Of a DNA stretch of 64,000 bases, positions 1 through 64,000 are shown piece by piece (the stretch's first letter is position 1; every line of letters starts with the position of its first letter). Origin of the DNA: Saururus chinensis. Taxonomy: Eukaryota > Streptophyta > Magnoliopsida > Piperales > Saururaceae. Under the pieces are notes generated by a model. It ran no database searches. It saw only the letters and a program-made list of their open reading frames with translations, and was not told where the DNA came from. Location: assembly GCA_035235625.1 (NCBI GenBank), contig CP141147.1, positions 31,001-95,000 of the forward strand, in the 5' to 3' direction. The translations under genes and the position numbers were made by a program.

Positions 1-1100
1 AATAGCACCAAGACTAAATCAAAACATACATACAATTGCTCTCAATAGAGCATCAGACGTCTGGTGCTCTATATAGCACACAGACAACATCCCGCAGGAT
101 AAACACCATGGCTAGACCAGGAAGGACACTCAGTCGATTATTTATCAACTGGCTCAAAACGGAACTTAATCCGTCGAAACCCTCAGTCTCAAACTTACAA
201 CATTATCAAATTAAGGTTAATTACTATTCAAGTTTATATTAGATAACTTATGCATGTACAATTATGCTCGACATGACTACTATCTTACATTCTTCAGCCA
301 ACGAAGCAAGAACTGCGCACGTTCAGAAGCCCTAATCCACAAAAGTAACATTCTTTACTTAGCTCATCCCCCACCTTACACTTACAATCTTACGAATCTC
401 AGCATAGCCCTTACTTATCACACTTCAATTCCATACTCATACTCTTTCCATCAAATACTTACGGTCTTATATCTTACCCCATCTACCTCAAAACCGAATC
501 ATCTTACTCGAACTCCTCAAATCAAACTTTATATACCCAAATTAAGTCATCAAACCCTTACTCATTGTTCTTTTGTTACGATTCATATTACGTACATTAT
601 GTGTGTACATTTATGCTATTAACGCTCCCTAACTCACAACCCCCAAGATACTCTGAACCTTAAGTCTTCTAAATCCTTGCATCTCTAAAGCCTTCAGCTC
701 GTTGCTCTAATATCTCATCAACTCAATCCAAACCAATCCCCCAATCTCATCAAATCCAACCTTCGCTCGTCCATTTTTCATCTTTCCTCGCTCGATATAC
801 TGTCAATGTTTCCACATCATAGACTATGATGTATCCCTTACCAAACTTACAATCAAACACTACCACTTTGGTCCATCGATCACATACTACCAGCCCCCAA
901 CAAAGGTCACACGTTCTGGTCACATACACATGATTCATAGCAACTTACTATGTGCCCTTAGTCTTCACTAACATACACATACAAATCATATGCATACAAC
1001 ATACTTTTATAAGCAACATAATCATGCAACATTAAATTATAAACTCTTAGCATGCTACTACACAATCAAAGCATGCTATAATGAAATTACGAGTTCAAGG
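1..1100. other. AT-rich DNA with no recognised gene
   Basis: This stretch is rich in C/T and A/T triplets, and all reading frames are short and of biased composition. No conserved protein motif, RNA gene or clear terminal repeat was recognised. The short motif TATGCATGTACA near 249 has a diverged relative near 599 (TATGTGTGTACA), too little to define an element. Since most of the following 27 kb is LTR sequence, this is probably the interior or flank of a decayed retroelement, but that is inference. Confidence 0.4.
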
Positions 1101-1958
1101 TCCCCTACCTCGTAATCCATAGGAGTTTGATGGTGAGCAAATGACAGTGGCGGCGTTGATAGCGAAATAGGCGGCCAAAAGCATCGCATTGAGAGAGTTG
1201 TTGTGTCCCAAGGATTTTCAAAGATGTTAGAATTAATCTCAATAACATTAGATTAATTTCACTCGAAGCCAAAGGTTTGGACGCACTAAGGCGGACGGAC
1301 ACAAGGTCGTGCCACTAGAAATGGCAAGAACGACCACGAATGGGGGCTGACTGATTGGAGGTTGGCCAACGGCTTAAAACCCTACATCCAACAGTAGCAA
1401 TTTTGCATCATCAAAGCCTCACAAGGTGGCGGAGGGCTTTAACGGCCATATTGCCTAGCGGTGGAGACGTTTCCCAACCATACGTTGAGGCACTGAGGCC
1501 TGGCGTAAGAGGCTGACAAAGGCGGTGCCAATTCTAAATGCTACCCACAACCAACTCATTGTATGGACAATCATGCATCAAGCACGGCTTACAGTGGAGA
1601 GTATGGCCATGACATCGGTCGAGCTTTCGATGGGATGAGTCTAATGGCTTACAATAATACTTCCCTTTGGAAGAATCAGAATTCAGGAACTCTTTTCCGT
1701 AGGTTTTGGGTCTTGTGTAATAGGAAGTGGGGGTCAGAGATGGAATCGGGAAAGAATTGTTGGCTCTTGATGTCACTGGATCAGGGCAAAACCCACGTCG
1801 GTAGGACATACGGCCCAAGTCCACGCAACGTCAGGCGGGACACCGGGTTGGCCTTAAGTTGGGGTGGGTCACTCGACAGTGGTCACATGCATACCCTGAA
1901 GTTTAGGGGCGTCTAGTGAGTGCTGAAGATGTGCAAAAGAGGCCAGGAGAGGCAGCGG
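1101..1958. other. Unassigned repeat-like DNA
   Basis: Base composition changes to mixed, moderately GC-rich sequence. An open frame of 117 codons lies at 1563-1916 on the plus strand, overlapped by one of 96 codons on the minus strand. Neither shows a family motif, signal peptide or convincing codon bias, so I do not call a gene. The texture resembles untranslated retroelement sequence. Confidence 0.4.
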
Positions 1959-3189
1959 TTTAGTCCAAGGCGACGGCCTTGCCGTCGCCAGTCCAGGAGA
2001 AGGCCAACGGCCGAAGATTAGCAGCACAGTGCTTCACAATACATCGAAACGGGAAAAAGGGAAATTCTATCCGGTTTGAAATAGGGCTGAGGGGGTTGAG
2101 CGAGGTGGCGGTCAGGGCGGCGGTCTTGCCATCACTGGACCGGGGAATGGCCAACAGCCGGTCGCAGTGGCTGGCCACCGGCAGCATAAATAGCGGCCGC
2201 AAAGAAAACTTATGACAAAAATCTACGGAGGACAGGGAAAAATTCCGTCCGGATCGGCATCGAGCAGAGGAGGCTGAGGGAGGCGGCAACCGGACTAGGG
2301 GTGGCGGCCTTGCCATGGCTGGGCTAGCTCAGGCCGAAGGCCAGCCAATGGCGGCCGGCAGCTTGTGGCATTGCCGATGGCTGCATCACACAGAAACATA
2401 GAAACAAACACAAAAAGAAACAGGGCAGTAGCGTTTTTACCTCACGCCGGCGACGGTGGGCTGGGAGGCCGGGACGGTGGTGACCGGAGGTCACAGTGGC
2501 CGGGGCGGAGCCATGGCGGCAGTTAGGAAGGCATGCAACGGCGGAGGTGGCAAATCGGGTAAAAACGGCAGTCCATGGACCGAAATGGGGCAGAAGCAAA
2601 AGAGCGGAGGCGGACGGAGGGGAGACCGGGACGGCGGTGGCCGGAGGTTGCTCTGGTCGGGGCGGAACTGTGGCGGTGAGCTGGCGACCATGCAGCCTGC
2701 GATGGCGGCGAAACAAGGCAAAATTCCACAATCAGTGTATCTCTGGCCGAAACGAAAAGAGGAAGAGGGGCGGAGGTGGCCGGCGGGGCTAGGCCAGGGA
2801 GGCGGTGGCGTCGTCGCCTAGCCGAGGCCGGCTGGGCGGAAGCAGGCGGCGCCTCCGGCCTCACACAGTGAAGGGGGTTCACTGTTCCAAATGCGGGTCG
2901 GGCGTGCTGAGGCGTGCCTGATCCGTTTTATACTTTTTTTTTTCTCCTGCTTCTATTCTCACACGTCCCGTCCGATTCTTGCGCCAAAGATTTCTGCAAT
3001 TCAACAAGGCCTTCGACCAACAACTAACACCACTCCCGACTGTTGCGGTCACAATATTGCAAATACGGATACGCCAAAGTGTCAAATTTCTTCATCTGAA
3101 ATACGAGCAGTAAACTACAGAACATTGCAAAAATTGCAGAAAATTACAGAAAATTTAAGAAAAATTACAGAAAAATCGAGGATGTTACA
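1959..3189 (+). mobile_element. GC-rich LTR-like remnant
   Basis: GC-rich sequence at 1959-2880 contains diverged internal repetition: a segment with GGGACGGTGGTGACCGGAGG near 2472 recurs in altered form about 155 bases later. This passes into AT-rich sequence ending GATGTTACA at 3189. The order (GC-rich body, AT-rich tail, end close to CGGACGTTACA) matches the family B LTRs downstream, so this is probably a related LTR 3' part in plus orientation. No 5' end or target duplication was found. Confidence 0.45.
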
Positions 3190-3659
3190 TTTTCTCTTTT
3201 GACTTCTCCTACAGCTAACCACATTACTAGGCAATGGTAAGAGCAAGCACAATCACTAAATATATGACAATATAAGAAGAAATCCTAGGAAATGACAAAA
3301 CTCCGATACTTGATCTATAAAATAATTCCATTAATATGAGCAAGTTTTCACTCTCATATGGAAAAAAAACTGGGCTTCCAATATTAATCAAAAAATTACA
3401 ACCGTTTACGCATAATTATCAATCTTCATAGAGCATATATGGTGAAATATATGCCACCATATAGAGGTGTAAATTTAGTGTATAATTATCTAACTTCTAG
3501 AGCATAACCGTTTATTTGTGTGTGTCAAAAGCCAGCTATGTAGTCAGAGTCTCAGGTAAACAAAACGTTAAAAAAGCATCTGGTCACAATCGGATCACAA
3601 GGCGCATCTCATATACAAATCTGTGTTAACACTCCAAATTAAAGGATGCCAAAAAAAAT
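3190..3659. other. AT-rich spacer
   Basis: AT-rich DNA between the LTR-like remnant and the inverted ALY fragment. It contains a diverged direct repeat of about 40 bases (around 3400-3450 and 3475-3515, both with ATAATTATC and AGAGCATA). No coding sequence is visible. Confidence 0.5.
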
Positions 3660-4560
3660 AAAAGAAAATTAAACAACTCTTCATTCCAACTAAGACAGAA
3701 AGACAGCTTCAGAAAAAATCATACAGTTTACAGAGCTCGTGAAGCTTCAAATAAACTTTTAATAACCGTCATGTTTATAGCTAAAAGGTAAAAGTATGGG
3801 AGAAAAAAAGATAAGTGAAGTGTAAGTGCTTACCTCTATATCTACCATTGTCCTTGCTTTTCACCTTGAGCTGTCATATACTTTAGCCACATGAGATCCC
3901 GCATCTTGATTTAAAAAACAGACTCATCCAATAAGGTCGGAATTCCAGCAAGACCTCCAGCATTGTTACCCAACCTGCTGACTGAAAGTGAAATCCCATT
4001 TGAACTGAAGGTGTTAAGGTCTTTCAAAAATCCCAGAGCATAAGAAACCTAAAAGAGATGCATTAAACCATAATGTGTCAGAATCATCCATTAGAAAAGA
4101 AAATTTAAGATAAATAATAGACAAATGCATGAGCTAAATAGCCAAAGGTACTTGCTTAGTCACTCCCAAAAATGACCCCGCTGGTTCTGACTAAAAGGGA
4201 CTTCCTCTTGGAGATTTTTCATCTCTGCCAACAGTGTCTCCTACATATTATCATCCTTAAAATAAAATTGGATATTCTTTGTTTTAACATCTTCAACACT
4301 AATTGGCGAAGCCTAAAAAAGGAAAAACTATAAGAGATTATAAAAATCAACCCCAAATGTATAAGGGACTCCGCCATATCAAGCAAAGTATAAGGAGAGC
4401 AAAAACAAAAACAATAATGAAGCTCATAACCTAGCCAATAAAACACTGTTAAAAAGGGAATTTCTTTTCGAATGTTACCAACACCAGAGGACTGTACAAG
4501 AAACCAGAAATAAAAAAATGCACCACAATGCATATGGAAGAGAAACAAAAGGGGAACAGA
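3660..4560 (-). pseudogene. ALY: ALWAYS EARLY (LIN-9-like) 3' exons, inverted fragment
   Basis: Read on the minus strand this is homologous, exon and intron, to the plus-strand ALY fragments at 38.57-39.2 kb and 45.4-46.1 kb. An exon at about 4240-4150 encodes a start like ETLLAEMKNLQEEVP but has lost about 38 bases from its 3' half. The next exon (about 4048-3834) encodes a run beginning VSYALGFLKDLNTFSSNG and continuing through GLAGIPTLLDESV. ALY proteins are the plant LIN-9/Mip130 homologues, DREAM/MuvB-type chromatin factors acting in the nucleus. I assign this C-terminal part to ALY because it follows the well-matched ALY exon in the plus copies. Where both plus copies have an in-frame TAG after LGNNA, this copy reads GGA and stays open, so it branches off before that mutation. 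It lies next to SRP68 intron sequence, as in the mosaic, but in opposite orientation. Confidence 0.7.
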
Positions 4561-4945
4561 TAAGCATATAGGGTCTCACCTCTAGGTCTAATGCAAAAGA
4601 CTTGAAGAATCATCAGGAGATCGTGTGGCAGAGGGGCTCAGAGAACATTGCCCACTAGATTATGGGCAAATTCACAGTGAAAGAAGAAGTGTGCACACCA
4701 TGATAAAATGTTGTCCTTGTCCCTCACTCTAATAGGTCCAGAAACAAAAGACATGAAGAATCACAGTGAGATCATGAGGCGGGAGGGCTGGGAGATCATC
4801 ACTAGGAAGAATTTTTTTTTTTCTTTTTTTTCCTTTTTTTCTTTTCTCCTTTCTTTTCTTTTTTCCTTTTCTCATATAAGTCATATGATGGAAATTTTGT
4901 TCTTTTTCCTCTGTTTCTTTTTTTCTTTTTTTTCCTCCCTCATTC
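4561..4945 (-). pseudogene. SRP68: SRP68 intron fragment with purine tract, inverted
   Basis: On the minus strand, 4945 to 4720 contains a near-palindromic motif (TCATATGACTTATATGA), a long A/G-rich tract (pyrimidine-rich on plus, about 4808-4935), and then the sequence that precedes an SRP68 exon in the plus-strand copies at 32.1, 36.5 and 43.3 kb, ending at the beginning of that exon. A second, diverged copy of the same flank lies at about 4575-4640. No usable exon remains. The step from this fragment straight into ALY implies that the SRP68 exons present between the two in the plus copies have been deleted here. Confidence 0.65.
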
Positions 4946-4990
4946 TTTTTCCTACGAATATCAAATTATATGATATTGTTACACATGTCA

Positions 4991-4995
4991 AATTT
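4991..4995 (+). repeat. Target-site duplication AATTT, left copy of B1
   Basis: AATTT directly precedes the TGTCATGACCC start of LTR B1 and is repeated exactly at 10532-10536, directly after its end. A five-base duplication is normal for Ty3/gypsy-type integration. Confidence 0.8.
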
Positions 4996-7900
4996 TGTCA
5001 TGACCCAGATTTTTTTAAAACCATTTTTAAATAGCACAAACGATAAGCAACGAGAAATTATTTTTTTTCACTCTTTAAATACGAAATAAACCATCCGATT
5101 AAATATCCAGGTCATGATAATTGGGGTTCACAAATATGAATATCAAATCATATGATATTATTTAACGTCTGAAAATTTATAAGGACCAGCTCATCCATCT
5201 AAGTACAAGTCCATCGTCCATCTGAAAATAAATAAAAAGTTGACTCTCACGCTAAAGGTACACATATGTACCAGAGTTGCAGACACGAAGAAACTTCATC
5301 CTACACGCGTCAATCTTGGTCTCACTCGTGGTCGCCTGGAAAACCTACAACAAAGCAAACCAAACAACAACCACAACCACAATGGAGCATCTCTGCCTTT
5401 AGGAGAAGAGCTTCCAAAGGACAAAAGGTTCAATTAATATTATTCGGATGGGGCTAACATCACCTGATGTTAGTTGCCTACGTACTCATCAGACAACATC
5501 TTCAATGTTTCCAACAAGATCGGATCCAGATGTAGTTCTGCCTAGAAACTACTCTATCCTAAGAAGCATAGCACCACACATGCAATGCTTAAGTATTTTC
5601 AACCTACATTTTAGTAAGCCATTTAATTGTTCCACTTGTCTAATTAACAAGCAATATCAAACAATGTTGTTAATTATCACACATCCCTTGTTCGATAATT
5701 AATACTATCAAATCTATAACTCAAAGATGACTCGCCCCTCGAGAAATCCCCAAACAAAATACTCCAACCTTGGAGTAGACTGCTTAATAGCAGCTTGACC
5801 CAAATCCCCAGGGCTCTCAATAGCTTGCCACGAATCTGGGGAAGAGGATCACAACTGTGCTCATGGACACAAATTGGCAAGAAACACAAGCCTTCCGTGA
5901 TGCTCATGTAACTCCGATTTTCGTACATACTAAATAGTCCTGGGAAGCCCTGCGGGAGACCCGCAGTAAAGACCCTCTGGTCAATACCCAAACTGTCGTG
6001 GCGATGAAGAAGCATATCGCATTCTCCACCATTCCCCAACTCTGGGAGAAAATGCCTTATAAGACATTACTAATGAATCCATAGAAGCCTCAGGTCCTTA
6101 TGACCATTGACTCCCTCAAACATCTGAAACTTAGACTAGATTATTTCCATCCAGTCAAGTATCCGCTCAACTATTTGGGTCCTCTTCACCTTGTGAATTG
6201 GCCCCAAGAAATAGCTCATCCGCTGAGCTATGAATCAGAGAACATCCAGCAACCACCCTCAGTCCATTAACCAAGGTAAAATTCTATGTCAGGGCCCTGT
6301 TCACTCCATGAACGTGTCCCCACCCTAATGAGGGTATTTTAGTCATTATCTTGATTAGATGTTCTCCCTCCAATCCAACAGCAACCCATGTCTCTTGATT
6401 AATCTTCATTAATCTTAAGTTACTGATATAACTTAAAACATCAATAATAAAAGTATACATTCGCATAATCAACATAAATAACGTGCATTCACACCAATGC
6501 ATAAATAATGAAGAAAAGCCCGTTGCACTCATTTGCAGGTCTAGGGCTCAGCTAATTCAAACCCAAGAGTGTAAACAACTCTAACACATCCCGCGAGTTA
6601 CATATCTAACACTCTAATCGATCGATGTACTCAATTGCAGACACGAGTAATACGCTGCTTTAAACTTGAGAATTAGGGTTCTACCCCTTATTTTCCCATG
6701 ACACTATGACCTGTCAAGGTCTTCGTGTCACTTGCTGGTCAAACCCATTTCTTTTGAAGTCATTTAACATCATTCTAAGGCACCCTAACACTCGGTTGCT
6801 AGGTTATCCATTTTAGCGGAAATAGAACATACTGTCCCCTAAGGGCATTATGGTAATTCTTTCACCCCTCCCTTAGTTAATTCTAGTCATTTTACTGCCC
6901 TTCTATTAATTTAAGTCATTGACCTCTCACAAAGCTCCACTCTCAGACTGACCCGAGCTTCCATTCACACGAATATGGTCGGGTCCACTTTAAGGGGTAT
7001 TTCTATAATTTGGTTTAAGGCCTTAATGACATCCAATGGGTCCAAAATTTAACTCAAGGGTACTACTATCCTTCATGGACTCTATGTAATTTTCCTGGCA
7101 TATGACGGGGTCGTGAACTCCTTGAACCGACCCAAGTTTTGGCTAACGGTTTACTATAAACCCTAAGGGCAAAAGGGTCCATTAACCACTCACTGTGATT
7201 TTTTCGCATGAAAAGGTTTTAGCCTATAATTATTTTACCCATTAAAATCTCACTGAGAATTTTCCTAATTTTTAGATCCACTCATAGGCCCCTAAACCAG
7301 AGCCTCGAACTCGGGTAAGTTAATAGTATACGATAATTAAACTAACGGGGGTAAAAAGGTCATTTTAGAGACTCTGGGATTTTTTCCAGGCATGAATCTT
7401 GGTAAGAATACTCCCACACATATTAGGGTCCTTGAGTATTTTTCTAGAATTTATTTGACACAATTAACCCCCTGAACCGGACCCGGTTCTCTCTATTCTA
7501 TTCTTTTCCCTTCTTTTTTTGTAAACCAACCTGGGCCGGGTCGGTTTGGGTCGACGACCCGCAACACGGGTCATCTTCCCCACGTCCGGCCAGAGGCGGA
7601 AATGCCTCAGGTGGTGCTGCCCCTGGCCGCCACGGTGGGGTGGTGGGCTGGGCTCCACAGCATCGCCGCCAAGCGGTGATTCGGTTACGCCGGGGCCCGC
7701 TGCCTGCCGGTGGCCGGCGGTCGGCCAATCGGCCGACCCAATTTTTTTATAACACTGGCGATGGCATCGTGACAGCAGCCGCCATGGCCAGCCGATGGAC
7801 CGTGCTTGACCAGATCGCCATCTTCCGGCGATCCCGGCTACCTTGGTCCATCTTCTGGCCGGCGGCTGCGCGGCGCCGCCGAAGTTCTTTTTTTTTATAC

Positions 7901-8354
7901 TTTGCACGGAAACCGGCGGCCTGCGCAATGGCAGCCGAAACAACCGCCGCCAAGGCCGCCGGTGCCAGGGCCGATGCGGCCCAAGCTAGGGCTGTAACGA
8001 CCCATTTTTCGATTACGCTTAACCCATGAGGGTTAAGGGTAATTTAGTAATTTAAGATTAATGTTAAGGGGTTTTACTAGATGACATACCCGTAGCTAGG
8101 TAGAGCTTGGCATAACGAGCGTAACGATTCGAAGAACGTGCAAAATGGAGGATGGGACCGGAAGTTACGATCTCGACGAGCGTAGAAAATAGGTGGGACC
8201 CACTTGGAAATAGTATGATTTACAGCTTTAAGTGGGTTTGTATCGAAGGGCTCATTGATACGAGTCCAATGGTACCTAGAACGCGCGAATCCGAATCTGG
8301 GGTAGGGAGATACGCGCGTTTGAATGTTTAAAAATAAAATAAAAATGAAAATTA

Positions 8355-8460
8355 GGCCGGCGCGGCGCGCAGCGCGCGACTGGCGCGTGCCGCAGCGCGG
8401 GCCGGCGCGGCGCGCAGCGCGCAACTGGCGCGTGCCGCAGCGCGGGCCGGCGCGGCGCGA
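8355..8460 (+). repeat. 45-bp GC-rich tandem repeat in LTR A1
   Basis: GGCCGGCGCGGCGCG starts at 8355, 8400 and 8445, giving about 2.4 units of 45 bases. The units are almost identical. LTR A2 does not show this array, so it arose or was lost within the family. Confidence 0.85.
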
Positions 8461-8623
8461 GGCGTGCCCGTGGAACCGCGGGCGCCGCGGTTTCGCGACG
8501 CGGCGGGCGTGCTAAATCTCGCGCGCGGGCGCAACCCGCGCGCTTTTTGCGGGCGCCGCCGCAGAAATAGCGGCTCCGCCAGTTTTGGCGGCGCAGCGCC
8601 GCAGTTTCGGCGGCTCTGGGGTC

Positions 8624-8631
8624 TATATAAA
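8624..8631 (+). promoter_or_regulatory. TATA box of LTR A1
   Basis: TATATAAA sits about 630 bases into the LTR, just after the GC-rich block and before a pyrimidine-rich leader (TTCTCTCCCCTG). The equivalent place in LTR A2 has TATAAATA. This is the normal position for the U3/R promoter of an LTR retrotransposon. The transcription start is not determined. Confidence 0.6.
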
Positions 8632-8715
8632 CCCCATTTCGTTCCATTTTCAGTCAGATCTTCTCTCCCCTGTTTCTGGTCGTTCTGAAGCCAATTAAGG
8701 CCGTTCAAGACCCGT

Positions 8716-9010
8716 TTCCTACTAAATCGAGCGTGCTCTACGCGATGGAGTGGTCCTTTCTTCGATTCGGAGACCGTATAAGGAAGAAATGCCTCGAGAC
8801 AAGGAGAGGTTTTGCCCGAGCATCGACAAACTTCTTTCTCCCCGTCCTTAAGCATCCTAACTCCGATTTAGTCCATCCAAGAGGCGTTCTTGACTAAATT
8901 GAGTATGTTCTACGCGATGGAGAGGTCCGTTCTTTGATTCGACAACCGTATAAGGAGGAAATGCCTCAAGACAAGGAAAGGTTTTGCCTGTTATCCTTGA
9001 GCACCGAACG
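8716..9010 (+). repeat. Internal direct duplication in LTR A1
   Basis: The segment with TCTACGCGATGGAG, CCGTATAAGG and AGACAAGG appears from about 8720 and again with a 172-base offset (8737 versus 8909 for TCTACGCGATGG). LTR A2 carries the same duplication at about 17.05-17.35 kb, so it belongs to the family ancestor. Confidence 0.75.
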
Positions 9011-9319
9011 AGAAATATGGGCCCGAAGCAAGACGGGGTTCTGTCCGAAGTTGTCGGGCTACATCATGAGAAATAATCTAGAGTATGGGAGGTTCTGTCC
9101 GCCGCTCATGGCACAGAAAACGAGAAGAGTCTCCAGCAAGGAGAACGTTATACATAGTCTTTCGACACAAGATGAAGAACGTATAGAGGCTAGAGGAAGC
9201 TCTATCCAATATCTTCGGATCTGAAGGGGAGGATGCTCATATGAGCAACTCTGCATAACACTACCCTACGAGACATGAGGGCAGTAAGCTTTTCTAATCT
9301 TCCATCTTAATTATAGAAC

Positions 9320-9550
9320 GACGTGTGTGCTATGCCATGATACGTGTTTATATGCCATAATGTGTGTTATGCCATGATGTGTGCTATGCCATGATACATG
9401 TTTATATGTCATGATGTGTGCTATGCCATGATACGTGTTTATATGCCATGATGTGTGTTATGCCACGATGTGTGCTATGCCATGATACGTGTTTATATGT
9501 CATGATGTGAGCTTATATGCTATGATGTGCACTTATATGTTATGAAGTGT
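9320..9550 (+). repeat. TG-rich tandem repeat in LTR A1
   Basis: About a dozen short units built on TGTGCTATGCCATGAT and TTTATATGCCATGATG. LTR A2 has only a few units at about 17565-17640, so copy number varies between the two LTRs. It is followed in both by a second repeated motif, GGTAGAGCGAGACG. Confidence 0.75.
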
Positions 9551-10531
9551 GATGTCTTGCTCTAGGGTAGAGCAAGACGTGTGATGTGTGTGTCCGGTCT
9601 TGGCTCAGTGATAGAGCGAGCCGGTTGATGTGCTCAGTCTCGATTCAGTAATGGAGCGAGATATGTGTATGTGATTTTAATTCCGCTCTATGGTAGAGCG
9701 AGACGTATGATTTCGTTAATTTATTAACTTCCGCTTGACTCCGATTTACACTTCCGATTAAATATTCGGAGATACGTATGTTATACGATTTTGTGATGCT
9801 TGTTGTGTGTAGTAGCCGTTAGGCAGAACTACGTTCAGATCCGATCGTATTGGAATAATATCCAATACGTACGTAGGCAACCAACGGCAAGGCAACGTTG
9901 GCCCGATCCAATCATTATAAATAATATGTTTTACACGCGACGAACAATGAAGCTTCGTTGTGTGTAAATGGTCGTTACAACCTAAGTCTACGTACGAGGA
10001 AGCCTTAAGCTCCGTAGTGCGTAGGCGAACGTTGTACCTCTCGCACTCAGACGATGATTCCTGGCTTAAGGAAAATTTTAAATTCCTATCAGTGATTTTG
10101 TGGGCCCGGCTTGGGTCAGGTCGTTACAAGCAAAAGACCCCCCCAAAACAGCCCTAATTAATTCTATTTATAGGCATGAGATTAGGCCTCCTAATCCCAA
10201 TAGAAATTGGGCCCTAAAAATCCTAATTTCGGAATTCTAAATAATCGGGCCCGCAAAACAACTTAAACGGCCCAGTTGCACATTTAATTCGGGTAAACGG
10301 GCCCTATGTGATATGTTCAACTTTGAACGATCGTATCTCCCTCATCTGAACTCCATTTCACGCGTTCTTGGTGGATTTTCGAAGCTCTTTCTGTTTATTT
10401 TCCATCCATATATGATTCAGCTACCACTTCCAACTGATGATCAAGTTATTCAAATGGGAAGATCAAGGGGTCCTACACCCTAATTTCCCCGTGTATGACT
10501 TCAGAAATTTAGAAAATTCTCGGACGTTATA

Positions 10532-10536
10532 AATTT
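10532..10536 (+). repeat. Target-site duplication AATTT, right copy of B1
   Basis: Exact match to 4991-4995, directly after the CGGACGTTATA end of LTR B1. Confidence 0.8.
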
Positions 10537-13500
10537 CAATAAATAGCAGGTTAACCCTCTAAGTACAAGTTTGTCATCTATCCAAAAATAAATAACAAAG
10601 TAATGTTAGCTCTCACACGAGTAATCACAATTACTTACATAATTGCAAAAGTAAGAGACTAGGTCCCACTAGTGCAATGTCATCTTCAAACGCCCACCAA
10701 CGTCTTGATCTCGCAACATCCCCATCTAAAGAACCTGCAAGCAAACAAGACCAAAAAAGCAACAAAACATCTCCAATGTTTCTAACAAGATCGGATCTAG
10801 ACGTAGTTTTGCCTAAAACTACACTATACTAAGAAGCATAGCATCATACATGCAATGCTTAAGTATTTTTAAGCAACTTACATTTTATGCAAGTGCTTTA
10901 ATTGTTCCACTTGTTCTAATTAAACAAGTAATATCAATCAATGTTATTAATTATCTCTCGAACCATTGTTCGATAATTAATATCCCCGTATAATCCCAAT
11001 GACAAACAGACTCATTAGATGTCAAACTAAGTGATAAATGATAACTCGCCATAGACCACCCTCAAAGGTAAATCCACGACGAAACACCCTGGAATCCAAT
11101 AGGCCCCTTGAATCCACCAGGAAGTACCATCACCCCTCCTAACCCATGAAGGACCTGACCGGAGTGGAAGGGCATTGCCAACAACTGCACCTGAACAGAA
11201 GTGGCGGGAAAAGCCAACCAAGCAGAAATGTCAGCTAATCCAAATGCGTGTACACTAAAAAATCTTCAATAGATTGAAAGTAAGCCCGGCTCACACACAG
11301 CTCCCTCCAATAGGGAGGTGCAACTACACGGTCAAATCAACAACTCCTCAATAGAGCACGAACTCAGGAAACCATTCTGAACCCTATCTTGCTCATCATT
11401 AAGCCAGGATTTCGAATAACTATCCCAAACCCTATTAGTCCCTTCTAGACTAGGGTTTAAAACTCAAGACTGTCATCGGTTCATCAACCAAGGCAAATCG
11501 TCAGGTCAAAGGCTATGTTCACTCTATGAACTAGTCCCAGACCCCTCAGAGGTATATTAGTTTTGATCTTAATTAAGTGTTCTTGCCCAATGCAAAGCTA
11601 TCAAACCCCATTGATTAATCTTTCAATAATATTAAGCAGATGATAAACTCTTATCACAACAACAATAACAAAATATAGAAACAATGAACAACATAAACTA
11701 TAAGAACCACACAAGTCTAAACAGATCATAATATCAATAATCAAATTCAATAATAATATTAAATTGTTCGAGCTCACGTGCCTAACCCTCCTTAGGTTAG
11801 CTTATTAATTCTCTTTAAAAACTAATCATAATGCACCTAAGGGCATTAAAGTAATTATCTAATATTAGATATGATCCTCTCTACTCTCGGGTAAGTCTTT
11901 AACCTCTCAAAAGGTTTCAGTATTACATTAGCCTGTTAATTTCATTCACGCGAATACGGGCATGTACGCTCATAAGGGTATTTTTGTCATTTTGTTCAGG
12001 GCTTCTCTGAACCTTAAAGGGTCTAAAACTAATCTCAGGATTACAACTTGACGTTATGAACCTGAGGTAATTTTATTGCTGCTTAACGGGATCGTAAACC
12101 CCTTGAATCAAACTCGGTTTAATGAACTGTCTTACCTTAACCCTAAGGGTATAATAGTCAATTATTTAATTACTGAAATTTTTCTCTAGTAGCTTATGGA
12201 ATGGTCTAAATTTGGGATATTCACTATAATCTAACTGAGAGTTTTTTTAATTTTTAAATTCACTCATAGGCTTGAACCGGAGGCCCTAAGTTCGATCATT
12301 AATAATTATTTTATGATACAACTGATAAAGGTAAATTAGATATTTTATACTCTACATAACCTCGGTCATTCTTAATTTTTTCTAAATTTTCCCTGTACCT
12401 CCTCGTCTGTTGGAATATATTTTTTCCCTATACCGTGTTCCCTGAAACCCGGCCAATGGCCCGGGTTCGGGCAGGGTCTTTATTTTTTTACATGAACCGG
12501 CGGCCCGACCCTGTGCTTCAACTTCAACCTCACGACCCCTTTTGTTTTTTTCTGTTTTTCTAGATGCTGGGAGGAGGGGAAAGGAACGGCCGCTCAGCGG
12601 TGGACATCCGGCCGGGGATGACGGACTTCGTCGGATGACGGAGAAGCGTCAGCCACGGCACGCCCTCAGAGGCCAATGCGACCGGCCTTTCCAACTCTGG
12701 CAAAACTGTGCCAAGCTTCTGAAAGGCAGAGATCCACCCAGTAACGCAAGGTCGACCGGGGTGGGTCTCAATCCTTTACGGCGATGGCAAACGGCGGCCA
12801 GAGGATGAATATGGTCTATACCCACTTCTCTCCTCCTCTCACTGGGTCCTGGCCGCTGTCGAGACATTCTGGCTGGAGCGGAGCGGAGCAGCAGAAAAGG
12901 ACCCCTTTTTTTTCTCTTACGGTTTTTCTTTTTTTCACTGTTTCTCCCGGCGATTGGACACACCGATCGGTCTTTCTGGTGACCAGGTTTTCGGTCAGAA
13001 AAGATCAGCGAAAAAAATTAAAACAAATCACCGCATATCACTGTTCTCTTTTATTACGGAAACAGTGACCCTGAAGAGAAGACTGTTTATTTTAATTACA
13101 TAAGAAGTTCGTATTAATCACATAATAATCAATTACATAGATCTCTAATTATATGATTTATATTATTATTTACTCAATAAAATATTTGGGAACGATCTTA
13201 CTTTAATCGCCGGTTTGTTGTCGATCCACCCCCACTGGATCCTTGCCGAGCCGACCCCTAATTAATAAATAACCCTATAAGCATGAGATTAGGGTTCTTA
13301 ATCCCCCTAAAAGTTGGGCCAATCTCCCTCAATTACGCCACCTAATTAGACCTCTAAACATCAATTTCGGAATTTTCGCCCACAAAATGACTTAAACCGC
13401 CCAAATACACATTTAAATTTGGTAAACAGGCCCTACGATATATTCAACATAAAACAGTCATATCTTCCTTATCCGGACTCTGATTTATGCGTTCTTAGTG

Positions 13501-16500
13501 GCATTTTAAAGCTCTTTCTGTCTAGGTTTTAGCTACAAAATTGATTTAGGGAAAAAGTTAGTCTACTAAGAAAGTCAATAAGTTAAACACCCTATTTCCC
13601 ACGTATTTACTTTTTGAAACCTAGAAAAATTCCAGATATTACACCACTAGTGCAATGTCATCTTCAAACACCCACCAACATCTTGATCTCGCAATGACAT
13701 CTTCTAAAGAACATGCAAGCAAATAAGACCAAACAACAATTAAACATCTCCTCCCTTTGGAAGAGCGTTTTAAAAGAATAAAAGTATTATTTAATATTTT
13801 CCGGATTGGGCCAACATCACCTAAAGTTAGTTGTCTACGTACTCTTCAATCAACATCTCCAATGTTTTCAATAAGATCGGATCTAGACATAGTTCTGCCT
13901 AAAAACTACACTATTCTAAGAAGCATAACATAACACATGTAATGCTTAAGTATTTTCAAGCAACCTACAATTTATTAAGTCCTTTAATCGTTCCACTTAT
14001 TCTAATTAAACATGCAATATCAATTAATATTATTAATTATCTCTTAAACTATTGTTCGATAATTAATATTCCCGTTTGATCCCAATGACAGATAAACTCA
14101 TCAGATGCCAACCTAAGTTATAAATAATAAACTCACCATAGATCACCCTCAAAGGTAAATCTTGACAAAACATCCTAGAATCCATCAGGCCCTTAGAATC
14201 CACCAGGAAGTACCATCACCCTCCTAGCCCACAGAGGACTTGATAAGTTACTAACACAACATCAATAGAAAATATCGAAACAATAAACAACATAAACAAT
14301 CAGAACCACACAAGTCCAAGCCAATCATAATATCAATAACTAAATTAAATAATGATATTAGATTATTCGAGCTCTCGTGCCCTAACCCTCCTTGGGTTAA
14401 CTAATCAAGTTTTTATAAAAATAGTTCATAATGCATATAAGGGCATTAAAGTAATTATCTAACATTAGATAAGATCCTCTTTGCTCTTGGACAAGTCGTT
14501 AACCTCTCAAAAGGTTTTAGTATTACTTTGGCCCATTAATTTCATGCACACGAATGAGGACCAATCTGCATAGGGGTATTTCTATTTTTTTGTTTAGGGC
14601 TTCCCTAAACCTCAATGGGTCCAAAAATAATCTCAAGGTTACACTTTGATGTTATGAAACCGAGGTAATTTTCTTTCCGTTTAACGAGGTTGTAAACTCC
14701 TAGAACCGACCCCAGTTTAATTAACCGTCTTACCATAACCTTAGGGGTAAAACAATCAAATATCTACTTAATGGGATTTTTACCTAGCTTGTTGATTGGT
14801 CCAAATTTAGCTTACACATTAATATCTCACTAAGCTTTTTTTCAATTTTTTATTCTACTCATAGGCCCGTTAACTGGAGCCCCTAAATTCAGTCTTAAAT
14901 ATTATTCTATGCTACAAATTATAAGGGTAAATTGGCCATTTTAAAGTATCTAATATTTTGCCTTGATCTGAAACTTGACTAGGGCACTCATCATACATTC
15001 ATGGTCATTCTTAACTTTTTTCAATTTTTTTTTAACTATTATAACTTACTGAACCAGACCAGGTCAGCTAGAGTGTAAGTTTTTATGTTTTTTTTATTTT
15101 GTGAGCCGGACCGAACCGAGTCTATCACGACCCAGTTTTTTAAAAGCATTTTTAAATCACACAAATGGTAAGTAGTGAGATTTTTTTTCTTAAATACAAA
15201 ACAAACCATTCGATTAAATATTCAGGTCATGATAAGAGGGGTTCACAAATACGAATATTAAATCATACGATATTATTACACGTCTGAAAATTCATAAAGA
15301 ACAGCTCATCCATCTAAGTACAAGTCCGTCATCCGTCTGAAAATAAATAACAAGTTAACTCTCACGCTAAAGGTACACTTACATACCGGAGTTGCAGAAA
15401 TGAAGAAACTTCTTGTCCTCGCCTATCTTGGTCTCACTTGTCGTCGCTTGGAGAATCTACAACCAGCCAAACCAAGCAACCACAACAACAATAAATAGAA
15501 CCTCTATTCTTTTAGGAGAAGAGCTTCCAAAGAACAAAAAGTTTAAATAATATATCGGGCCAACATCACCCGATGTTAGTTGCCTACGTACTCATCAGAC
15601 AACATCTCTAATGTTTCCAACAAGATCGGATCCAAACGTAGTTATGCCTAAAAACTACTCTATCCTAAGAAGCATAGCATCACACATGCAATGCTTAGGT
15701 ATTTTTAACCAACCTACATTTTAGTAAGTCCTTTAACGGTTCCACTTGTCTAATTAACAAGAAATATCAAACAATGTTATTAATTATCAAATCTATAACT
15801 CAGAGATGACTCGCCCCTCGAGAAATCTCCAAATATAGTATTCCAACCTTGGAGTAGACTGCTTAACAGCAGTTTGACCCAAATCCCTAGGGCTCTCAAT
15901 AGCCTAGCATGAATATGGAGAAGAGGAGCCCAATTGTGCTCATGGACACATATTAACAAGAAACACAAGCCTTCCATGATGCTCATGTAACTCTACTTTT
16001 CATACGTACTAAATAGTAATGGGAAGACCTGCGGTAAAGACCCCTTGGTCAATACCCAAACCGTTGTGGCAATGAAGAAGCATATTACAATCTCCACCAT
16101 CCCAACTCTGGGAGAAAATGTCTTATAAGACATTACTAATGTATCAATAGAAGCATCAGGTCTTTATGACCATTGACTCCCCCAAACATATGAACTTAGA
16201 CTAGGTTATTTTCATCCAGTCAAGTATCCGCTCAACCATTTGGGTCCTCTTCACCTTGTGAATCAGCCCAACAAATAGCTCATCCACTGATCTATGACTC
16301 AGAGAACATCCCATAACCACCCTTGGTTCATTAACCAAGGTAAAATTTTATGTTAGGGCCCCATTCACTCCATGAACGTGTGTAACGACTCATTTTTCGA
16401 TTACGTCTAATTTGAAGGGTTAGGCTTAATTGGATAATTTTTGAGATAAGTTTTAGAGAGTTTCAGATGTTGAAACTTTGTATATGAGTAGAGCTCGACG

Positions 16501-16954
16501 AAACGAGCGTAACGATTCAAAGAACGCGTGAAACGGAGGTCAGGACCGAAAGTTACTACCTTAGGAAACGTGTAATTTAGGTGGGACCCACTTGGAATGA
16601 GCATAATATGATGCTTTAAGTGGGCTAGTATTGAAGGGCTCATCGATACGAGTCCAACGGTACTAAGAACGCACGAATCTGAATCCGGGGTATGAAATTG
16701 TGCACATTTGAAGATTAGTATATAAAAGAAAAAAAATAGAAAAAAGAGAGGAAAATAGTGGCGCGCGTGCGACAAAAGCGCAGTACGTGAGACCGTGACG
16801 TGCGTAACACGTGGCCACGATGTGCAGTCACCGTGCGTGTTACGTGCGGCATAGGAAATAGCGGGCTCCGTGGTTCGGTGCGGAACGACACCGCAATTTT
16901 GCGGTGCTGCAATTTCAAATCAGCGATGCGCCGCCGTTTTCGGCATGCCAGGCC

Positions 16955-16962
16955 TATAAATA
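16955..16962 (+). promoter_or_regulatory. TATA box of LTR A2
   Basis: TATAAATA at the place matching TATATAAA of LTR A1, followed by the shared leader (TTTTGTTCCATT). The family A promoter is conserved between the two copies. Confidence 0.6.
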
Positions 16963-18376
16963 CTCTCATTTTGTTCCATTCTGCACCCAGACTTTCTTCT
17001 ACCCCATTTCTGAGCGTTCTGAGGCCGATTAAGGGCATTCAAGACCCGTTTCCTACTAAATTGAGCATGCTCTACACGATGGAGGGGTCCTTTCTTCGAG
17101 TTAGAATCCATATAAGGAGGAAACGCCCAAGACAAGGAGAGGTTTTGCACGTTGTCCTCAAACACCGACCAACTTCATTTTCTCTGCTTCTGACCATCCT
17201 AACTCCGATTTAGTCAATTCAAGAGGTGTTATTGACTAAATCGAATGTGTTCTACGCGATAGAGGGGTCCATTTTCTGAGTTGGCTACCGTATGAGGAGG
17301 AAATACCCCGAGACAAGGGAAGACCATGTCCGTCATCCTAGAGCACCGGAGCAAGAAAAAGGGGCCATGAGCAAGATGGGGTTCTATCCGAAGTTGCCGG
17401 ACCACAACAAGAGAAGTAATCCAGAGTTGAGGAAGCTACGTCTACTGTCTTCAGATCTTAAGGGGATGACGCCTAGGAGGATTGAGCAACTTCGAATACG
17501 CTACCTTATGAGACATGAGGGGAGTAAGCATTTCTGATCTCCCGTTTTAATTATAAAACGGCGTGTGTGCTATGCTATGATCCATATGCTTGCTATGCTT
17601 ATATGCTATGATGTGTGCTTATATGCCATGATGTGTGTTGTCTCACTCTAAGGTAGAGCGAGACGCGTGATGTGTGTGTTCAGTCTCGGCTCAGTGATAG
17701 AGTGAGACATGTAGTGTGTTTTCAGTTTCGGCTCAGTGGTAGACGAGACCTATAGATATGTTTCGTCTTGTTCTCTGGTAGAGCGAGACGTGTGGTGTAT
17801 GTGTGTCTGGTCTCGGCTCAGTGATAGAGCGAGCCGGGTGATGTGCTCAGTCTCGACTCAGTAATAGGAGTGAGACAAGTGTAGGTGATTTTGATCCCGC
17901 TCTGTGGTAGAGCGAGATGTACGATTGCGTTAATTTATTAACTTCCGCTTGACTCCGATATATGACAAGTTTTTGTATACTTTCTATTAAATGTTTGGAG
18001 ATACATATTTTATGCGTATAATTTTATGATGCTTGTTGTATGTAGTAGCCATTAGGCAGAACTACGTTTGGATCTAATCATATTGAAATAATATCCAATA
18101 CATACGTAGGCAACCAATGACAAGACAACGTTGGCCTGATCCAAATTAATTATAATAATATATTTTATTTTGTTTTACACGCGACGAACTATGAATCTTC
18201 GTTGTGTGTAAATGATCGTTACAACCTAAGTCTACATACGAGGAAGCTTTAACGCTCCATAGTGCGTAGAAGAATGTTGTACCTCTCGCACATAGACGAT
18301 GATTCCTGGCTTAAGGAAAGAAGAAAATTTTCTATTAGTGATTTTGTGGGCCCGGCTCGGGTCGGGTCATTACGAA

Positions 18377-18388
18377 TGGTATTGGAGC
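18377..18388 (+). other. Primer-binding site, initiator tRNA-Met type
   Basis: TGGTATTGGAGC lies two bases after the LTR A2 end. It differs at two positions from TGGTATCAGAGC, the usual plant Ty3/gypsy and Ty1/copia site complementary to the initiator tRNA-Met 3' end. Position and sequence together identify 16381-18374 as a 5' LTR. Confidence 0.75.
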
Positions 18389-20577
18389 ATTGCTTTGTCT
18401 GCGAGAGAAAAATATTTTAAAATATATATTGATTTGATTCAAATTTTGATTTAATTTGATGTTCCATTTTATGATGGTCAATTTGACCTAAAGCTTTTAT
18501 TCGGAAAGTATTGTATCAAATTTAGTACATACTCATGTTGTAAATTTTTCGAGTAACATCAGAGTTAATACCGACTCCAATTGTGAAAATTTTGTTTCGC
18601 ATGTTCATCATCGGCTTTAAGAGTAACTTCAATTTTACAAATTTTTAATGCATATTTGACATCGAATTTTGTACAAATTTCAATTGTGAACATCCATTCT
18701 GCATATGTGATATTGGAATTAGAGAGAATTCCAATTGTGAACTTTTCATTCTATAAGTGTGAGAACTCCGATTTTGAATGTTTTATTGTGCATGCATGAC
18801 GTTAGATTTAATACGGGCTTTGATCTTAAGAACTCTAATTCTCAAGTGGATTTTATTTTGAAATTTATGTTATGAATAAGTTATGATTGATTTCTCTCAT
18901 GAGGCTCCATTCTCAAATTGATCCACGCTTCCATTCACACGAATGTGGGCCGGTCCAGTAAAAGGGGTATTTTTATTATTTGGTTTAAGGCTTTATAGAC
19001 CTCCAATAGGTCCTAAATTGAACTCAAGGGTACTACTTGACTTCATGGATTATGTGTAATTTTCTTAGCATGTGACGGGGTCGTGAACCCCTTGAACCGA
19101 CCCATGTTGACTTAATGGTTTACGATTAAGCCTAGGGGCAAAATGGTCAGTTACCCACTCACTGGGATTTTTACTCACTATAAAGTTTAGGCTATCCTCA
19201 GGATAAACACTAAGCTCTTTCTGCAAATTTCTCCAATTTTTAACTCTACTCATAGGCCCCTGAACTAGAGCCTCGAACTTAGGTAAATTAATAGTATACG
19301 ATAATTTAACGAACAGGGGTAAAAAGGACATTTCACAATCTCTGGAATTTTTCCCCAAGTAGAAACTTGGTCAGAATAATCCACACCTCCCCAGGTCCAT
19401 GAGTAATTTTTTAGGATTTTTTCCACACCTAAACCCTACTGAACCGGACCCAGTTCAGTGGGTGTTAAATTTTTTTTTTAAAACTCGGTCTGGTCTACAG
19501 ATTCAGTTCGGGAACGGGCCGGAACTGCAGACCCGCCTATGGGTCATCTTCCTCGTGAAGATGCCTGCAATGCATCAGGGTGGAAACTGGATTGAATCCC
19601 ACTGACGCTGTCCTGGAGCTTCGGTACCAGCGGAATTCTTCCGCTAGGGGACGGCTGGATCCGGCCTCCCGGATCTGACGCAATCGGTCGGTGCAACCTA
19701 GACCCACGTCTTCTCTGCATCCGGCAAGAGGTGTTTCAGCCTCTGGTGGTGCTCCCCTGGCCGCCATGGCGGGGCAGCTAACACAGCTAATGGGATCACC
19801 ATCACGGGGCGATTCCAACCTCCCTGGCCTGGCCGCAGCCCGGTAGCCGGCCGGGGGAACAAAGCGCCTCTTTTTTTTTTGTGACAACCTGGCGGCAACC
19901 AATCTGCCACCGCCAAGGGCATCGGATCCAAGGCCGCCGCCGCCAAGGATAGGACCGGCGCGCCCCTATAGCCATGGGTAAGGGCCGACCAGTTTCACAT
20001 AATTTACAAAAAAATGATTTATATTTTAATAATGAAATATCTCTAATCTCGACTCAAAATCCTACCCCGAAGGCCGAGTTGCCGTCGATCCACCGTTGCC
20101 AACGCTTCACCGGTGTCTCGTCGGAAAATTCCATCATTTCCTTCACTGTCCAAAGCTCCCCGAAAAAACCCTAATTATTTATTTTTATATGCATGGGATC
20201 AGGGTTCTTAATCCTCTTCAGCCAAAATCTCCTCAATTCGGCAACCAAATTGGGCCCCAAAAACATAATTTTGAAATACCAATTGATCAGGTCCGTATAG
20301 TGACTTAAACGGACAATTCGCGCATCCAATTCGGGTCAACGGGCCTTGCACGATATGTTCAACTTCAAACGGCCATATCTCCCTCATCTGAACTCCGATT
20401 GGCGCATTTTTGGTGGAGTTTCGAATCTCTTTCTGTCTAATTTCCAGACATACAGTTTTAGATACCAATTCTAAGCATTGAATAAGTTATTCCAACGAGA
20501 AGCTCAAGGGGTCCAACACCCTAATTTCCTATTGTTAACTTCGGGAATTTAGAAAATTCTCGGACGTTACAGGGTTG

Positions 20578-20582
20578 GGTTA
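20578..20582 (+). repeat. Target-site duplication GGTTA, left copy of B5
   Basis: GGTTA directly precedes TGTCACGACCCGG of LTR B5 and is repeated at 23990-23994 directly after its end. Confidence 0.85.
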
Positions 20583-23500
20583 TGTCACGACCCGGATTTT
20601 TAAAAATATTTTTAAATAACATGAATGGTAAGTAGCAAGACATTTTTTTTTCTTAAATACAAAACAAACCATTCGATTAAATATCCAGGTCATGATAACT
20701 AGGGTTCACAAATACGAATATTAAATCATATGATATTATTACACGTCTGAAAATTCATAAAGAACAGCTCATCCATCTATGTACAAGTTTGTCATTCGTT
20801 TGAATTAACAAGTTGACTCTCATGCTAAAGGTACACTTACGTACTGGAGTTGCAGAAATGCAGAAACTTCTTGTGCTCGCCTGTCTTGGTCTCACTTGTC
20901 GTCGCCTGGAGAATCTCCAACCAGCCAAACCAAGCAACCACAACAACAACAATGGAACCTCTCTGCTTTCAGGAGAAGAGCTTCCAAAGAACTAAAGGTT
21001 TAATTAATAATTTTCAGATTGGGCCAACATCACCCAATGTTATTTGCCTACGTACTCATTAGACAACATCTCTAATGTTTCCAACAAGATCGGATCCAGA
21101 CGTAGTTCTGCCTAGAAACTACTCTATCCTAAGAAGCATAGCATCACACATGCAATGCTTAGGTATTTTCAACTTACATTTTAGTAAGTCCTTTAACCTT
21201 TCCACTTGTTTAATTAACAAGAAATATCAAACATTGTCATTAATTATCTCACATCCTTTGTTTGATAATTAGTACTATCAAATCTGTAACTCAGAGATAA
21301 CTCACCCCTCGAGAAATCTCCAAATAAAGGACTCCAACCTTGGAGTAGACTGCTTAACAATAGCTTGACCCAAATCCCAGGGATCTCAATAGCCTATCAC
21401 AAATATAGAGAAAAGGATCCCAACTGTGTTCATGGACACAGATTGGCAAGAAACACAAGCTTTCCATGATGCTCATGTAACTCCATTTTTTGTACGTACT
21501 AAATAGTCCTAGGAAGACCTGCTAGAGACTCGCGGTAAAGACCCTCTGGTCAATACCCAAACCATCGTGGCGATGAAGAAGCATATCACAATCTCCACCA
21601 TCCAAACTCTGATAGAAAATGCCTTATAAGACATTACTAATGTATCAATTGAAGCCTCAGGTTTTTATGACCTCCCCCGAACATCTGACTTAGACTAGAT
21701 TATTTCCATCTAGTCAAGTATCTGCTCAACCATTTGGGTCCTCTTCACCTTGTGAATCGACCTAATAAATAGCTCATCCACTGAGCTATGACTCAGAGAA
21801 CATCACAAAACCACCCTCGGTTCATTAACAAAGGTAAGATTCTACGTCAGGGCCCCATTCACTTCATGATTAGGTCTCAAACCCTATTGAGGGTATTTTA
21901 GTCTTTATCTTGATTAGATGTTCTCCACTCAATCCAACGACAACCAAAATTTCTTGATTTGTCTTTATTAACCTTAAGTTACCGATATAAATCAAAGCAT
22001 CATTAAATAAAAGCATGCATCAGCATAATCAACATAAATAACATGCATTCACACCAGTGCATAAATAATGAATAAAGGCCCATTGCACTCATTTGCAAGG
22101 CTAGGGCTTAGCTAGTTCAAGCCCAAGAGTGTAAACAACTCTTAACGCATCCCACAATTTACATATATAACACTCTAGTCGATCGATGTACTCAATTGCA
22201 GACATGTGTAATACGCTGCATTAAACCTTGAGAATTATGGTTCTTCCCCTTGTTTCACATGACACTGTGACCTGTCAAGGTCTTTGTGTCTTTTACTAGT
22301 CACACCCCTTCTTTTTGAAGCCATTTAATGTCATTCTAGGGTACCCTAATGCTTGGTTGCTAGTTATCCGTTTCAGCGGAAACAGAACATACTACCCCCT
22401 AAGGGCATTAGGGTAATTTTACCACTTAGGGTATGCCACCCTCCCTTAGGTTATTTGGTCATCTCACTGCCCATTTATTTATTTTAAGTCATAATCATCT
22501 CAGGAGTTTCCACTCTCAAACTGACATGCGCTTCTATTCACACGAATGTGGGCGGGTCCACTCAAAGGGGTATTTCTATAATTTGGTTTGAGGCCTTAAT
22601 ACATCTGATGGGTCCAAAATTGAACTCAAGCATACTACTTGACTTCATGGAATTTGTGCAATTTTCTTGGCATGTGACGGGGTCATGAACCCCTTGAACC
22701 GACCTAGGTTGACTTAACGGTTTACGATTAACCCTACAGGCAAGACAGTCAATTACCCAATCACTAGGATTTTTTTTCGCTATGCAGTTTGGTCCATAAT
22801 TAGGGCACACATTAAACTCTTACTGGAAATTTCTATAATTTTTAAAACCACTCCTAGGCCCCTGAACCGAAGCTCCTAAGTTGGGTAACTGATTTTCATA
22901 CGACAATTTAACTATAAGGGGTAAAAGTGTTATTTTATAGTCTATGGGATTTTTCCCAGGTCTGAAACTTGGAATACTCCAACCCCTCTCTAGATGCAAG
23001 ATTATTTTTCTAGAATTGTTTTGACATAATTAGCACCCTAAACCATACCTGTTTCGCTCGCTTATGTATAAATATATATTTTTTAAATTGCCGGAGAAGC
23101 CGCGATGACGGGGTGCCACGGCCGGCCGATGGGCCTGGCCTGACCAAATCGCCGCTATCTAGCGATTCCTTCCAGCCAGGACCCGCCTCTAGCGGAGGCT
23201 ATGCCACGCCGCTGCACAAATCCTTTTTTTTGTTTTTATACTGTGACGACCCGGCAGCCCGCACAGCGGTAGCCGATCCACCGCCGGCAAGGCCACCGTT
23301 GCTAGGGCTAGGCCAGTGCAGCCCCAGTCCGGTGACTAGAATCATAGTGAACAGTATATGCAGAAAACATTAAAAAAATATGATTTTCATTAAAGTTATC
23401 TAACAAACACTCCAATAAAATGGACTCGAAATCCTACCTCGAATGGCCGAATTGGCGTCGATCTACCGTCGCCAACGCTTCGCCAGGGTCTTGTTGGAAA

Positions 23501-23989
23501 ATTCCATCATCGCCTCTTTCCCCTTCGCTTAGCCATCAACCCCCCCCCCCCCCCCCCCCCCCCAAAGCCCAAACCCTCCCCACTCCCCTCCCCTAAAAAG
23601 CCCTAATTGTTTATTTTCATATGCATGAGATTAGGGCTCCTAATCCCATGAGAAATTGGGCCAAATTAGGCCACTTAATTGGGCCCTTAAATTATAATTT
23701 CGAATTGCTAAATAATCGGGCCCGTAAAGCAACTTAAATGGCTAATTAACACGTCAAATTCAGGTAAACGGGCCCTGCACTTTATGATCAACTTCGAATA
23801 GCTATATCTCCCTCATTCGAACTCCGATTTGTGCATTCTTAGTGGCGTTTCAAAGCTCTTTCTATATACTTTCCAACAGCCACAAATTCTAAGCATGGAA
23901 TAAATTATTCCAACGAGAAGGTTAAGGGGTCCAACACCCTAATTTCTTGTGGTCAACTTTGGGAATTTAGAAAATTCCCGGACATTATA
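20583..23989 (+). mobile_element. Complete family B solo LTR B5
   Basis: This is the best reference copy of family B: 3407 bases, TGTCACGACCCGG at the 5' end, CCGGACATTATA at the 3' end (decayed CA), and a perfect GGTTA duplication on both sides. It has no nested insertion. It contains a 24-base poly-C tract near 23.55 kb. Long T runs precede GC-rich blocks, and the 3' third carries CTCCCTCATTCGAACTCC, which is conserved in all copies. There is no coding region. Confidence 0.85.
23540..23563 (+). repeat. Poly-C tract of 24
   Basis: An uninterrupted run of 24 cytosines inside LTR B5. The minus strand is a G run able to form quadruplexes. The matching places in the other family B copies have only short C runs, so it expanded in this copy. 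Its length may also be affected by sequencing error. Confidence 0.9.
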
Positions 23990-23994
23990 GGTTA
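23990..23994 (+). repeat. Target-site duplication GGTTA, right copy of B5
   Basis: Exact match to 20578-20582. Confidence 0.85.
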
Positions 23995-24103
23995 GCCAAC
24001 CCATTCTAGGGGGTGCAAATGACCTACATCGTGGGTCGTGTCCCCCACGAATGGCCAGAGGCTTAGGAGATCCATTCCATCGGAGCTGGTGGACAAAAGG
24101 CTG

Positions 24104-24107
<4 letters not shown>

Positions 24108-24158
<51 letters not shown>
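24108..24158 (+). repeat. (CT)n microsatellite in LTR B6
   Basis: About 25 perfect TC repeats inside the B6 half of a family B LTR. Reading frames crossing it (Ser-Leu or Arg-Glu repeats) are not genes. Confidence 0.9.
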
Positions 24159-24162
<4 letters not shown>

Positions 24163-25017
24163 GAACAAAATGGCGGAGCCGCCTTCGCGGCCAAGGCCAC
24201 CGGCTCGGCTAGCAGCTATCTCTTTTTTTTGTGTGTGCACTGGCCAACAGTTCGTCCGGTGGCAACTGTATGCTAGAGCTCAACTGGCATGAAGCCACCA
24301 CCAGACGAGGCTGGCCGGTTAGCATTGGCCGATCTACAGCTGGTAAGTGAAATCTGAAAATTAAACTCTATTTTTAACCAAATTACAGAACAATCATTAC
24401 TATTTATATAAATTACATATCACAAAGATCTAATTTTTATTCAATTCTAATTAATAATACTTTTATTAATTTTCAAACGAAGTCAATGACAATGATCCTA
24501 CCTTAATTGCCGATTGTTGTCGATCCACTGCCGTCATAGCCTTTCTGGAGCCTCGCCATTCCCCCATTATCTCCTCCAATTGGGCAAAAAGACCTCCCCA
24601 AATTATGCCTTAAGCATCCTTATTATAAGCATGGGGATTAGTATTCCTAATCCTCTTAGATGTTAGACAAATCTCCCTCAATTAGACCACCTAATTAGGT
24701 CTCTAAAAATTAATTTTGGAATTCTAATTAATCATGCCCACAAAAAGACTTAAATGGCCTAAATGCACGTTTAAATCGGGTAAAGAGCTCTGTACAATAT
24801 GTTTAACTTCGAACAATCGTATCTATCTCATCCGAACTCTGATTCGTGCGATCTTGGTGGTGTTTTGAAGCTCTTTCTGTCTACTTTCTAATTAAATTAG
24901 TTTCGATAACAAATTATGTCTATGAATGAATTTATTCTACTAAAAAGGTCAAAGGGTCAAACACCCTATTTTCCATGTATTTAATTTTTAAAACCTAGGA
25001 AAAATCCCGGATATTAC

Positions 25018-25932
25018 TTATAATTATGAAATATATATTTATTTTATATGTCTTTTTACCTTACTTGCTAGTATAGATTAGGTTAATTTTGGATTAATTA
25101 TAGTTTATTTAGATTAAGATAGATATTAATATTTTAGTTTAATTATTAATTAATTTTGGGAGTAATTAGTAGTTTAGGAATGCATTTAAATCAAGTTGGG
25201 ATTTTAATTATATTGTACATGTCTAAAATATGAAATTTTTTTGTTTTGTAGGTAAAGTGCATTTATTAAGGTGCTTGGACGATGTTTGGAATAATTTAAA
25301 GCACTCTTGACATACTTTAAAATGATTGGGACAACTTTTCGAAGTTATAAACAAGTTAGAAACTAATATGGACATGAAAGAAAAAGCTTAATGAACAAAG
25401 TAAAAAATTGGATAGGAATATGGACTATCCACTAAATAGGCTTAGCTTTCTAAACAGAAATTAGACACGAAACTAAACAGAACTATCCAAATTGTAGAAA
25501 CACTATAGCCGATCGAATGGGGTCCAAAGGTGATTGATCGGGTAAACGTGATTTTTGAGAAAAATATAGTTTATAAGCGATCGAACGGGAAGTGGAGATG
25601 TAGGATGCGAGTGGCCAGCTACTGGATGACCAGTCCTTCGCCTTTCCATTCTTCTCTTCCCCAAGTTCAACGAGGTATTGTAGTCACGGCTGCAAACTAG
25701 TTGGACATTCCTATTCACCACATAACCGTTAATAGTGAACAAAATTTTAAGGGAAAGAAGGGCCTACGGTTCGGGCCATAGGAGAGGGGCTCATTGCATT
25801 GTAGCCCTTCACCCTCACTTTTTTGACCCACCACTGAAAAGAAAAATAGGAGTTTTTAAAACTTACCAACAAAATAGACGAAGGAAAAGGAGGAAGGAAA
25901 GCATGGACACATGGGCTGCCAGACGGTAGTTC
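25018..25932. other. AT-rich single-copy-looking DNA between LTRs
   Basis: AT-rich DNA up to about 25.5 kb, then mixed sequence to the B7 insertion site. It is not repeated elsewhere in the window and has no recognisable coding sequence. Its last bases (CAGACGGTAGTTC) continue directly into ATTCTGTAGTGG at 27910 if B7 is removed, so it is the older host sequence. Confidence 0.6.
25928..25932 (+). repeat. Target-site duplication AGTTC, left copy of B7
   Basis: AGTTC directly before TGTCACGACTTGG, repeated exactly at 27905-27909. Confidence 0.85.
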
Positions 25933-27904
25933 TGTCACGACTTGGATTTTTAAAATCATTTTTTAATAGCACGAACGGTAAGTAGCAAATTTTTTTTTCT
26001 TTAAATACAAAACAAACCCTTCGATTATATATCCAGGTCATGATAACTGATTGTAGTGCACCTAAGGGCAATAAAGTAATTATCTAACATTGGATACGGT
26101 CCTCTCTACTCTCGGGTAAGTCTTTAACCTCTCAAAAGGTTTCAGTATCACATTGGCCTATTAATTCCATCCACACGAATACGACCAATCTGCACAAGGG
26201 TAATTTTGTCTTTTGTTCAAGGCTTCCCTGAACCTTGACAGGTTCAAAACTAATCCCAGGGGTACACCTTGACATTGTGAACCCGAGATAATTTTCTTTC
26301 CATTTAACGGAGTTGTAAACCCCTTGAACCGACCCCGGTTCAATTGACTGTCTTACTTTAACCCTAGGGGTAAACAGTCAAATATCTATTTACTGGGAAT
26401 CTTACCTAGCTTATGGCTTGGTCCAAATTTAGGATACTCACTGGAATCTCCCTGAGATTTTTCTCAATTTTTAAATCCACTTATAGGCGCCTGAACCGGA
26501 GGCCCTAAATTCGATCATTAATGATTTATTTTATGCTACACTCACAAGGGTAAATTAGTCATTTTAGAGGTTCTGGGATTTTTCCCTAGTCTGAAACTTG
26601 GTCGGGACCCTTGAAATACTTCTATGGATACTTGATAATTTTTACAAATTTTTTTCTAGTCTTTAAGCTAGTGAACCAAAACCGGTTCAATAACACATTT
26701 TTTTTAGACTAGACCGGATAGGGTTAGACCCATTCGGGTCCGGTCCTGGTCACGGGTCGCCTGACCCGAACAAGCGCCCTCTGACTCGCGATGCGCGGGA
26801 AGCCTCTGGCGGCGGCAGCTGGCCCGGAGGGGCAAGGCTAGGCCTCACCGGATCGCCACCCGTCGGCGATTCCGGTGGGCCTGGACTTGCCACCGCCCGG
26901 CCGTTGGCTGCGGCCAGAGATTCCTTTTTTTTTTCTTTTCTCTGAGTGCTGCAACCAGTTCGCCGCGCCACGGCGGCAGGCAGCCACGACCAGAAAAAGG
27001 AACAGGATCAACGGGGTCGCCGTCTTCAGGCGATTCCATGACCCTCGATCCCGCCTCCGGCCACGGTCTGCACCGCGCCGCCGCCTGACATTCTCCTTTT
27101 TTTTTAGTGGCCGAATCGCCATAGCTGCCGCGGCCATGGCCAGAACTGCTTGGACTGCCGTGGCAAAGACCAGGGCGGCCCCTCCATTGCCATAGTTCCG
27201 ACCGACGATCGAGTGGCTGGCCAACCGGCGACCGGTAAATTTACTCAACGGCTGAAATTAGAATTCACTGTTCCCTAATTACGGGAACAGTGACGGCAAC
27301 TCGTATAAATTATAAAATAAACAGTAAACTGCATAATTAATGTAACAATCATTCATAATTATTTAACGAAACTTTTATTAATCTTGATTCGAAAACAATC
27401 TAACCTTAATTGTCGGTTTGACGTCGATCCTCCGCCGCTGGAGCCAAAGCCTCCTTCACAGCCCTTTCCTCTTATCGGGCCCAAAAAGACCCCCTTCAAT
27501 GTGCCCTAAGAATGCCTTTCATAAACATGGGGATTAGGGTTCCTAATCCCCCTAGAATTTTTGTCAATCCTACTCACTTAGGTGCCCTAATTAGGTCTCT
27601 AACAATCAATTTCGGAACTATAATTAACCGGGCCTGCAAGATGGCTTAAACGGGCCAAAAACACGTCTAAATCGGGTCAACGGGTCTTATACGATTCGAA
27701 CAGTCGTATCTCCCTCATCCGAATCCCGATTCGTGTGTTCTTGGTGGTGTTTCGAAGCTCTTTCTATCTAATTTCTAACCACATAAGTTTCTGCAACAAA
27801 TTCTATTTAGGGAGGAAGTTATTCTACTAAGAAGGTCAAAGGGTCAAACACCCTATTTTCCACGTATTTAATTTTTAAAAGCTAGGAAAATTCGGGATAT
27901 TACA
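25933..27904 (+). mobile_element. Family B solo LTR B7, internally deleted
   Basis: Starts TGTCACGACTTGG, ends CGGGATATTACA and is flanked by a perfect AGTTC duplication. At about 26045 it jumps from the 5' region to sequence matching the middle of the family, so roughly 1.4 kb is missing compared with B5. The intact ends and duplication show that the deletion happened within an inserted LTR or that a deleted form transposed. GC-rich blocks lie at 26.75-27.2 kb. Confidence 0.85.
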
Positions 27905-27909
27905 AGTTC
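27905..27909 (+). repeat. Target-site duplication AGTTC, right copy of B7
   Basis: Exact match to 25928-25932. Confidence 0.85.
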
Positions 27910-28554
27910 ATTCTGTAGTGGCCCTCCTTTCCACCTTGCCTTCCTTTGGCAGCCAAGATCCATAGTCAGCCGGCCCCGGCGTGGCCACATAGGCTTTGAT
28001 TTTACAACCTGGTGTTTGGCATAGAGGAAGGATGTGATGGAGTAGCTACCTGAGAAGCTTGAAGCTATCTATTCGAAATGGCAATTACAATTGGGAATCA
28101 ACAACAGAAACAAAGAACCAGCTGGGAAATGAAAATATTCAATCCAAATTGCAAAGAAATTTATTATGTGTTTCCATTTTCTTCAATGTACGAAAATTAC
28201 AAACAAAATGTACTCGAAATGCATCAATTAATACAATTTATCAAATTGCACTTCGGATTATAGAATTCTAGAAAAATAGAGTAAAAATATTACATTATGA
28301 AATCCATAAAAAATGTAACGTTTGTCAAACAAATTATAGTTCTCTCTACCTTGAATCCACGAAGAAGATGAGATCTAAAAATAACTGGAAAAATAGCTTT
28401 GAAGAGCCTCTACAAAATTCGAATTTTAAATCACCAAAAAGTCCCCTCCAAATGGCTCCTTTCATCGATGCTCACATAAAAAGAAGAATTAGTAGAGTAC
28501 GAAAAACCAACTCGAGTAGGTTTTTCTCCAAGTACAACATATTCACTTCTGCAT
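27910..28554. other. Spacer without recognised gene
   Basis: Continuation of the host sequence interrupted by B7. Short open frames of 60-70 codons overlap each other and show no motif. Nothing further was recognised. Confidence 0.5.
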
Positions 28555-29095
28555 AGGGGTGTTCTCGAATAGAAATGGACACGGGTAGAGGGTTGTCCAT
28601 GTCCGTCCATGTCCGCCCTATTTCATATCATATTTTGTCTAAGTCCGTCTATTACGAACACGGACGGAGTTGGACAAATATTTCAACACCTAAATTTTTA
28701 TCCTAATTCAAATTTTTTAGTACTTTTGTAGCATGTTAAAACTGTCCTAACATGCTACATAAGTATTAAATTCTTGTTTTCAAGCTGTTAAATACTTATG
28801 TAGCATGTTAAGATTGTCCTAACATGCTATATAACTTTTGGATTTATATTTTCAAGCTGTTTAATACTTATATAGCATGTTAAGACTGCTTTAGTATGTT
28901 CCTAGATTCATTAATTATATTTTTTTTCTAATTATTAGCAATTACTATTATATTTATAAGAGTGTTAAGTAAGAGTAGCGGATGGACAAGGGTATGGGGG
29001 TATGTCCGCGTCCATGTCCGCCTGGGCCAAAAAAAAATTATCGAAATGGAGCGCGGACAGGGACACGGACAATGGACGTCTGCAAATCCTCTAAT
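28555..29095. mobile_element. Small non-autonomous inverted-repeat element
   Basis: The left part (28560-28615) and right part (28975-29080) both carry GGACACGG, GTCCATGTCCGCC and related words in opposite orientations, giving imperfect terminal inverted repeats. The centre holds three tandem AT-rich units of about 75 bases containing hairpins such as GTAGCATGTTA / TAACATGCTAC. Size, AT-rich core and inverted ends suggest a MITE or hAT-type non-autonomous transposon. The exact ends and target duplication were not resolved. Confidence 0.55.
28725..28895 (+). repeat. Tandem hairpin repeat
   Basis: GTAGCATGTTA and its complement TAACATGCTAC flank a nine-base loop near 28730-28762. The arrangement recurs, slightly changed, near 28800-28830, with half a unit near 28875. 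Each unit can fold into an 11-base-pair stem. Confidence 0.75.
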
Positions 29096-29562
29096 ATAAG
29101 CTAGGATTGACGGAAAAAAAGCACGAAGATTGTGCTGCTGTACTCGTTCCGCAGCAGCAACTCCCCCCTTGACTGGAAGGCCCATTTTCAGAAAATGCCC
29201 CAACTTCCAGTGAAGAACAGCCAGGCCCTTCACAAAAGCTTCAATGGAAAAAAGAAAACAAAAAGAAGGGGGAAAATGCTCTTCAGCCAAGCAGATTCAA
29301 GCAAACATCTAATGGAACAGAAGGTACTGCAACATTCAGCTTGGTGATGTAGAAACAGAAAAGAAAAAGCCATATTCATGGTTCAATTTTGTAACGGTCA
29401 AATATCAGGGGAAGAGAGGGACAGAGAAATACCGGAACCAAACCGTAGAATCGTTTCCTTGATTTAATGGCGGATTCTTTGCGCCATTTCCCATTATGAT
29501 CAAAGAGGACAACCCGATCTTGTAGCAATTCATTTCTTTGAATTGCGGAGGGACTCTGGTCG
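29096..29562. other. Region upstream of the MINDY-like fragment
   Basis: Mixed-composition DNA before the first recognisable start codon. It might hold the captured gene's promoter or 5' UTR. There is no clear TATA box and no conserved coding sequence. Confidence 0.35.
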
Positions 29563-29982
29563 ATGGATCAGGAAGATGAGAACCTGAAGATGGCGCTGAA
29601 GATGAGCCTATTGCGCCAGAACCAAACCGCAGGGGGTTAGCGAGGAGGAGGAGCGGGACGGTCGTCTCCGGAGGCAAGGAGCCGGCGGGAGCTTATGGCT
29701 GCAGCTGCCGAGTGGAGGATGACGGCGGTGGCGTCTCCGTCAAAGTCTCCGGCGGCTGTTCCGAAAAAGGCTGAAAAAGCGACGGGTTCCCCCTCGGTGG
29801 TATCTATGGGGGCTGGAGGCGGGAAGGATGCGGCTAGTTGGTCTGTGGAGGAAAGAAAAGGGTCGGGTGTCCTTAGGGAGGGACTGTCACTGGGGGAGGT
29901 GGATCAGCTGTTCTCGATGGTGTTCGGCACTAAGGTATCGAAGGACATTTTGTTCATAATGGGCAATTCTGTAAAGATATGA
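29563..29982 (+). pseudogene. MINDY/FAM188-type deubiquitinase, N-terminal exon fragment
   Basis: An ATG at 29563 opens a frame reading MDQEDENLKMALKMSLL, which looks like a ubiquitin-interacting motif (acidic cluster, then A-L-x-x-S). It is interrupted by one TAG at 29638-29640. The same frame continues through RRELMAAAAEWRM and a Lys/Ser/Pro-rich linker to VDQLFSMVFGTKVSKDIL, where the N-terminus of the MINDY-3/FAM188 catalytic domain normally begins. These enzymes are cysteine proteases that trim Lys48-linked ubiquitin chains. The catalytic Cys and His regions are absent and the frame ends at 29982 soon after the domain start. It is the first (5'-most) fragment of the plus-strand mosaic. 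Family assignment comes from the combined UIM and MVFG...VSKDIL patterns. It is not certain. Confidence 0.6.
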
Positions 29983-30397
29983 TGAAGAAACCAATAAATG
30001 TAGAATTTCACATGCAATTTTAATTAATTTCCTAGGTATGCAATTTTATTTTTTGCTAACATGGTCTATTGAGTGAGTTTGAGTGAAAATTTTGCTATTA
30101 ACTTTCATTTGCTTGGGTTACTAAGAAGGGGTTGTTTTCTCGTACTAATTGCCTTTTTTAAAAGAGTACTGCTAAGTTGCTGCAAATGTTTCGGCAGGAA
30201 TGAGAAGAACCAGTATTTCCATTTATTTTCTTCAAGTTATTTAAAATTTATTTGTTTCTTTTTTAATTTTGAGTAATATCGTCCTTTTAAAGGACAAAAT
30301 CCCCCTAAACTTTGAAAGAATGAAATCACCTTATGAAATAAAATTTAGCATCTAAATTGATACTTGAGATTCTTATTTTATCTGGATGAATGCGGCT

Positions 30398-31200
30398 GAT
30401 TACAGAACCATTTCTGATGATCTTAGGATGCTGCTAATGAGAGGATTTGATATCATTGGAGCACTGTGGCAGCGATACCAACTTGGATGAGAATGCTGCC
30501 AAAGCAGCTGTTGCATTGCAAAATGAGCAATTTCTGCGTTGGTGATGAGAATAATGGCAACATGATAGGTGCAACTGCTAATTTGACTACCAGTGATATT
30601 TTCTTTTTTATCTCTAAACCTGGAAAATCTGTGAAGCTAGCAGTTAGGGAAGTAATATATGAAGTTCACTTAGAAAAGCTTCTCTGGCAGCTTGGTTGCC
30701 TACTATGATGTGAGCTTTTGATAAAGTTGACCGGTTATATTCCAATGGGAAAGGAATTAGATAAGTCAGTTTCATTAGTTAACAGTAACCACACAGAAGT
30801 TCAAAACGATACTGTGTATTTACATTCTAATGCCTGTTGGTTACTGACACAGGTCATTGACTCGATTTTTATCAAAATCATCATTAATACTCATTAGCAG
30901 ATATTTTTGTTACAGTAGTATGAGTTTGCTTTTCAATTATATAATTAATGTAAATATGTCTCAGATGTGGAGCATATTTTCATGTTTGCAATTGATGCTG
31001 CTGCTGCTAAACTCAGAGATACAGTTGCTATATATATTGTTGAAGGGCCTGATCAATTGTTTAAAGCAGTATCCCAGCCAGTTGTTTTTCATTCTTCTGA
31101 CCTGGATTTCAACAAAAAGCAGTTAGACTTGAAACTTCAAGTGGGTAAAGCTGAATATTTTGATGCCAAGGCAACACCTGTGCCCACTCCTATCCAATGA
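30398..31200 (+). pseudogene. Ufm1-specific protease (UFSP) N-terminal-domain fragment
   Basis: Two exon remnants. The first (30398-30708) reads DDLRMLLMRGFDIIGAL, shifts frame to SDTNLDENAAKAAVAL, and shifts again to NNGNMIGATANLTTSDIFFF and a tail ending EKLLWQLGCLL. The second (about 30965-31200) reads VEHIFMFAIDAAAAKLRD through VVFHSSDLDFNKKQ. This matches the N-terminal domain of plant UFSP, the cysteine protease that matures and removes the ubiquitin-like modifier UFM1. The papain-like catalytic domain is missing. At least two frameshifts plus the truncation make it non-functional. It follows the deubiquitinase fragment in the same orientation, but the two come from different genes. Confidence 0.7.
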
Positions 31201-31882
31201 TTAAGCCTTTATTAACGCTTACGGTGATGGATGTAAGACCCTTGAGCATACTGATTCGCTTAGATGTTATATGTAACTGGAATCATTCAAATTGCACATA
31301 TTAATCTCCATGTTGTCCTTTCCTCCGATATAAGTAATATAGCGCCATTCTTGTTTCCTAGAACCTTTGCTTCTTCCCAGTAAAAATGAATCCTGTATAC
31401 AGATCTGTCTTGCTAGTAATCTACTTATGATGTAGCATTATGTCTCCCAATTTGTCAAAGTTTTGCTGGTTAGAGTGCAGATGCTATCCAAGTGACTGCC
31501 TTTAACAATCGCTCAAATGACTGCCTTTAGTTTTATTTATATATTTATAAAATGTACATATTTCTTCTAAATTTATTTTTATATATTTTTATCATGCCTA
31601 CTTATTTATGTAGTTAGATGACCATTTTATTATTTATATTTGTTTTGAGTTTTTATATATATTTGTTTGTTGCTATATTTGTGTATACTTGTTTAATATA
31701 TATTAGATTTCTAGTCCTAATTGGATTTGGCATGTGATGTCTATATAATTATGTCTTATGTATTCTTTGAGTCATACTATTTGGACCAAATGCCATTACT
31801 AAATTAGTTGTGCCAATTGATGATATATATATATCTCTAAATATATATATTTGGTTTAAATTACTGTTTTTTATGTCTACAG
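31201..31882. other. AT-rich intron-like sequence
   Basis: T-rich and TA-rich DNA with intron-like texture, ending in an acceptor-like TTTTATGTCTACAG at 31882. No coding sequence was recognised apart from the exon that follows. Confidence 0.5.
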
Positions 31883-31947
31883 GTGCTTGAACATATCGCA
31901 TTTATAAAGCAAGATCAATCAGTTACTATGAGGGAAAAAACAAATTA
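31883..31947 (+). pseudogene. Unidentified exon, copy 1
   Basis: After a good acceptor the sequence reads VLEHIAFIKQDQSVTM. Related exons occur at 35374, 47102 and 50150 (VLEHLGFMKQDQSV, VLDHLGFVKQDQSVLRH), each preceded by a polypyrimidine tract and AG. Repeated exon-like structure argues for real coding origin, but I do not recognise the family. Here it runs into the SRP68 purine-tract region. Confidence 0.5.
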
Positions 31948-32736
31948 AATGGAGAAAAAAGTACAAAATTTCTCATCATATGACTTATATGAGAAGAGAA
32001 AAAAAAGAAAAAAAGGAAAAAAAAAAGGAAAAAAAGAAAAAAAAAAAGGAAAAAAGAGAAAAAGGAAAAAATGAAAAAAAAAAATCTTGTTAGCGATGTT
32101 CTCCCAGCCCCTCTGCCTTATAATCTCATGGTGATTATGCTTGTCTTTTGTTTCTGGAGCTGTTGGAGTGAGGGTCCCAGTGCAGGCCAACATGTTCATT
32201 TAATCAGTAGATTGAAAAAAGCAAAGGGGCCACACTTTTTTCTCATTTGTATGCCATCAAAGGTGATTCCAGAACTTCCCTTGAAGTTGAGGTACCTTTA
32301 TTTTTGCATCAAGGTTTCCTTGCTAATGTGGTAGGAGCTTTTCAATTGGCCCAACATTAGGGAATGCTAAAGTATTGGCCCATTCATTATTTGAAATTGG
32401 GTCTGCTGTAAAACTGTGTTCATTTTTTGCTAGAATACAAAATTATGGTGTATAGTTTTATGCTTTAATTATGTTAATCATCATTTCTTTCATTTAGTTG
32501 CTCATTGTTATTAACTTTGAATACTTTGTTCTGAAATCTGCTTATCATGTCTTTACTAGTAGTGGATTTTTGGACTTAATTTATATTACTTATGTTTGTA
32601 AATGTTAATTTTTGGTCCTTTAATCTGTTTATGATAATACTTTATATGTGCAGGCATATGCCTCTTATATGAAAGGGATGTTGTTTGAGCAAGATATGGG
32701 CCGGGACATTGCATTGATGAATTTCAAGCATGCCAG
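31943..32736 (+). pseudogene. SRP68: SRP68 fragment, copy A (two exons)
   Basis: An intron part with the palindromic motif and purine tract leads to an exon at about 32158-32291 encoding EGPSAGQHVHLISRLKK. It then shifts frame; the conserved reading would be KWATLFS...CAIKGDSRTSLEAE. The next exon (32654-32736) is open and reads AYASYMKGMLFEQDMGRDIA through LMNFKHA. SRP68 is the large protein subunit of the cytosolic signal recognition particle and binds 7SL RNA together with SRP72. The acceptor before the first exon is mutated (TTTCTGG). Only this short central part of an approximately 600-residue protein is present. The copy then leads into the intron preceding the receptor-kinase fragment. 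Confidence 0.75.
31993..32083 (+). repeat. A/G-rich purine tract in SRP68 intron
   Basis: Runs of A separated by G or GG, beginning just after the near-palindrome TCATATGACTTATATGA. Equivalent tracts occur at 36272-36525, 43100-43258 and, inverted, 4808-4935. Confidence 0.85.
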
Positions 32737-33011
32737 GTATTGATCATTTAGTTTAATTACCAAAATTTTCATTATGATATTTATCAAAAAATTTTCATCT
32801 TTTAGTTCAGTCAACATTTAGAGAGCCAATCTGAGCCTTAGTTTCTTTATGAGGATGCCTTGACAATACTGAGTTTAACTTTTTGTTTGCTGCAGTTTAT
32901 TAAATACTTGGGTTCACAATGCTATCCTTGCATCTCATCCATTCCCTTTTCTTCTCTATTGCTTGCTCCCTACCCCACTTCCTTCCTCCACCCCCTAGCC
33001 TCCTCTTCTCT

Positions 33012-33447
33012 GCTCTGTTCTACCCTGCCCTGCTCTTCTCTACTCATCGGCCTCTTCCACCCTCTCCTCTGCCTTCTTTTCTCCCTCCTGCTCATCTGAT
33101 GCCTCTCTGCACCTCCTTTCCTTCTCTTCATTTTCCCTGCTTTTTCTCCCCCAATGTAATTAGTAATGTTTTTGTTCTCGGTTAATTCAATTTTAATAAC
33201 TTTTGCTCATTTTTTTTTTCGTTCTTATCCGCTCTGTTCTACCCTGCCCTGCTCTTCTCTACTCATCGGCCTCTTCCACCCTCTCCTCTGCCTTCTTTTC
33301 TCCCTCCTGCTCATCTGAAGCCTCTCTGCACCTCCTTTCCTTCTCTTCATTTTCCCTGCTTTTTCTCCCCCAATGTAATTAGTAATGTTTTGTTCTCGGT
33401 TAATTCAATTTTAATAACTTTTGCTCATTTTTTTTTTTCGTTCTTAC
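33012..33447 (+). repeat. 219-bp tandem duplication of pyrimidine-rich intron
   Basis: GCTCTGTTCTACCC starts at 33012 and again at 33231. The two units are nearly identical over about 217 bases (including CCCCCAATGTAATTAGTAATG). The homologous region at 47.66-47.88 kb has a single unit, so the duplication is recent in this copy. The lengthened C/T-rich frame here is not a gene. Confidence 0.85.
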
Positions 33448-34149
33448 AGTAGTGATGGATGATATAGGAATGCTAATGTTTTGGTTAGCAAGAGGAAAAT
33501 CATACATTAAGTATGGCTTATAATTTAATTTTTGGTAGATGGACTTTGATATTGTTGGACTTTTATTTATTGGTAGATGGACTTTTATATATGGGAGCTG
33601 CTGCTTTTCTGGGCCTCATTTACTTCCTTCTTATATATGGGAGCAGCCGCCTTTCTCAGCCTCATTTACTTCCTTCTGATGTTGGACCCATCACTTGCCG
33701 GTCAGCTTTTCTTCTTTCCTCTCTTCTTTTGTGTTTCCCCTTTTTTTTTTTCTGGTTGTATGAATGTACTGGAGCATGGGGGTCGTAGAGGAAAAAGACT
33801 GCCCTTTTCTATTGCTTTGAGTGACATTCTCTATTGGGCATTCCTTCTCTTTTTTCGTTTATCTCACTTTTTCATGTTTTTGGGATATGGGTCTTTGGTA
33901 TTGAGATGAAAATGTTTGAGCCTTGTGCTGTGTTTTGGGTTTGTTATTTTTTTTCTTAGTTTGGCAGTTTTAATGAGGTGGGTGGTTTATGTTGCACCAA
34001 CTTGCATGAGCTAGGTTGGTTCTATAGTTGCTTTCAGTGACTTTGTCTGGCTTTCACTTTCTTCAATTAAAAAGAAAAGTGAAACGATGGTATTAGTATT
34101 CTTCTTTAGGTAGTGCTAGAGGCTTGTAACATTGTTTGATGCTCCACTA

Positions 34150-34250
34150 CCTCTTTCCCATATTAATAGTTCTATTTAGTTTTTCCAAAATAAACCAATT
34201 TTAGTTCCTTTTAAAAAACTAAATGGAGCTATTAATGGGGACGAAGGGAG
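34150..34250 (+). mobile_element. Stowaway-like MITE, copy 1
   Basis: A 101-base element flanked by TA on both sides. The ends are inverted repeats: CCTCTTTCCCATATTAATAG against CTATTAATGGGGACGAAGGG. The GGGACGAAGGGAG end is typical of plant Stowaway (Tc1/mariner-related) MITEs. It lies in the intron-like DNA upstream of the SPARK exon. The same element at the same relative position in the 48.5-kb copy shows that it was there before duplication. Confidence 0.75.
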
Positions 34251-34537
34251 TATGTGAGATTGTTGTTTTGCTATCCACTAATCCTTGGAGACAATGTCTG
34301 ATTCTCCTTCCATCTTTATTCTTTATTCTGTGATCAAGTTACTGGGCAGACTCATTCAGACCTTTACTCATTTTAAGCAAACCTCAAGCCCCCTTATTAA
34401 TGGTAGACTTCAACTTGCATGAGGTGCACTCCTAGTCTCCATTGTGAATTTTTAGCATTAAGAAACCCTTGTCATTTTCTATTAAAGTAATTATTTAATT
34501 TAGTTAGCTATTAACTCTGGGTGTTCTTTTTTGGCAG

Positions 34538-35092
34538 AATGTACCCTGGACATGAGTGGGTCTAATTATACAATGCGTCTTCGATATGTTCTAACCAAGC
34601 AGATCAAGGAAAGTACACAGGAAGCCTTGGTGTTCCTTCTGAGTTATCTGAGACTTGCCTTACGGCTGTCTTAGAACCTTTAAAATTTTATGGAATTAGT
34701 CCTAATGCAACTTTCTTTTGTGGACTTGGAACAAAAATTCCTGTGACATATCATTGCAAAGGCAGAACATCTTTTGCTCAAATGTTGCAAACTCTAAAAT
34801 TTGAAGAAGTCATGGAAAATTGCCAAATACCATCTCCATCCCAGGAGAGTTGTAGGCGGTGTTTAAATGCTGGTGTTTCATATCTTCATGATCTCATTGG
34901 AGCACAAGAAAATACTACACTTAATACTTGCTGGGATGCAAATTTTGTTGCACTTACAAGCTGTCAACGTAATTCATCAACATTGAAATGGCATCTTGTT
35001 TCTTTGGAATTCAAGGACTTAATTCTTGTCCAGGTACTGCTAGATTCTTGCGTTATAAATTTTTTGGTGTTGTGTTTTTTGTGGGGTGTAAT
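34538..35092 (+). pseudogene. SPARK-domain receptor-like kinase ectodomain, copy 1
   Basis: After a TTTTTTGGCAG acceptor the sequence reads ECTLDMSGSNY, loses one base, then continues as LGVPSELSETC, GISPNATFFCGLGTKIPV, CRRCLNAGVSYLHDLIGAQ and a conserved Cys-rich tail. A further frameshift follows, after which MASCFFGIQGLN is read. This is the SPARK extracellular domain of plant receptor-like kinases related to Arabidopsis At1g49730 and At3g19300, where paired cysteines stabilise the apoplastic fold. About 19 residues between the ADQG region and the GVPSEL region, including the usual Cys-Cys pair, are missing. There is no transmembrane segment or kinase domain. It is a two-frameshift relic. 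Confidence 0.8.
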
Positions 35093-35373
35093 AACTCAAT
35101 CTCTTTAGCCTTTTGTTTTGACTTATTTCCTCATATAAATTCTTTTAATCATTTACTGTTTGTCGTGTGTTAATTAATTTGTTAATTTGTCATCACAAGG
35201 ATTAGCTTATCCAATTTCAATGTGTTCATCTAGTACACATTGGGTTGGATCCAACCTGTATGGTGACCATTATGGATGACTCACTTTGTCTTTGAGGCTG
35301 CATTTGAAAATGAAAATGAGCTAATTACAATAAAAATATTTTTGATTTAAATTTCTGATTCTTATATCTATAG

Positions 35374-35398
35374 GTCCTTGAACATTTGGGATTCATAT
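35374..35398 (+). pseudogene. Unidentified exon, copy 2 (truncated)
   Basis: VLEHLGFI after a TATATCTATAG acceptor, cut off at TTCAT where the sequence switches to the intron of the inositol polyphosphate 5-phosphatase fragment. TTCAT is shared by both partners, so the junction shows microhomology. Confidence 0.5.
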
Positions 35399-35662
35399 TT
35401 TGACTACCCATTTTTTAGCATGTTGATTCCAGTCCTCTTCTTGAAAGGAGAGATTTTTTTTCTTGTATCGATTCTATTTTTTTTTAGTTGGTTTCAATCT
35501 GCTCTTTCTTTCCCTTGATCTCTCTATCTGTCTCTGTTTTTTCACTGTTTGAAATTGAATCATTGTGTTGCAATAAAAAAAAAGAACTGAAATCATGGGT
35601 TCGATGCACACCACAGTGATTAATCACCATCTTTATTCAACTTTATGGGCTCTCTTTTTCAG

Positions 35663-36251
35663 GTGGTGATGTTGAATGGGTGAGGACCAGCTTCTCTGAG
35701 AGGGAAGCATGCACTCTGAAGAAAAGGAAAACAGGTTTTGCATCACACACACTCTTTCCTCCCCCTAGACCACACTCTTACTAACCTTTCAGTTATCTTG
35801 AATTCTCTAATACTTTATTTTTTTACCCATTTCTACAGAGGGATTAGTTAACAATAATCCACATAGAGTTCAGCATGGCTTGATCGATTTAGATGTGCAA
35901 CAAGTCATTGATGTGCAGGAGCACGGGTACTATATAAGTATATTGCATTTTAATGTGGAATAACTGGACGGTGATTGTTTTTCTTTGTTTCATTACTTCT
36001 TTCTTTTGTAAATCTAGAGTTTTTGTGGCGACATGGAATGGGGGCAGGAAATCTCCTCCAAGGTATTTAAATCTTGAGGACTGGCTTCACACTTCTCCCC
36101 TAATGATATCTATGTCCTAGGGTATTTGTTCTCAATCATACTCTTCTCTATTATTTACTTGTTGAATTGTCTTGACAACTGAAAAAAATAACATTATTGT
36201 TAATTACTCTTTACTTTTCAGGATTCAAGAAATTGTGCTCTAAATGCTAGA
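35663..36251 (+). pseudogene. Inositol polyphosphate 5-phosphatase fragment, copy 1
   Basis: Four exon remnants in order: 35663-35734 (GDVEWVRTSFSEREAC), 35839-35926 (GLVNNNPHRVQHGLIDLDVQ), 36018-36121 (VFVATWNGGRKSPPRYLNL, then EDWLHTSP) and 36222-36251 (start of the FQEIVPLNAG motif, damaged by a one-base loss). The F-V-A-T-W-N-x-G-x-K-S-P-P block and LGFQEIVPLNAG mark the beginning of the catalytic domain of plant type I/II inositol polyphosphate 5-phosphatases, which remove the 5-phosphate from Ins(1,4,5)P3 and phosphoinositides. Exon phases are compatible with splicing. A one-base deletion after HTSP breaks the conserved DIYVLG reading. The rest of the catalytic domain is absent, and the sequence switches into the SRP68 intron at the palindrome. 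Confidence 0.8.
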
Positions 36252-36530
36252 AAGGTTTCATATGACTCATATGAGAAAAGAAAAAAAAGGAAAAAAAGGA
36301 AAAAAAGAAAAACGGAAAAAAAGAAAAAAAGCAAAAAAAGAAAAAAAAGGAAAAAAAGAAAAAAGAAAAAAGGAAAAAAAGAAAAAAGGAAAAAAAAGAA
36401 AAAAGAAAAAAGGAAAGAAAGAAAAAAGAGGAAAAAAAGAAAAAAAAGGAAAAAGAAAACAAGGAAAAAATGAAAAGGAACAAATGAAAAAAAGGAAAAA
36501 AAAGGAAAAGAATGGAAAAAAAGATTCTTG
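36252..36530 (+). repeat. Palindrome plus long purine tract
   Basis: TCATATGACTCATATGA (perfect palindrome around a central base) is followed by about 255 bases of A/G only, mostly A4-A8 separated by G or GG. The Lys/Glu-rich and Phe-rich frames across it are artefacts. It is the longest of four equivalent tracts and marks the switch from 5-phosphatase to SRP68 sequence. Confidence 0.9.
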
Positions 36531-36590
36531 CTAGCGATGTTCTCCCAGCCCCTCTGCCTCATGGTGATTATGCTTGTCTTTTGATTATGG

Positions 36591-37520
36591 AGCAGTTGGA
36601 GTGAGGTCCTAGTGCACGTCAACGTGTTCATTTTATAGGTAGATTGAAAAAAGGAGTCAAATGGGCCACACTTTTTTCTCATTTGTGTGCCATCAAAGGC
36701 AATTCCAGAACTTCCCTTGAAGCTGAGGTACCTTCATTTTTGCATCAAGGTTTCCTTGCTAATATGGTAGGAGCTTTTAAATTGGTCCAACATTAGAGAA
36801 TGCTTAAATATTGGCCCATTGAGTATTTGAAATTGGGTCTGCTGTAGAACTGTGTTTATTTTTTGCCGAATACAAAATTATGGTGTATAGATTTACGTTT
36901 TAATTATGTTAATCATCATTTCTTTCATTTTGTTGCTCATTGTTATTAGCTTTGAATACTTTGTTCTGAAATCTGCTTATCATGTCTTCACTACTAGTGG
37001 ATTTTTGGACTTTATTTATAATACTTATGTTTGTAAATGTTAATTTTTGGTCCTTTAATCTGTTTATGATAATACTTTATATGTGCAGGCATATGCCTCT
37101 TATATGAAAGGGACGCTGTTGTTTGAGCAAGATATGGGCCAGGACACTGCCAGGTATGCGCCATTTTGATTTTTACTTCGCTTGAAGTGATTAGTAAAAG
37201 TATATAGAAAGAACTTTGTTTACTGCCTTTTTGTTTGATGCATAGGATTTTGCAACTTGTTATAGTGTTTGCCTAACTTATTCTTGTCTAACATTGGTGC
37301 CACTGAACATGTGTGTATATATGGTCCGAACTTCTGTTTTTATATTTTTTACTAGCCTTTTGCAGTATATATCTGAGTATATATCCTTTGTGGCCTTTGA
37401 AGTGTTAAATTCCTCCTTTCTTTTTCTTCTTGAAGGGCTGTGTACACGGAGCTAGGAAAATATGGGGATGTGGAGAATCAAATTTTGTTTTGCTGAGTGT
37501 GTTGAGGAGATTGAACCTAG
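36591..37520 (+). pseudogene. SRP68: SRP68 fragment, copy B (three exons)
   Basis: Exon 1 (about 36591-36726) retains the GRLKKGVKWATLFSHLC and AIKGNSRTSLEAE readings in different frames, and its acceptor has been lost (TTATGG). Exon 2 (37089-37153) reads AYASYMKGTLLFEQDMGQD and has an in-frame 21-base deletion. Exon 3 (37436-37520) reads AVYTELGKYGDVENQIL and then shifts frame before ECVEEIEPR. The exon order and phases match the central part of plant SRP68. Frameshifts in the first and third exons and loss of the rest of the gene make it a pseudogene. The exon 3 donor leads through a microsatellite-bearing intron directly to ALY. Confidence 0.8.
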
Positions 37521-37760
37521 GTATATATCTGATTATGAAAACATTTCCTCACAATCTATGTATTTTACAATCATTGTAATATGGGAAAAGAAGTAAATAT
37601 GTCAAAGTTCTGATATATCACTGTTAAATGGAAAATATTGCCAATATCTACTATATATTGTTTGTTACAGTGTAAAATGCAGTTTGCACTAGATCAAATA
37701 TTGCCAAACTAGTGATACCAATATATTGCCGATATAACATTCCTTGGTAGGTATAGTGCA

Positions 37761-37820
37761 TATATATATATATACACACACACACTCATACGTACACGTG
37801 CACATGCACACACACACACG
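37761..37820 (+). repeat. (TA)n/(CA)n microsatellite
   Basis: TATATATATATATA followed by alternating CA repeats. The homologous place at 44423-44487 has a longer TA run and fewer CA repeats, a sign of independent slippage since duplication. Confidence 0.85.
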
Positions 37821-38063
37821 GAGAACTTGTCATTAATGTTAACACCTATGCTGCCTTTGTAGACAGAATAAGACAAAAATTGTTGTTTTTATTTTGGCTT
37901 TGCTGCCTCAGTTTCCTTTGTCCAACCATTTTTCGGATCCATGTGGCGCTCAAACTTTTTTCCAGAAAAGTGTATATTTGTTTAATGTCCATTTATTCAT
38001 ATGCACTTTGCACATAGGAAGGCATGTAATTATCTAATCTAATAATTTTGCTTGTTAATGCAG

Positions 38064-39014
38064 TGCTCTTGGAAAACCACGACTCTCAGAACAATTACTG
38101 CAAGAAGAGAGGAAAAAACTTGAAGAATATCGTGAACATGTCAGAGCAACTTACACTGAATTATGTGTTGGTGTTCGGGAGGGGCTACCTACAGATCTTG
38201 CTCGTCCATATTCAGTTAGACAGCGAGTAATTGCTTGGCATCCCAAGCCAAGAGAACTCCATGATGGCAGTGTATTGATTATTGATCGCAACAAGTGCAG
38301 GATTCAGTTTGATAAGCCAGAGTTACAAGTTGAGTTGGTCATGGTATGGTTCTTTTGAGCTTAAATGTTTTTAACATTCTAACTCTATGTTATTTGTATG
38401 ATATGCTGTCTTCTAGATGAGTAGAAAGTCATAAAATCTCTTTATAGTTTTTCCATTTTGAGGCTTTGCCAATCAGTCAGAGAATATCCAATTTCATTTT
38501 AAGGATACGAAGCAAATGTCTTGAAATTTTATGATCTATTGATATATTCTCGTTGACAACATGTAGGAAATACTGCTGGCAGAGATGAAGAATCTCCAAG
38601 ACGAAGTCCCATTTAGTGAGAACCTTCGGGGTCATTTTCGGGAGTACAATGCCAAGTTACTTAAACAGCTTGAACATGTTGATGACCAAGCAAGTACCTT
38701 TGCCTATTTGGCTCATGCATTTGTCTATTATTTCTCTTAAATTTTCTTTTTTAATGGATGATTGTGACATATTATTGTTTAATGCATCTCTTTTAGGTTT
38801 CTTATGCTTTGGAATTTTTGAAAGACCGTAACACCCTCAGTTCAAATGGGATTTCACCTTTAGTCAGCAGGCTGGGTAACAATGCTTAGAGGTCTGGCTG
38901 GAATTCCGGCCTTATTGAACAAGTCTGTTTTTTCTAATCAAGATATGGGATCTCTTGTGGTTGAAGTATATGATAGCTCAAGGCGAAAAAAAAAGGACAA
39001 TTGTGGATATGGAG
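38064..39014 (+). pseudogene. ALY: ALWAYS EARLY (LIN-9-like) fragment, copy 1
   Basis: Exon 1 (38064-38343) is fully open over 93 codons: [20 protein letters not shown] through [12 protein letters not shown] and [20 protein letters not shown] to the GTATGG donor. This is the conserved core of plant ALWAYS EARLY proteins, homologues of animal LIN-9/Mip130, nuclear DREAM/MuvB-type regulators. Exon 2 (38567-38689) is open over 41 codons (EILLAEMKNLQDEVPFSENL). Exon 3 (38797-39014) reads VSYALEFLKDRNTLSSNG, meets an in-frame TAG, then continues GLAGIPALLNKSV. The N-terminal SANT domain is absent. Exons 2 and 3 are assigned to ALY by position and by resemblance to the C-terminal coil, less firmly than exon 1. 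It is the best preserved fragment in the window. Confidence 0.8.
38690..38796 (+). other. GC-AG type intron in ALY fragment
   Basis: The exon reading DDQ-VSYAL is continuous only if the intron begins GCAAGT at 38690 (after CAA) and ends TTTTAG at 38796. GCAAGT is the strong consensus of the minor GC-AG intron class. The alternative GT three bases downstream would shift the frame. The same GC donor is present in the 45.6-kb copy and in the inverted copy at 4.15 kb. Confidence 0.65.
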
Positions 39015-41800
39015 GTAGGCAGTTACACTTCATTTATCTTTTTTTTTCCCACACTTCTACTTTTTAGCTGTAAACTTGACATTTATCGAGGGTTTATTTG
39101 AAGCTTCACGAGCCCTGTAAGTTGTATGCTTTTTTCTGAAGCCATCTTTCCTTTTTAGTTGCAATGAAGAGTTGTTTTCTTTCCTTTATTTTTTTTCATT
39201 TTTGGGCTGTGGGGGTATGATGGTAAACTTCTCATGTTCTTCCAAAGATAAGTGGTGTAATTATATCAATCATTATTCTTGTCACCACATTATTCATGTC
39301 CATTTTAAAACTTGGTTTTAGCAGCGTTGGACAGTTGTAGTTTACACTCATCTGTCCCCTTTCCATATTAAATTTCACCTGCACAGAGTTTTCAGCAAAA
39401 GTGATATATTTACTTTGTTAGGTCACGGTAGTTGGCATTGAGTGGATGAGGTGACACATTCCTACAATTTGTCTTTTGTATATTTGGAATGCATGTGTCT
39501 GTGTTGTCTAATTACTTTTCTCAGTGCATTCTGATTCTCACTGAGTAATTTTGTTTGCAGTTGGAGAAACTATACAAATGTTATTCTTGCTGATGAGATG
39601 GGTCTTGGTAAAACTATTAAGTCAGTTTCCATGTGTTTTTTACAGGTATTGTGGCCTTTGTTTTGCTGCTTGTCATGGACAATTCTTTGTTTTTAATTTT
39701 AAAAAGTTTTTAAACAGTTCTTCTTTATCTAAATAACAGCACGCACAGCAAAGACATGGACCATTTCTTGTTGTCGTACCATTGTCTACATTGTCAAACT
39801 AGGCGAAGGAATTTAAGAAGTGGCACCCTGAAATGAATGTAGTTATATATGTTGGCTACTGTGCCAGCATAGAGGTAGTCCTGCTTGTAGCTTTTTTTAA
39901 CTGTGCAAAGTTCTATTGTGAGTTCAGTGTATTTATAGAATTCACTTTAGCAGTATTAGCTGACTTAATATTTTGTTGTAGCTGCAGATCTGTCAACAGT
40001 TTTTGACCTTTTCTCTGACAAGAAAAAAGGCAGGTAGACTAAGTTTGATTCTTTGTTGACCGCATATGAAGTATTATTGAAGGATAAAACTTTGTTTTCC
40101 AAGATCATATGTTGACGAAGCACATAGGCTAAAGAATTGTGAAGCTTCGCTATATACGACTCTTTCGGTAGGTTTTACTCCCAACATTTTACTGAGAGTT
40201 TGGGGAAATTACCTTATTTTGTTTACAAGGACAAAACCTGATTTTGTTTTAACAATTAGTTCCCCCTTCCCACCAAAAAAAGACAAGCAGGAATTTAGCA
40301 CCACCTACTGTGTCAGAGGGCTTTATTACATTTTCTTGACCCAGAAAAGTTGAAGAACAAAGTTGACTTTGTTGTGAAATACAAGAATTTGAGCAAAGGA
40401 CAATTGTGGATATAGAGGTAAGCACTTACACTTCATTTATCTTTTTTTTTCCCCACACTTCTACTTTTTAGCTGTAAACTTGACGGTCATTGAGGGTTTA
40501 TTTGATGCTTCACGAGCCCAGAAAGTTGTATGCTGTTTTTTGAAGCCGACCTTTTGTTTTAGTTGCAATGAAGAGTTGTTTTTTTTCCTATTCTTTCCGT
40601 TTTGTTTTTTCGTTTTTGGGCTGTGGGGGTATGATGGTAAACTTCTCATGTTCTTCCAAAGATAAGTGGTGTAATTATATCAATCATTATTCTTGTCACT
40701 ACATCATTCATGTCCATTTTGAAACTTGGTTTTAGCAGCGTTGGACAGTTGTAGTTTACACTCATCTGTCCCCTTTCCATATTAAATTTCACATGCATAG
40801 AGTTTTCAGCAAAAGAGATATATTTACTTTGTTAGGTCACGGTAGTTGGCATTGAGTGGATGAGGTGACACATTCCTACAATTTGTCTTTTGTATATTTG
40901 GAATGCATGTGTCTGTGTTGTCTAATTACTTTTCTCAGTGCATTCTGATTCTCACTGAGTAATTTTGTTTGCAGTTGGAGAAACTATACAAATGTTATTC
41001 TTGCTGATGAGATGGGTCTTGGTAAAATTGTTCAGTTAGTTTTCATGTTTGGCTTTTTACAGGTACTGTGGCCTTTGTTTTACCGCTAGTCATGGACAAT
41101 TCTTTGTTTTTAATTTTAAAAAGTTTTTAAACAGTTCTTTATCTAAATAACAGCACGCACAGCAAAGACATGGACCATTTCTTGTTGTCGTACCATTGTC
41201 TACATTGTCAAACTAGGCCAAGGGCCAGCATAGAGGTAGTACTGCTTGTTGCTTTTTTTAACTGTGCAAAGTGTATTTAAAGAATTCATTTTAGCAGTAT
41301 TAGATGACTTAATATTTTTTTGTGGCTGCAGATCTGTCAACATTTTTTGACTTTTTCTCTGACAAGAAAAATGGCAGGCAGACTAAGTTTGATTCTTTGT
41401 TGACCACATATGAAGTATTATTGAAGGATAAAACTTGCTTTTCCAAGATCATAGGTTGACGAAGCACATTGGCTGATGAATTGTGAAGCTTCACTATACA
41501 CGACTCTTTTGGTAGGTTTTACTCTGAAAAAAGTCAAGCAGGAATTTAGCACCAAAAACAAGTTGCATATCATTCGTACTCCTTTGCAAAACAGTGTTGA
41601 GGAGTTATGGTAATTGCACTTGGCTCGGATATTTATATAATATGGCTCAATTCTTGTGCACATGTTTACTGACTGTCATAGGGCTTTATTACATTTTCTT
41701 TACCCAGAAAAGTTGAAGAACAATGATGACTTTGTTGTGAAATACAAGAATTTGAGCTCATTTAATGAAATAGAGGTATATTTGATGGCCTAAGGAAATT
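38996..41800 (+). repeat. 1.4-kb direct tandem duplication (ALY tail plus CHR5 exons)
   Basis: GGACAATTGTGGATAT occurs at 38996 and 40399, and the following intron and CHR5 exons repeat with the same 1403-base offset at first, later altered by indels. The second unit continues past the end of the first into further CHR5 exons. Confidence 0.85.
39561..40417 (+). pseudogene. CHR5: CHR5 (CHD1-type remodeller) fragment, copy a, fused to ALY exon tail
   Basis: Exons: 39561-39645 (WRNYTNVILADEMGLGKTIK, helicase motif I with Walker A), 39740-39874 (HGPFLVVVPLSTLSN-stop-AKEFKKW), 39988-40167 (FDLFSDKKKGR, then stop, TKFDSLLTAYEVLLKDKTLF, frameshift, VDEAHRLKNCEASLYTTLS, motif II) and 40319-40398 (ALLHFLDPEKLKNKVDFVVK). 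These are consecutive exons of the SNF2 ATPase lobe 1 of plant CHR5/CHD1, which slides nucleosomes. The Trp of LSNWAKEF is a TAG stop. At 40398 the coding sequence switches to the last 19 bases of ALY exon 3 and its donor, which starts a second round of ALY intron and CHR5 exons. Chromodomains, lobe 2 and the DNA-binding domain are absent. Confidence 0.85.
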
Positions 41801-42107
41801 TAAGAATATTTTATTTTTTATATTTGCCTGATTACTACTGAAATTATTACTTGATTCATGTTTAGCTTGGAAACATTTTCTGAGACGGGTGGAGAGAAAT
41901 CTCTGCCTCCAAAAATTGAGCTCATTCTTGGAGTCGAGATGTCTCCTCTCTGGAAGCAATAGGTTCTTATTACTTTGTTGTAGTCTTATTATAACATATA
42001 TTCAAATCATATTGATTGACTTGTATTTATATTTTGTATACAATAAGGTATAATAAATGGATTTTAGAGCGTAATTTTCATGACTTGGACAAAGGAGTTG
42101 AGGGAAT
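40975..42107 (+). pseudogene. CHR5: CHR5 fragment, copy b (seven exon remnants)
   Basis: Exons: 40975-41062 (WRNYTNVILADEMGLGKIVQ), 41154-41235 (with the shared TAG and an internal deletion), 41332-41511 (motif II changed to DEAHWLMNCEASLYTT), 41542-41609 (FSTKNKLHIIRTPLQNSVEE; motif III GTPLQ changed to RTPLQ), 41682-41775 (ALLHFLYPEKLKNNDDFVVK), about 41866-41958 (end of lobe 1, frameshifted; donor GT changed to AT) and about 42050-42107 (YNKWILERNFHDLDKGV). It covers more of the SNF2 ATPase than any other copy but has lost the Walker A threonine, the motif III glycine and a splice donor. It then switches to the 5-phosphatase intron near 42355. Confidence 0.85.
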
Positions 42108-42131
42108 CAGGTTTGTATTGCCTCATTTATA

Positions 42132-42187
42132 CTCCCTCTCTCTCTCTCTCTCCCTCTCCCTCTCGCTCTCCCTCCCCCCTCTTTCTC
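42132..42187 (+). repeat. C/T-rich microsatellite in CHR5 fragment
   Basis: CT repeats grading into CCCTCT and CGCTCT variants, just after the last CHR5 exon of this copy. The homologous site near 46985 has no expansion. Confidence 0.85.
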
Positions 42188-42354
42188 TTCCTTTGTTTTC
42201 GTGCAAATTCCGATTACAACAATTGTCAGTGTTTTCATGTTTTCCATGTACAATTTGTTTCACCCACTGTATATAATTTTTTAATCCCCTTTTCTCAAAT
42301 TTCTATATCATTTCAGCTTTGACATTTTTTGTCTTTTGTTTCTTCATCATTTCA

Positions 42355-43092
42355 TATTTTGACTACCCATTTTTTAGCATGTTGATTCCACAGTCCTCTT
42401 GAAAGGAGAGATTCTTTTTCCTGTTATCGATTCTATTTTTTTTAGATGGTTTCAATCTGCTCCTTCTTTCCCTTGATCTCTCTATCTCTCTCTGTTTTTT
42501 CACTGTGTGAAATCGAATCATTGTGTTACTGTAAAAAAAAAAAGAAATGAAATCATGGGTTCGATGCACATGACAGTGAACTCTTTCCTCCCCCTGGACC
42601 ACACTCCTACTAACCTTTCCTTGATCTTGAATTCTCTAATACTTTATTTTTTTACCTTTTTCTACAGAGGGATTAGTTAACAATAATCCACATAGAGTTC
42701 AGCGTGGCTTGCTCGATTTAGATGTGCATCAAGTCATTGATGTGCAGGAGCACTGGTACTATATAAGTATATTGCATATTAATGTGGAATAACTGGACGG
42801 TGGCTGTTTCTCTTTGTTTCATTACTTCTTTCTTTTGTAAATCTAGAGTTTTTGTGGCGACATGGAATGGGAGCGGGAAATCTCCTCCAAGGTATTTAAA
42901 TCTTGAGGACTGGCTTCACACTTCTCCCTTGCTGATATTTATGTCCTAGGGTATTTGTTCTCAATCATATTCTTCTATTTTATTTACTTGTTGAAATGTC
43001 TTGACAACTGAAAAAAATAACATTATTGTTAATTACTCTTTACTCTTTACTTTTCAGGTTTCAAGAAATTGTGCCTCTAAATGCTGGAAAGG
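42355..43092 (+). pseudogene. Inositol polyphosphate 5-phosphatase fragment, copy 2
   Basis: Homologous to copy 1, but about 130 bases including the first exon (EWVRTSFSERE) have been deleted near 42578. Remaining exons: 42668-42755 (GLVNNNPHRVQRGLLDLDVH), 42847-42950 (VFVATWNGSGKSPPRYLNL, then the same one-base deletion after HTSP) and 43058-43092 (FQEIVPLNAGKV, intact here). As in copy 1 the coding sequence switches at the palindrome into the SRP68 intron, so this junction existed before duplication. The catalytic centre downstream is missing. Confidence 0.8.
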
Positions 43093-43258
43093 TTTCATAT
43101 GACTCATATGAGAAAAGAAAAAAAGAAAGAAAAAGAAAAAAAGAAAAAAGAAAAAAAGGAAAAAAAGAAAAAAATGAAAAAAAGAAAAAGGAAAAAAAAG
43201 AAAAAAAGGAAAAAAAGAAAAGGAAAAAATGAAAAAAAGGAAATAAAAAGAAAAAAAT
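43093..43258 (+). repeat. Palindrome plus purine tract
   Basis: TCATATGACTCATATGA followed by about 150 bases of A/G. It matches 36252-36530 but is shorter. It is flanked by the same 5-phosphatase and SRP68 sequences. Confidence 0.9.
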
Positions 43259-43331
43259 GGTTGCTAGCGATGTTCTCCCAGCCCCTCTGCCTCATGATCT
43301 CACGGTGATTATGCTTGTCTTTTGTTTCTAG

Positions 43332-44185
43332 AGCAGTTGGAGTGAGGGTGCCAGTGCACGCCAACATTTTATTTTTATCGGTAGATTGAAAAATGCCGTC
43401 AAATGGGCCACACTTTTTTCTCATTATGGCACAGGCGATTCCAGAACTTCCCTTGAAGCTGAGGTACCTTTATTTTTGCATCAAGGTTTCCTTGCTAATA
43501 TGGTAGGAGCTTTTAAATTGGTCCAACATTAGGGAATGCTTAAATATTGGCCCATGCATTATTTGAAATTGGGTCTGCTGTAGAACTGTGTTAATTTTTT
43601 GCTAGAATACAAAATTATGGTGTATACGAAATCTGCTTATCATGTCTTTACTAGTAGTGGATTTTTGTATTTTATTATTACTTATGTTTGTAAATGTTAA
43701 TTTTTGGCCTTTAATTTGTTTATGATAATACTTTATATGTGCAGGCATATGCCTCTTATATGAAAGGGATGTTGTTATTTGAGCGAGATATGGGCCGGGA
43801 CATTGCATTAATGAATTTCAAGCATGTCAGGTATACGATTTAACATTGGTACAAAGTATATAGAATGAACTTTGTTCATTGTACTTTTGTTTGATGCATA
43901 GGATTTTGCAACTTGTTATAGTGTTTGCCTAACTTATTCTTGTCTAACATTGGTGCCACTGAACATGTGTGTATATATGGTCCGAACTTCTGTTTTTATA
44001 TTTTTTACTAGCCTTTTGCAGTATATATCTGAGTATATATCCTTTCTGGCCTTTGAAGTGTTAAATTCCACTTTTCTTTTTCTTCTTGAAGGGCTGTTTA
44101 CGAGGAGCTAGGAAAATATGGGGATGTGGTGAATCAAATTTTGTGCTGCTGAGCGTGTTGAGCGTGTTGAGGAGATTGAACCTAG
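43332..44185 (+). pseudogene. SRP68: SRP68 fragment, copy C (three exons)
   Basis: Exon 1 (43332-43463) follows an intact TTTGTTTCTAG acceptor. It retains the KWATLFS and SRTSLEAE parts with a short deletion between them and a changed frame. Exon 2 (43745-43830) is complete and open: AYASYMKGMLLFERDMGRDI through ALMNFKHV. Exon 3 (44092-44185) reads AVYEELGKYGDVVNQILCC, then a stop. The following ERVERVEEIEPR is in another frame and includes a nine-base duplication (GAGCGTGTT). This is the best preserved SRP68 copy here and shows the ancestral exon structure. Confidence 0.8.
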
Positions 44186-44422
44186 GTATATATCTGATTA
44201 TGAAAACATTTCTTCACAATCTATGTATTTTACAATCATTGTAATATGGGAAAAGAAGTAAATATGTCAAAGTTCTGATATATCACTGTTAAATGGAAAA
44301 TATTGCCAATATCTGCTATATATTGTTTGTTACAGTGTAAAATGCAGTTTGCACTGGATCAAATATTGCCAAGCTAGTGATACTGATATATTGCCGATAT
44401 AACATTCCTTGGTAGGTATAGT

Positions 44423-44487
44423 GTATATATATATATATATATATATTTGCGCTCATGCGTACGCGTGCACATGCACACACATACACG
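44423..44487 (+). repeat. (TA)n/(CA)n microsatellite
   Basis: Counterpart of 37761-37820 with about 12 TA repeats. Confidence 0.85.
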
Positions 44488-44519
44488 GAGAACTTGTCAT
44501 TAATGTTACCCCCTGTGCT

Positions 44520-44820
44520 ACCTGTCAGCAATTTTTATCTTTTGGTACTTCTTCCGCATTTACTAAATTTGTGGCACAAAATATAAAAAATTAGTAATTT
44601 GTATGCATGTGTAAAGGCAGGATGCAAACTACCAGTTGAACTTGAAAAGAACCATTGATGGGCTTTCAAGAAGTCACATAGTTGCTACCTGTTGAACTGG
44701 AAAAGAACCATTGATAGACAAAAATTTGGGCCCATCTCAAAGGATGGGTTCCAACATTTGATATTGTAAATCTCACCATTCATTCGAAGTTGAATTTTAA
44801 GGGTAGTATAGAGAGCCTCG
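44520..44820. other. Intron segment present only in the second copy
   Basis: Between SRP68 and ALY the second copy has about 300 bases not found at the matching point near 37.86 kb. It includes a diverged internal direct repeat (GTTGAACT, AAAGAACCATTGAT). It has no coding potential. Either it was deleted from copy 1 or inserted here. Confidence 0.6.
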
Positions 44821-45025
44821 GTAAACAGAATAAGACAAAAATTGTTGTTTTTATTTTGGCTTTGCTGCCTCAGTTTCCTTTGTCCAACCATTTTTCGGAT
44901 CCATGTGGTGCTCAAACTTTTTTCCAGAAAACTGTATATTTGTTTAATGTCCATTTATTCATATGCACTTTGCACATAGGAAGGCAAGTAATTATCTAAT
45001 CTAATAATTTTGCTTGTTAATGCAG

Positions 45026-45957
45026 TGCTCTTGGAAAACCACGACGACAATCAGAACAATTACTGCAAGAAGAGAGGAAAAAAACTTGAAGAATTACGTG
45101 CTGGGGTTCGGGAGGGGCTTCCTACAGATCTTGCTCGTCCATTGTCAGTTGGACAGCGAGTTATTGCTTGGCATCCCAAGACAAGAAAACTCCATCATGG
45201 CAGTGTATTGACTGTTGACCAAAACGAGTGCAGGATTCAGTTTGATAAACCAGAGTTAGGATGAGCTGGTCATGGTATGGCTTTTCTGAGCTTAAATGTT
45301 TAACATTCTAACTCTTATGTTATTTGTAGGATATGTTGTCTTCTAGATGAGTAGAAAGTCATAAAATCTCTTATAGTTTTTCCTTTTTGAGGCTTCGCCA
45401 ATCAGTGTTGAAGATGTTAAATCAGAGAATATCCAATTTTATTCTAAGGATATGAAGCAAATGTCTTCAAATTTTATGATCTACTGATATATTCTCGTTG
45501 ACAACATGTAGGAAATACTGTTGGCAGAGACGAAGAATCTCCAAGACGAAGTCCCATTTAGTGAGAACCTTCGGGGTCATTTTCGGGAGTACAATGCCAA
45601 GATTCTTAAACAGCTTGAACATGTTTATGACCAAGCAAGTACCTTTGCCTATTTAGTTCATGCATTTGTCTATTATTTCTCTTAAATTTTCTTTTTTAAT
45701 GGATGATTTTGACACATTATTGTTTAATGCATCTCTTTTAGGTTTCTTATGCTCTGGAATTTTTGAAAGACCGTAACACCCTCAGTTCAAATGGGATTTC
45801 ACCTTCAGTCAGCAGGCTGGGTAACAATGCTTAGAGGTCTTGCTGGAATTCCGGCTTATTGGACCAGTCAATTTTTTTTAAACAAGATACGGGATCTCAT
45901 GTGGATGAAGTATATGATAGCTCAAGGCGAAAAAAAAGGATAATTGTGGATATAGAG
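45026..45957 (+). pseudogene. ALY: ALWAYS EARLY (LIN-9-like) fragment, copy 2
   Basis: Exon 1 (45026-45274) reads [18 protein letters not shown], gains an A (frameshift), lacks about 30 bases, then reads [20 protein letters not shown] and [20 protein letters not shown]. Another change gives a stop before the donor. The [20 protein letters not shown] part is closer to the family consensus than copy 1, so the two copies decayed separately. Exon 2 (45512-45634, open, GC donor) and exon 3 (45742-45957, with the same TAG as copy 1) follow. Confidence 0.8.
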
Positions 45958-46489
45958 GTAAGCACTTACACTTCATTTATCTTTTTTATCCCCACACCTA
46001 CTTTTTAGCTATAAACTTGACAGTTATTGAGGGTTTATTTGACGCTTCACGAGCCCTGAAAGTTGTATGCTTTTTTCTGAAGCTGTCTTTTGGTTTTAGT
46101 TGCAATGAAGAGTCTTGTTTTTTTTTTCCTTTTCTTTCCTTTCTGTTTTTTCATTTTTGGGCTGTGGGGGTATGATGGTAAACTTCTCATGTTCTTCCAA
46201 AGATAGGTGGTGTAATTATATCAATCATTATTCTTGTCACCACATCATTCATGTCCATTTTAAAACTGGGTTTTGCCGGCGTTGGACAGTGGTAGTTTAC
46301 ACTCATCTGACACCTTTCCATATTAAATTTCACCTGCATAGAGTTTTCAGCAAAAGAGATATATTTACTTTGTTAGGTCATGGTAGTTGGCATTGAGTGT
46401 GTGAGGTGACACATTCCCACAAGTTGTCATTTGTATATTTGGAATGCATGTGTCTGTGTTGTCTAATAAGTTTTCTTACTGTGTCATTG

Positions 46490-46970
46490 GGGTTTATTAC
46501 ATTTTTTTGATCTAGAAAAGTTCAAGAACAAAGATGACTTTGTTGTGAAATACAATAATTTGAGCTCATTTAATGAAATAGAGGTATATTTAATGGCCCC
46601 CTTGACAAACGTTTTTGCTTTAGTGGTGTAAGGGGATTTAAAAATATTTTATTTTTTTATTTGCCTGATTACTACTGAAATTCTTACTTGATTCATGTTT
46701 AGCTTGGAAACCATCACAAAGAACTGAGGCCAGATATTCTGAGACGGGTGTAGAGAAATCTTTGCCTCCAAAAATTGAGCGCATTCTTCGAGTCGAGATG
46801 GCTCCTCTCCAGAAGCAGTAGGTTCTGGTTACTTTGTTGTAGTCTTATTATAGTATATATTCAGATCATTTTGATTAGTTTGTATTTATATTTTGTATAC
46901 AACAAGGTATTATAAATGGATTTTAGAGCGCAATTTTCGTGACTTGAACAAGGGAGTTAGATGGAATCGG
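46490..46970 (+). pseudogene. CHR5: CHR5 fragment, copy c (three exons)
   Basis: Exons: about 46490-46583 (GLLHFFDLEKFKNKDDFVVK), 46703-46818 (LGNHHKELRPDILRRV, then a frameshift, then EKSLPPKIERILRVEMAPLQ) and 46907-46970 (YYKWILERNFRDLNKGVRWN). They match the end of SNF2 lobe 1 of CHR5/CHD1. Motif I and II exons are missing: ALY intron sequence passes straight into the fifth exon. The middle exon keeps residues lost from copy b, so copy c is not derived from copy b. Confidence 0.8.
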
Positions 46971-47101
46971 GTTTGTATTGCCTCATTTCTAATCTTCTAT
47001 TTGGAATATTTTCTGCTTCATTGTTTAATCTTCTGCTGCTCACCTTAGTTGGAAGGTACAGCATAATAGCTGGATAAATATCTACATTCAAATGTCTACA
47101 G

Positions 47102-47215
47102 GTCCTTGATCATTTGGGATTCGTGAAGCAAGATCAATCAGTTTTGAGACACAATGACCTGCCAACCTTGTTCTGAGATCTGTTTCAAATTTTGAAGGAA
47201 GCAGTGTAAAGTTTT
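47102..47215 (+). pseudogene. Unidentified exon, copy 3 (longest)
   Basis: Reads VLDHLGFVKQDQSVLRHNDL then PTLF and a stop; after a frameshift FQILKEAV may belong to the same exon. It is the most extended example of this repeated exon. I do not recognise the protein. Confidence 0.5.
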
Positions 47216-48529
47216 AGAGCAGGATGAAGCAGCCTTTATTTGATTAGCAGGCATCAGCGTTCTTCACAGTGCTGCATTTGCTATTGTTGCACCTTCACTT
47301 AAGTAATTTCATATGACAGAGCTCCTAAAAAAAATTCTACTTGGAGTGTTTCCGCTTCCCTCCTGTTTGCATTTGTTGTTTAATTTACTTGATTGATCAT
47401 TTAGTTTAATTACCAAAATTTTCATTATGATATTTATCATAAAATTTTCATTTTTTAGTTCAGTCAACATTTACAGAGCCAATCTGAGCCTTAGTTTCTT
47501 TATGAGGATGCCTTGACAATACTGAGTTTAATTTTTTGTTTGCTGCAGTTTATTAAATACTTGGGTTCTCAATGTTATCTTTCCATCTCATCCATCCCCT
47601 TTGCTCCTCTATTGCCTGCTCCCTACCCCACTTCCTTCCTCCCCCCCTAGCCTCCTCTTCTCCGCTCTGTTCTGCCCTGCTCTGCTCTTCTCTACTCATC
47701 GTCCTCTTCCACCCTCTCCTCTGCCTTCTTTTCTCCCTCCTGTTCATCTGAAGCCTCTCTGCACCTCCTTTCTTTCTCTTCATTTTTCCTTGCTTCTTCT
47801 CCCCCGATGTAATTAGTAATGTTTTTGTTCTCGGTTATTTCAATTTTAATAACTTTTGCTGGGTTTTTTTTTCGTTCTTACAGTATGATGGATGATATAG
47901 GAATGCTAATGTTTTGGTAAGCAAGAGGAAAATCATACATTAAGTATGGCTTATAATTTAAATTTTGGTAGATGGACTTTGATATTATTGCTTTTAGTTA
48001 TTGGTAGATGGACTTTTATTCATGGGAGCAGCTGCCTTTCTAGGCCTCATTTACTTCTGATGTTGGACCCATCACTTGCCGCTTAGCTTTTCTTCTTTCC
48101 TCTCTTCTTTTGTGTTTCCTTTTTTTTTTTCTGGTTGTATGAATGCACTGGAGCATGGGGTTCGCAGAAGAAAAAGACTGCCCTTTTCTATTGCTTTGAG
48201 TGACATTCTCTATTGGGCATTCCTTCTCTTTCTTCATTTATCTCACTTTTTCATGTTTTTGGGATAAGGGTCTTTGGTATTGAGATGAAAATGTTTGAGC
48301 CTTGTGCTGTGTTTTGGGTTTGTTACTTTTTTTCTTAGTTTGGCAGTTTTAATGAGGTGGGTGGTTTATGTTGCACCAACTTGCATGAGCTAGGTTTGGT
48401 TCTATAGTTGCTTTCAGTGACTTTGTTTGGCTTTCACTTTCTTCAATTAAAAAGAAAAGTGAAATGATGGTATTGGGATTCATCTTTAGGTAGTGCTAGA
48501 GGGTTGTAACATTGTTTGATGCTCCACTA
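47216..48529. other. Second copy of the intron-like block before the SPARK exon
   Basis: From about 47395 it is homologous to 32750-34150. It contains the pyrimidine-rich C/T block (one unit of the 219-base repeat) and a second C/T-rich stretch near 48.1 kb. No coding sequence was recognised. Confidence 0.65.
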
Positions 48530-48630
48530 CCTCTTTCCCATATTAATAGTTCTATTTAGTTTTTCCAAAATAAACCAATTTTAGTTCCTTTTAAAAAACT
48601 AAATGGAGCTATTAATGGGGACGAAGGGAG
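48530..48630 (+). mobile_element. Stowaway-like MITE, copy 2
   Basis: Same element, same TA flanks and same position relative to the SPARK exon as 34150-34250, with almost identical sequence. It was duplicated with its surroundings, not inserted twice. Confidence 0.75.
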
Positions 48631-49373
48631 TATGTGAGATTGTTGTTTTGCTATCCACTAATCCTTGGAGACAATGTCTGATTCTCCTTCCATCTTTATT
48701 CTTTATTCTGTGATCAAGTTACTGGGCAGACTCATTCAGACCTTTACTCATTTTAAGCAAACCTCAAGCCCCCTTATTTAGCTCTCTTTTGTTGTGACTA
48801 TCACATACGTTTTGCAAGATTAAGTACAAAGTATCACGCCTTTCATCCGTTCTATACTTTTAAACTTTGGCATTTGGGGACATATTTATTAGTTATAGCT
48901 CTTTTTTATACTGTGTGAAAGCTGAAATTGTTTGTGGGACATCGTGCGTGATGCACATTATGGTGCCATTTGTATTTATAAGCATGACAAAATATGGGAT
49001 AATAAAGCTCTAGAAAAGAGAAGTCCTCATATGATGCAGGGACTGCTTGTTAACATCTTGTTTTTAAAGTTGCTTTAAGGTGCCAACTATATTTATTTAA
49101 TATACAATGTAACCTAGGGGTCTGTCATAGTTGTTCATTTACGTCTTCATCTAGTTTGCACTCGTCTCTCTCTTTTTTTCACTATCATTATTGATTTCGT
49201 TTATGCCTTTGTGTTCATCTATTTCTTTAAAAGCACTGGTAGACTTCAACTTGCATGAGGTGCACTCCTAGTCTCCATTGTGAATTTTTAGCATTAAGAA
49301 ACCCTTGTCATTTTCTATTAAAGTAATTATTTAATTTAGTTAGCTATTAACTCTGGGTGTTCTTTTTTGGCAG

Positions 49374-49912
49374 AATGTACCCTGGATATGAGTGGGTCTA
49401 ATTATATTTTGGCGTCTTCGATATGTTCTAACCAAGCAGATCGAGGAAACAGCACGGGAAACCTTGGTGTTCCTTCTGAGTTATCTGAGACTTGCCATAC
49501 GTCTGTCTTAGAACCTTTAAAATTTTATGGACTTAGTCCTAATGCAACTTTCTTTTGTGGACTTGGAACAAAAATTCCTGTGACATCATTTCAAAGGCAG
49601 AACATCTGTTGCTCAAATGTTGCAAACTCCAAAATTTGAAGAAGTCACCGAAAATTGCCAAATACCATCTCTATCCCAGGAGAGTTGTAGGCGGTGTTTA
49701 AATGCTGGAGTTTCATATCTTCATGATCTCATTGGAGCACAAGAAAATACTGCACTTAATACTTGCTGGGATGCAAATTTTGTTGCACTTACAAGCAGTC
49801 AACATAATTCATCAACATTGAAATGGCATCTTGTTTCTTTAGAATTCAAGGCCTTAATTCTTGTCCAAGTACTGCTAGATTCTTGTGTTATAAATATTTT
49901 GGTGTTGTGTTA
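49374..49912 (+). pseudogene. SPARK-domain receptor-like kinase ectodomain, copy 2
   Basis: Reads ECTLDMSGSNYILASSICSN, QADRGNSTGNLGVPSELSET and LSPNATFFCGLGTKIPV without the early frameshift of copy 1. It then loses bases near 49582 and resumes as MLQTPKFEEVTENCQI, CRRCLNAGVSYLHDLIGAQ and the rest of the domain. It shares with copy 1 the roughly 19-residue in-frame deletion between ADRG and NSTGNL and the late frameshift before the CFFGIQG part. There are no kinase or membrane segments. Confidence 0.8.
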
Positions 49913-50149
49913 ATCATATAAATTCTATTAATCATTTATTGTTTGTCATGTGTTAATTAATTTGTTAATTTGTCATCATGAGGATTAGCTTATCCAATTT
50001 CAATGAGTTCATCTAGTACACATTGGGTTGGATCCAACCTGTATGGTGACCATTATGGATGACTCACTTTGTCTTTGAGGCTGCATTTGAAATGAGCTAA
50101 TTACAATAAGAATATTTTTGATTTAAATTTCTGATTCTTATATCTATAG

Positions 50150-50196
50150 GTCCTTGAACATTTGGGATTCATGAAGCAAGATCAATCAGTTACTAT
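50150..50196 (+). pseudogene. Unidentified exon, copy 4
   Basis: VLEHLGFMKQDQSVTIRG after a TATATCTATAG acceptor, running into a purine tract. Closest to copies 1 and 2. Confidence 0.5.
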
Positions 50197-50272
50197 AAGA
50201 GGGAAAAAAAAAGAAAAAAAAGAAAAAAAAGGAAAAGAAAGAAAAAGAAAGAAAGAAAGAAAAGGAGGTAAA
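50197..50272 (+). repeat. A/G-rich purine tract
   Basis: Short purine tract with GAAA repeats between the unidentified exon and CHR5 sequence. It is again at a junction between fragments of different genes, though the palindrome seen elsewhere is not present. Confidence 0.85.
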
Positions 50273-51070
50273 AGAATAGAATATCCATTATTGAGCTTTT
50301 ATGAGAAAGGCTGACAGGGCCTGATTGAAGGGAGGTAAACTTCGTGATTATCAGCTTGAAGGGTTGAATATTCTTGTTAACAGGTATGTAGGTTTTGTGT
50401 TTCCATCACAATTAAACCTGAATATTACAATTAGTTATTTTTTTTTGCAGCATTTCAGTGCTTCTCACTGTAATTTTTTTTGTAGTTGGGGAAATGTTTT
50501 CTGCTAGTTATGGTCAATTCTTTGTTTTTCATCTTAAAAAGTTTTTAAACAGTTCTTTTTTATCTAGATAACAGCACGCATAGCAAAGACATGGACCATT
50601 TCTTGTTGTCGTACCAGTGTCTACATTGTCAAACTAGGCCAAGGAATTTAAGAAGTGGCACCCTGAAATGAATGTAGTTATATATGTTGGCAACTGTGCC
50701 AGCGGAGAGGTAGTCCTGCCTGTAGCTTTTTTAAGAGGTGGCACCCTGAAATGAATGTAGTTATATATGTTGGCAACTGTGCCAGCGGAGAGGTAGTCCT
50801 ACCTGTAGCTTTTTTTAACTGTGCAAAGTTCTATTGTGAGTTCAGTGTATTTAAAGAATTCATTTTAGCAGTATTAGCTGACTTAATATTTTGTTGTGGC
50901 TGCAGATCTGTCAACAGTTTTTGACTTTTTCTCTGACAAGAAAAAAGGCAGGCAGACTAAGTTTGATTCTCTGTTGACCACATATGAAGTATTATTGAAG
51001 GATAAAACTTTGTTTTCCAAGATCAAGTGGAGTGCATTCTTTGAGTCGAGATGTCTCCTCTTCATAAGCA
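50273..51070 (+). pseudogene. CHR5: CHR5 fragment, copy d
   Basis: Starts one exon earlier than the other copies: 50323-50383 reads LKGGKLRDYQLEGLNILVNR, the entry to the SNF2 ATPase. The Walker A exon is then missing. 50575-50709 reads HGPFLVVVPVSTLSN-stop-AKEFKKWH. 50906-51070 reads VFDFFSDKKKGRQTKFDSLL and TTYEVLLKDKTLFSKIKW (better preserved than in copies a and b). It then jumps to the end of a later exon (VEMSPLHKQ equivalent) and its donor at GTAGGT. The same Trp-to-TAG stop as in copies a and b is present. It leads into the CHY fragment. Confidence 0.85.
50649..50814 (+). repeat. 83-bp tandem duplication across a CHR5 exon end
   Basis: GTGGCACCCTGAAATG recurs at an offset of 83 bases (50655 and 50738). 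The unit spans the end of the exon, its donor and the first intron bases, so two equivalent donor sites now lie in tandem. Confidence 0.85.
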
Positions 51071-51210
51071 GTAGGTTCTGGTTACTTTGTTGTAGTCTTA
51101 TTATAACATATATTCAGATCATATTGATTGACTTGTACTCACAAGATATCATTAGCATTGATATATTACTTTTTCAATTGACAGCTGTTTACTTTTATGC
51201 TTTATTTTAG

Positions 51211-51780
51211 GGGAATACTTGGCATTAACTGGTGAAAAATTTGATGGATCTGAGATGATTGCCCACGGCCCTGGCTACCCATTTTTGTCTTGCAGAAACT
51301 TACTTTGTTGTCTGTCAGTGACTCAATTGGCTTGAAGTTCGACTAGTCAAATTGATTACAGATGACCCTTCAGTCATAGAAAGCAATATTGACCAATATG
51401 GTGATCTTGTCTATCCTCATAAGAGGAGTGTTGTCCACAGGTTGTCTTTATTCTGATTAGGAATTTTTAGTTTTTATATGAAGACTAAAATGAAATTGCT
51501 TATCGTTTATCATGGTTAGATGGGTTTTTTTAAGTATTTGGAAAATGTCCTCAAACTATGTGTTAATGCATCTTAAAATGTGTTCTCTAGGCAGGATTGA
51601 GATTATTGATAACTGTTTTAGCCACAAAACAGTCGAGGAAATAATTGATGAACCGGTAATGTTTCTTGCTATCAGTTTGTATATCATGCTTCCTCAGTTC
51701 ATCACTCAAGAAATTAAAACAAGGTTCACCATTATGCTTGAAAGTTTCTTCTCTCTCTCTCTCTCTCTCCCCCTATGTGT
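51211..51780 (+). pseudogene. 3-hydroxyisobutyryl-CoA hydrolase-like (CHY) fragment, copy 1
   Basis: Exon at 51211 reads GEYLALTGEKFDGSEMIA, then is damaged. The sequence down to 51440 holds ITDDPSVIESNIDQYGDLVY in one of its frames. 51595-51655 reads RIEIIDNCFSHKTVEEIIDE. About 51712-51755 holds LKQGSP and LKVSS. This is the C-terminal half of plant CHY1-like 3-hydroxyisobutyryl-CoA hydrolases (crotonase superfamily, valine and branched-chain catabolism), where EYLALTG...DG.EM...GLATH and SP.SLK are typical. The crotonase core with the oxyanion hole is absent. The last exon runs into a CT microsatellite. Confidence 0.75.
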
Positions 51781-52651
51781 GTGTCTCTTGTTTTTTTCCT
51801 GATTTTCATGGTAAACATATGCATTCGGGGGTCAAACATGTATTAGTGTATTTGCCCCGAAGTCAACCTTGGTATGACATGAAAAGTGGAGCGCAATATA
51901 GTGGGGGCAGATCTTACAAGTTGGAAGTTAGATACCCAGCTTGAAGTTACAGAAGTGGTTCGTCATACAGTGAGCGTGTGCTTTCTCTCTCCCCCTCTCT
52001 CTCTCCCCTAGTTCTATTGCTCACATGGTTATACATGTGTTTTTCTATATTTGTATATGCTCATGTATTTATTAAGGATGGTACATTTTTTTTTGTTTAT
52101 AGAAGTAAACAAGTATTTATTTATTTATAAAATTTACTTTCTTTGTAAATTATTTGTATGCATTTCTTTTATGCCTACATATTTATGTGTTTATTGATAT
52201 TCATATGTACACATTGATATATTTGTCTATATTTGTATAGATATGTCACCCATTTATTTATTTATCTCTCTCTCCCCCTCTCTCTCCCCTAGTTCTATTG
52301 CTCACATGCTTATACATGCATTTTTCTATATTTGTATATGCTCATATTTTTTTAAAGATTGGTACATATTTTTTTATATAATATACTTTTGTAAATTATT
52401 TGTATGCATTTCTTTTATGCCTACATATTTATGTGTGTTTATCTATATTCATATATACACATTGATATATTTGTATAGATATATCAACAATTTATTTATT
52501 TATCTCTCTCCCTTTTTCTCCACTTCTTTTCTTTGATCATGTTGATTTGGTGTTTGAATTTTCTTAATTTTCTATGTACTGACACGATATCATTAGCGTT
52601 GATTTATTATTTTTTCAACTGACAGCTGTTTACTTTTATGCTTTATTTTAG
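51781..52651. other. CHY introns with CT-microsatellite repeats
   Basis: Two diverged copies of the same block: CT microsatellite, CCTAGTTCTATTGCTCACATG, then AT-rich sequence with ATTTATGTGT (about 51985-52240 and 52260-52500). A third copy precedes the giant CT array at 53.55-53.74 kb. Nothing coding. Confidence 0.7.
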
Positions 52652-53432
52652 GGGAATACTTGGCTTACCTGGTGAAAAGTTTGATGGATCTGATATGATT
52701 GCCTGCGGCCTGGCTACCCATTTTTGTCTTAATACAGTTTGTTTGCATTTTACATATTCTCTTGGAATTTTTTTCCTCATTTTAGTCTTGCAGAAACTTA
52801 CTTTGTTGTCTGTGGCAGAAACTCAATTGGCTTGAAGTTCGACTAGTCAAATTGATTACAAATGACTCTTCAGTCATAGAAAGCAATCTTGACCAATATG
52901 GTGATCTTGTCTATCCTGATAAGAGGAGTGTTGTCCGCAGGTTGTCTTTATTCTGATTAGGAATTTTTGGTTTTTATATGAACTAAAATATATTGAAATT
53001 GCTTATTGTTTATCACGGTTAGATAGGTTTTTTAAGTATTTGGAAAATGTCCTCGAACTATGTGCATATTAATATGTGTTCTCTGGGCAGGATTGAGATT
53101 ATTGATAACTGTTTTAGCCACGAAAAAGTTAGGAAATAATTGATGCACTGGTAATGTTTCTTGCTATCAGTTTGTATATTATGTAGGCTGTGCTTCCTCA
53201 GTTCATGAATTATAAGCATCTGCTAGTTACCTCTGCTTAGGGAGATAAGAGTAATTATTGTTTCCTGACTATTAGTACATGACATCCTAAGTAACTTGTT
53301 AGTATCATATGCCTTCTGGCCACTCATGTCTGTGCAGGAAAATGAATTAGCATGGTCAGACGATGAAAAGATTGATTCAGCACTCAAGCAATTAAAACAA
53401 GCTTCACCATTAAGCTTGAAAGTTTCTTCTCT
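52652..53432 (+). pseudogene. 3-hydroxyisobutyryl-CoA hydrolase-like (CHY) fragment, copy 2
   Basis: Exons: about 52652-52729 (LPGEKFDGSDMIACGLATHF, frameshifted near its start), 52794-52940 (KLTLLSVAETQL, frameshift, LEVRLVKLITNDSSVIESNL, then DQYGDLVYPDKRSVVRR), 53091-53150 (RIEIIDNCFSHEKV, frameshift) and 53338-53432 (DDEKIDSALKQLKQASPLSL). It covers the same C-terminal half as copy 1 and in addition keeps the penultimate exon. The conserved SLKxSLRSIREG end is replaced by CT repeats directly after LSLKVSS. It is the last gene relic before the simple-sequence array. Confidence 0.78.
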
Positions 53433-53740
53433 CTCTCTCTCTGTGTTGGCATATTTTTTTCCTGATTTTCTCCCCCTCTCTCCGTCCCTTCCTCTCCCTC
53501 TCCTCTCTCTCTCCTCTCCCTCTCCTCTCTCTCTCCTCTCTCTCTGTCTCCTAGTTATATTGCTCACATGGTTATTCATGTGTTTTCTATATTTGTATAT
53601 GCTCATATAATTTTTAAGATTGGTACATATTTTTTTGTTTATAGTAATAAAAAAGTTATTATTTATTAATAAAATTTACTTTCTTGGTAAATTATTTTGT
53701 TCATTTTTTAATGCCTACATATTTATGTGTGTTTATCGAT
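53433..53740. other. CT tract and AT-rich block leading to the giant array
   Basis: CT and CCTCT repeats, CTCCTAGTTATATTGCTCACATG and then AT-rich sequence. It is the third copy of the block in 51.98-52.5 kb. Its end (GTGTTTATCGATA) matches the other two, after which the giant CT array starts. Confidence 0.75.
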
Positions 53741-54962
53741 AGCTTTCTCTCTCAAGCACACTCTCTCTCAAGCGCTCTCTCTCTCCATCTCTCTCCCTCT
53801 CTAGCTTTCTCTCTCAAGCGCTCTCTCTCTCCATCTCTCTCTCCGTCTCTCTAGCTCTCTCTCTCCATCTCTCTCTCCCTCTCTAGCTTTCTCTCTCAAG
53901 TGCTCTCTCTCTCCATCTCTCTCTCCGTCTCTCTAGCTCCCTCTCTCCATCTCTCTCTCTCTAGTGCTCTCTCTAGCACTCTGTCTTGCTCTCTCTCTCT
54001 AGCGCTCTCTCTCTAGCTCTCTCTCTTGCATTCTCTCTCTCTAGCCCTCTCTCTCTCTGACTACCTCGCTCACTCTCTGTCTCTCGCCCTCTCTCTAGGA
54101 CTCTCTCTAGCGCTCTCTCTCCCTTTCCCTCTCTCTCTAACGCGCGCTCACTCTCTCTAGTGCTCTCTCTCTTACTCTCTCGAGCGCTCTCTTTCTAGCT
54201 CTCTCTCTTGCATTCTCTCTCTCTAGCGCTCTCTCTCTCTCTCCCATTCTTGCTCTCCCTTTCTTGCCCTCTCTCTAAGACTCTCTCTAGCGCTCTCTCT
54301 CTCACCCTCTCCCTCTCTCTCTATCGCACGCTCACTCTCTCTAGCGCTCTCCCTCCCTCTCTCTTGCTCTCTCTCTCTAGCTCTCTCTCTCTCTAGCTCT
54401 CTCTTTAGGGCTCTCTCTTACTCTCTCTCTAGCGCTCTCTTTCTAGCCCGCTCTCCCTCCCCTCTCTCTCTAGCTTTTTCTAGCGCTCTCTCTCTCCATC
54501 TCTCCCTCCCTCTCTCTTTAGCTCTCTCCCTCTCTCTCTAGCACTCTCTCTCTCTAGCTCTCTCTCTCTCAAGCGCTCTCTCACTCACTCTCTCTCTCTC
54601 TCACTACCTCGCTCACTCTCCCTCTCTAGGACTCTCTCTCTAGCGCTCTCTCTCTCCCTCTCCTCTCTATCGCGCGCTCACTCTCTCTAGCGCTCTCCCT
54701 CCCTCTCTCTCTTGCTCTCTCTGGCACTCTCTCTCTCTCTTGCTCTCTCTCTCTCCCTTTCTGACTACCTCTCTCACTCTTCCTCTCGCCCTCTCTCTAG
54801 GACTCTCTCTAGCGTGCTCTCTCTCTCCCTCTCCCTCTCTCTCTATCGCGCTCTCACTCTCTATAGCACTCTCCCTCCCTCCCTCTCTAGCGCTCTCTCT
54901 TGTGCTCTCTTTCTAGCCCATTCTCCCTCCCTCTCTCTCTCTCTCTAGCTCTCTCTCTAGCA

Positions 54963-55016
<54 letters not shown>

Positions 55017-56752
55017 TTCTCTGACTCTCTCTAGGACTCTCTCTAGCGCTCTCTCTCTCCCTCTCGCTCTCTCTCTCTCTCTCTCTCTATCACGCTCTCA
55101 CTCTCTATAGCACTCTCCCTCCCTCCCTCTCTCTCTTGCTCTCTCTCTCTAGCTTTCTCTCTAGCGCTCTCTCTCCAGCGCTCTCTCTAACTCTCTAGCG
55201 CTCTCTCTCTCTAGCGCTCTCTCTCTATCTCACTCTCTAGCACTCTCTCTATAGTGTTCTCTCTCTCTCCTTCTATCGCTCTCTCTCTAGCGCGCTCTCT
55301 CTTTAGCTCCCTCTCTTTTTTCTCTCTAGCGTTCTCTCTCCCTCTCTCTATCTCTCTCTAGCGCTCTCTCCCTCTCTCTAGCGCGCGCTCTCTCTCTAGT
55401 GCTTTCTCTCTCAAGTGCACTCTCTCTCAAGCGCTCTCTCCATCTCTCTCCCTCTCTAGCTCTCTCTCCATCTCTCTCCTCTCTCTCTAGCGCTCTCTCT
55501 CTTACTCTCTAGCGCTCTCTTTATAGCTCTCATTCCCCTCTCTCTCTCTAGCTCTCTCTCTAGCCCCCTCTCTCTCTGACTACCTCGCTCACTCTCCGTC
55601 TCTCGCCCTCTCTCTAGGACTCTAGCGCTCTCTCTCCCTTTCCCTCTCTCTAACGCGCGCACACTCTCTCTAGTGCTCTCCCTCCCTCTAGCGCTCTCTC
55701 TCTAGCTCTCTCTCTTACTCTCTCTAGCGCTCTCTCTCTCTCACTCTCCCATTCTTGCTCTCCCTTTCTTGCCCTCTCTCTCTAAGACTCTCTCTCTAGT
55801 GCGCTCTCTCTCACCCTCTCCCTCTCTCTCTATCGCACGCTCACTCTCTCTAGCGCTCTCCCTCCCTCTCTCTCTTGCTCTCTCTCTCTCTAGCTCTCTC
55901 TTTAGCGCTCTCTCTCTAGCTCTCTCTTTAGCGCTCTCTCTCTTACTCTCTCTCTAGCGCTCTCTTTCTAGCCCGCTCTCCCTCCCCTCTCTTTAGCTTT
56001 CTCTAGTGCTCTCTCTCTCCATCTCTCTCTCCCTCTCTCTCTAGCACTCTCTCTCTCTAGCTCTCTCTCTTGCAGTTTCTCTCAAGCGCTCTCTCTCTAG
56101 CTCTCTCTCTCTCTCACTACCTCGCTCACTCTCCCTCTCTCTCTAGGCCTCTCTCTCCCTCTCCCTCTCCCTCTCCCTCTCTATATCACGTGCTCACTCT
56201 CTCTAGCGCTCTCCCTCCCTCTCTCTCTTGCTCTCTCTCTAGCACTCTCTCTAGCGCTCTCTCTCTCCATCTCTCTAGCTCTCTCTCTCCATCTCTCTCT
56301 CTCTAGCGCTCTCTCTCTAGCACTCTGTCTTGCAATCTCTCTCTCTAGCGCGCTCTCTCTCTAACTACCTTTCTCACTCTCGCTCTCCTCTAGCCCTCTC
56401 TCTATAGGACTCTCTCTCTAGCGCTCTCTCTCTCCCTCTCCCTCTCTCTATCGCGCGCTCACTCTCCCTCCCTCTCTCTCTCTAGCCCTCTCTCTCTCCA
56501 GCGCTCTCTCTCTTACTCTCTCTCTAGTGCTATCTTTCTAGCTCTCTCTCTCTAGCGCTCTCTCTCTAGCTCTCCCTCTCACTCTATCTCTCTCTCTAGC
56601 GCTCTCTCTCAAGCTATCTCTCTAGCGCTCTCCTCCCACTATCTCTCTAGCTCTCCCTCTTTAGCTCTCTCCCACTCTAGCACTCTCTCTAGCGCGCTCT
56701 CTCTCTAGCTCTCTCTCTCAAGCACTCTCTCTCAAGCATTCTCTCTCTAGCT

Positions 56753-56784
<32 letters not shown>

Positions 56785-58821
56785 CTCTCTCTCTGACTAC
56801 CTCGCTCACTGTCCTTCTCTCGCTCTCCCTCTCTCTCTAGGACTCTCTCTAGCGCTCTCTCTCTCTCCCTCTCCCTCTCCCTCTCTCTAGCTCTCTCCCT
56901 CCCTCGCTCTTGCTCTCTCTCTAACGCTCTTTCTAGCTCTCTCCCTCCCCTCTCTCTCTAGCGCTCTCTCTCTCTAGCTCTCTTCTCTTGCAGTCTCTCT
57001 CTCGAGCGCTCTCTCTCTCTCTCTTTCTCTGTCTACCTCTCTCACTCTCCCTCTCTCGCTCTCCCTCTCTCGCCCTTTCTCTCTAGGACTCTCTCTTTAG
57101 CGCTCTCTCTCTCCCTCTCCCTCTCCCTCTCTCTCTCTAGCACTCTCCCTCCCTCCCTCTCTCTTGCTCTCTCTCTCTAGTGCTCTCTCTCTCCAGCGCT
57201 CTCTCTCTTACTCTCTCTCTGGCGCTATGTCTTCCTCTCTCTCTCTAGCACTCTCTCTCCCTCTAGTTCTCTCTCTCTAGCGTTCTCTCTCTCTAGCGCG
57301 CTCTTTCTCATTCTAGCTCTCTCCCTCCCCCTCTCCCTCTCTCTCTAGCACTCTCTCCCCCTCACTCTCTTTCTCTCTCTAGTGCTCTCTCCGTCTCTCT
57401 CTCGTAGCTCTTTGTTTCTCTCTCTAGTGCTCTCTCTATCTCTAGCACTCTCTCTCTAACTCTCTCTCTCTAACTCTCTTTCTAGCTTTCTCTCTCTAGC
57501 GTGCTCTCTCTCAAGCGCGCTCTCTCTCTAGATCCCTCTCTCTAGCTCTCTCTCTCCCTCTCTAGCGCTCTCTCTCTAGCACTCTCTCCATCTCTCTCTT
57601 TAGCTCCCTCTCTTTTTTCTCTCTAGCGTTCTCTCCCTCCCCCCCCTCTCTCTCTCTCTCTCTCACTTTGACAACCTCTCTCGCTCTCGCTCTCTCTCTC
57701 CCTCTCCCTCTCTCTAGCTCTCTCTAGCTCCCACTCTCTTTTTCCACTCTAGCGCTCTCTCCCTCTCTCTCTCTAGCGCTCTCTCTCTCCCTCTTTCTCT
57801 CTAGTGCTCTCTCACTCTCTAGCACGCGCTCTCTTTAGCTCCCTCTTTTTTTTCTCTCTAGCGCTCTCTCCTCCCTCTCTATCTCTCTCTCACTCTCCCT
57901 CTCTCGCCCTCTCTCTAGCTCTCTCTCTCTAGTGCTCTCTCTAGCTTTCTCTCTCAAGTGCACTCTCTCAAGCGCTCTCTCCATCTCTCTCCTCTCTGTG
58001 TAGCGCTCTCTGTCTAGCTCTCTCTAGCGCTCTCTTTCTAGCTCTCCCTCCCTCCCCTCTCTCTCTAGCTCTTGTATTCTCTCTCTAGCGCTCTCTCTCT
58101 AGCTCTCTTTCTCTTACTACCTCTCTCACTCTCCCTCTCTCGCTCTCCCTCTCTTGCCCTCTCTCTCTAGGACTCTCTAGCGCTCTCTCTCTCCCTCTCC
58201 CTCTTTCTAACGCGCGCTCACTCTCTCTAGCGCTCTCCCTCCCTCCCTCTCTTTCTCTCTCTAGCACTCTCTCTCTCCAGCGCGCTCTCTCTTACTCTCT
58301 CTCTAGCGCTCTCTTTCTAGTTCTCTCTCCCTCCCCTCTCTCTCTAGTGCTCCCTCTCACTCTAGCTCTCTCTAGCGCTCTCCCCTCCCTCTCTCTCTCT
58401 AGCTCTCACTCTTTAGCTCTCTCCCTCTCTCTCTAGCACTCTCTCTCTCTAGCGCTCTCTCTCTAGCTCTCTCTTGCAGTCTCTCTCTCAAGCGCTCTCT
58501 CTCTCTCTCTCTCACTCTCTCTCTCTGACTACCTCGCTCACTCTCCCTCTCTCGCCCTCTCTCTAGGACTCTCTCTCTAGCACTCTCTCTCTCTCCCTCT
58601 CCCTCTCTCTCTATTGCGTGCTCACTCTCTCTAGTGCTCTCCCTCCCTCTCTCTCTTGCTCTCTCTCTCTAGCTCTCTCTCTAGCGCTCTCTTTCTAGCT
58701 CTCTCTCCCTCCCCTCTCTCTCTCTAGCTCTCTTGCAGTCTCTCTCTAGCGCTCTCTCTCTCTATAGCTCTCTCTCTAGCGCTCTCACTAGCTCTCTCTC
58801 TCCAGTGCTCTCTCTAGCACT

Positions 58822-58868
<47 letters not shown>

Positions 58869-61800
58869 TCTCTCTAGCGCTCTCCCTCTAGATCTCTCAC
58901 TAGCTTTCTAGCTCTCTCCCCCTCTAGATCTCTCTCTCTAGTACTCTCTCTCCCTCTAGCTCTCTCTTTCAATATCTAGTGCTCTCTTTCTTTAGCGCGT
59001 GCTCTCTCTCCCTCTAGTGCGCTCTCTCTAGCTCTCCCTCACTATCTCTCTAGTGCTCTCTTTCTCTCTAGCGCCCTCTCTCTAGCGCTCTCCCTCTAGC
59101 TCTCTCTCTCTCCCTCTCTCTCCACCGCTCTCTCAAACTCCCTCTCTAGCTCTCTCTGTCCCACTAGCGCTCTCTCCATCTCTCTCCCTCTCTCTAGCGC
59201 TCTCTCTCTAGCACTCGCACTCCATCTCTCCCTCTGTTTGTCCCTCTCTCTAACGCTTCATCTTTCTCTCTCTGTAGCGCGCTCTCTCTCTAGCTCTCTC
59301 CCTCTCCCTCTCTAGCCCTCTCTCTCTAACTCTCTTTCTAGCTTTCTCGCTCTAGCGCGCTCTCTCTCAAGCACTCTCTCTCTCTAGTGCTCTCTCTATC
59401 CCTCTCTTGCCCTCTCTCTCTCTAGCTCTTTCTCTCTCTCTAGCGCTATCTCTCCCCCTAGCGCTCTCTCTCCCACACTCTAGCTCTCTCTCTCTCTCTC
59501 CATCTCTCTCCTCTCTAGCTCTCTCTCCAGCACTCCATCTCACTTTGTATGTCCCTCTCCCTCTAGCTCTCTCTCTAGCGTTCTCTCTAAGTCTCTTTCT
59601 CTCTCTTCCTCCCCCTCCCTCTCTTCCCCTGTCTAGCGCTCTCTCTAGCTCTTTCTCTCTCTCTAGCGCTCTCCCTCTCTCTAGCTCTCTCTATCCCTCT
59701 CTTTCCCTCTCTCTCTAGCTCTTTCTCTCTCTCTCTAGCGCTCTCTCTCCCCTAGCACTCTCTCTCCCTCTCTCTAGCACTCTCTCTCTCTAGCACTCTC
59801 TCCATCTCTCTCACTATGTCTGTCCCTCTCCCTCTAGCTCTCTCTAACGTTCTCTCTCTAGCTCTCTTTCTCTCCCTCTAGCGTTCTCTCTCTCTAGCCT
59901 CTCTCCCTCCCTCCCTCTCTCTCTGTTTAGTGCTCTCTCTGTCTCTCTCTATAGTGCGCTCTCTCTAGCTCTCCCTATGCATCTCTCTTGTGCTATCTCT
60001 CTCCCTCTAGCGCTCCCTCTCTCTAGCGCGCTCTCCCTAGCTCTCTCTCTCTAGCGCGCTCTCTCTCTCCAGCGCTCTCTCTGTAGCGCGCTCTCTCTCT
60101 AGCACTCTCCCTCTCTAGTGCTCTCTCCCTCTCTCTCTAGTGCTCTCTTTAGCTCCCTCTCTCTCTTTTTTCTCTCTAGCGCTCTCTCTCTAGCTCTCCC
60201 TGTCTCCCTATTTCTCTAGCACTCTCTCTTTCTAGCTCTCTAGTGCTCTCTCTCTAGCACTCTCTCCCTCTCCCTCTACTTCTATCTCTGTCTAGCGCGC
60301 TCTTTCTCTCTCTCTCTCCCTCCCCCTTTCCCTCTCTCTCTAGTGCTCTCTCCGTCTCTACCTCTGTAGCTCTCTCTCTTGCGCTTTCTCTCTCTCACTC
60401 TCTCTCTAGCTCCTTCTCTAGCTCTCTCTCTCTCTCTAGCTATCTCTCTGTCTCACTAGTGCTCTCTCTATCTCTAGCGCTTTCTCCCTCTCTCTAGCAC
60501 TCTCTCTCTAGCGCTCTCTATCTATCTCCCTCTAACTCTCTCTCTCTCTCTCTCTCCGTCTAGCTCTCTCTAACTCTCTCCCCTAGCACTCTCTAGCGCT
60601 CTCTTCCCTCTCTCTCTAGTGCTCTCTCTCTCCATCTCTCTAGCGATCTGTCTTTCTCTCTCTCTAGCATTCTCTCTCTGGCACGCTCTTTCTCTCTCTC
60701 CCTCACTCTCTATCTTTCTCTCTCTAGCGCTCTCTCTCTCTAGCGCTCTCTCCCCTCTAGGTCTCTCTCTCTAGCGCTCTCTCTCTCCAGCGCTCTCTCC
60801 GTCTAGCTCCCTCTCTCTTGCTCTACATCTCTCTCTCTCTCCAACGCTCTCTCTCTAGCTCTCTCTGTCTAGTGCTCTCTCTCTAGCACTCTCTCCCTCT
60901 CCCCTCCCTCTCTCTCTCCATCTCTCGTCCCTCTAGCGCTCTCCCTACCACGCTCTCTCTCTCTAGCTCTCTCTTCCTCTAGCTCTCTCTCTCTCTCTCT
61001 CTCAATCTCTAGCTCTCTCTCTCTCCCTGCCTCTAGCTCTCTCTCTCAATCTCTAGTGCGCGCTCTCTCTCTCTCCCTCTAGTGCACTCTCTCTAGCTCT
61101 CTCTCACTCTTTCTGGTGCTCTCTCTCTCTAGCGCTCTCTCCCTCTCCCTCTCTCACTCTTTCTAGTGCTCTCTCTCTCTCTAGCTCTCTCTTTCTAGTG
61201 CTCTCTCTCTCTAGTGCTCTCTCACTCTTCCATCTCTCGTTCCTCTCTCTAGTGCTCTCCCTCTAGCTCTCGCTCTAGCTTTCTCTATCTCTCTCTCTCT
61301 CTCCCCCTCTCTCTCTAGCACTCTCCAGCTCTCTCTCTAGCTCTCTCTCAATCTCTAGAGCTCTCTTTCTTTAGCTCATGCTCTCTCTCTCTAGCTCTCT
61401 CTCACTCTCTCTCTAGCACTCTCTCTAGCTCTCTATCTAGAGCGCTCCCTCTAGCTCTCCTCTGTCTACCTCTAGCGCTCTCTCTCCCTCTCTCTCTCTC
61501 TCTCTCTTTCGAGGTCTCTCTCTAGCGCTCTGTCTCTCAAGCGATCTCTCCCTCTCACTCTCTAGCTCTCCCTCTCTCTAGCCCTCTCTCTCCCTTTCTT
61601 TCTCTCTAGCGCTCTCTCCCTCTCTCTCTCTCCCCCTCTTTATCTAGCGCGCACTCTCTCTCTCTCTTCATCTCTCTCCCCCTCTTGCGCTCTCCATCTC
61701 TCTATCTCCCTCTCTAGCTTTCTCTCTTCCCCTAGCACTCTCTCTCTAGTGCTCTCTTTCTCCCTCTCTCTAACTCTCTCTCTAGCGCTCTCTCTCTCCA

Positions 61801-62187
61801 TCTCTCTCCCTCTCTCTAGTGCACACTCTCTCTCTAGCTCTCACTCTCTCCCTCTCTCTTTCTCTAGCGCTTTCTCCCCTCTAGCTCCCTCTCTCTAGCG
61901 CTCTCACTCTCTCCAGCACTCTCCCTCTCTTTTTCTCTAGCGCTCTCTCTCTTCCTCTAGCTCTCTCTCTCCAGCGCTCTCTCTCTAGCTCCCTCTCTCT
62001 AGCTCTCTTTGTCTAGAGCGCTCTCTCTTGCTCTCTCTCTAGCACTCTCCCTCTCTCTCTAGCACTCTCTCTCCATCTCTCACTCCCTCTCTCTAGCGCT
62101 CTCTCTCCCTCTAGTGCGCTCTCAAACTCTCTCACTCTCTCTCTAGTGCTCTCTCCCCCCTCTCTAGCGTGCTCTCTCTCCCTCTAG

Positions 62188-62236
<49 letters not shown>

Positions 62237-62330
62237 TAGCGATCTCCCTCTCGCTCTCTCCCACTCCCTCCAGCTCTCCTCTTATCTCCCTCTAGCGCTC
62301 TTTCTCTCCCTCAATCTCTCTTTCGAGCTC
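53741..62330 (+). repeat. 8.6-kb polypyrimidine array
   Basis: Plus strand almost entirely C and T with regular interruptions by AG: CTCTCT blocks separated by AGCGCT, AGCTCT, AGCACT, AGTGCT and CCCTCC. A longer phrase, GACTACCTCGCTCACTCTC followed by CTCTCTAGGACTCTCTCTAG and a run ending GCTCTCCCTCC, recurs near 54058, 54600, 54762, 55578, 56116, 56805, 58117 and 58528. This gives a loose higher-order repeat in the first 5 kb. Ser/Leu-rich frames in this region are artefacts. No gene, tRNA or transposon end was recognised. Confidence 0.9.
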
Positions 62331-62356
62331 TTTGCACATGTACACAAGAGAGCTCG
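62324..62356. other. Strand-switch point of the simple-sequence array
   Basis: CGAGCTCTTTG (62324-62334) and CAAGAGAGCTCG (about 62345-62356) form an imperfect inverted repeat around CACATGTACA. The plus strand is pyrimidine-rich to the left and purine-rich to the right, so this is the centre of a large inverted arrangement. Confidence 0.75.
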
Positions 62357-62670
62357 TGCGCGCAAGAGAGAGAGAGCAATGGAGAGCACTCATACACAAG
62401 AGAGAGAGGGCGCTACTCATACATGAGAGAGAGAGAGAGAGCGCTACTCATACATGAGAGAGAGAGAGAGAGCACATGCGTTAGAGAGACAGAGCTTGTG
62501 AGTAAGGGAGGGCATGCGCGCGTGCAAGAGAGAGAGAGAGAGAGCTCATGAGTAAAAGAGAGGGCATGCGCGCTCCAAAGAGAGAGATCAAGAGCATGCG
62601 TGTTATAGAGAGACCACACTAGAGAGAGCGAGTGATGGAGAGCACGCATACAAGAGAGAGAGAGAGAGAG

Positions 62671-63800
<1,130 letters not shown>

Positions 63801-64000
63801 CGCTATAGAGAGAGGGGGAGAGCAAGAGAGGGAGAGTGAGTAAGGTAGACAGAGAGAGAGAGAGAGAGCTAGAGAGAGAGCTTGTGCGTAAGAGAGAGTG
63901 AGGGTGAGCATGCATACACGAGTGAGAGAGAGAGCACACACGTTAGAGGGAGAGAGAGCGGGGGGCACACGAGTGTTAGAGAGAGAGCGCTAGAGAGAGG

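What the first reader, a model, noticed from the sequence alone, without database searches (positions are those of the whole stretch)
29563..53432. Same-strand mosaic of fragments from eight unrelated genes
Exon-intron pieces of MINDY/FAM188-type deubiquitinase, UFSP, SRP68, SPARK receptor kinase, inositol 5-phosphatase, ALY, CHR5 and CHY lie one after another, all in coding orientation on the plus strand. Donor genes are functionally unrelated, introns are retained and every piece is partial. Retained introns exclude retroposition. Uniform orientation over eight genes is unlikely under random rearrangement and is a hallmark of Helitron-type capture, although serial template switching is also possible. 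A chimeric transcript would splice in sense. This is the best candidate here for an undescribed element.
Basis: partly seen in the sequence, partly recalled or inferred. Interest (0 to 1): 0.92.

Follow-up and report, generated by a model that had tools for sequence, protein, structure and literature searches.

The report
Tandemly copied patchwork of gene pieces
A stretch of plant DNA holds broken, intron-bearing pieces of about nine unrelated genes that all read in one direction, and this patchwork was later copied several times in a row and now decays as non-coding DNA; it is a striking case of a known kind of plant genome scrambling rather than a proven new kind of element.

Summary
The fragments are real, partial, intron-bearing and on the plus strand. 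Pfam, solved structures or parent proteins support MINDY, SRP68, SPARK kinase, inositol 5-phosphatase, ALY, CHD1-type remodeler (CHR5) and a CHY/mS47 hydrolase. UFSP matches only a sequence I recalled.

The main structural fact was also missed: this is not eight pieces in a row but a composite [5-phosphatase, SRP68, ALY, CHR5, ABCD1, SPARK] present as about four partial head-to-tail units, 4-10% diverged, with an older, inverted, rearranged piece at 3.65-4.95 kb. Changes between copies fall 33/38/32 over codon positions, so the copies decay without detectable coding constraint. Well-fitting joins share 0-5 bp.

No Helitron-like 3' end was found from 29.1 to 64 kb; one candidate lies at 27261 on the minus strand. 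No convincing CACTA or inverted-repeat ends were found. Best account: serial capture of gene pieces (route unresolved: Helitron-type or repair with template switching), then local tandem duplication and deletion. The host genome could not be reached, so parents and other loci are untested. I file it as a new member of a known kind, not a demonstrated new element.

The parts
29563..29952 (+). MINDY-type deubiquitinase, 5' coding part, aa 1-123, frame-shifted
   Evidence: tblastn with PF13898 plant proteins, best E 7e-17; protein search best 1e-4
30413..31110 (+). UFSP-like N-terminal piece (probable)
   Evidence: tblastn with a recalled Arabidopsis sequence, E 3e-12 and 5e-5; no Pfam, PDB or database support
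31883..31930 (+). unidentified exon V (VLEHIAFIKQDQSV), unit U0
   Evidence: 31845-31960 repeats 50112-50228, 82%
31994..32740 (+). unit U0: purine tract and SRP68 piece
32739..35396 (+). unit U0: region X (perhaps the SPARK 5' part) and SPARK exon 34538-35033
   Evidence: repeat of 47392-50172
35392..36262 (+). unit U1: inositol 5-phosphatase piece, 4 exons
36276..37520 (+). unit U1: purine tract and SRP68 piece
38064..39014 (+). unit U1: ALY piece; codons for aa 657-792 missing
39561..40394 (+). unit U1a: CHR5 (CHD1-type) piece
40395..42134 (+). unit U1b: tandem copy of the ALY end and CHR5, with later CHR5 exons
   Evidence: repeat of 38992-40180, 87% with gaps, 95% without
42351..43100 (+). 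unit U2: 5-phosphatase piece
43113..44150 (+). unit U2: purine tract and SRP68 piece
45024..45951 (+). unit U2: ALY piece
46477..46994 (+). unit U2: CHR5 piece, upstream CHR5 exons absent
47102..47145 (+). exon V, unit U2
   Evidence: sequence; acceptor AG
47158..47320 (+). ABCD1 (ABC transporter D family member 1) piece, ninth donor
   Evidence: PDB 9wfg residues 775-827, E 3.6e-6
47392..50172 (+). unit U2: X and SPARK piece, start of the next exon V
50203..51137 (+). unit U3: purine tract and CHR5 piece with internal deletions
51211..51761 (+). mS47/CHY hydrolase piece, copy H1
52652..53439 (+). mS47/CHY hydrolase piece, copy H2
3651..4950 (-). older inverted, rearranged copy: ALY part (3651-4429) and purine tract/SRP68 part (4594-4950), about 70-83% in the longer matches
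53700..64000 (.). right flank: pyrimidine-rich array to about 62.3 kb, then purine-rich to the window end

Best explanation
A composite of partial genomic copies of about nine nuclear genes, joined in one coding orientation, was formed first. It was then multiplied in place as head-to-tail partial units and trimmed by deletions; well-fitting joins share 0-5 bp. It now drifts without detectable coding constraint. Shown here: identity of most fragments, shared strand, retained introns, head-to-tail repetition, short shared sequence at joins, no coding constraint since duplication. Inferred: the capture step. I judge serial capture by a rolling-circle (Helitron-type) element whose ends are lost, decayed or outside the window the likeliest single route (about 40%), closely followed by break repair with template switching (about 35%). 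Multiplication by unequal exchange or microhomology-mediated duplication is inferred from the repeats and joins.
For: Direct repeats: 35392-42.1 kb with 42351-46994, 32739-35396 with 47392-50172, 38992-40180 with 40395-41524, 51134-51702 with 52575-53206; K2P 0.036-0.095 over 11 pairs. Both full units lack ALY aa 657-792 and keep the order 5-phosphatase, SRP68, ALY, CHR5, so the composite predates its duplication. Changes per codon position 33/38/32, p = 0.74; synonymous share 0.27 against 0.22 expected, p = 0.19 (103 changes, 5 pairs). Exon divergence 6.3% (122 of 1929), intron 4.5% (228 of 5080), over 6 of the 11 pairs. Join J1 has 5 bp TTCAT with 44 of 44 matches. Donor genes lie on separate contigs in Protea and Nelumbo.
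Against: The capture route is untested: no convincing ends were found and the host genome could not be searched. Random-orientation repair does not predict all donors on one strand. Of 12 joins, J5 and J7 fit moderately (36 of 44), J4, J10 and J12 loosely (32-34), and J8 failed (4 of 44), so those breakpoints are uncertain. In one of five pairs with exons (5-phosphatase) exons differ less than introns, 3.8% against 5.6%. SPARK/X copies (0.036) are less diverged than SRP68/ALY copies (about 0.065), so one single duplication event is too simple.
Confidence: 0.68

Rival explanations
1. The whole 24 kb is one non-autonomous Helitron carrying captured fragments.
For: Several partial, intron-bearing donors, all sense; maize Helitrons carry 0-12 fragments acquired stepwise (PMC3288121, passages). 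A minus-strand CTAA-T with an 11 bp hairpin (1 mismatch) lies at 27261, 2.3 kb left of the array. Plus-strand candidates (6) exceed all 26 shuffles (0-5), but all lie left of 28.8 kb.
Against: No CTRR-T end with hairpin from 29.1 to 64 kb on either strand. The 27261 candidate would make the donors antisense to the element, and the minus-strand count (2) is within the shuffle range 0-5. The only separate copy in the window is partial and shows no shared end.
Confidence: 0.2
2. Break repair or replication template switching copied unlinked gene pieces as filler at a fragile, purine/pyrimidine-rich site, and then duplicated them locally. This is one possible capture route within the best explanation.
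For: Well-fitting joins share 0-5 bp; purine tracts at 4 places in the array and a pyrimidine/purine array at the right edge. Copying of gene sequence as filler DNA is discussed for wheat in PMC3445842 (passages).
Against: Predicts random orientation; all recognised donors share one strand (p = 0.004-0.008, post hoc). Whether tracts lie closer to joins than chance was not tested.
Confidence: 0.35
3. Capture by a CACTA or Mutator-like element.
For: [quoted passage not shown]
Against: CACTACAA absent; TTGTAGTG once, at 26051; looser end patterns elsewhere only at 858, 1313, 61161 and 61193. Inverted 13-mers between 27.9-29.6 and 53.0-53.8 kb: 2 (one overlapping site), mirror control 2, no target duplication.
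Confidence: 0.08
4. Plain segmental duplication of neighbouring genes.
For: Shared strand and order.
Against: Every recognised piece is partial; three parents lie on three contigs in Protea and four on four scaffolds in Nelumbo. On the other side, in Ranunculus cassubicifolius 5-phosphatase and SRP68 hits share a contig length of 278.6 Mb, which says nothing of adjacency.
Confidence: 0.04
5. Assembly artefact joining unrelated reads.
For: A low-complexity edge and repeats make assembly hard.
Against: Partial copies share the composite order with 4-10% divergence, and an older piece lies about 25 kb away.
Confidence: 0.04

Closest known systems
Gene-fragment-carrying Helitrons of maize
   Same: Several unrelated partial genes in one stretch, built stepwise (PMC3288121, passages)
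   Different: No Helitron end found in or right of the array; the composite is tandemly repeated in place
Tgm-Express1 (CACTA, soybean)
   Same: Intronic and exonic parts of five unrelated genes (PMC1947982, passages)
   Different: 5.7 kb with inverted-repeat ends; no such pair found here
Filler-DNA gene movement in grasses (break repair)
   Same: Gene sequence copied to new sites during repair (PMC3445842, passages); short shared sequence at joins here
   Different: Here eight or nine donors share one strand and the block is multiplied

Membership tests
Helitron | 3' CTRR with upstream hairpin, followed by T | tested here: inconclusive
   None from 29.1 to 64 kb on either strand; one minus-strand candidate at 27261 left of the array; ends beyond the window untested
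Helitron | 5' TC next to A, insertion into AT | not tested
   Motif too short without a known 3' end or an empty site
Helitron | Separate copies share both termini | tested here: inconclusive
   The only separate copy in the window (3651-4950, minus) is partial and shares no end with the array; host genome unreachable
Helitron | Rep/helicase (autonomous elements only) | not tested
   No dedicated search; only selected ORFs went to Pfam
CACTA | CACTA inverted ends, 3 bp target duplication | tested here: inconclusive
   No CACTACAA in the window, loose patterns far from the array; ends outside untested
Pack-MULE | Long inverted repeats with target duplication | tested here: inconclusive
   No such pair within 1-53.7 kb around the array and no 13-mer pair above control at its near flanks; ends outside untested
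Processed retrocopy | Introns removed | tested here: not met
   Introns retained
Segmental duplication of neighbours | Parents adjacent in the same order | not testable with these tools
   Host genome unreachable; other plants argue against it

The most novel reading that the evidence does not exclude
A satellite-like amplifying unit built from sense-strand pieces of nine unrelated genes, made without any transposon, by a copying process that prefers the transcribed orientation, for example repair templated on transcribed genes or on unspliced nuclear RNA next to a fragile pyrimidine array.
Probability: 0.07. Interest if true: 0.75.

Novelty: new member of a known kind. Interest (0 to 1): 0.33.

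Why it matters
It shows a multi-donor gene-fragment composite caught after local multiplication, which lets the order of events be read: assembly first, tandem copying later, then decay. If the sense bias held over many such arrays it would point to transcription-linked capture. As it stands it is a warning against annotating such regions as genes.

Tried and rejected
Helitron-like 3' ends: 6 plus-strand and 2 minus-strand candidates in the first 53.7 kb, none from 53.6 to 64 kb. The plus-strand count exceeds all 26 plus-strand shuffles (0-5), but every plus candidate lies left of 28.8 kb, upstream of the array and in the wrong place for its right end; the minus-strand count is within 20 shuffles (0-5). 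The 27261 minus-strand candidate was not followed to a second end. CACTA and inverted-repeat ends. A Castanea protein with SRP68 plus an SNF2 domain (P0263) looked like a shared chimera; its SNF2 part matches the CHR5 fragment at 42% over 55 aa, so I take it for another remodeler and a coincidence, without further test. P0010 matched mS47 and, weakly (26%, E 0.001), SRP68; dismissed as chance. No other of the 289 listed proteins (of 685, 223 and 49 significant hits; two lists capped at 120) joined two donors. Pfam gave nothing for 9 ORFs of the left part and one of region X. DM_Arn matches on the UFSP piece (E 0.027 and 0.001, below cut-off) rejected as chance. Exons differing more than introns is only partly explained by CpG (without CpG-linked sites p = 0.047). 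Naming the plant failed: the first nine named ALY hits are monocots, the other donors point to mixed angiosperms. Literature searches and the passages read gave me no measured sense bias for captured fragments; that such a bias is reported for maize is recalled only. Papers were seen as search listings and passages, none in full.
Full report
What was given.

Identity of the pieces. Hand-spliced exons gave Pfam matches above the curated cut-off for SRP68, SPARK, DIRP (ALY), SNF2 and ECH_2, and just below it for Exo_endo_phos2 (24.4 against 27 bits). The SNF2 piece is closest to CHD1 among solved structures, which agrees with CHR5. Protein searches returned plant parents: 3-hydroxyisobutyryl-CoA hydrolase-like/mS47 proteins (the 'CHY' piece), type IV inositol polyphosphate 5-phosphatase 7-like proteins and SPARK receptor kinases, ALWAYS EARLY proteins, SRP68 and, weakly, MINDY (best 1e-4). 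tblastn of 12 of the 289 listed proteins against the raw window places each piece: MINDY aa 1-123; 5-phosphatase aa 36-120; SRP68 aa 109-203; ALY aa 562-656 and 840-917; SPARK kinase aa 22-216; mS47 aa 194-319. The exon between the two ALY blocks matches aa 793-839 (32%, E 4e-4). The 'UFSP' piece has no Pfam, PDB or database support but matches a recalled Arabidopsis UFSP2-like sequence, so I treat it as probable. A short piece at 47158-47320 matches plant ABC transporter D1 (PDB 9wfg, E 3.6e-6): a ninth donor. An exon reading VLEHLGFxKQDQSV occurs at about 31.88, 35.38 (cut), 47.10 and 50.15 kb and stays unidentified.

Introns and strand. AG precedes 22 of 23 exon starts and GT follows 14 of 14 exon ends at anchors I chose after reading the sequence, so these are genomic copies, not processed retrocopies. 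All recognised donors in the array read on the plus strand; the two-sided p is 0.008 for the eight supported by a call and 0.004 with UFSP, and the pattern was picked after the fact. Ten minus-strand ORFs, selected from 73 of 50 aa or more, and ten plus-strand unassigned ORFs gave no Pfam match above cut-off; a minus-strand donor in small exons is not excluded.

The structure that was missed. Self-comparison shows that the array is made of direct repeats. Writing P, R, A, C, D, S for 5-phosphatase, SRP68, ALY, CHR5, ABCD1 and SPARK (with its upstream part X), the order is: MINDY, UFSP, then unit U0 (R, X-S), unit U1 (P, R, A, C, with the A end and C tandemly doubled), unit U2 (P, R, A, C, D, X-S), unit U3 (C), then mS47 twice. 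Gap-free divergence between copies gives K2P 0.036-0.095 (11 pairs). Both copies of ALY lack the codons for aa 657-792 and both full units keep the order P-R-A-C, so the composite existed before it was multiplied. A further, more diverged and rearranged piece (ALY and purine tract/SRP68 parts, about 70-83% identity in the longer matches) lies inverted at 3651-4950, beyond repeats that look like nested LTR remnants.

No coding constraint detected. Among 103 changes between copies in chosen exon stretches of 5 pairs, 33, 38 and 32 fall on codon positions 1, 2, 3 (p = 0.74); the synonymous share is 0.27 against 0.22 expected (p = 0.19). Over 6 of the 11 pairs exons differ more than introns, 122 of 1929 against 228 of 5080 sites (p = 0.002; without CpG-linked sites p = 0.047); the 5-phosphatase pair goes the other way (3.8% against 5.6%). 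The copies therefore decay like pseudogenes since their duplication. A chimeric transcript could exist, but no protein among the 289 listed is the same chimera.

Joins. Twelve joins were examined in 17 comparisons. With a fit of 40 or more out of 44: J1 5 bp (TTCAT, 44 of 44), J2 2, J3 0, J6 0, J9 2, J11 3. With 36: J5 4, J7 5. With 32-34: J4 0, J10 6, J12 4. J8 failed. Some are joins between units, others deletions or small tandem copies inside units. This fits end joining or replication template switching; target duplications at the joins were not looked for.

Ends. Scanning for CTRR followed by T with a GC-rich hairpin upstream gave 6 plus-strand and 2 minus-strand candidates in the first 53.7 kb and none from 53.6 to 64 kb; all lie left of 28.8 kb. 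Plus-strand shuffles gave 0-5 in 26 trials and minus-strand shuffles 0-5 in 20, so the plus count is above chance but sits in the repeat-rich left part, where it cannot be the right end of a plus-strand element holding the array. The minus-strand candidate at 27261 could be the 3' end of a minus-strand element that spans the array; its other end was not sought. CACTA-type ends and short inverted repeats between the near flanks were absent or at control level. The right flank is a pyrimidine-rich array from 53.7 to about 62.3 kb that turns purine-rich until the window ends, so an end beyond the window cannot be excluded.

Mechanism. Two steps are needed: assembly of a same-strand composite, and its local multiplication. 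The second is shown by the repeats; how it happened is inferred from the joins. The first is inferred. Helitrons take up fragments stepwise, up to 12 in maize (PMC3288121, passages), and a reconstructed bat Helitron captures flanking DNA by reading through its 3' end and makes circles (PMC4778049, passages). A soybean CACTA carries five unrelated gene pieces with introns (PMC1947982, passages). In wheat, copying of gene sequence as filler DNA during break repair is discussed (PMC3445842, passages). In a 22 Mb maize region 187 Helitrons, 20 LTR retrotransposons, 9 MULEs and 5 CACTA elements carried gene fragments (PMC2773423, passages). Here the lack of ends in the array speaks against a single intact Helitron; the shared strand speaks against purely random filler. 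I leave the capture route at about 40% Helitron-type, 35% repair or template switching, 10% other transposons, the rest other routes.

Parents. In Protea cynaroides the mS47, 5-phosphatase and SPARK hits lie on contigs of three different lengths; in Nelumbo four parents lie on four scaffolds. In Ranunculus cassubicifolius two hits share one 278.6 Mb contig length. This argues against a plain segmental duplication but only by analogy, since the host genome could not be reached in nine tries.

Verdict. It is a tandemly multiplied, decaying composite of gene fragments: a good example of a known kind. I score it 0.33.

Noticed in passing
53700-64000: About 8.6 kb of pyrimidine-rich low-complexity sequence (CT with AGCGCT-like steps) that switches near 62.3 kb to purine-rich sequence for the rest of the window.
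   Followed up: partly
5000-27900: Several diverged copies of repeat blocks that look like nested LTR-retrotransposon remnants; the 6 ORFs from this stretch that were tested gave no Pfam match.
   Followed up: partly
7993-10128: LTR-like block starting TGTAACGACC and ending GGTCGTTACA, with a diverged relative at 16381-18373.
   Followed up: no
28554-29095: Possible hAT-type MITE starting TAGGGGTGTTC just left of the array, with a 72 bp internal tandem repeat.
   Followed up: no
27261 (minus strand): An 11 bp hairpin (1 mismatch) 4 nt before CTAA-T, the minus-strand Helitron-like 3' end closest to the array on its left side.
   Followed up: partly
5977-28703 (plus strand): Six CTRR-T plus hairpin matches, more than in any of 26 shuffles, all within the repeat-rich left part.
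   Followed up: partly
32739-40180 compared with 40395-50172: Exons differ more than introns between copies, and transitions barely exceed transversions (1.1-1.3), which I recall as unusual for methylated plant repeats.
   Followed up: partly
51269-51300 compared with 52730-52800: mS47 copy H1 lacks an intron-bearing stretch that lies between GTCTT repeats in H2, which mimics intron loss but looks like a deletion.
   Followed up: no
8355-8459: GC-rich 45 bp tandem repeat, 98% matches.
   Followed up: no
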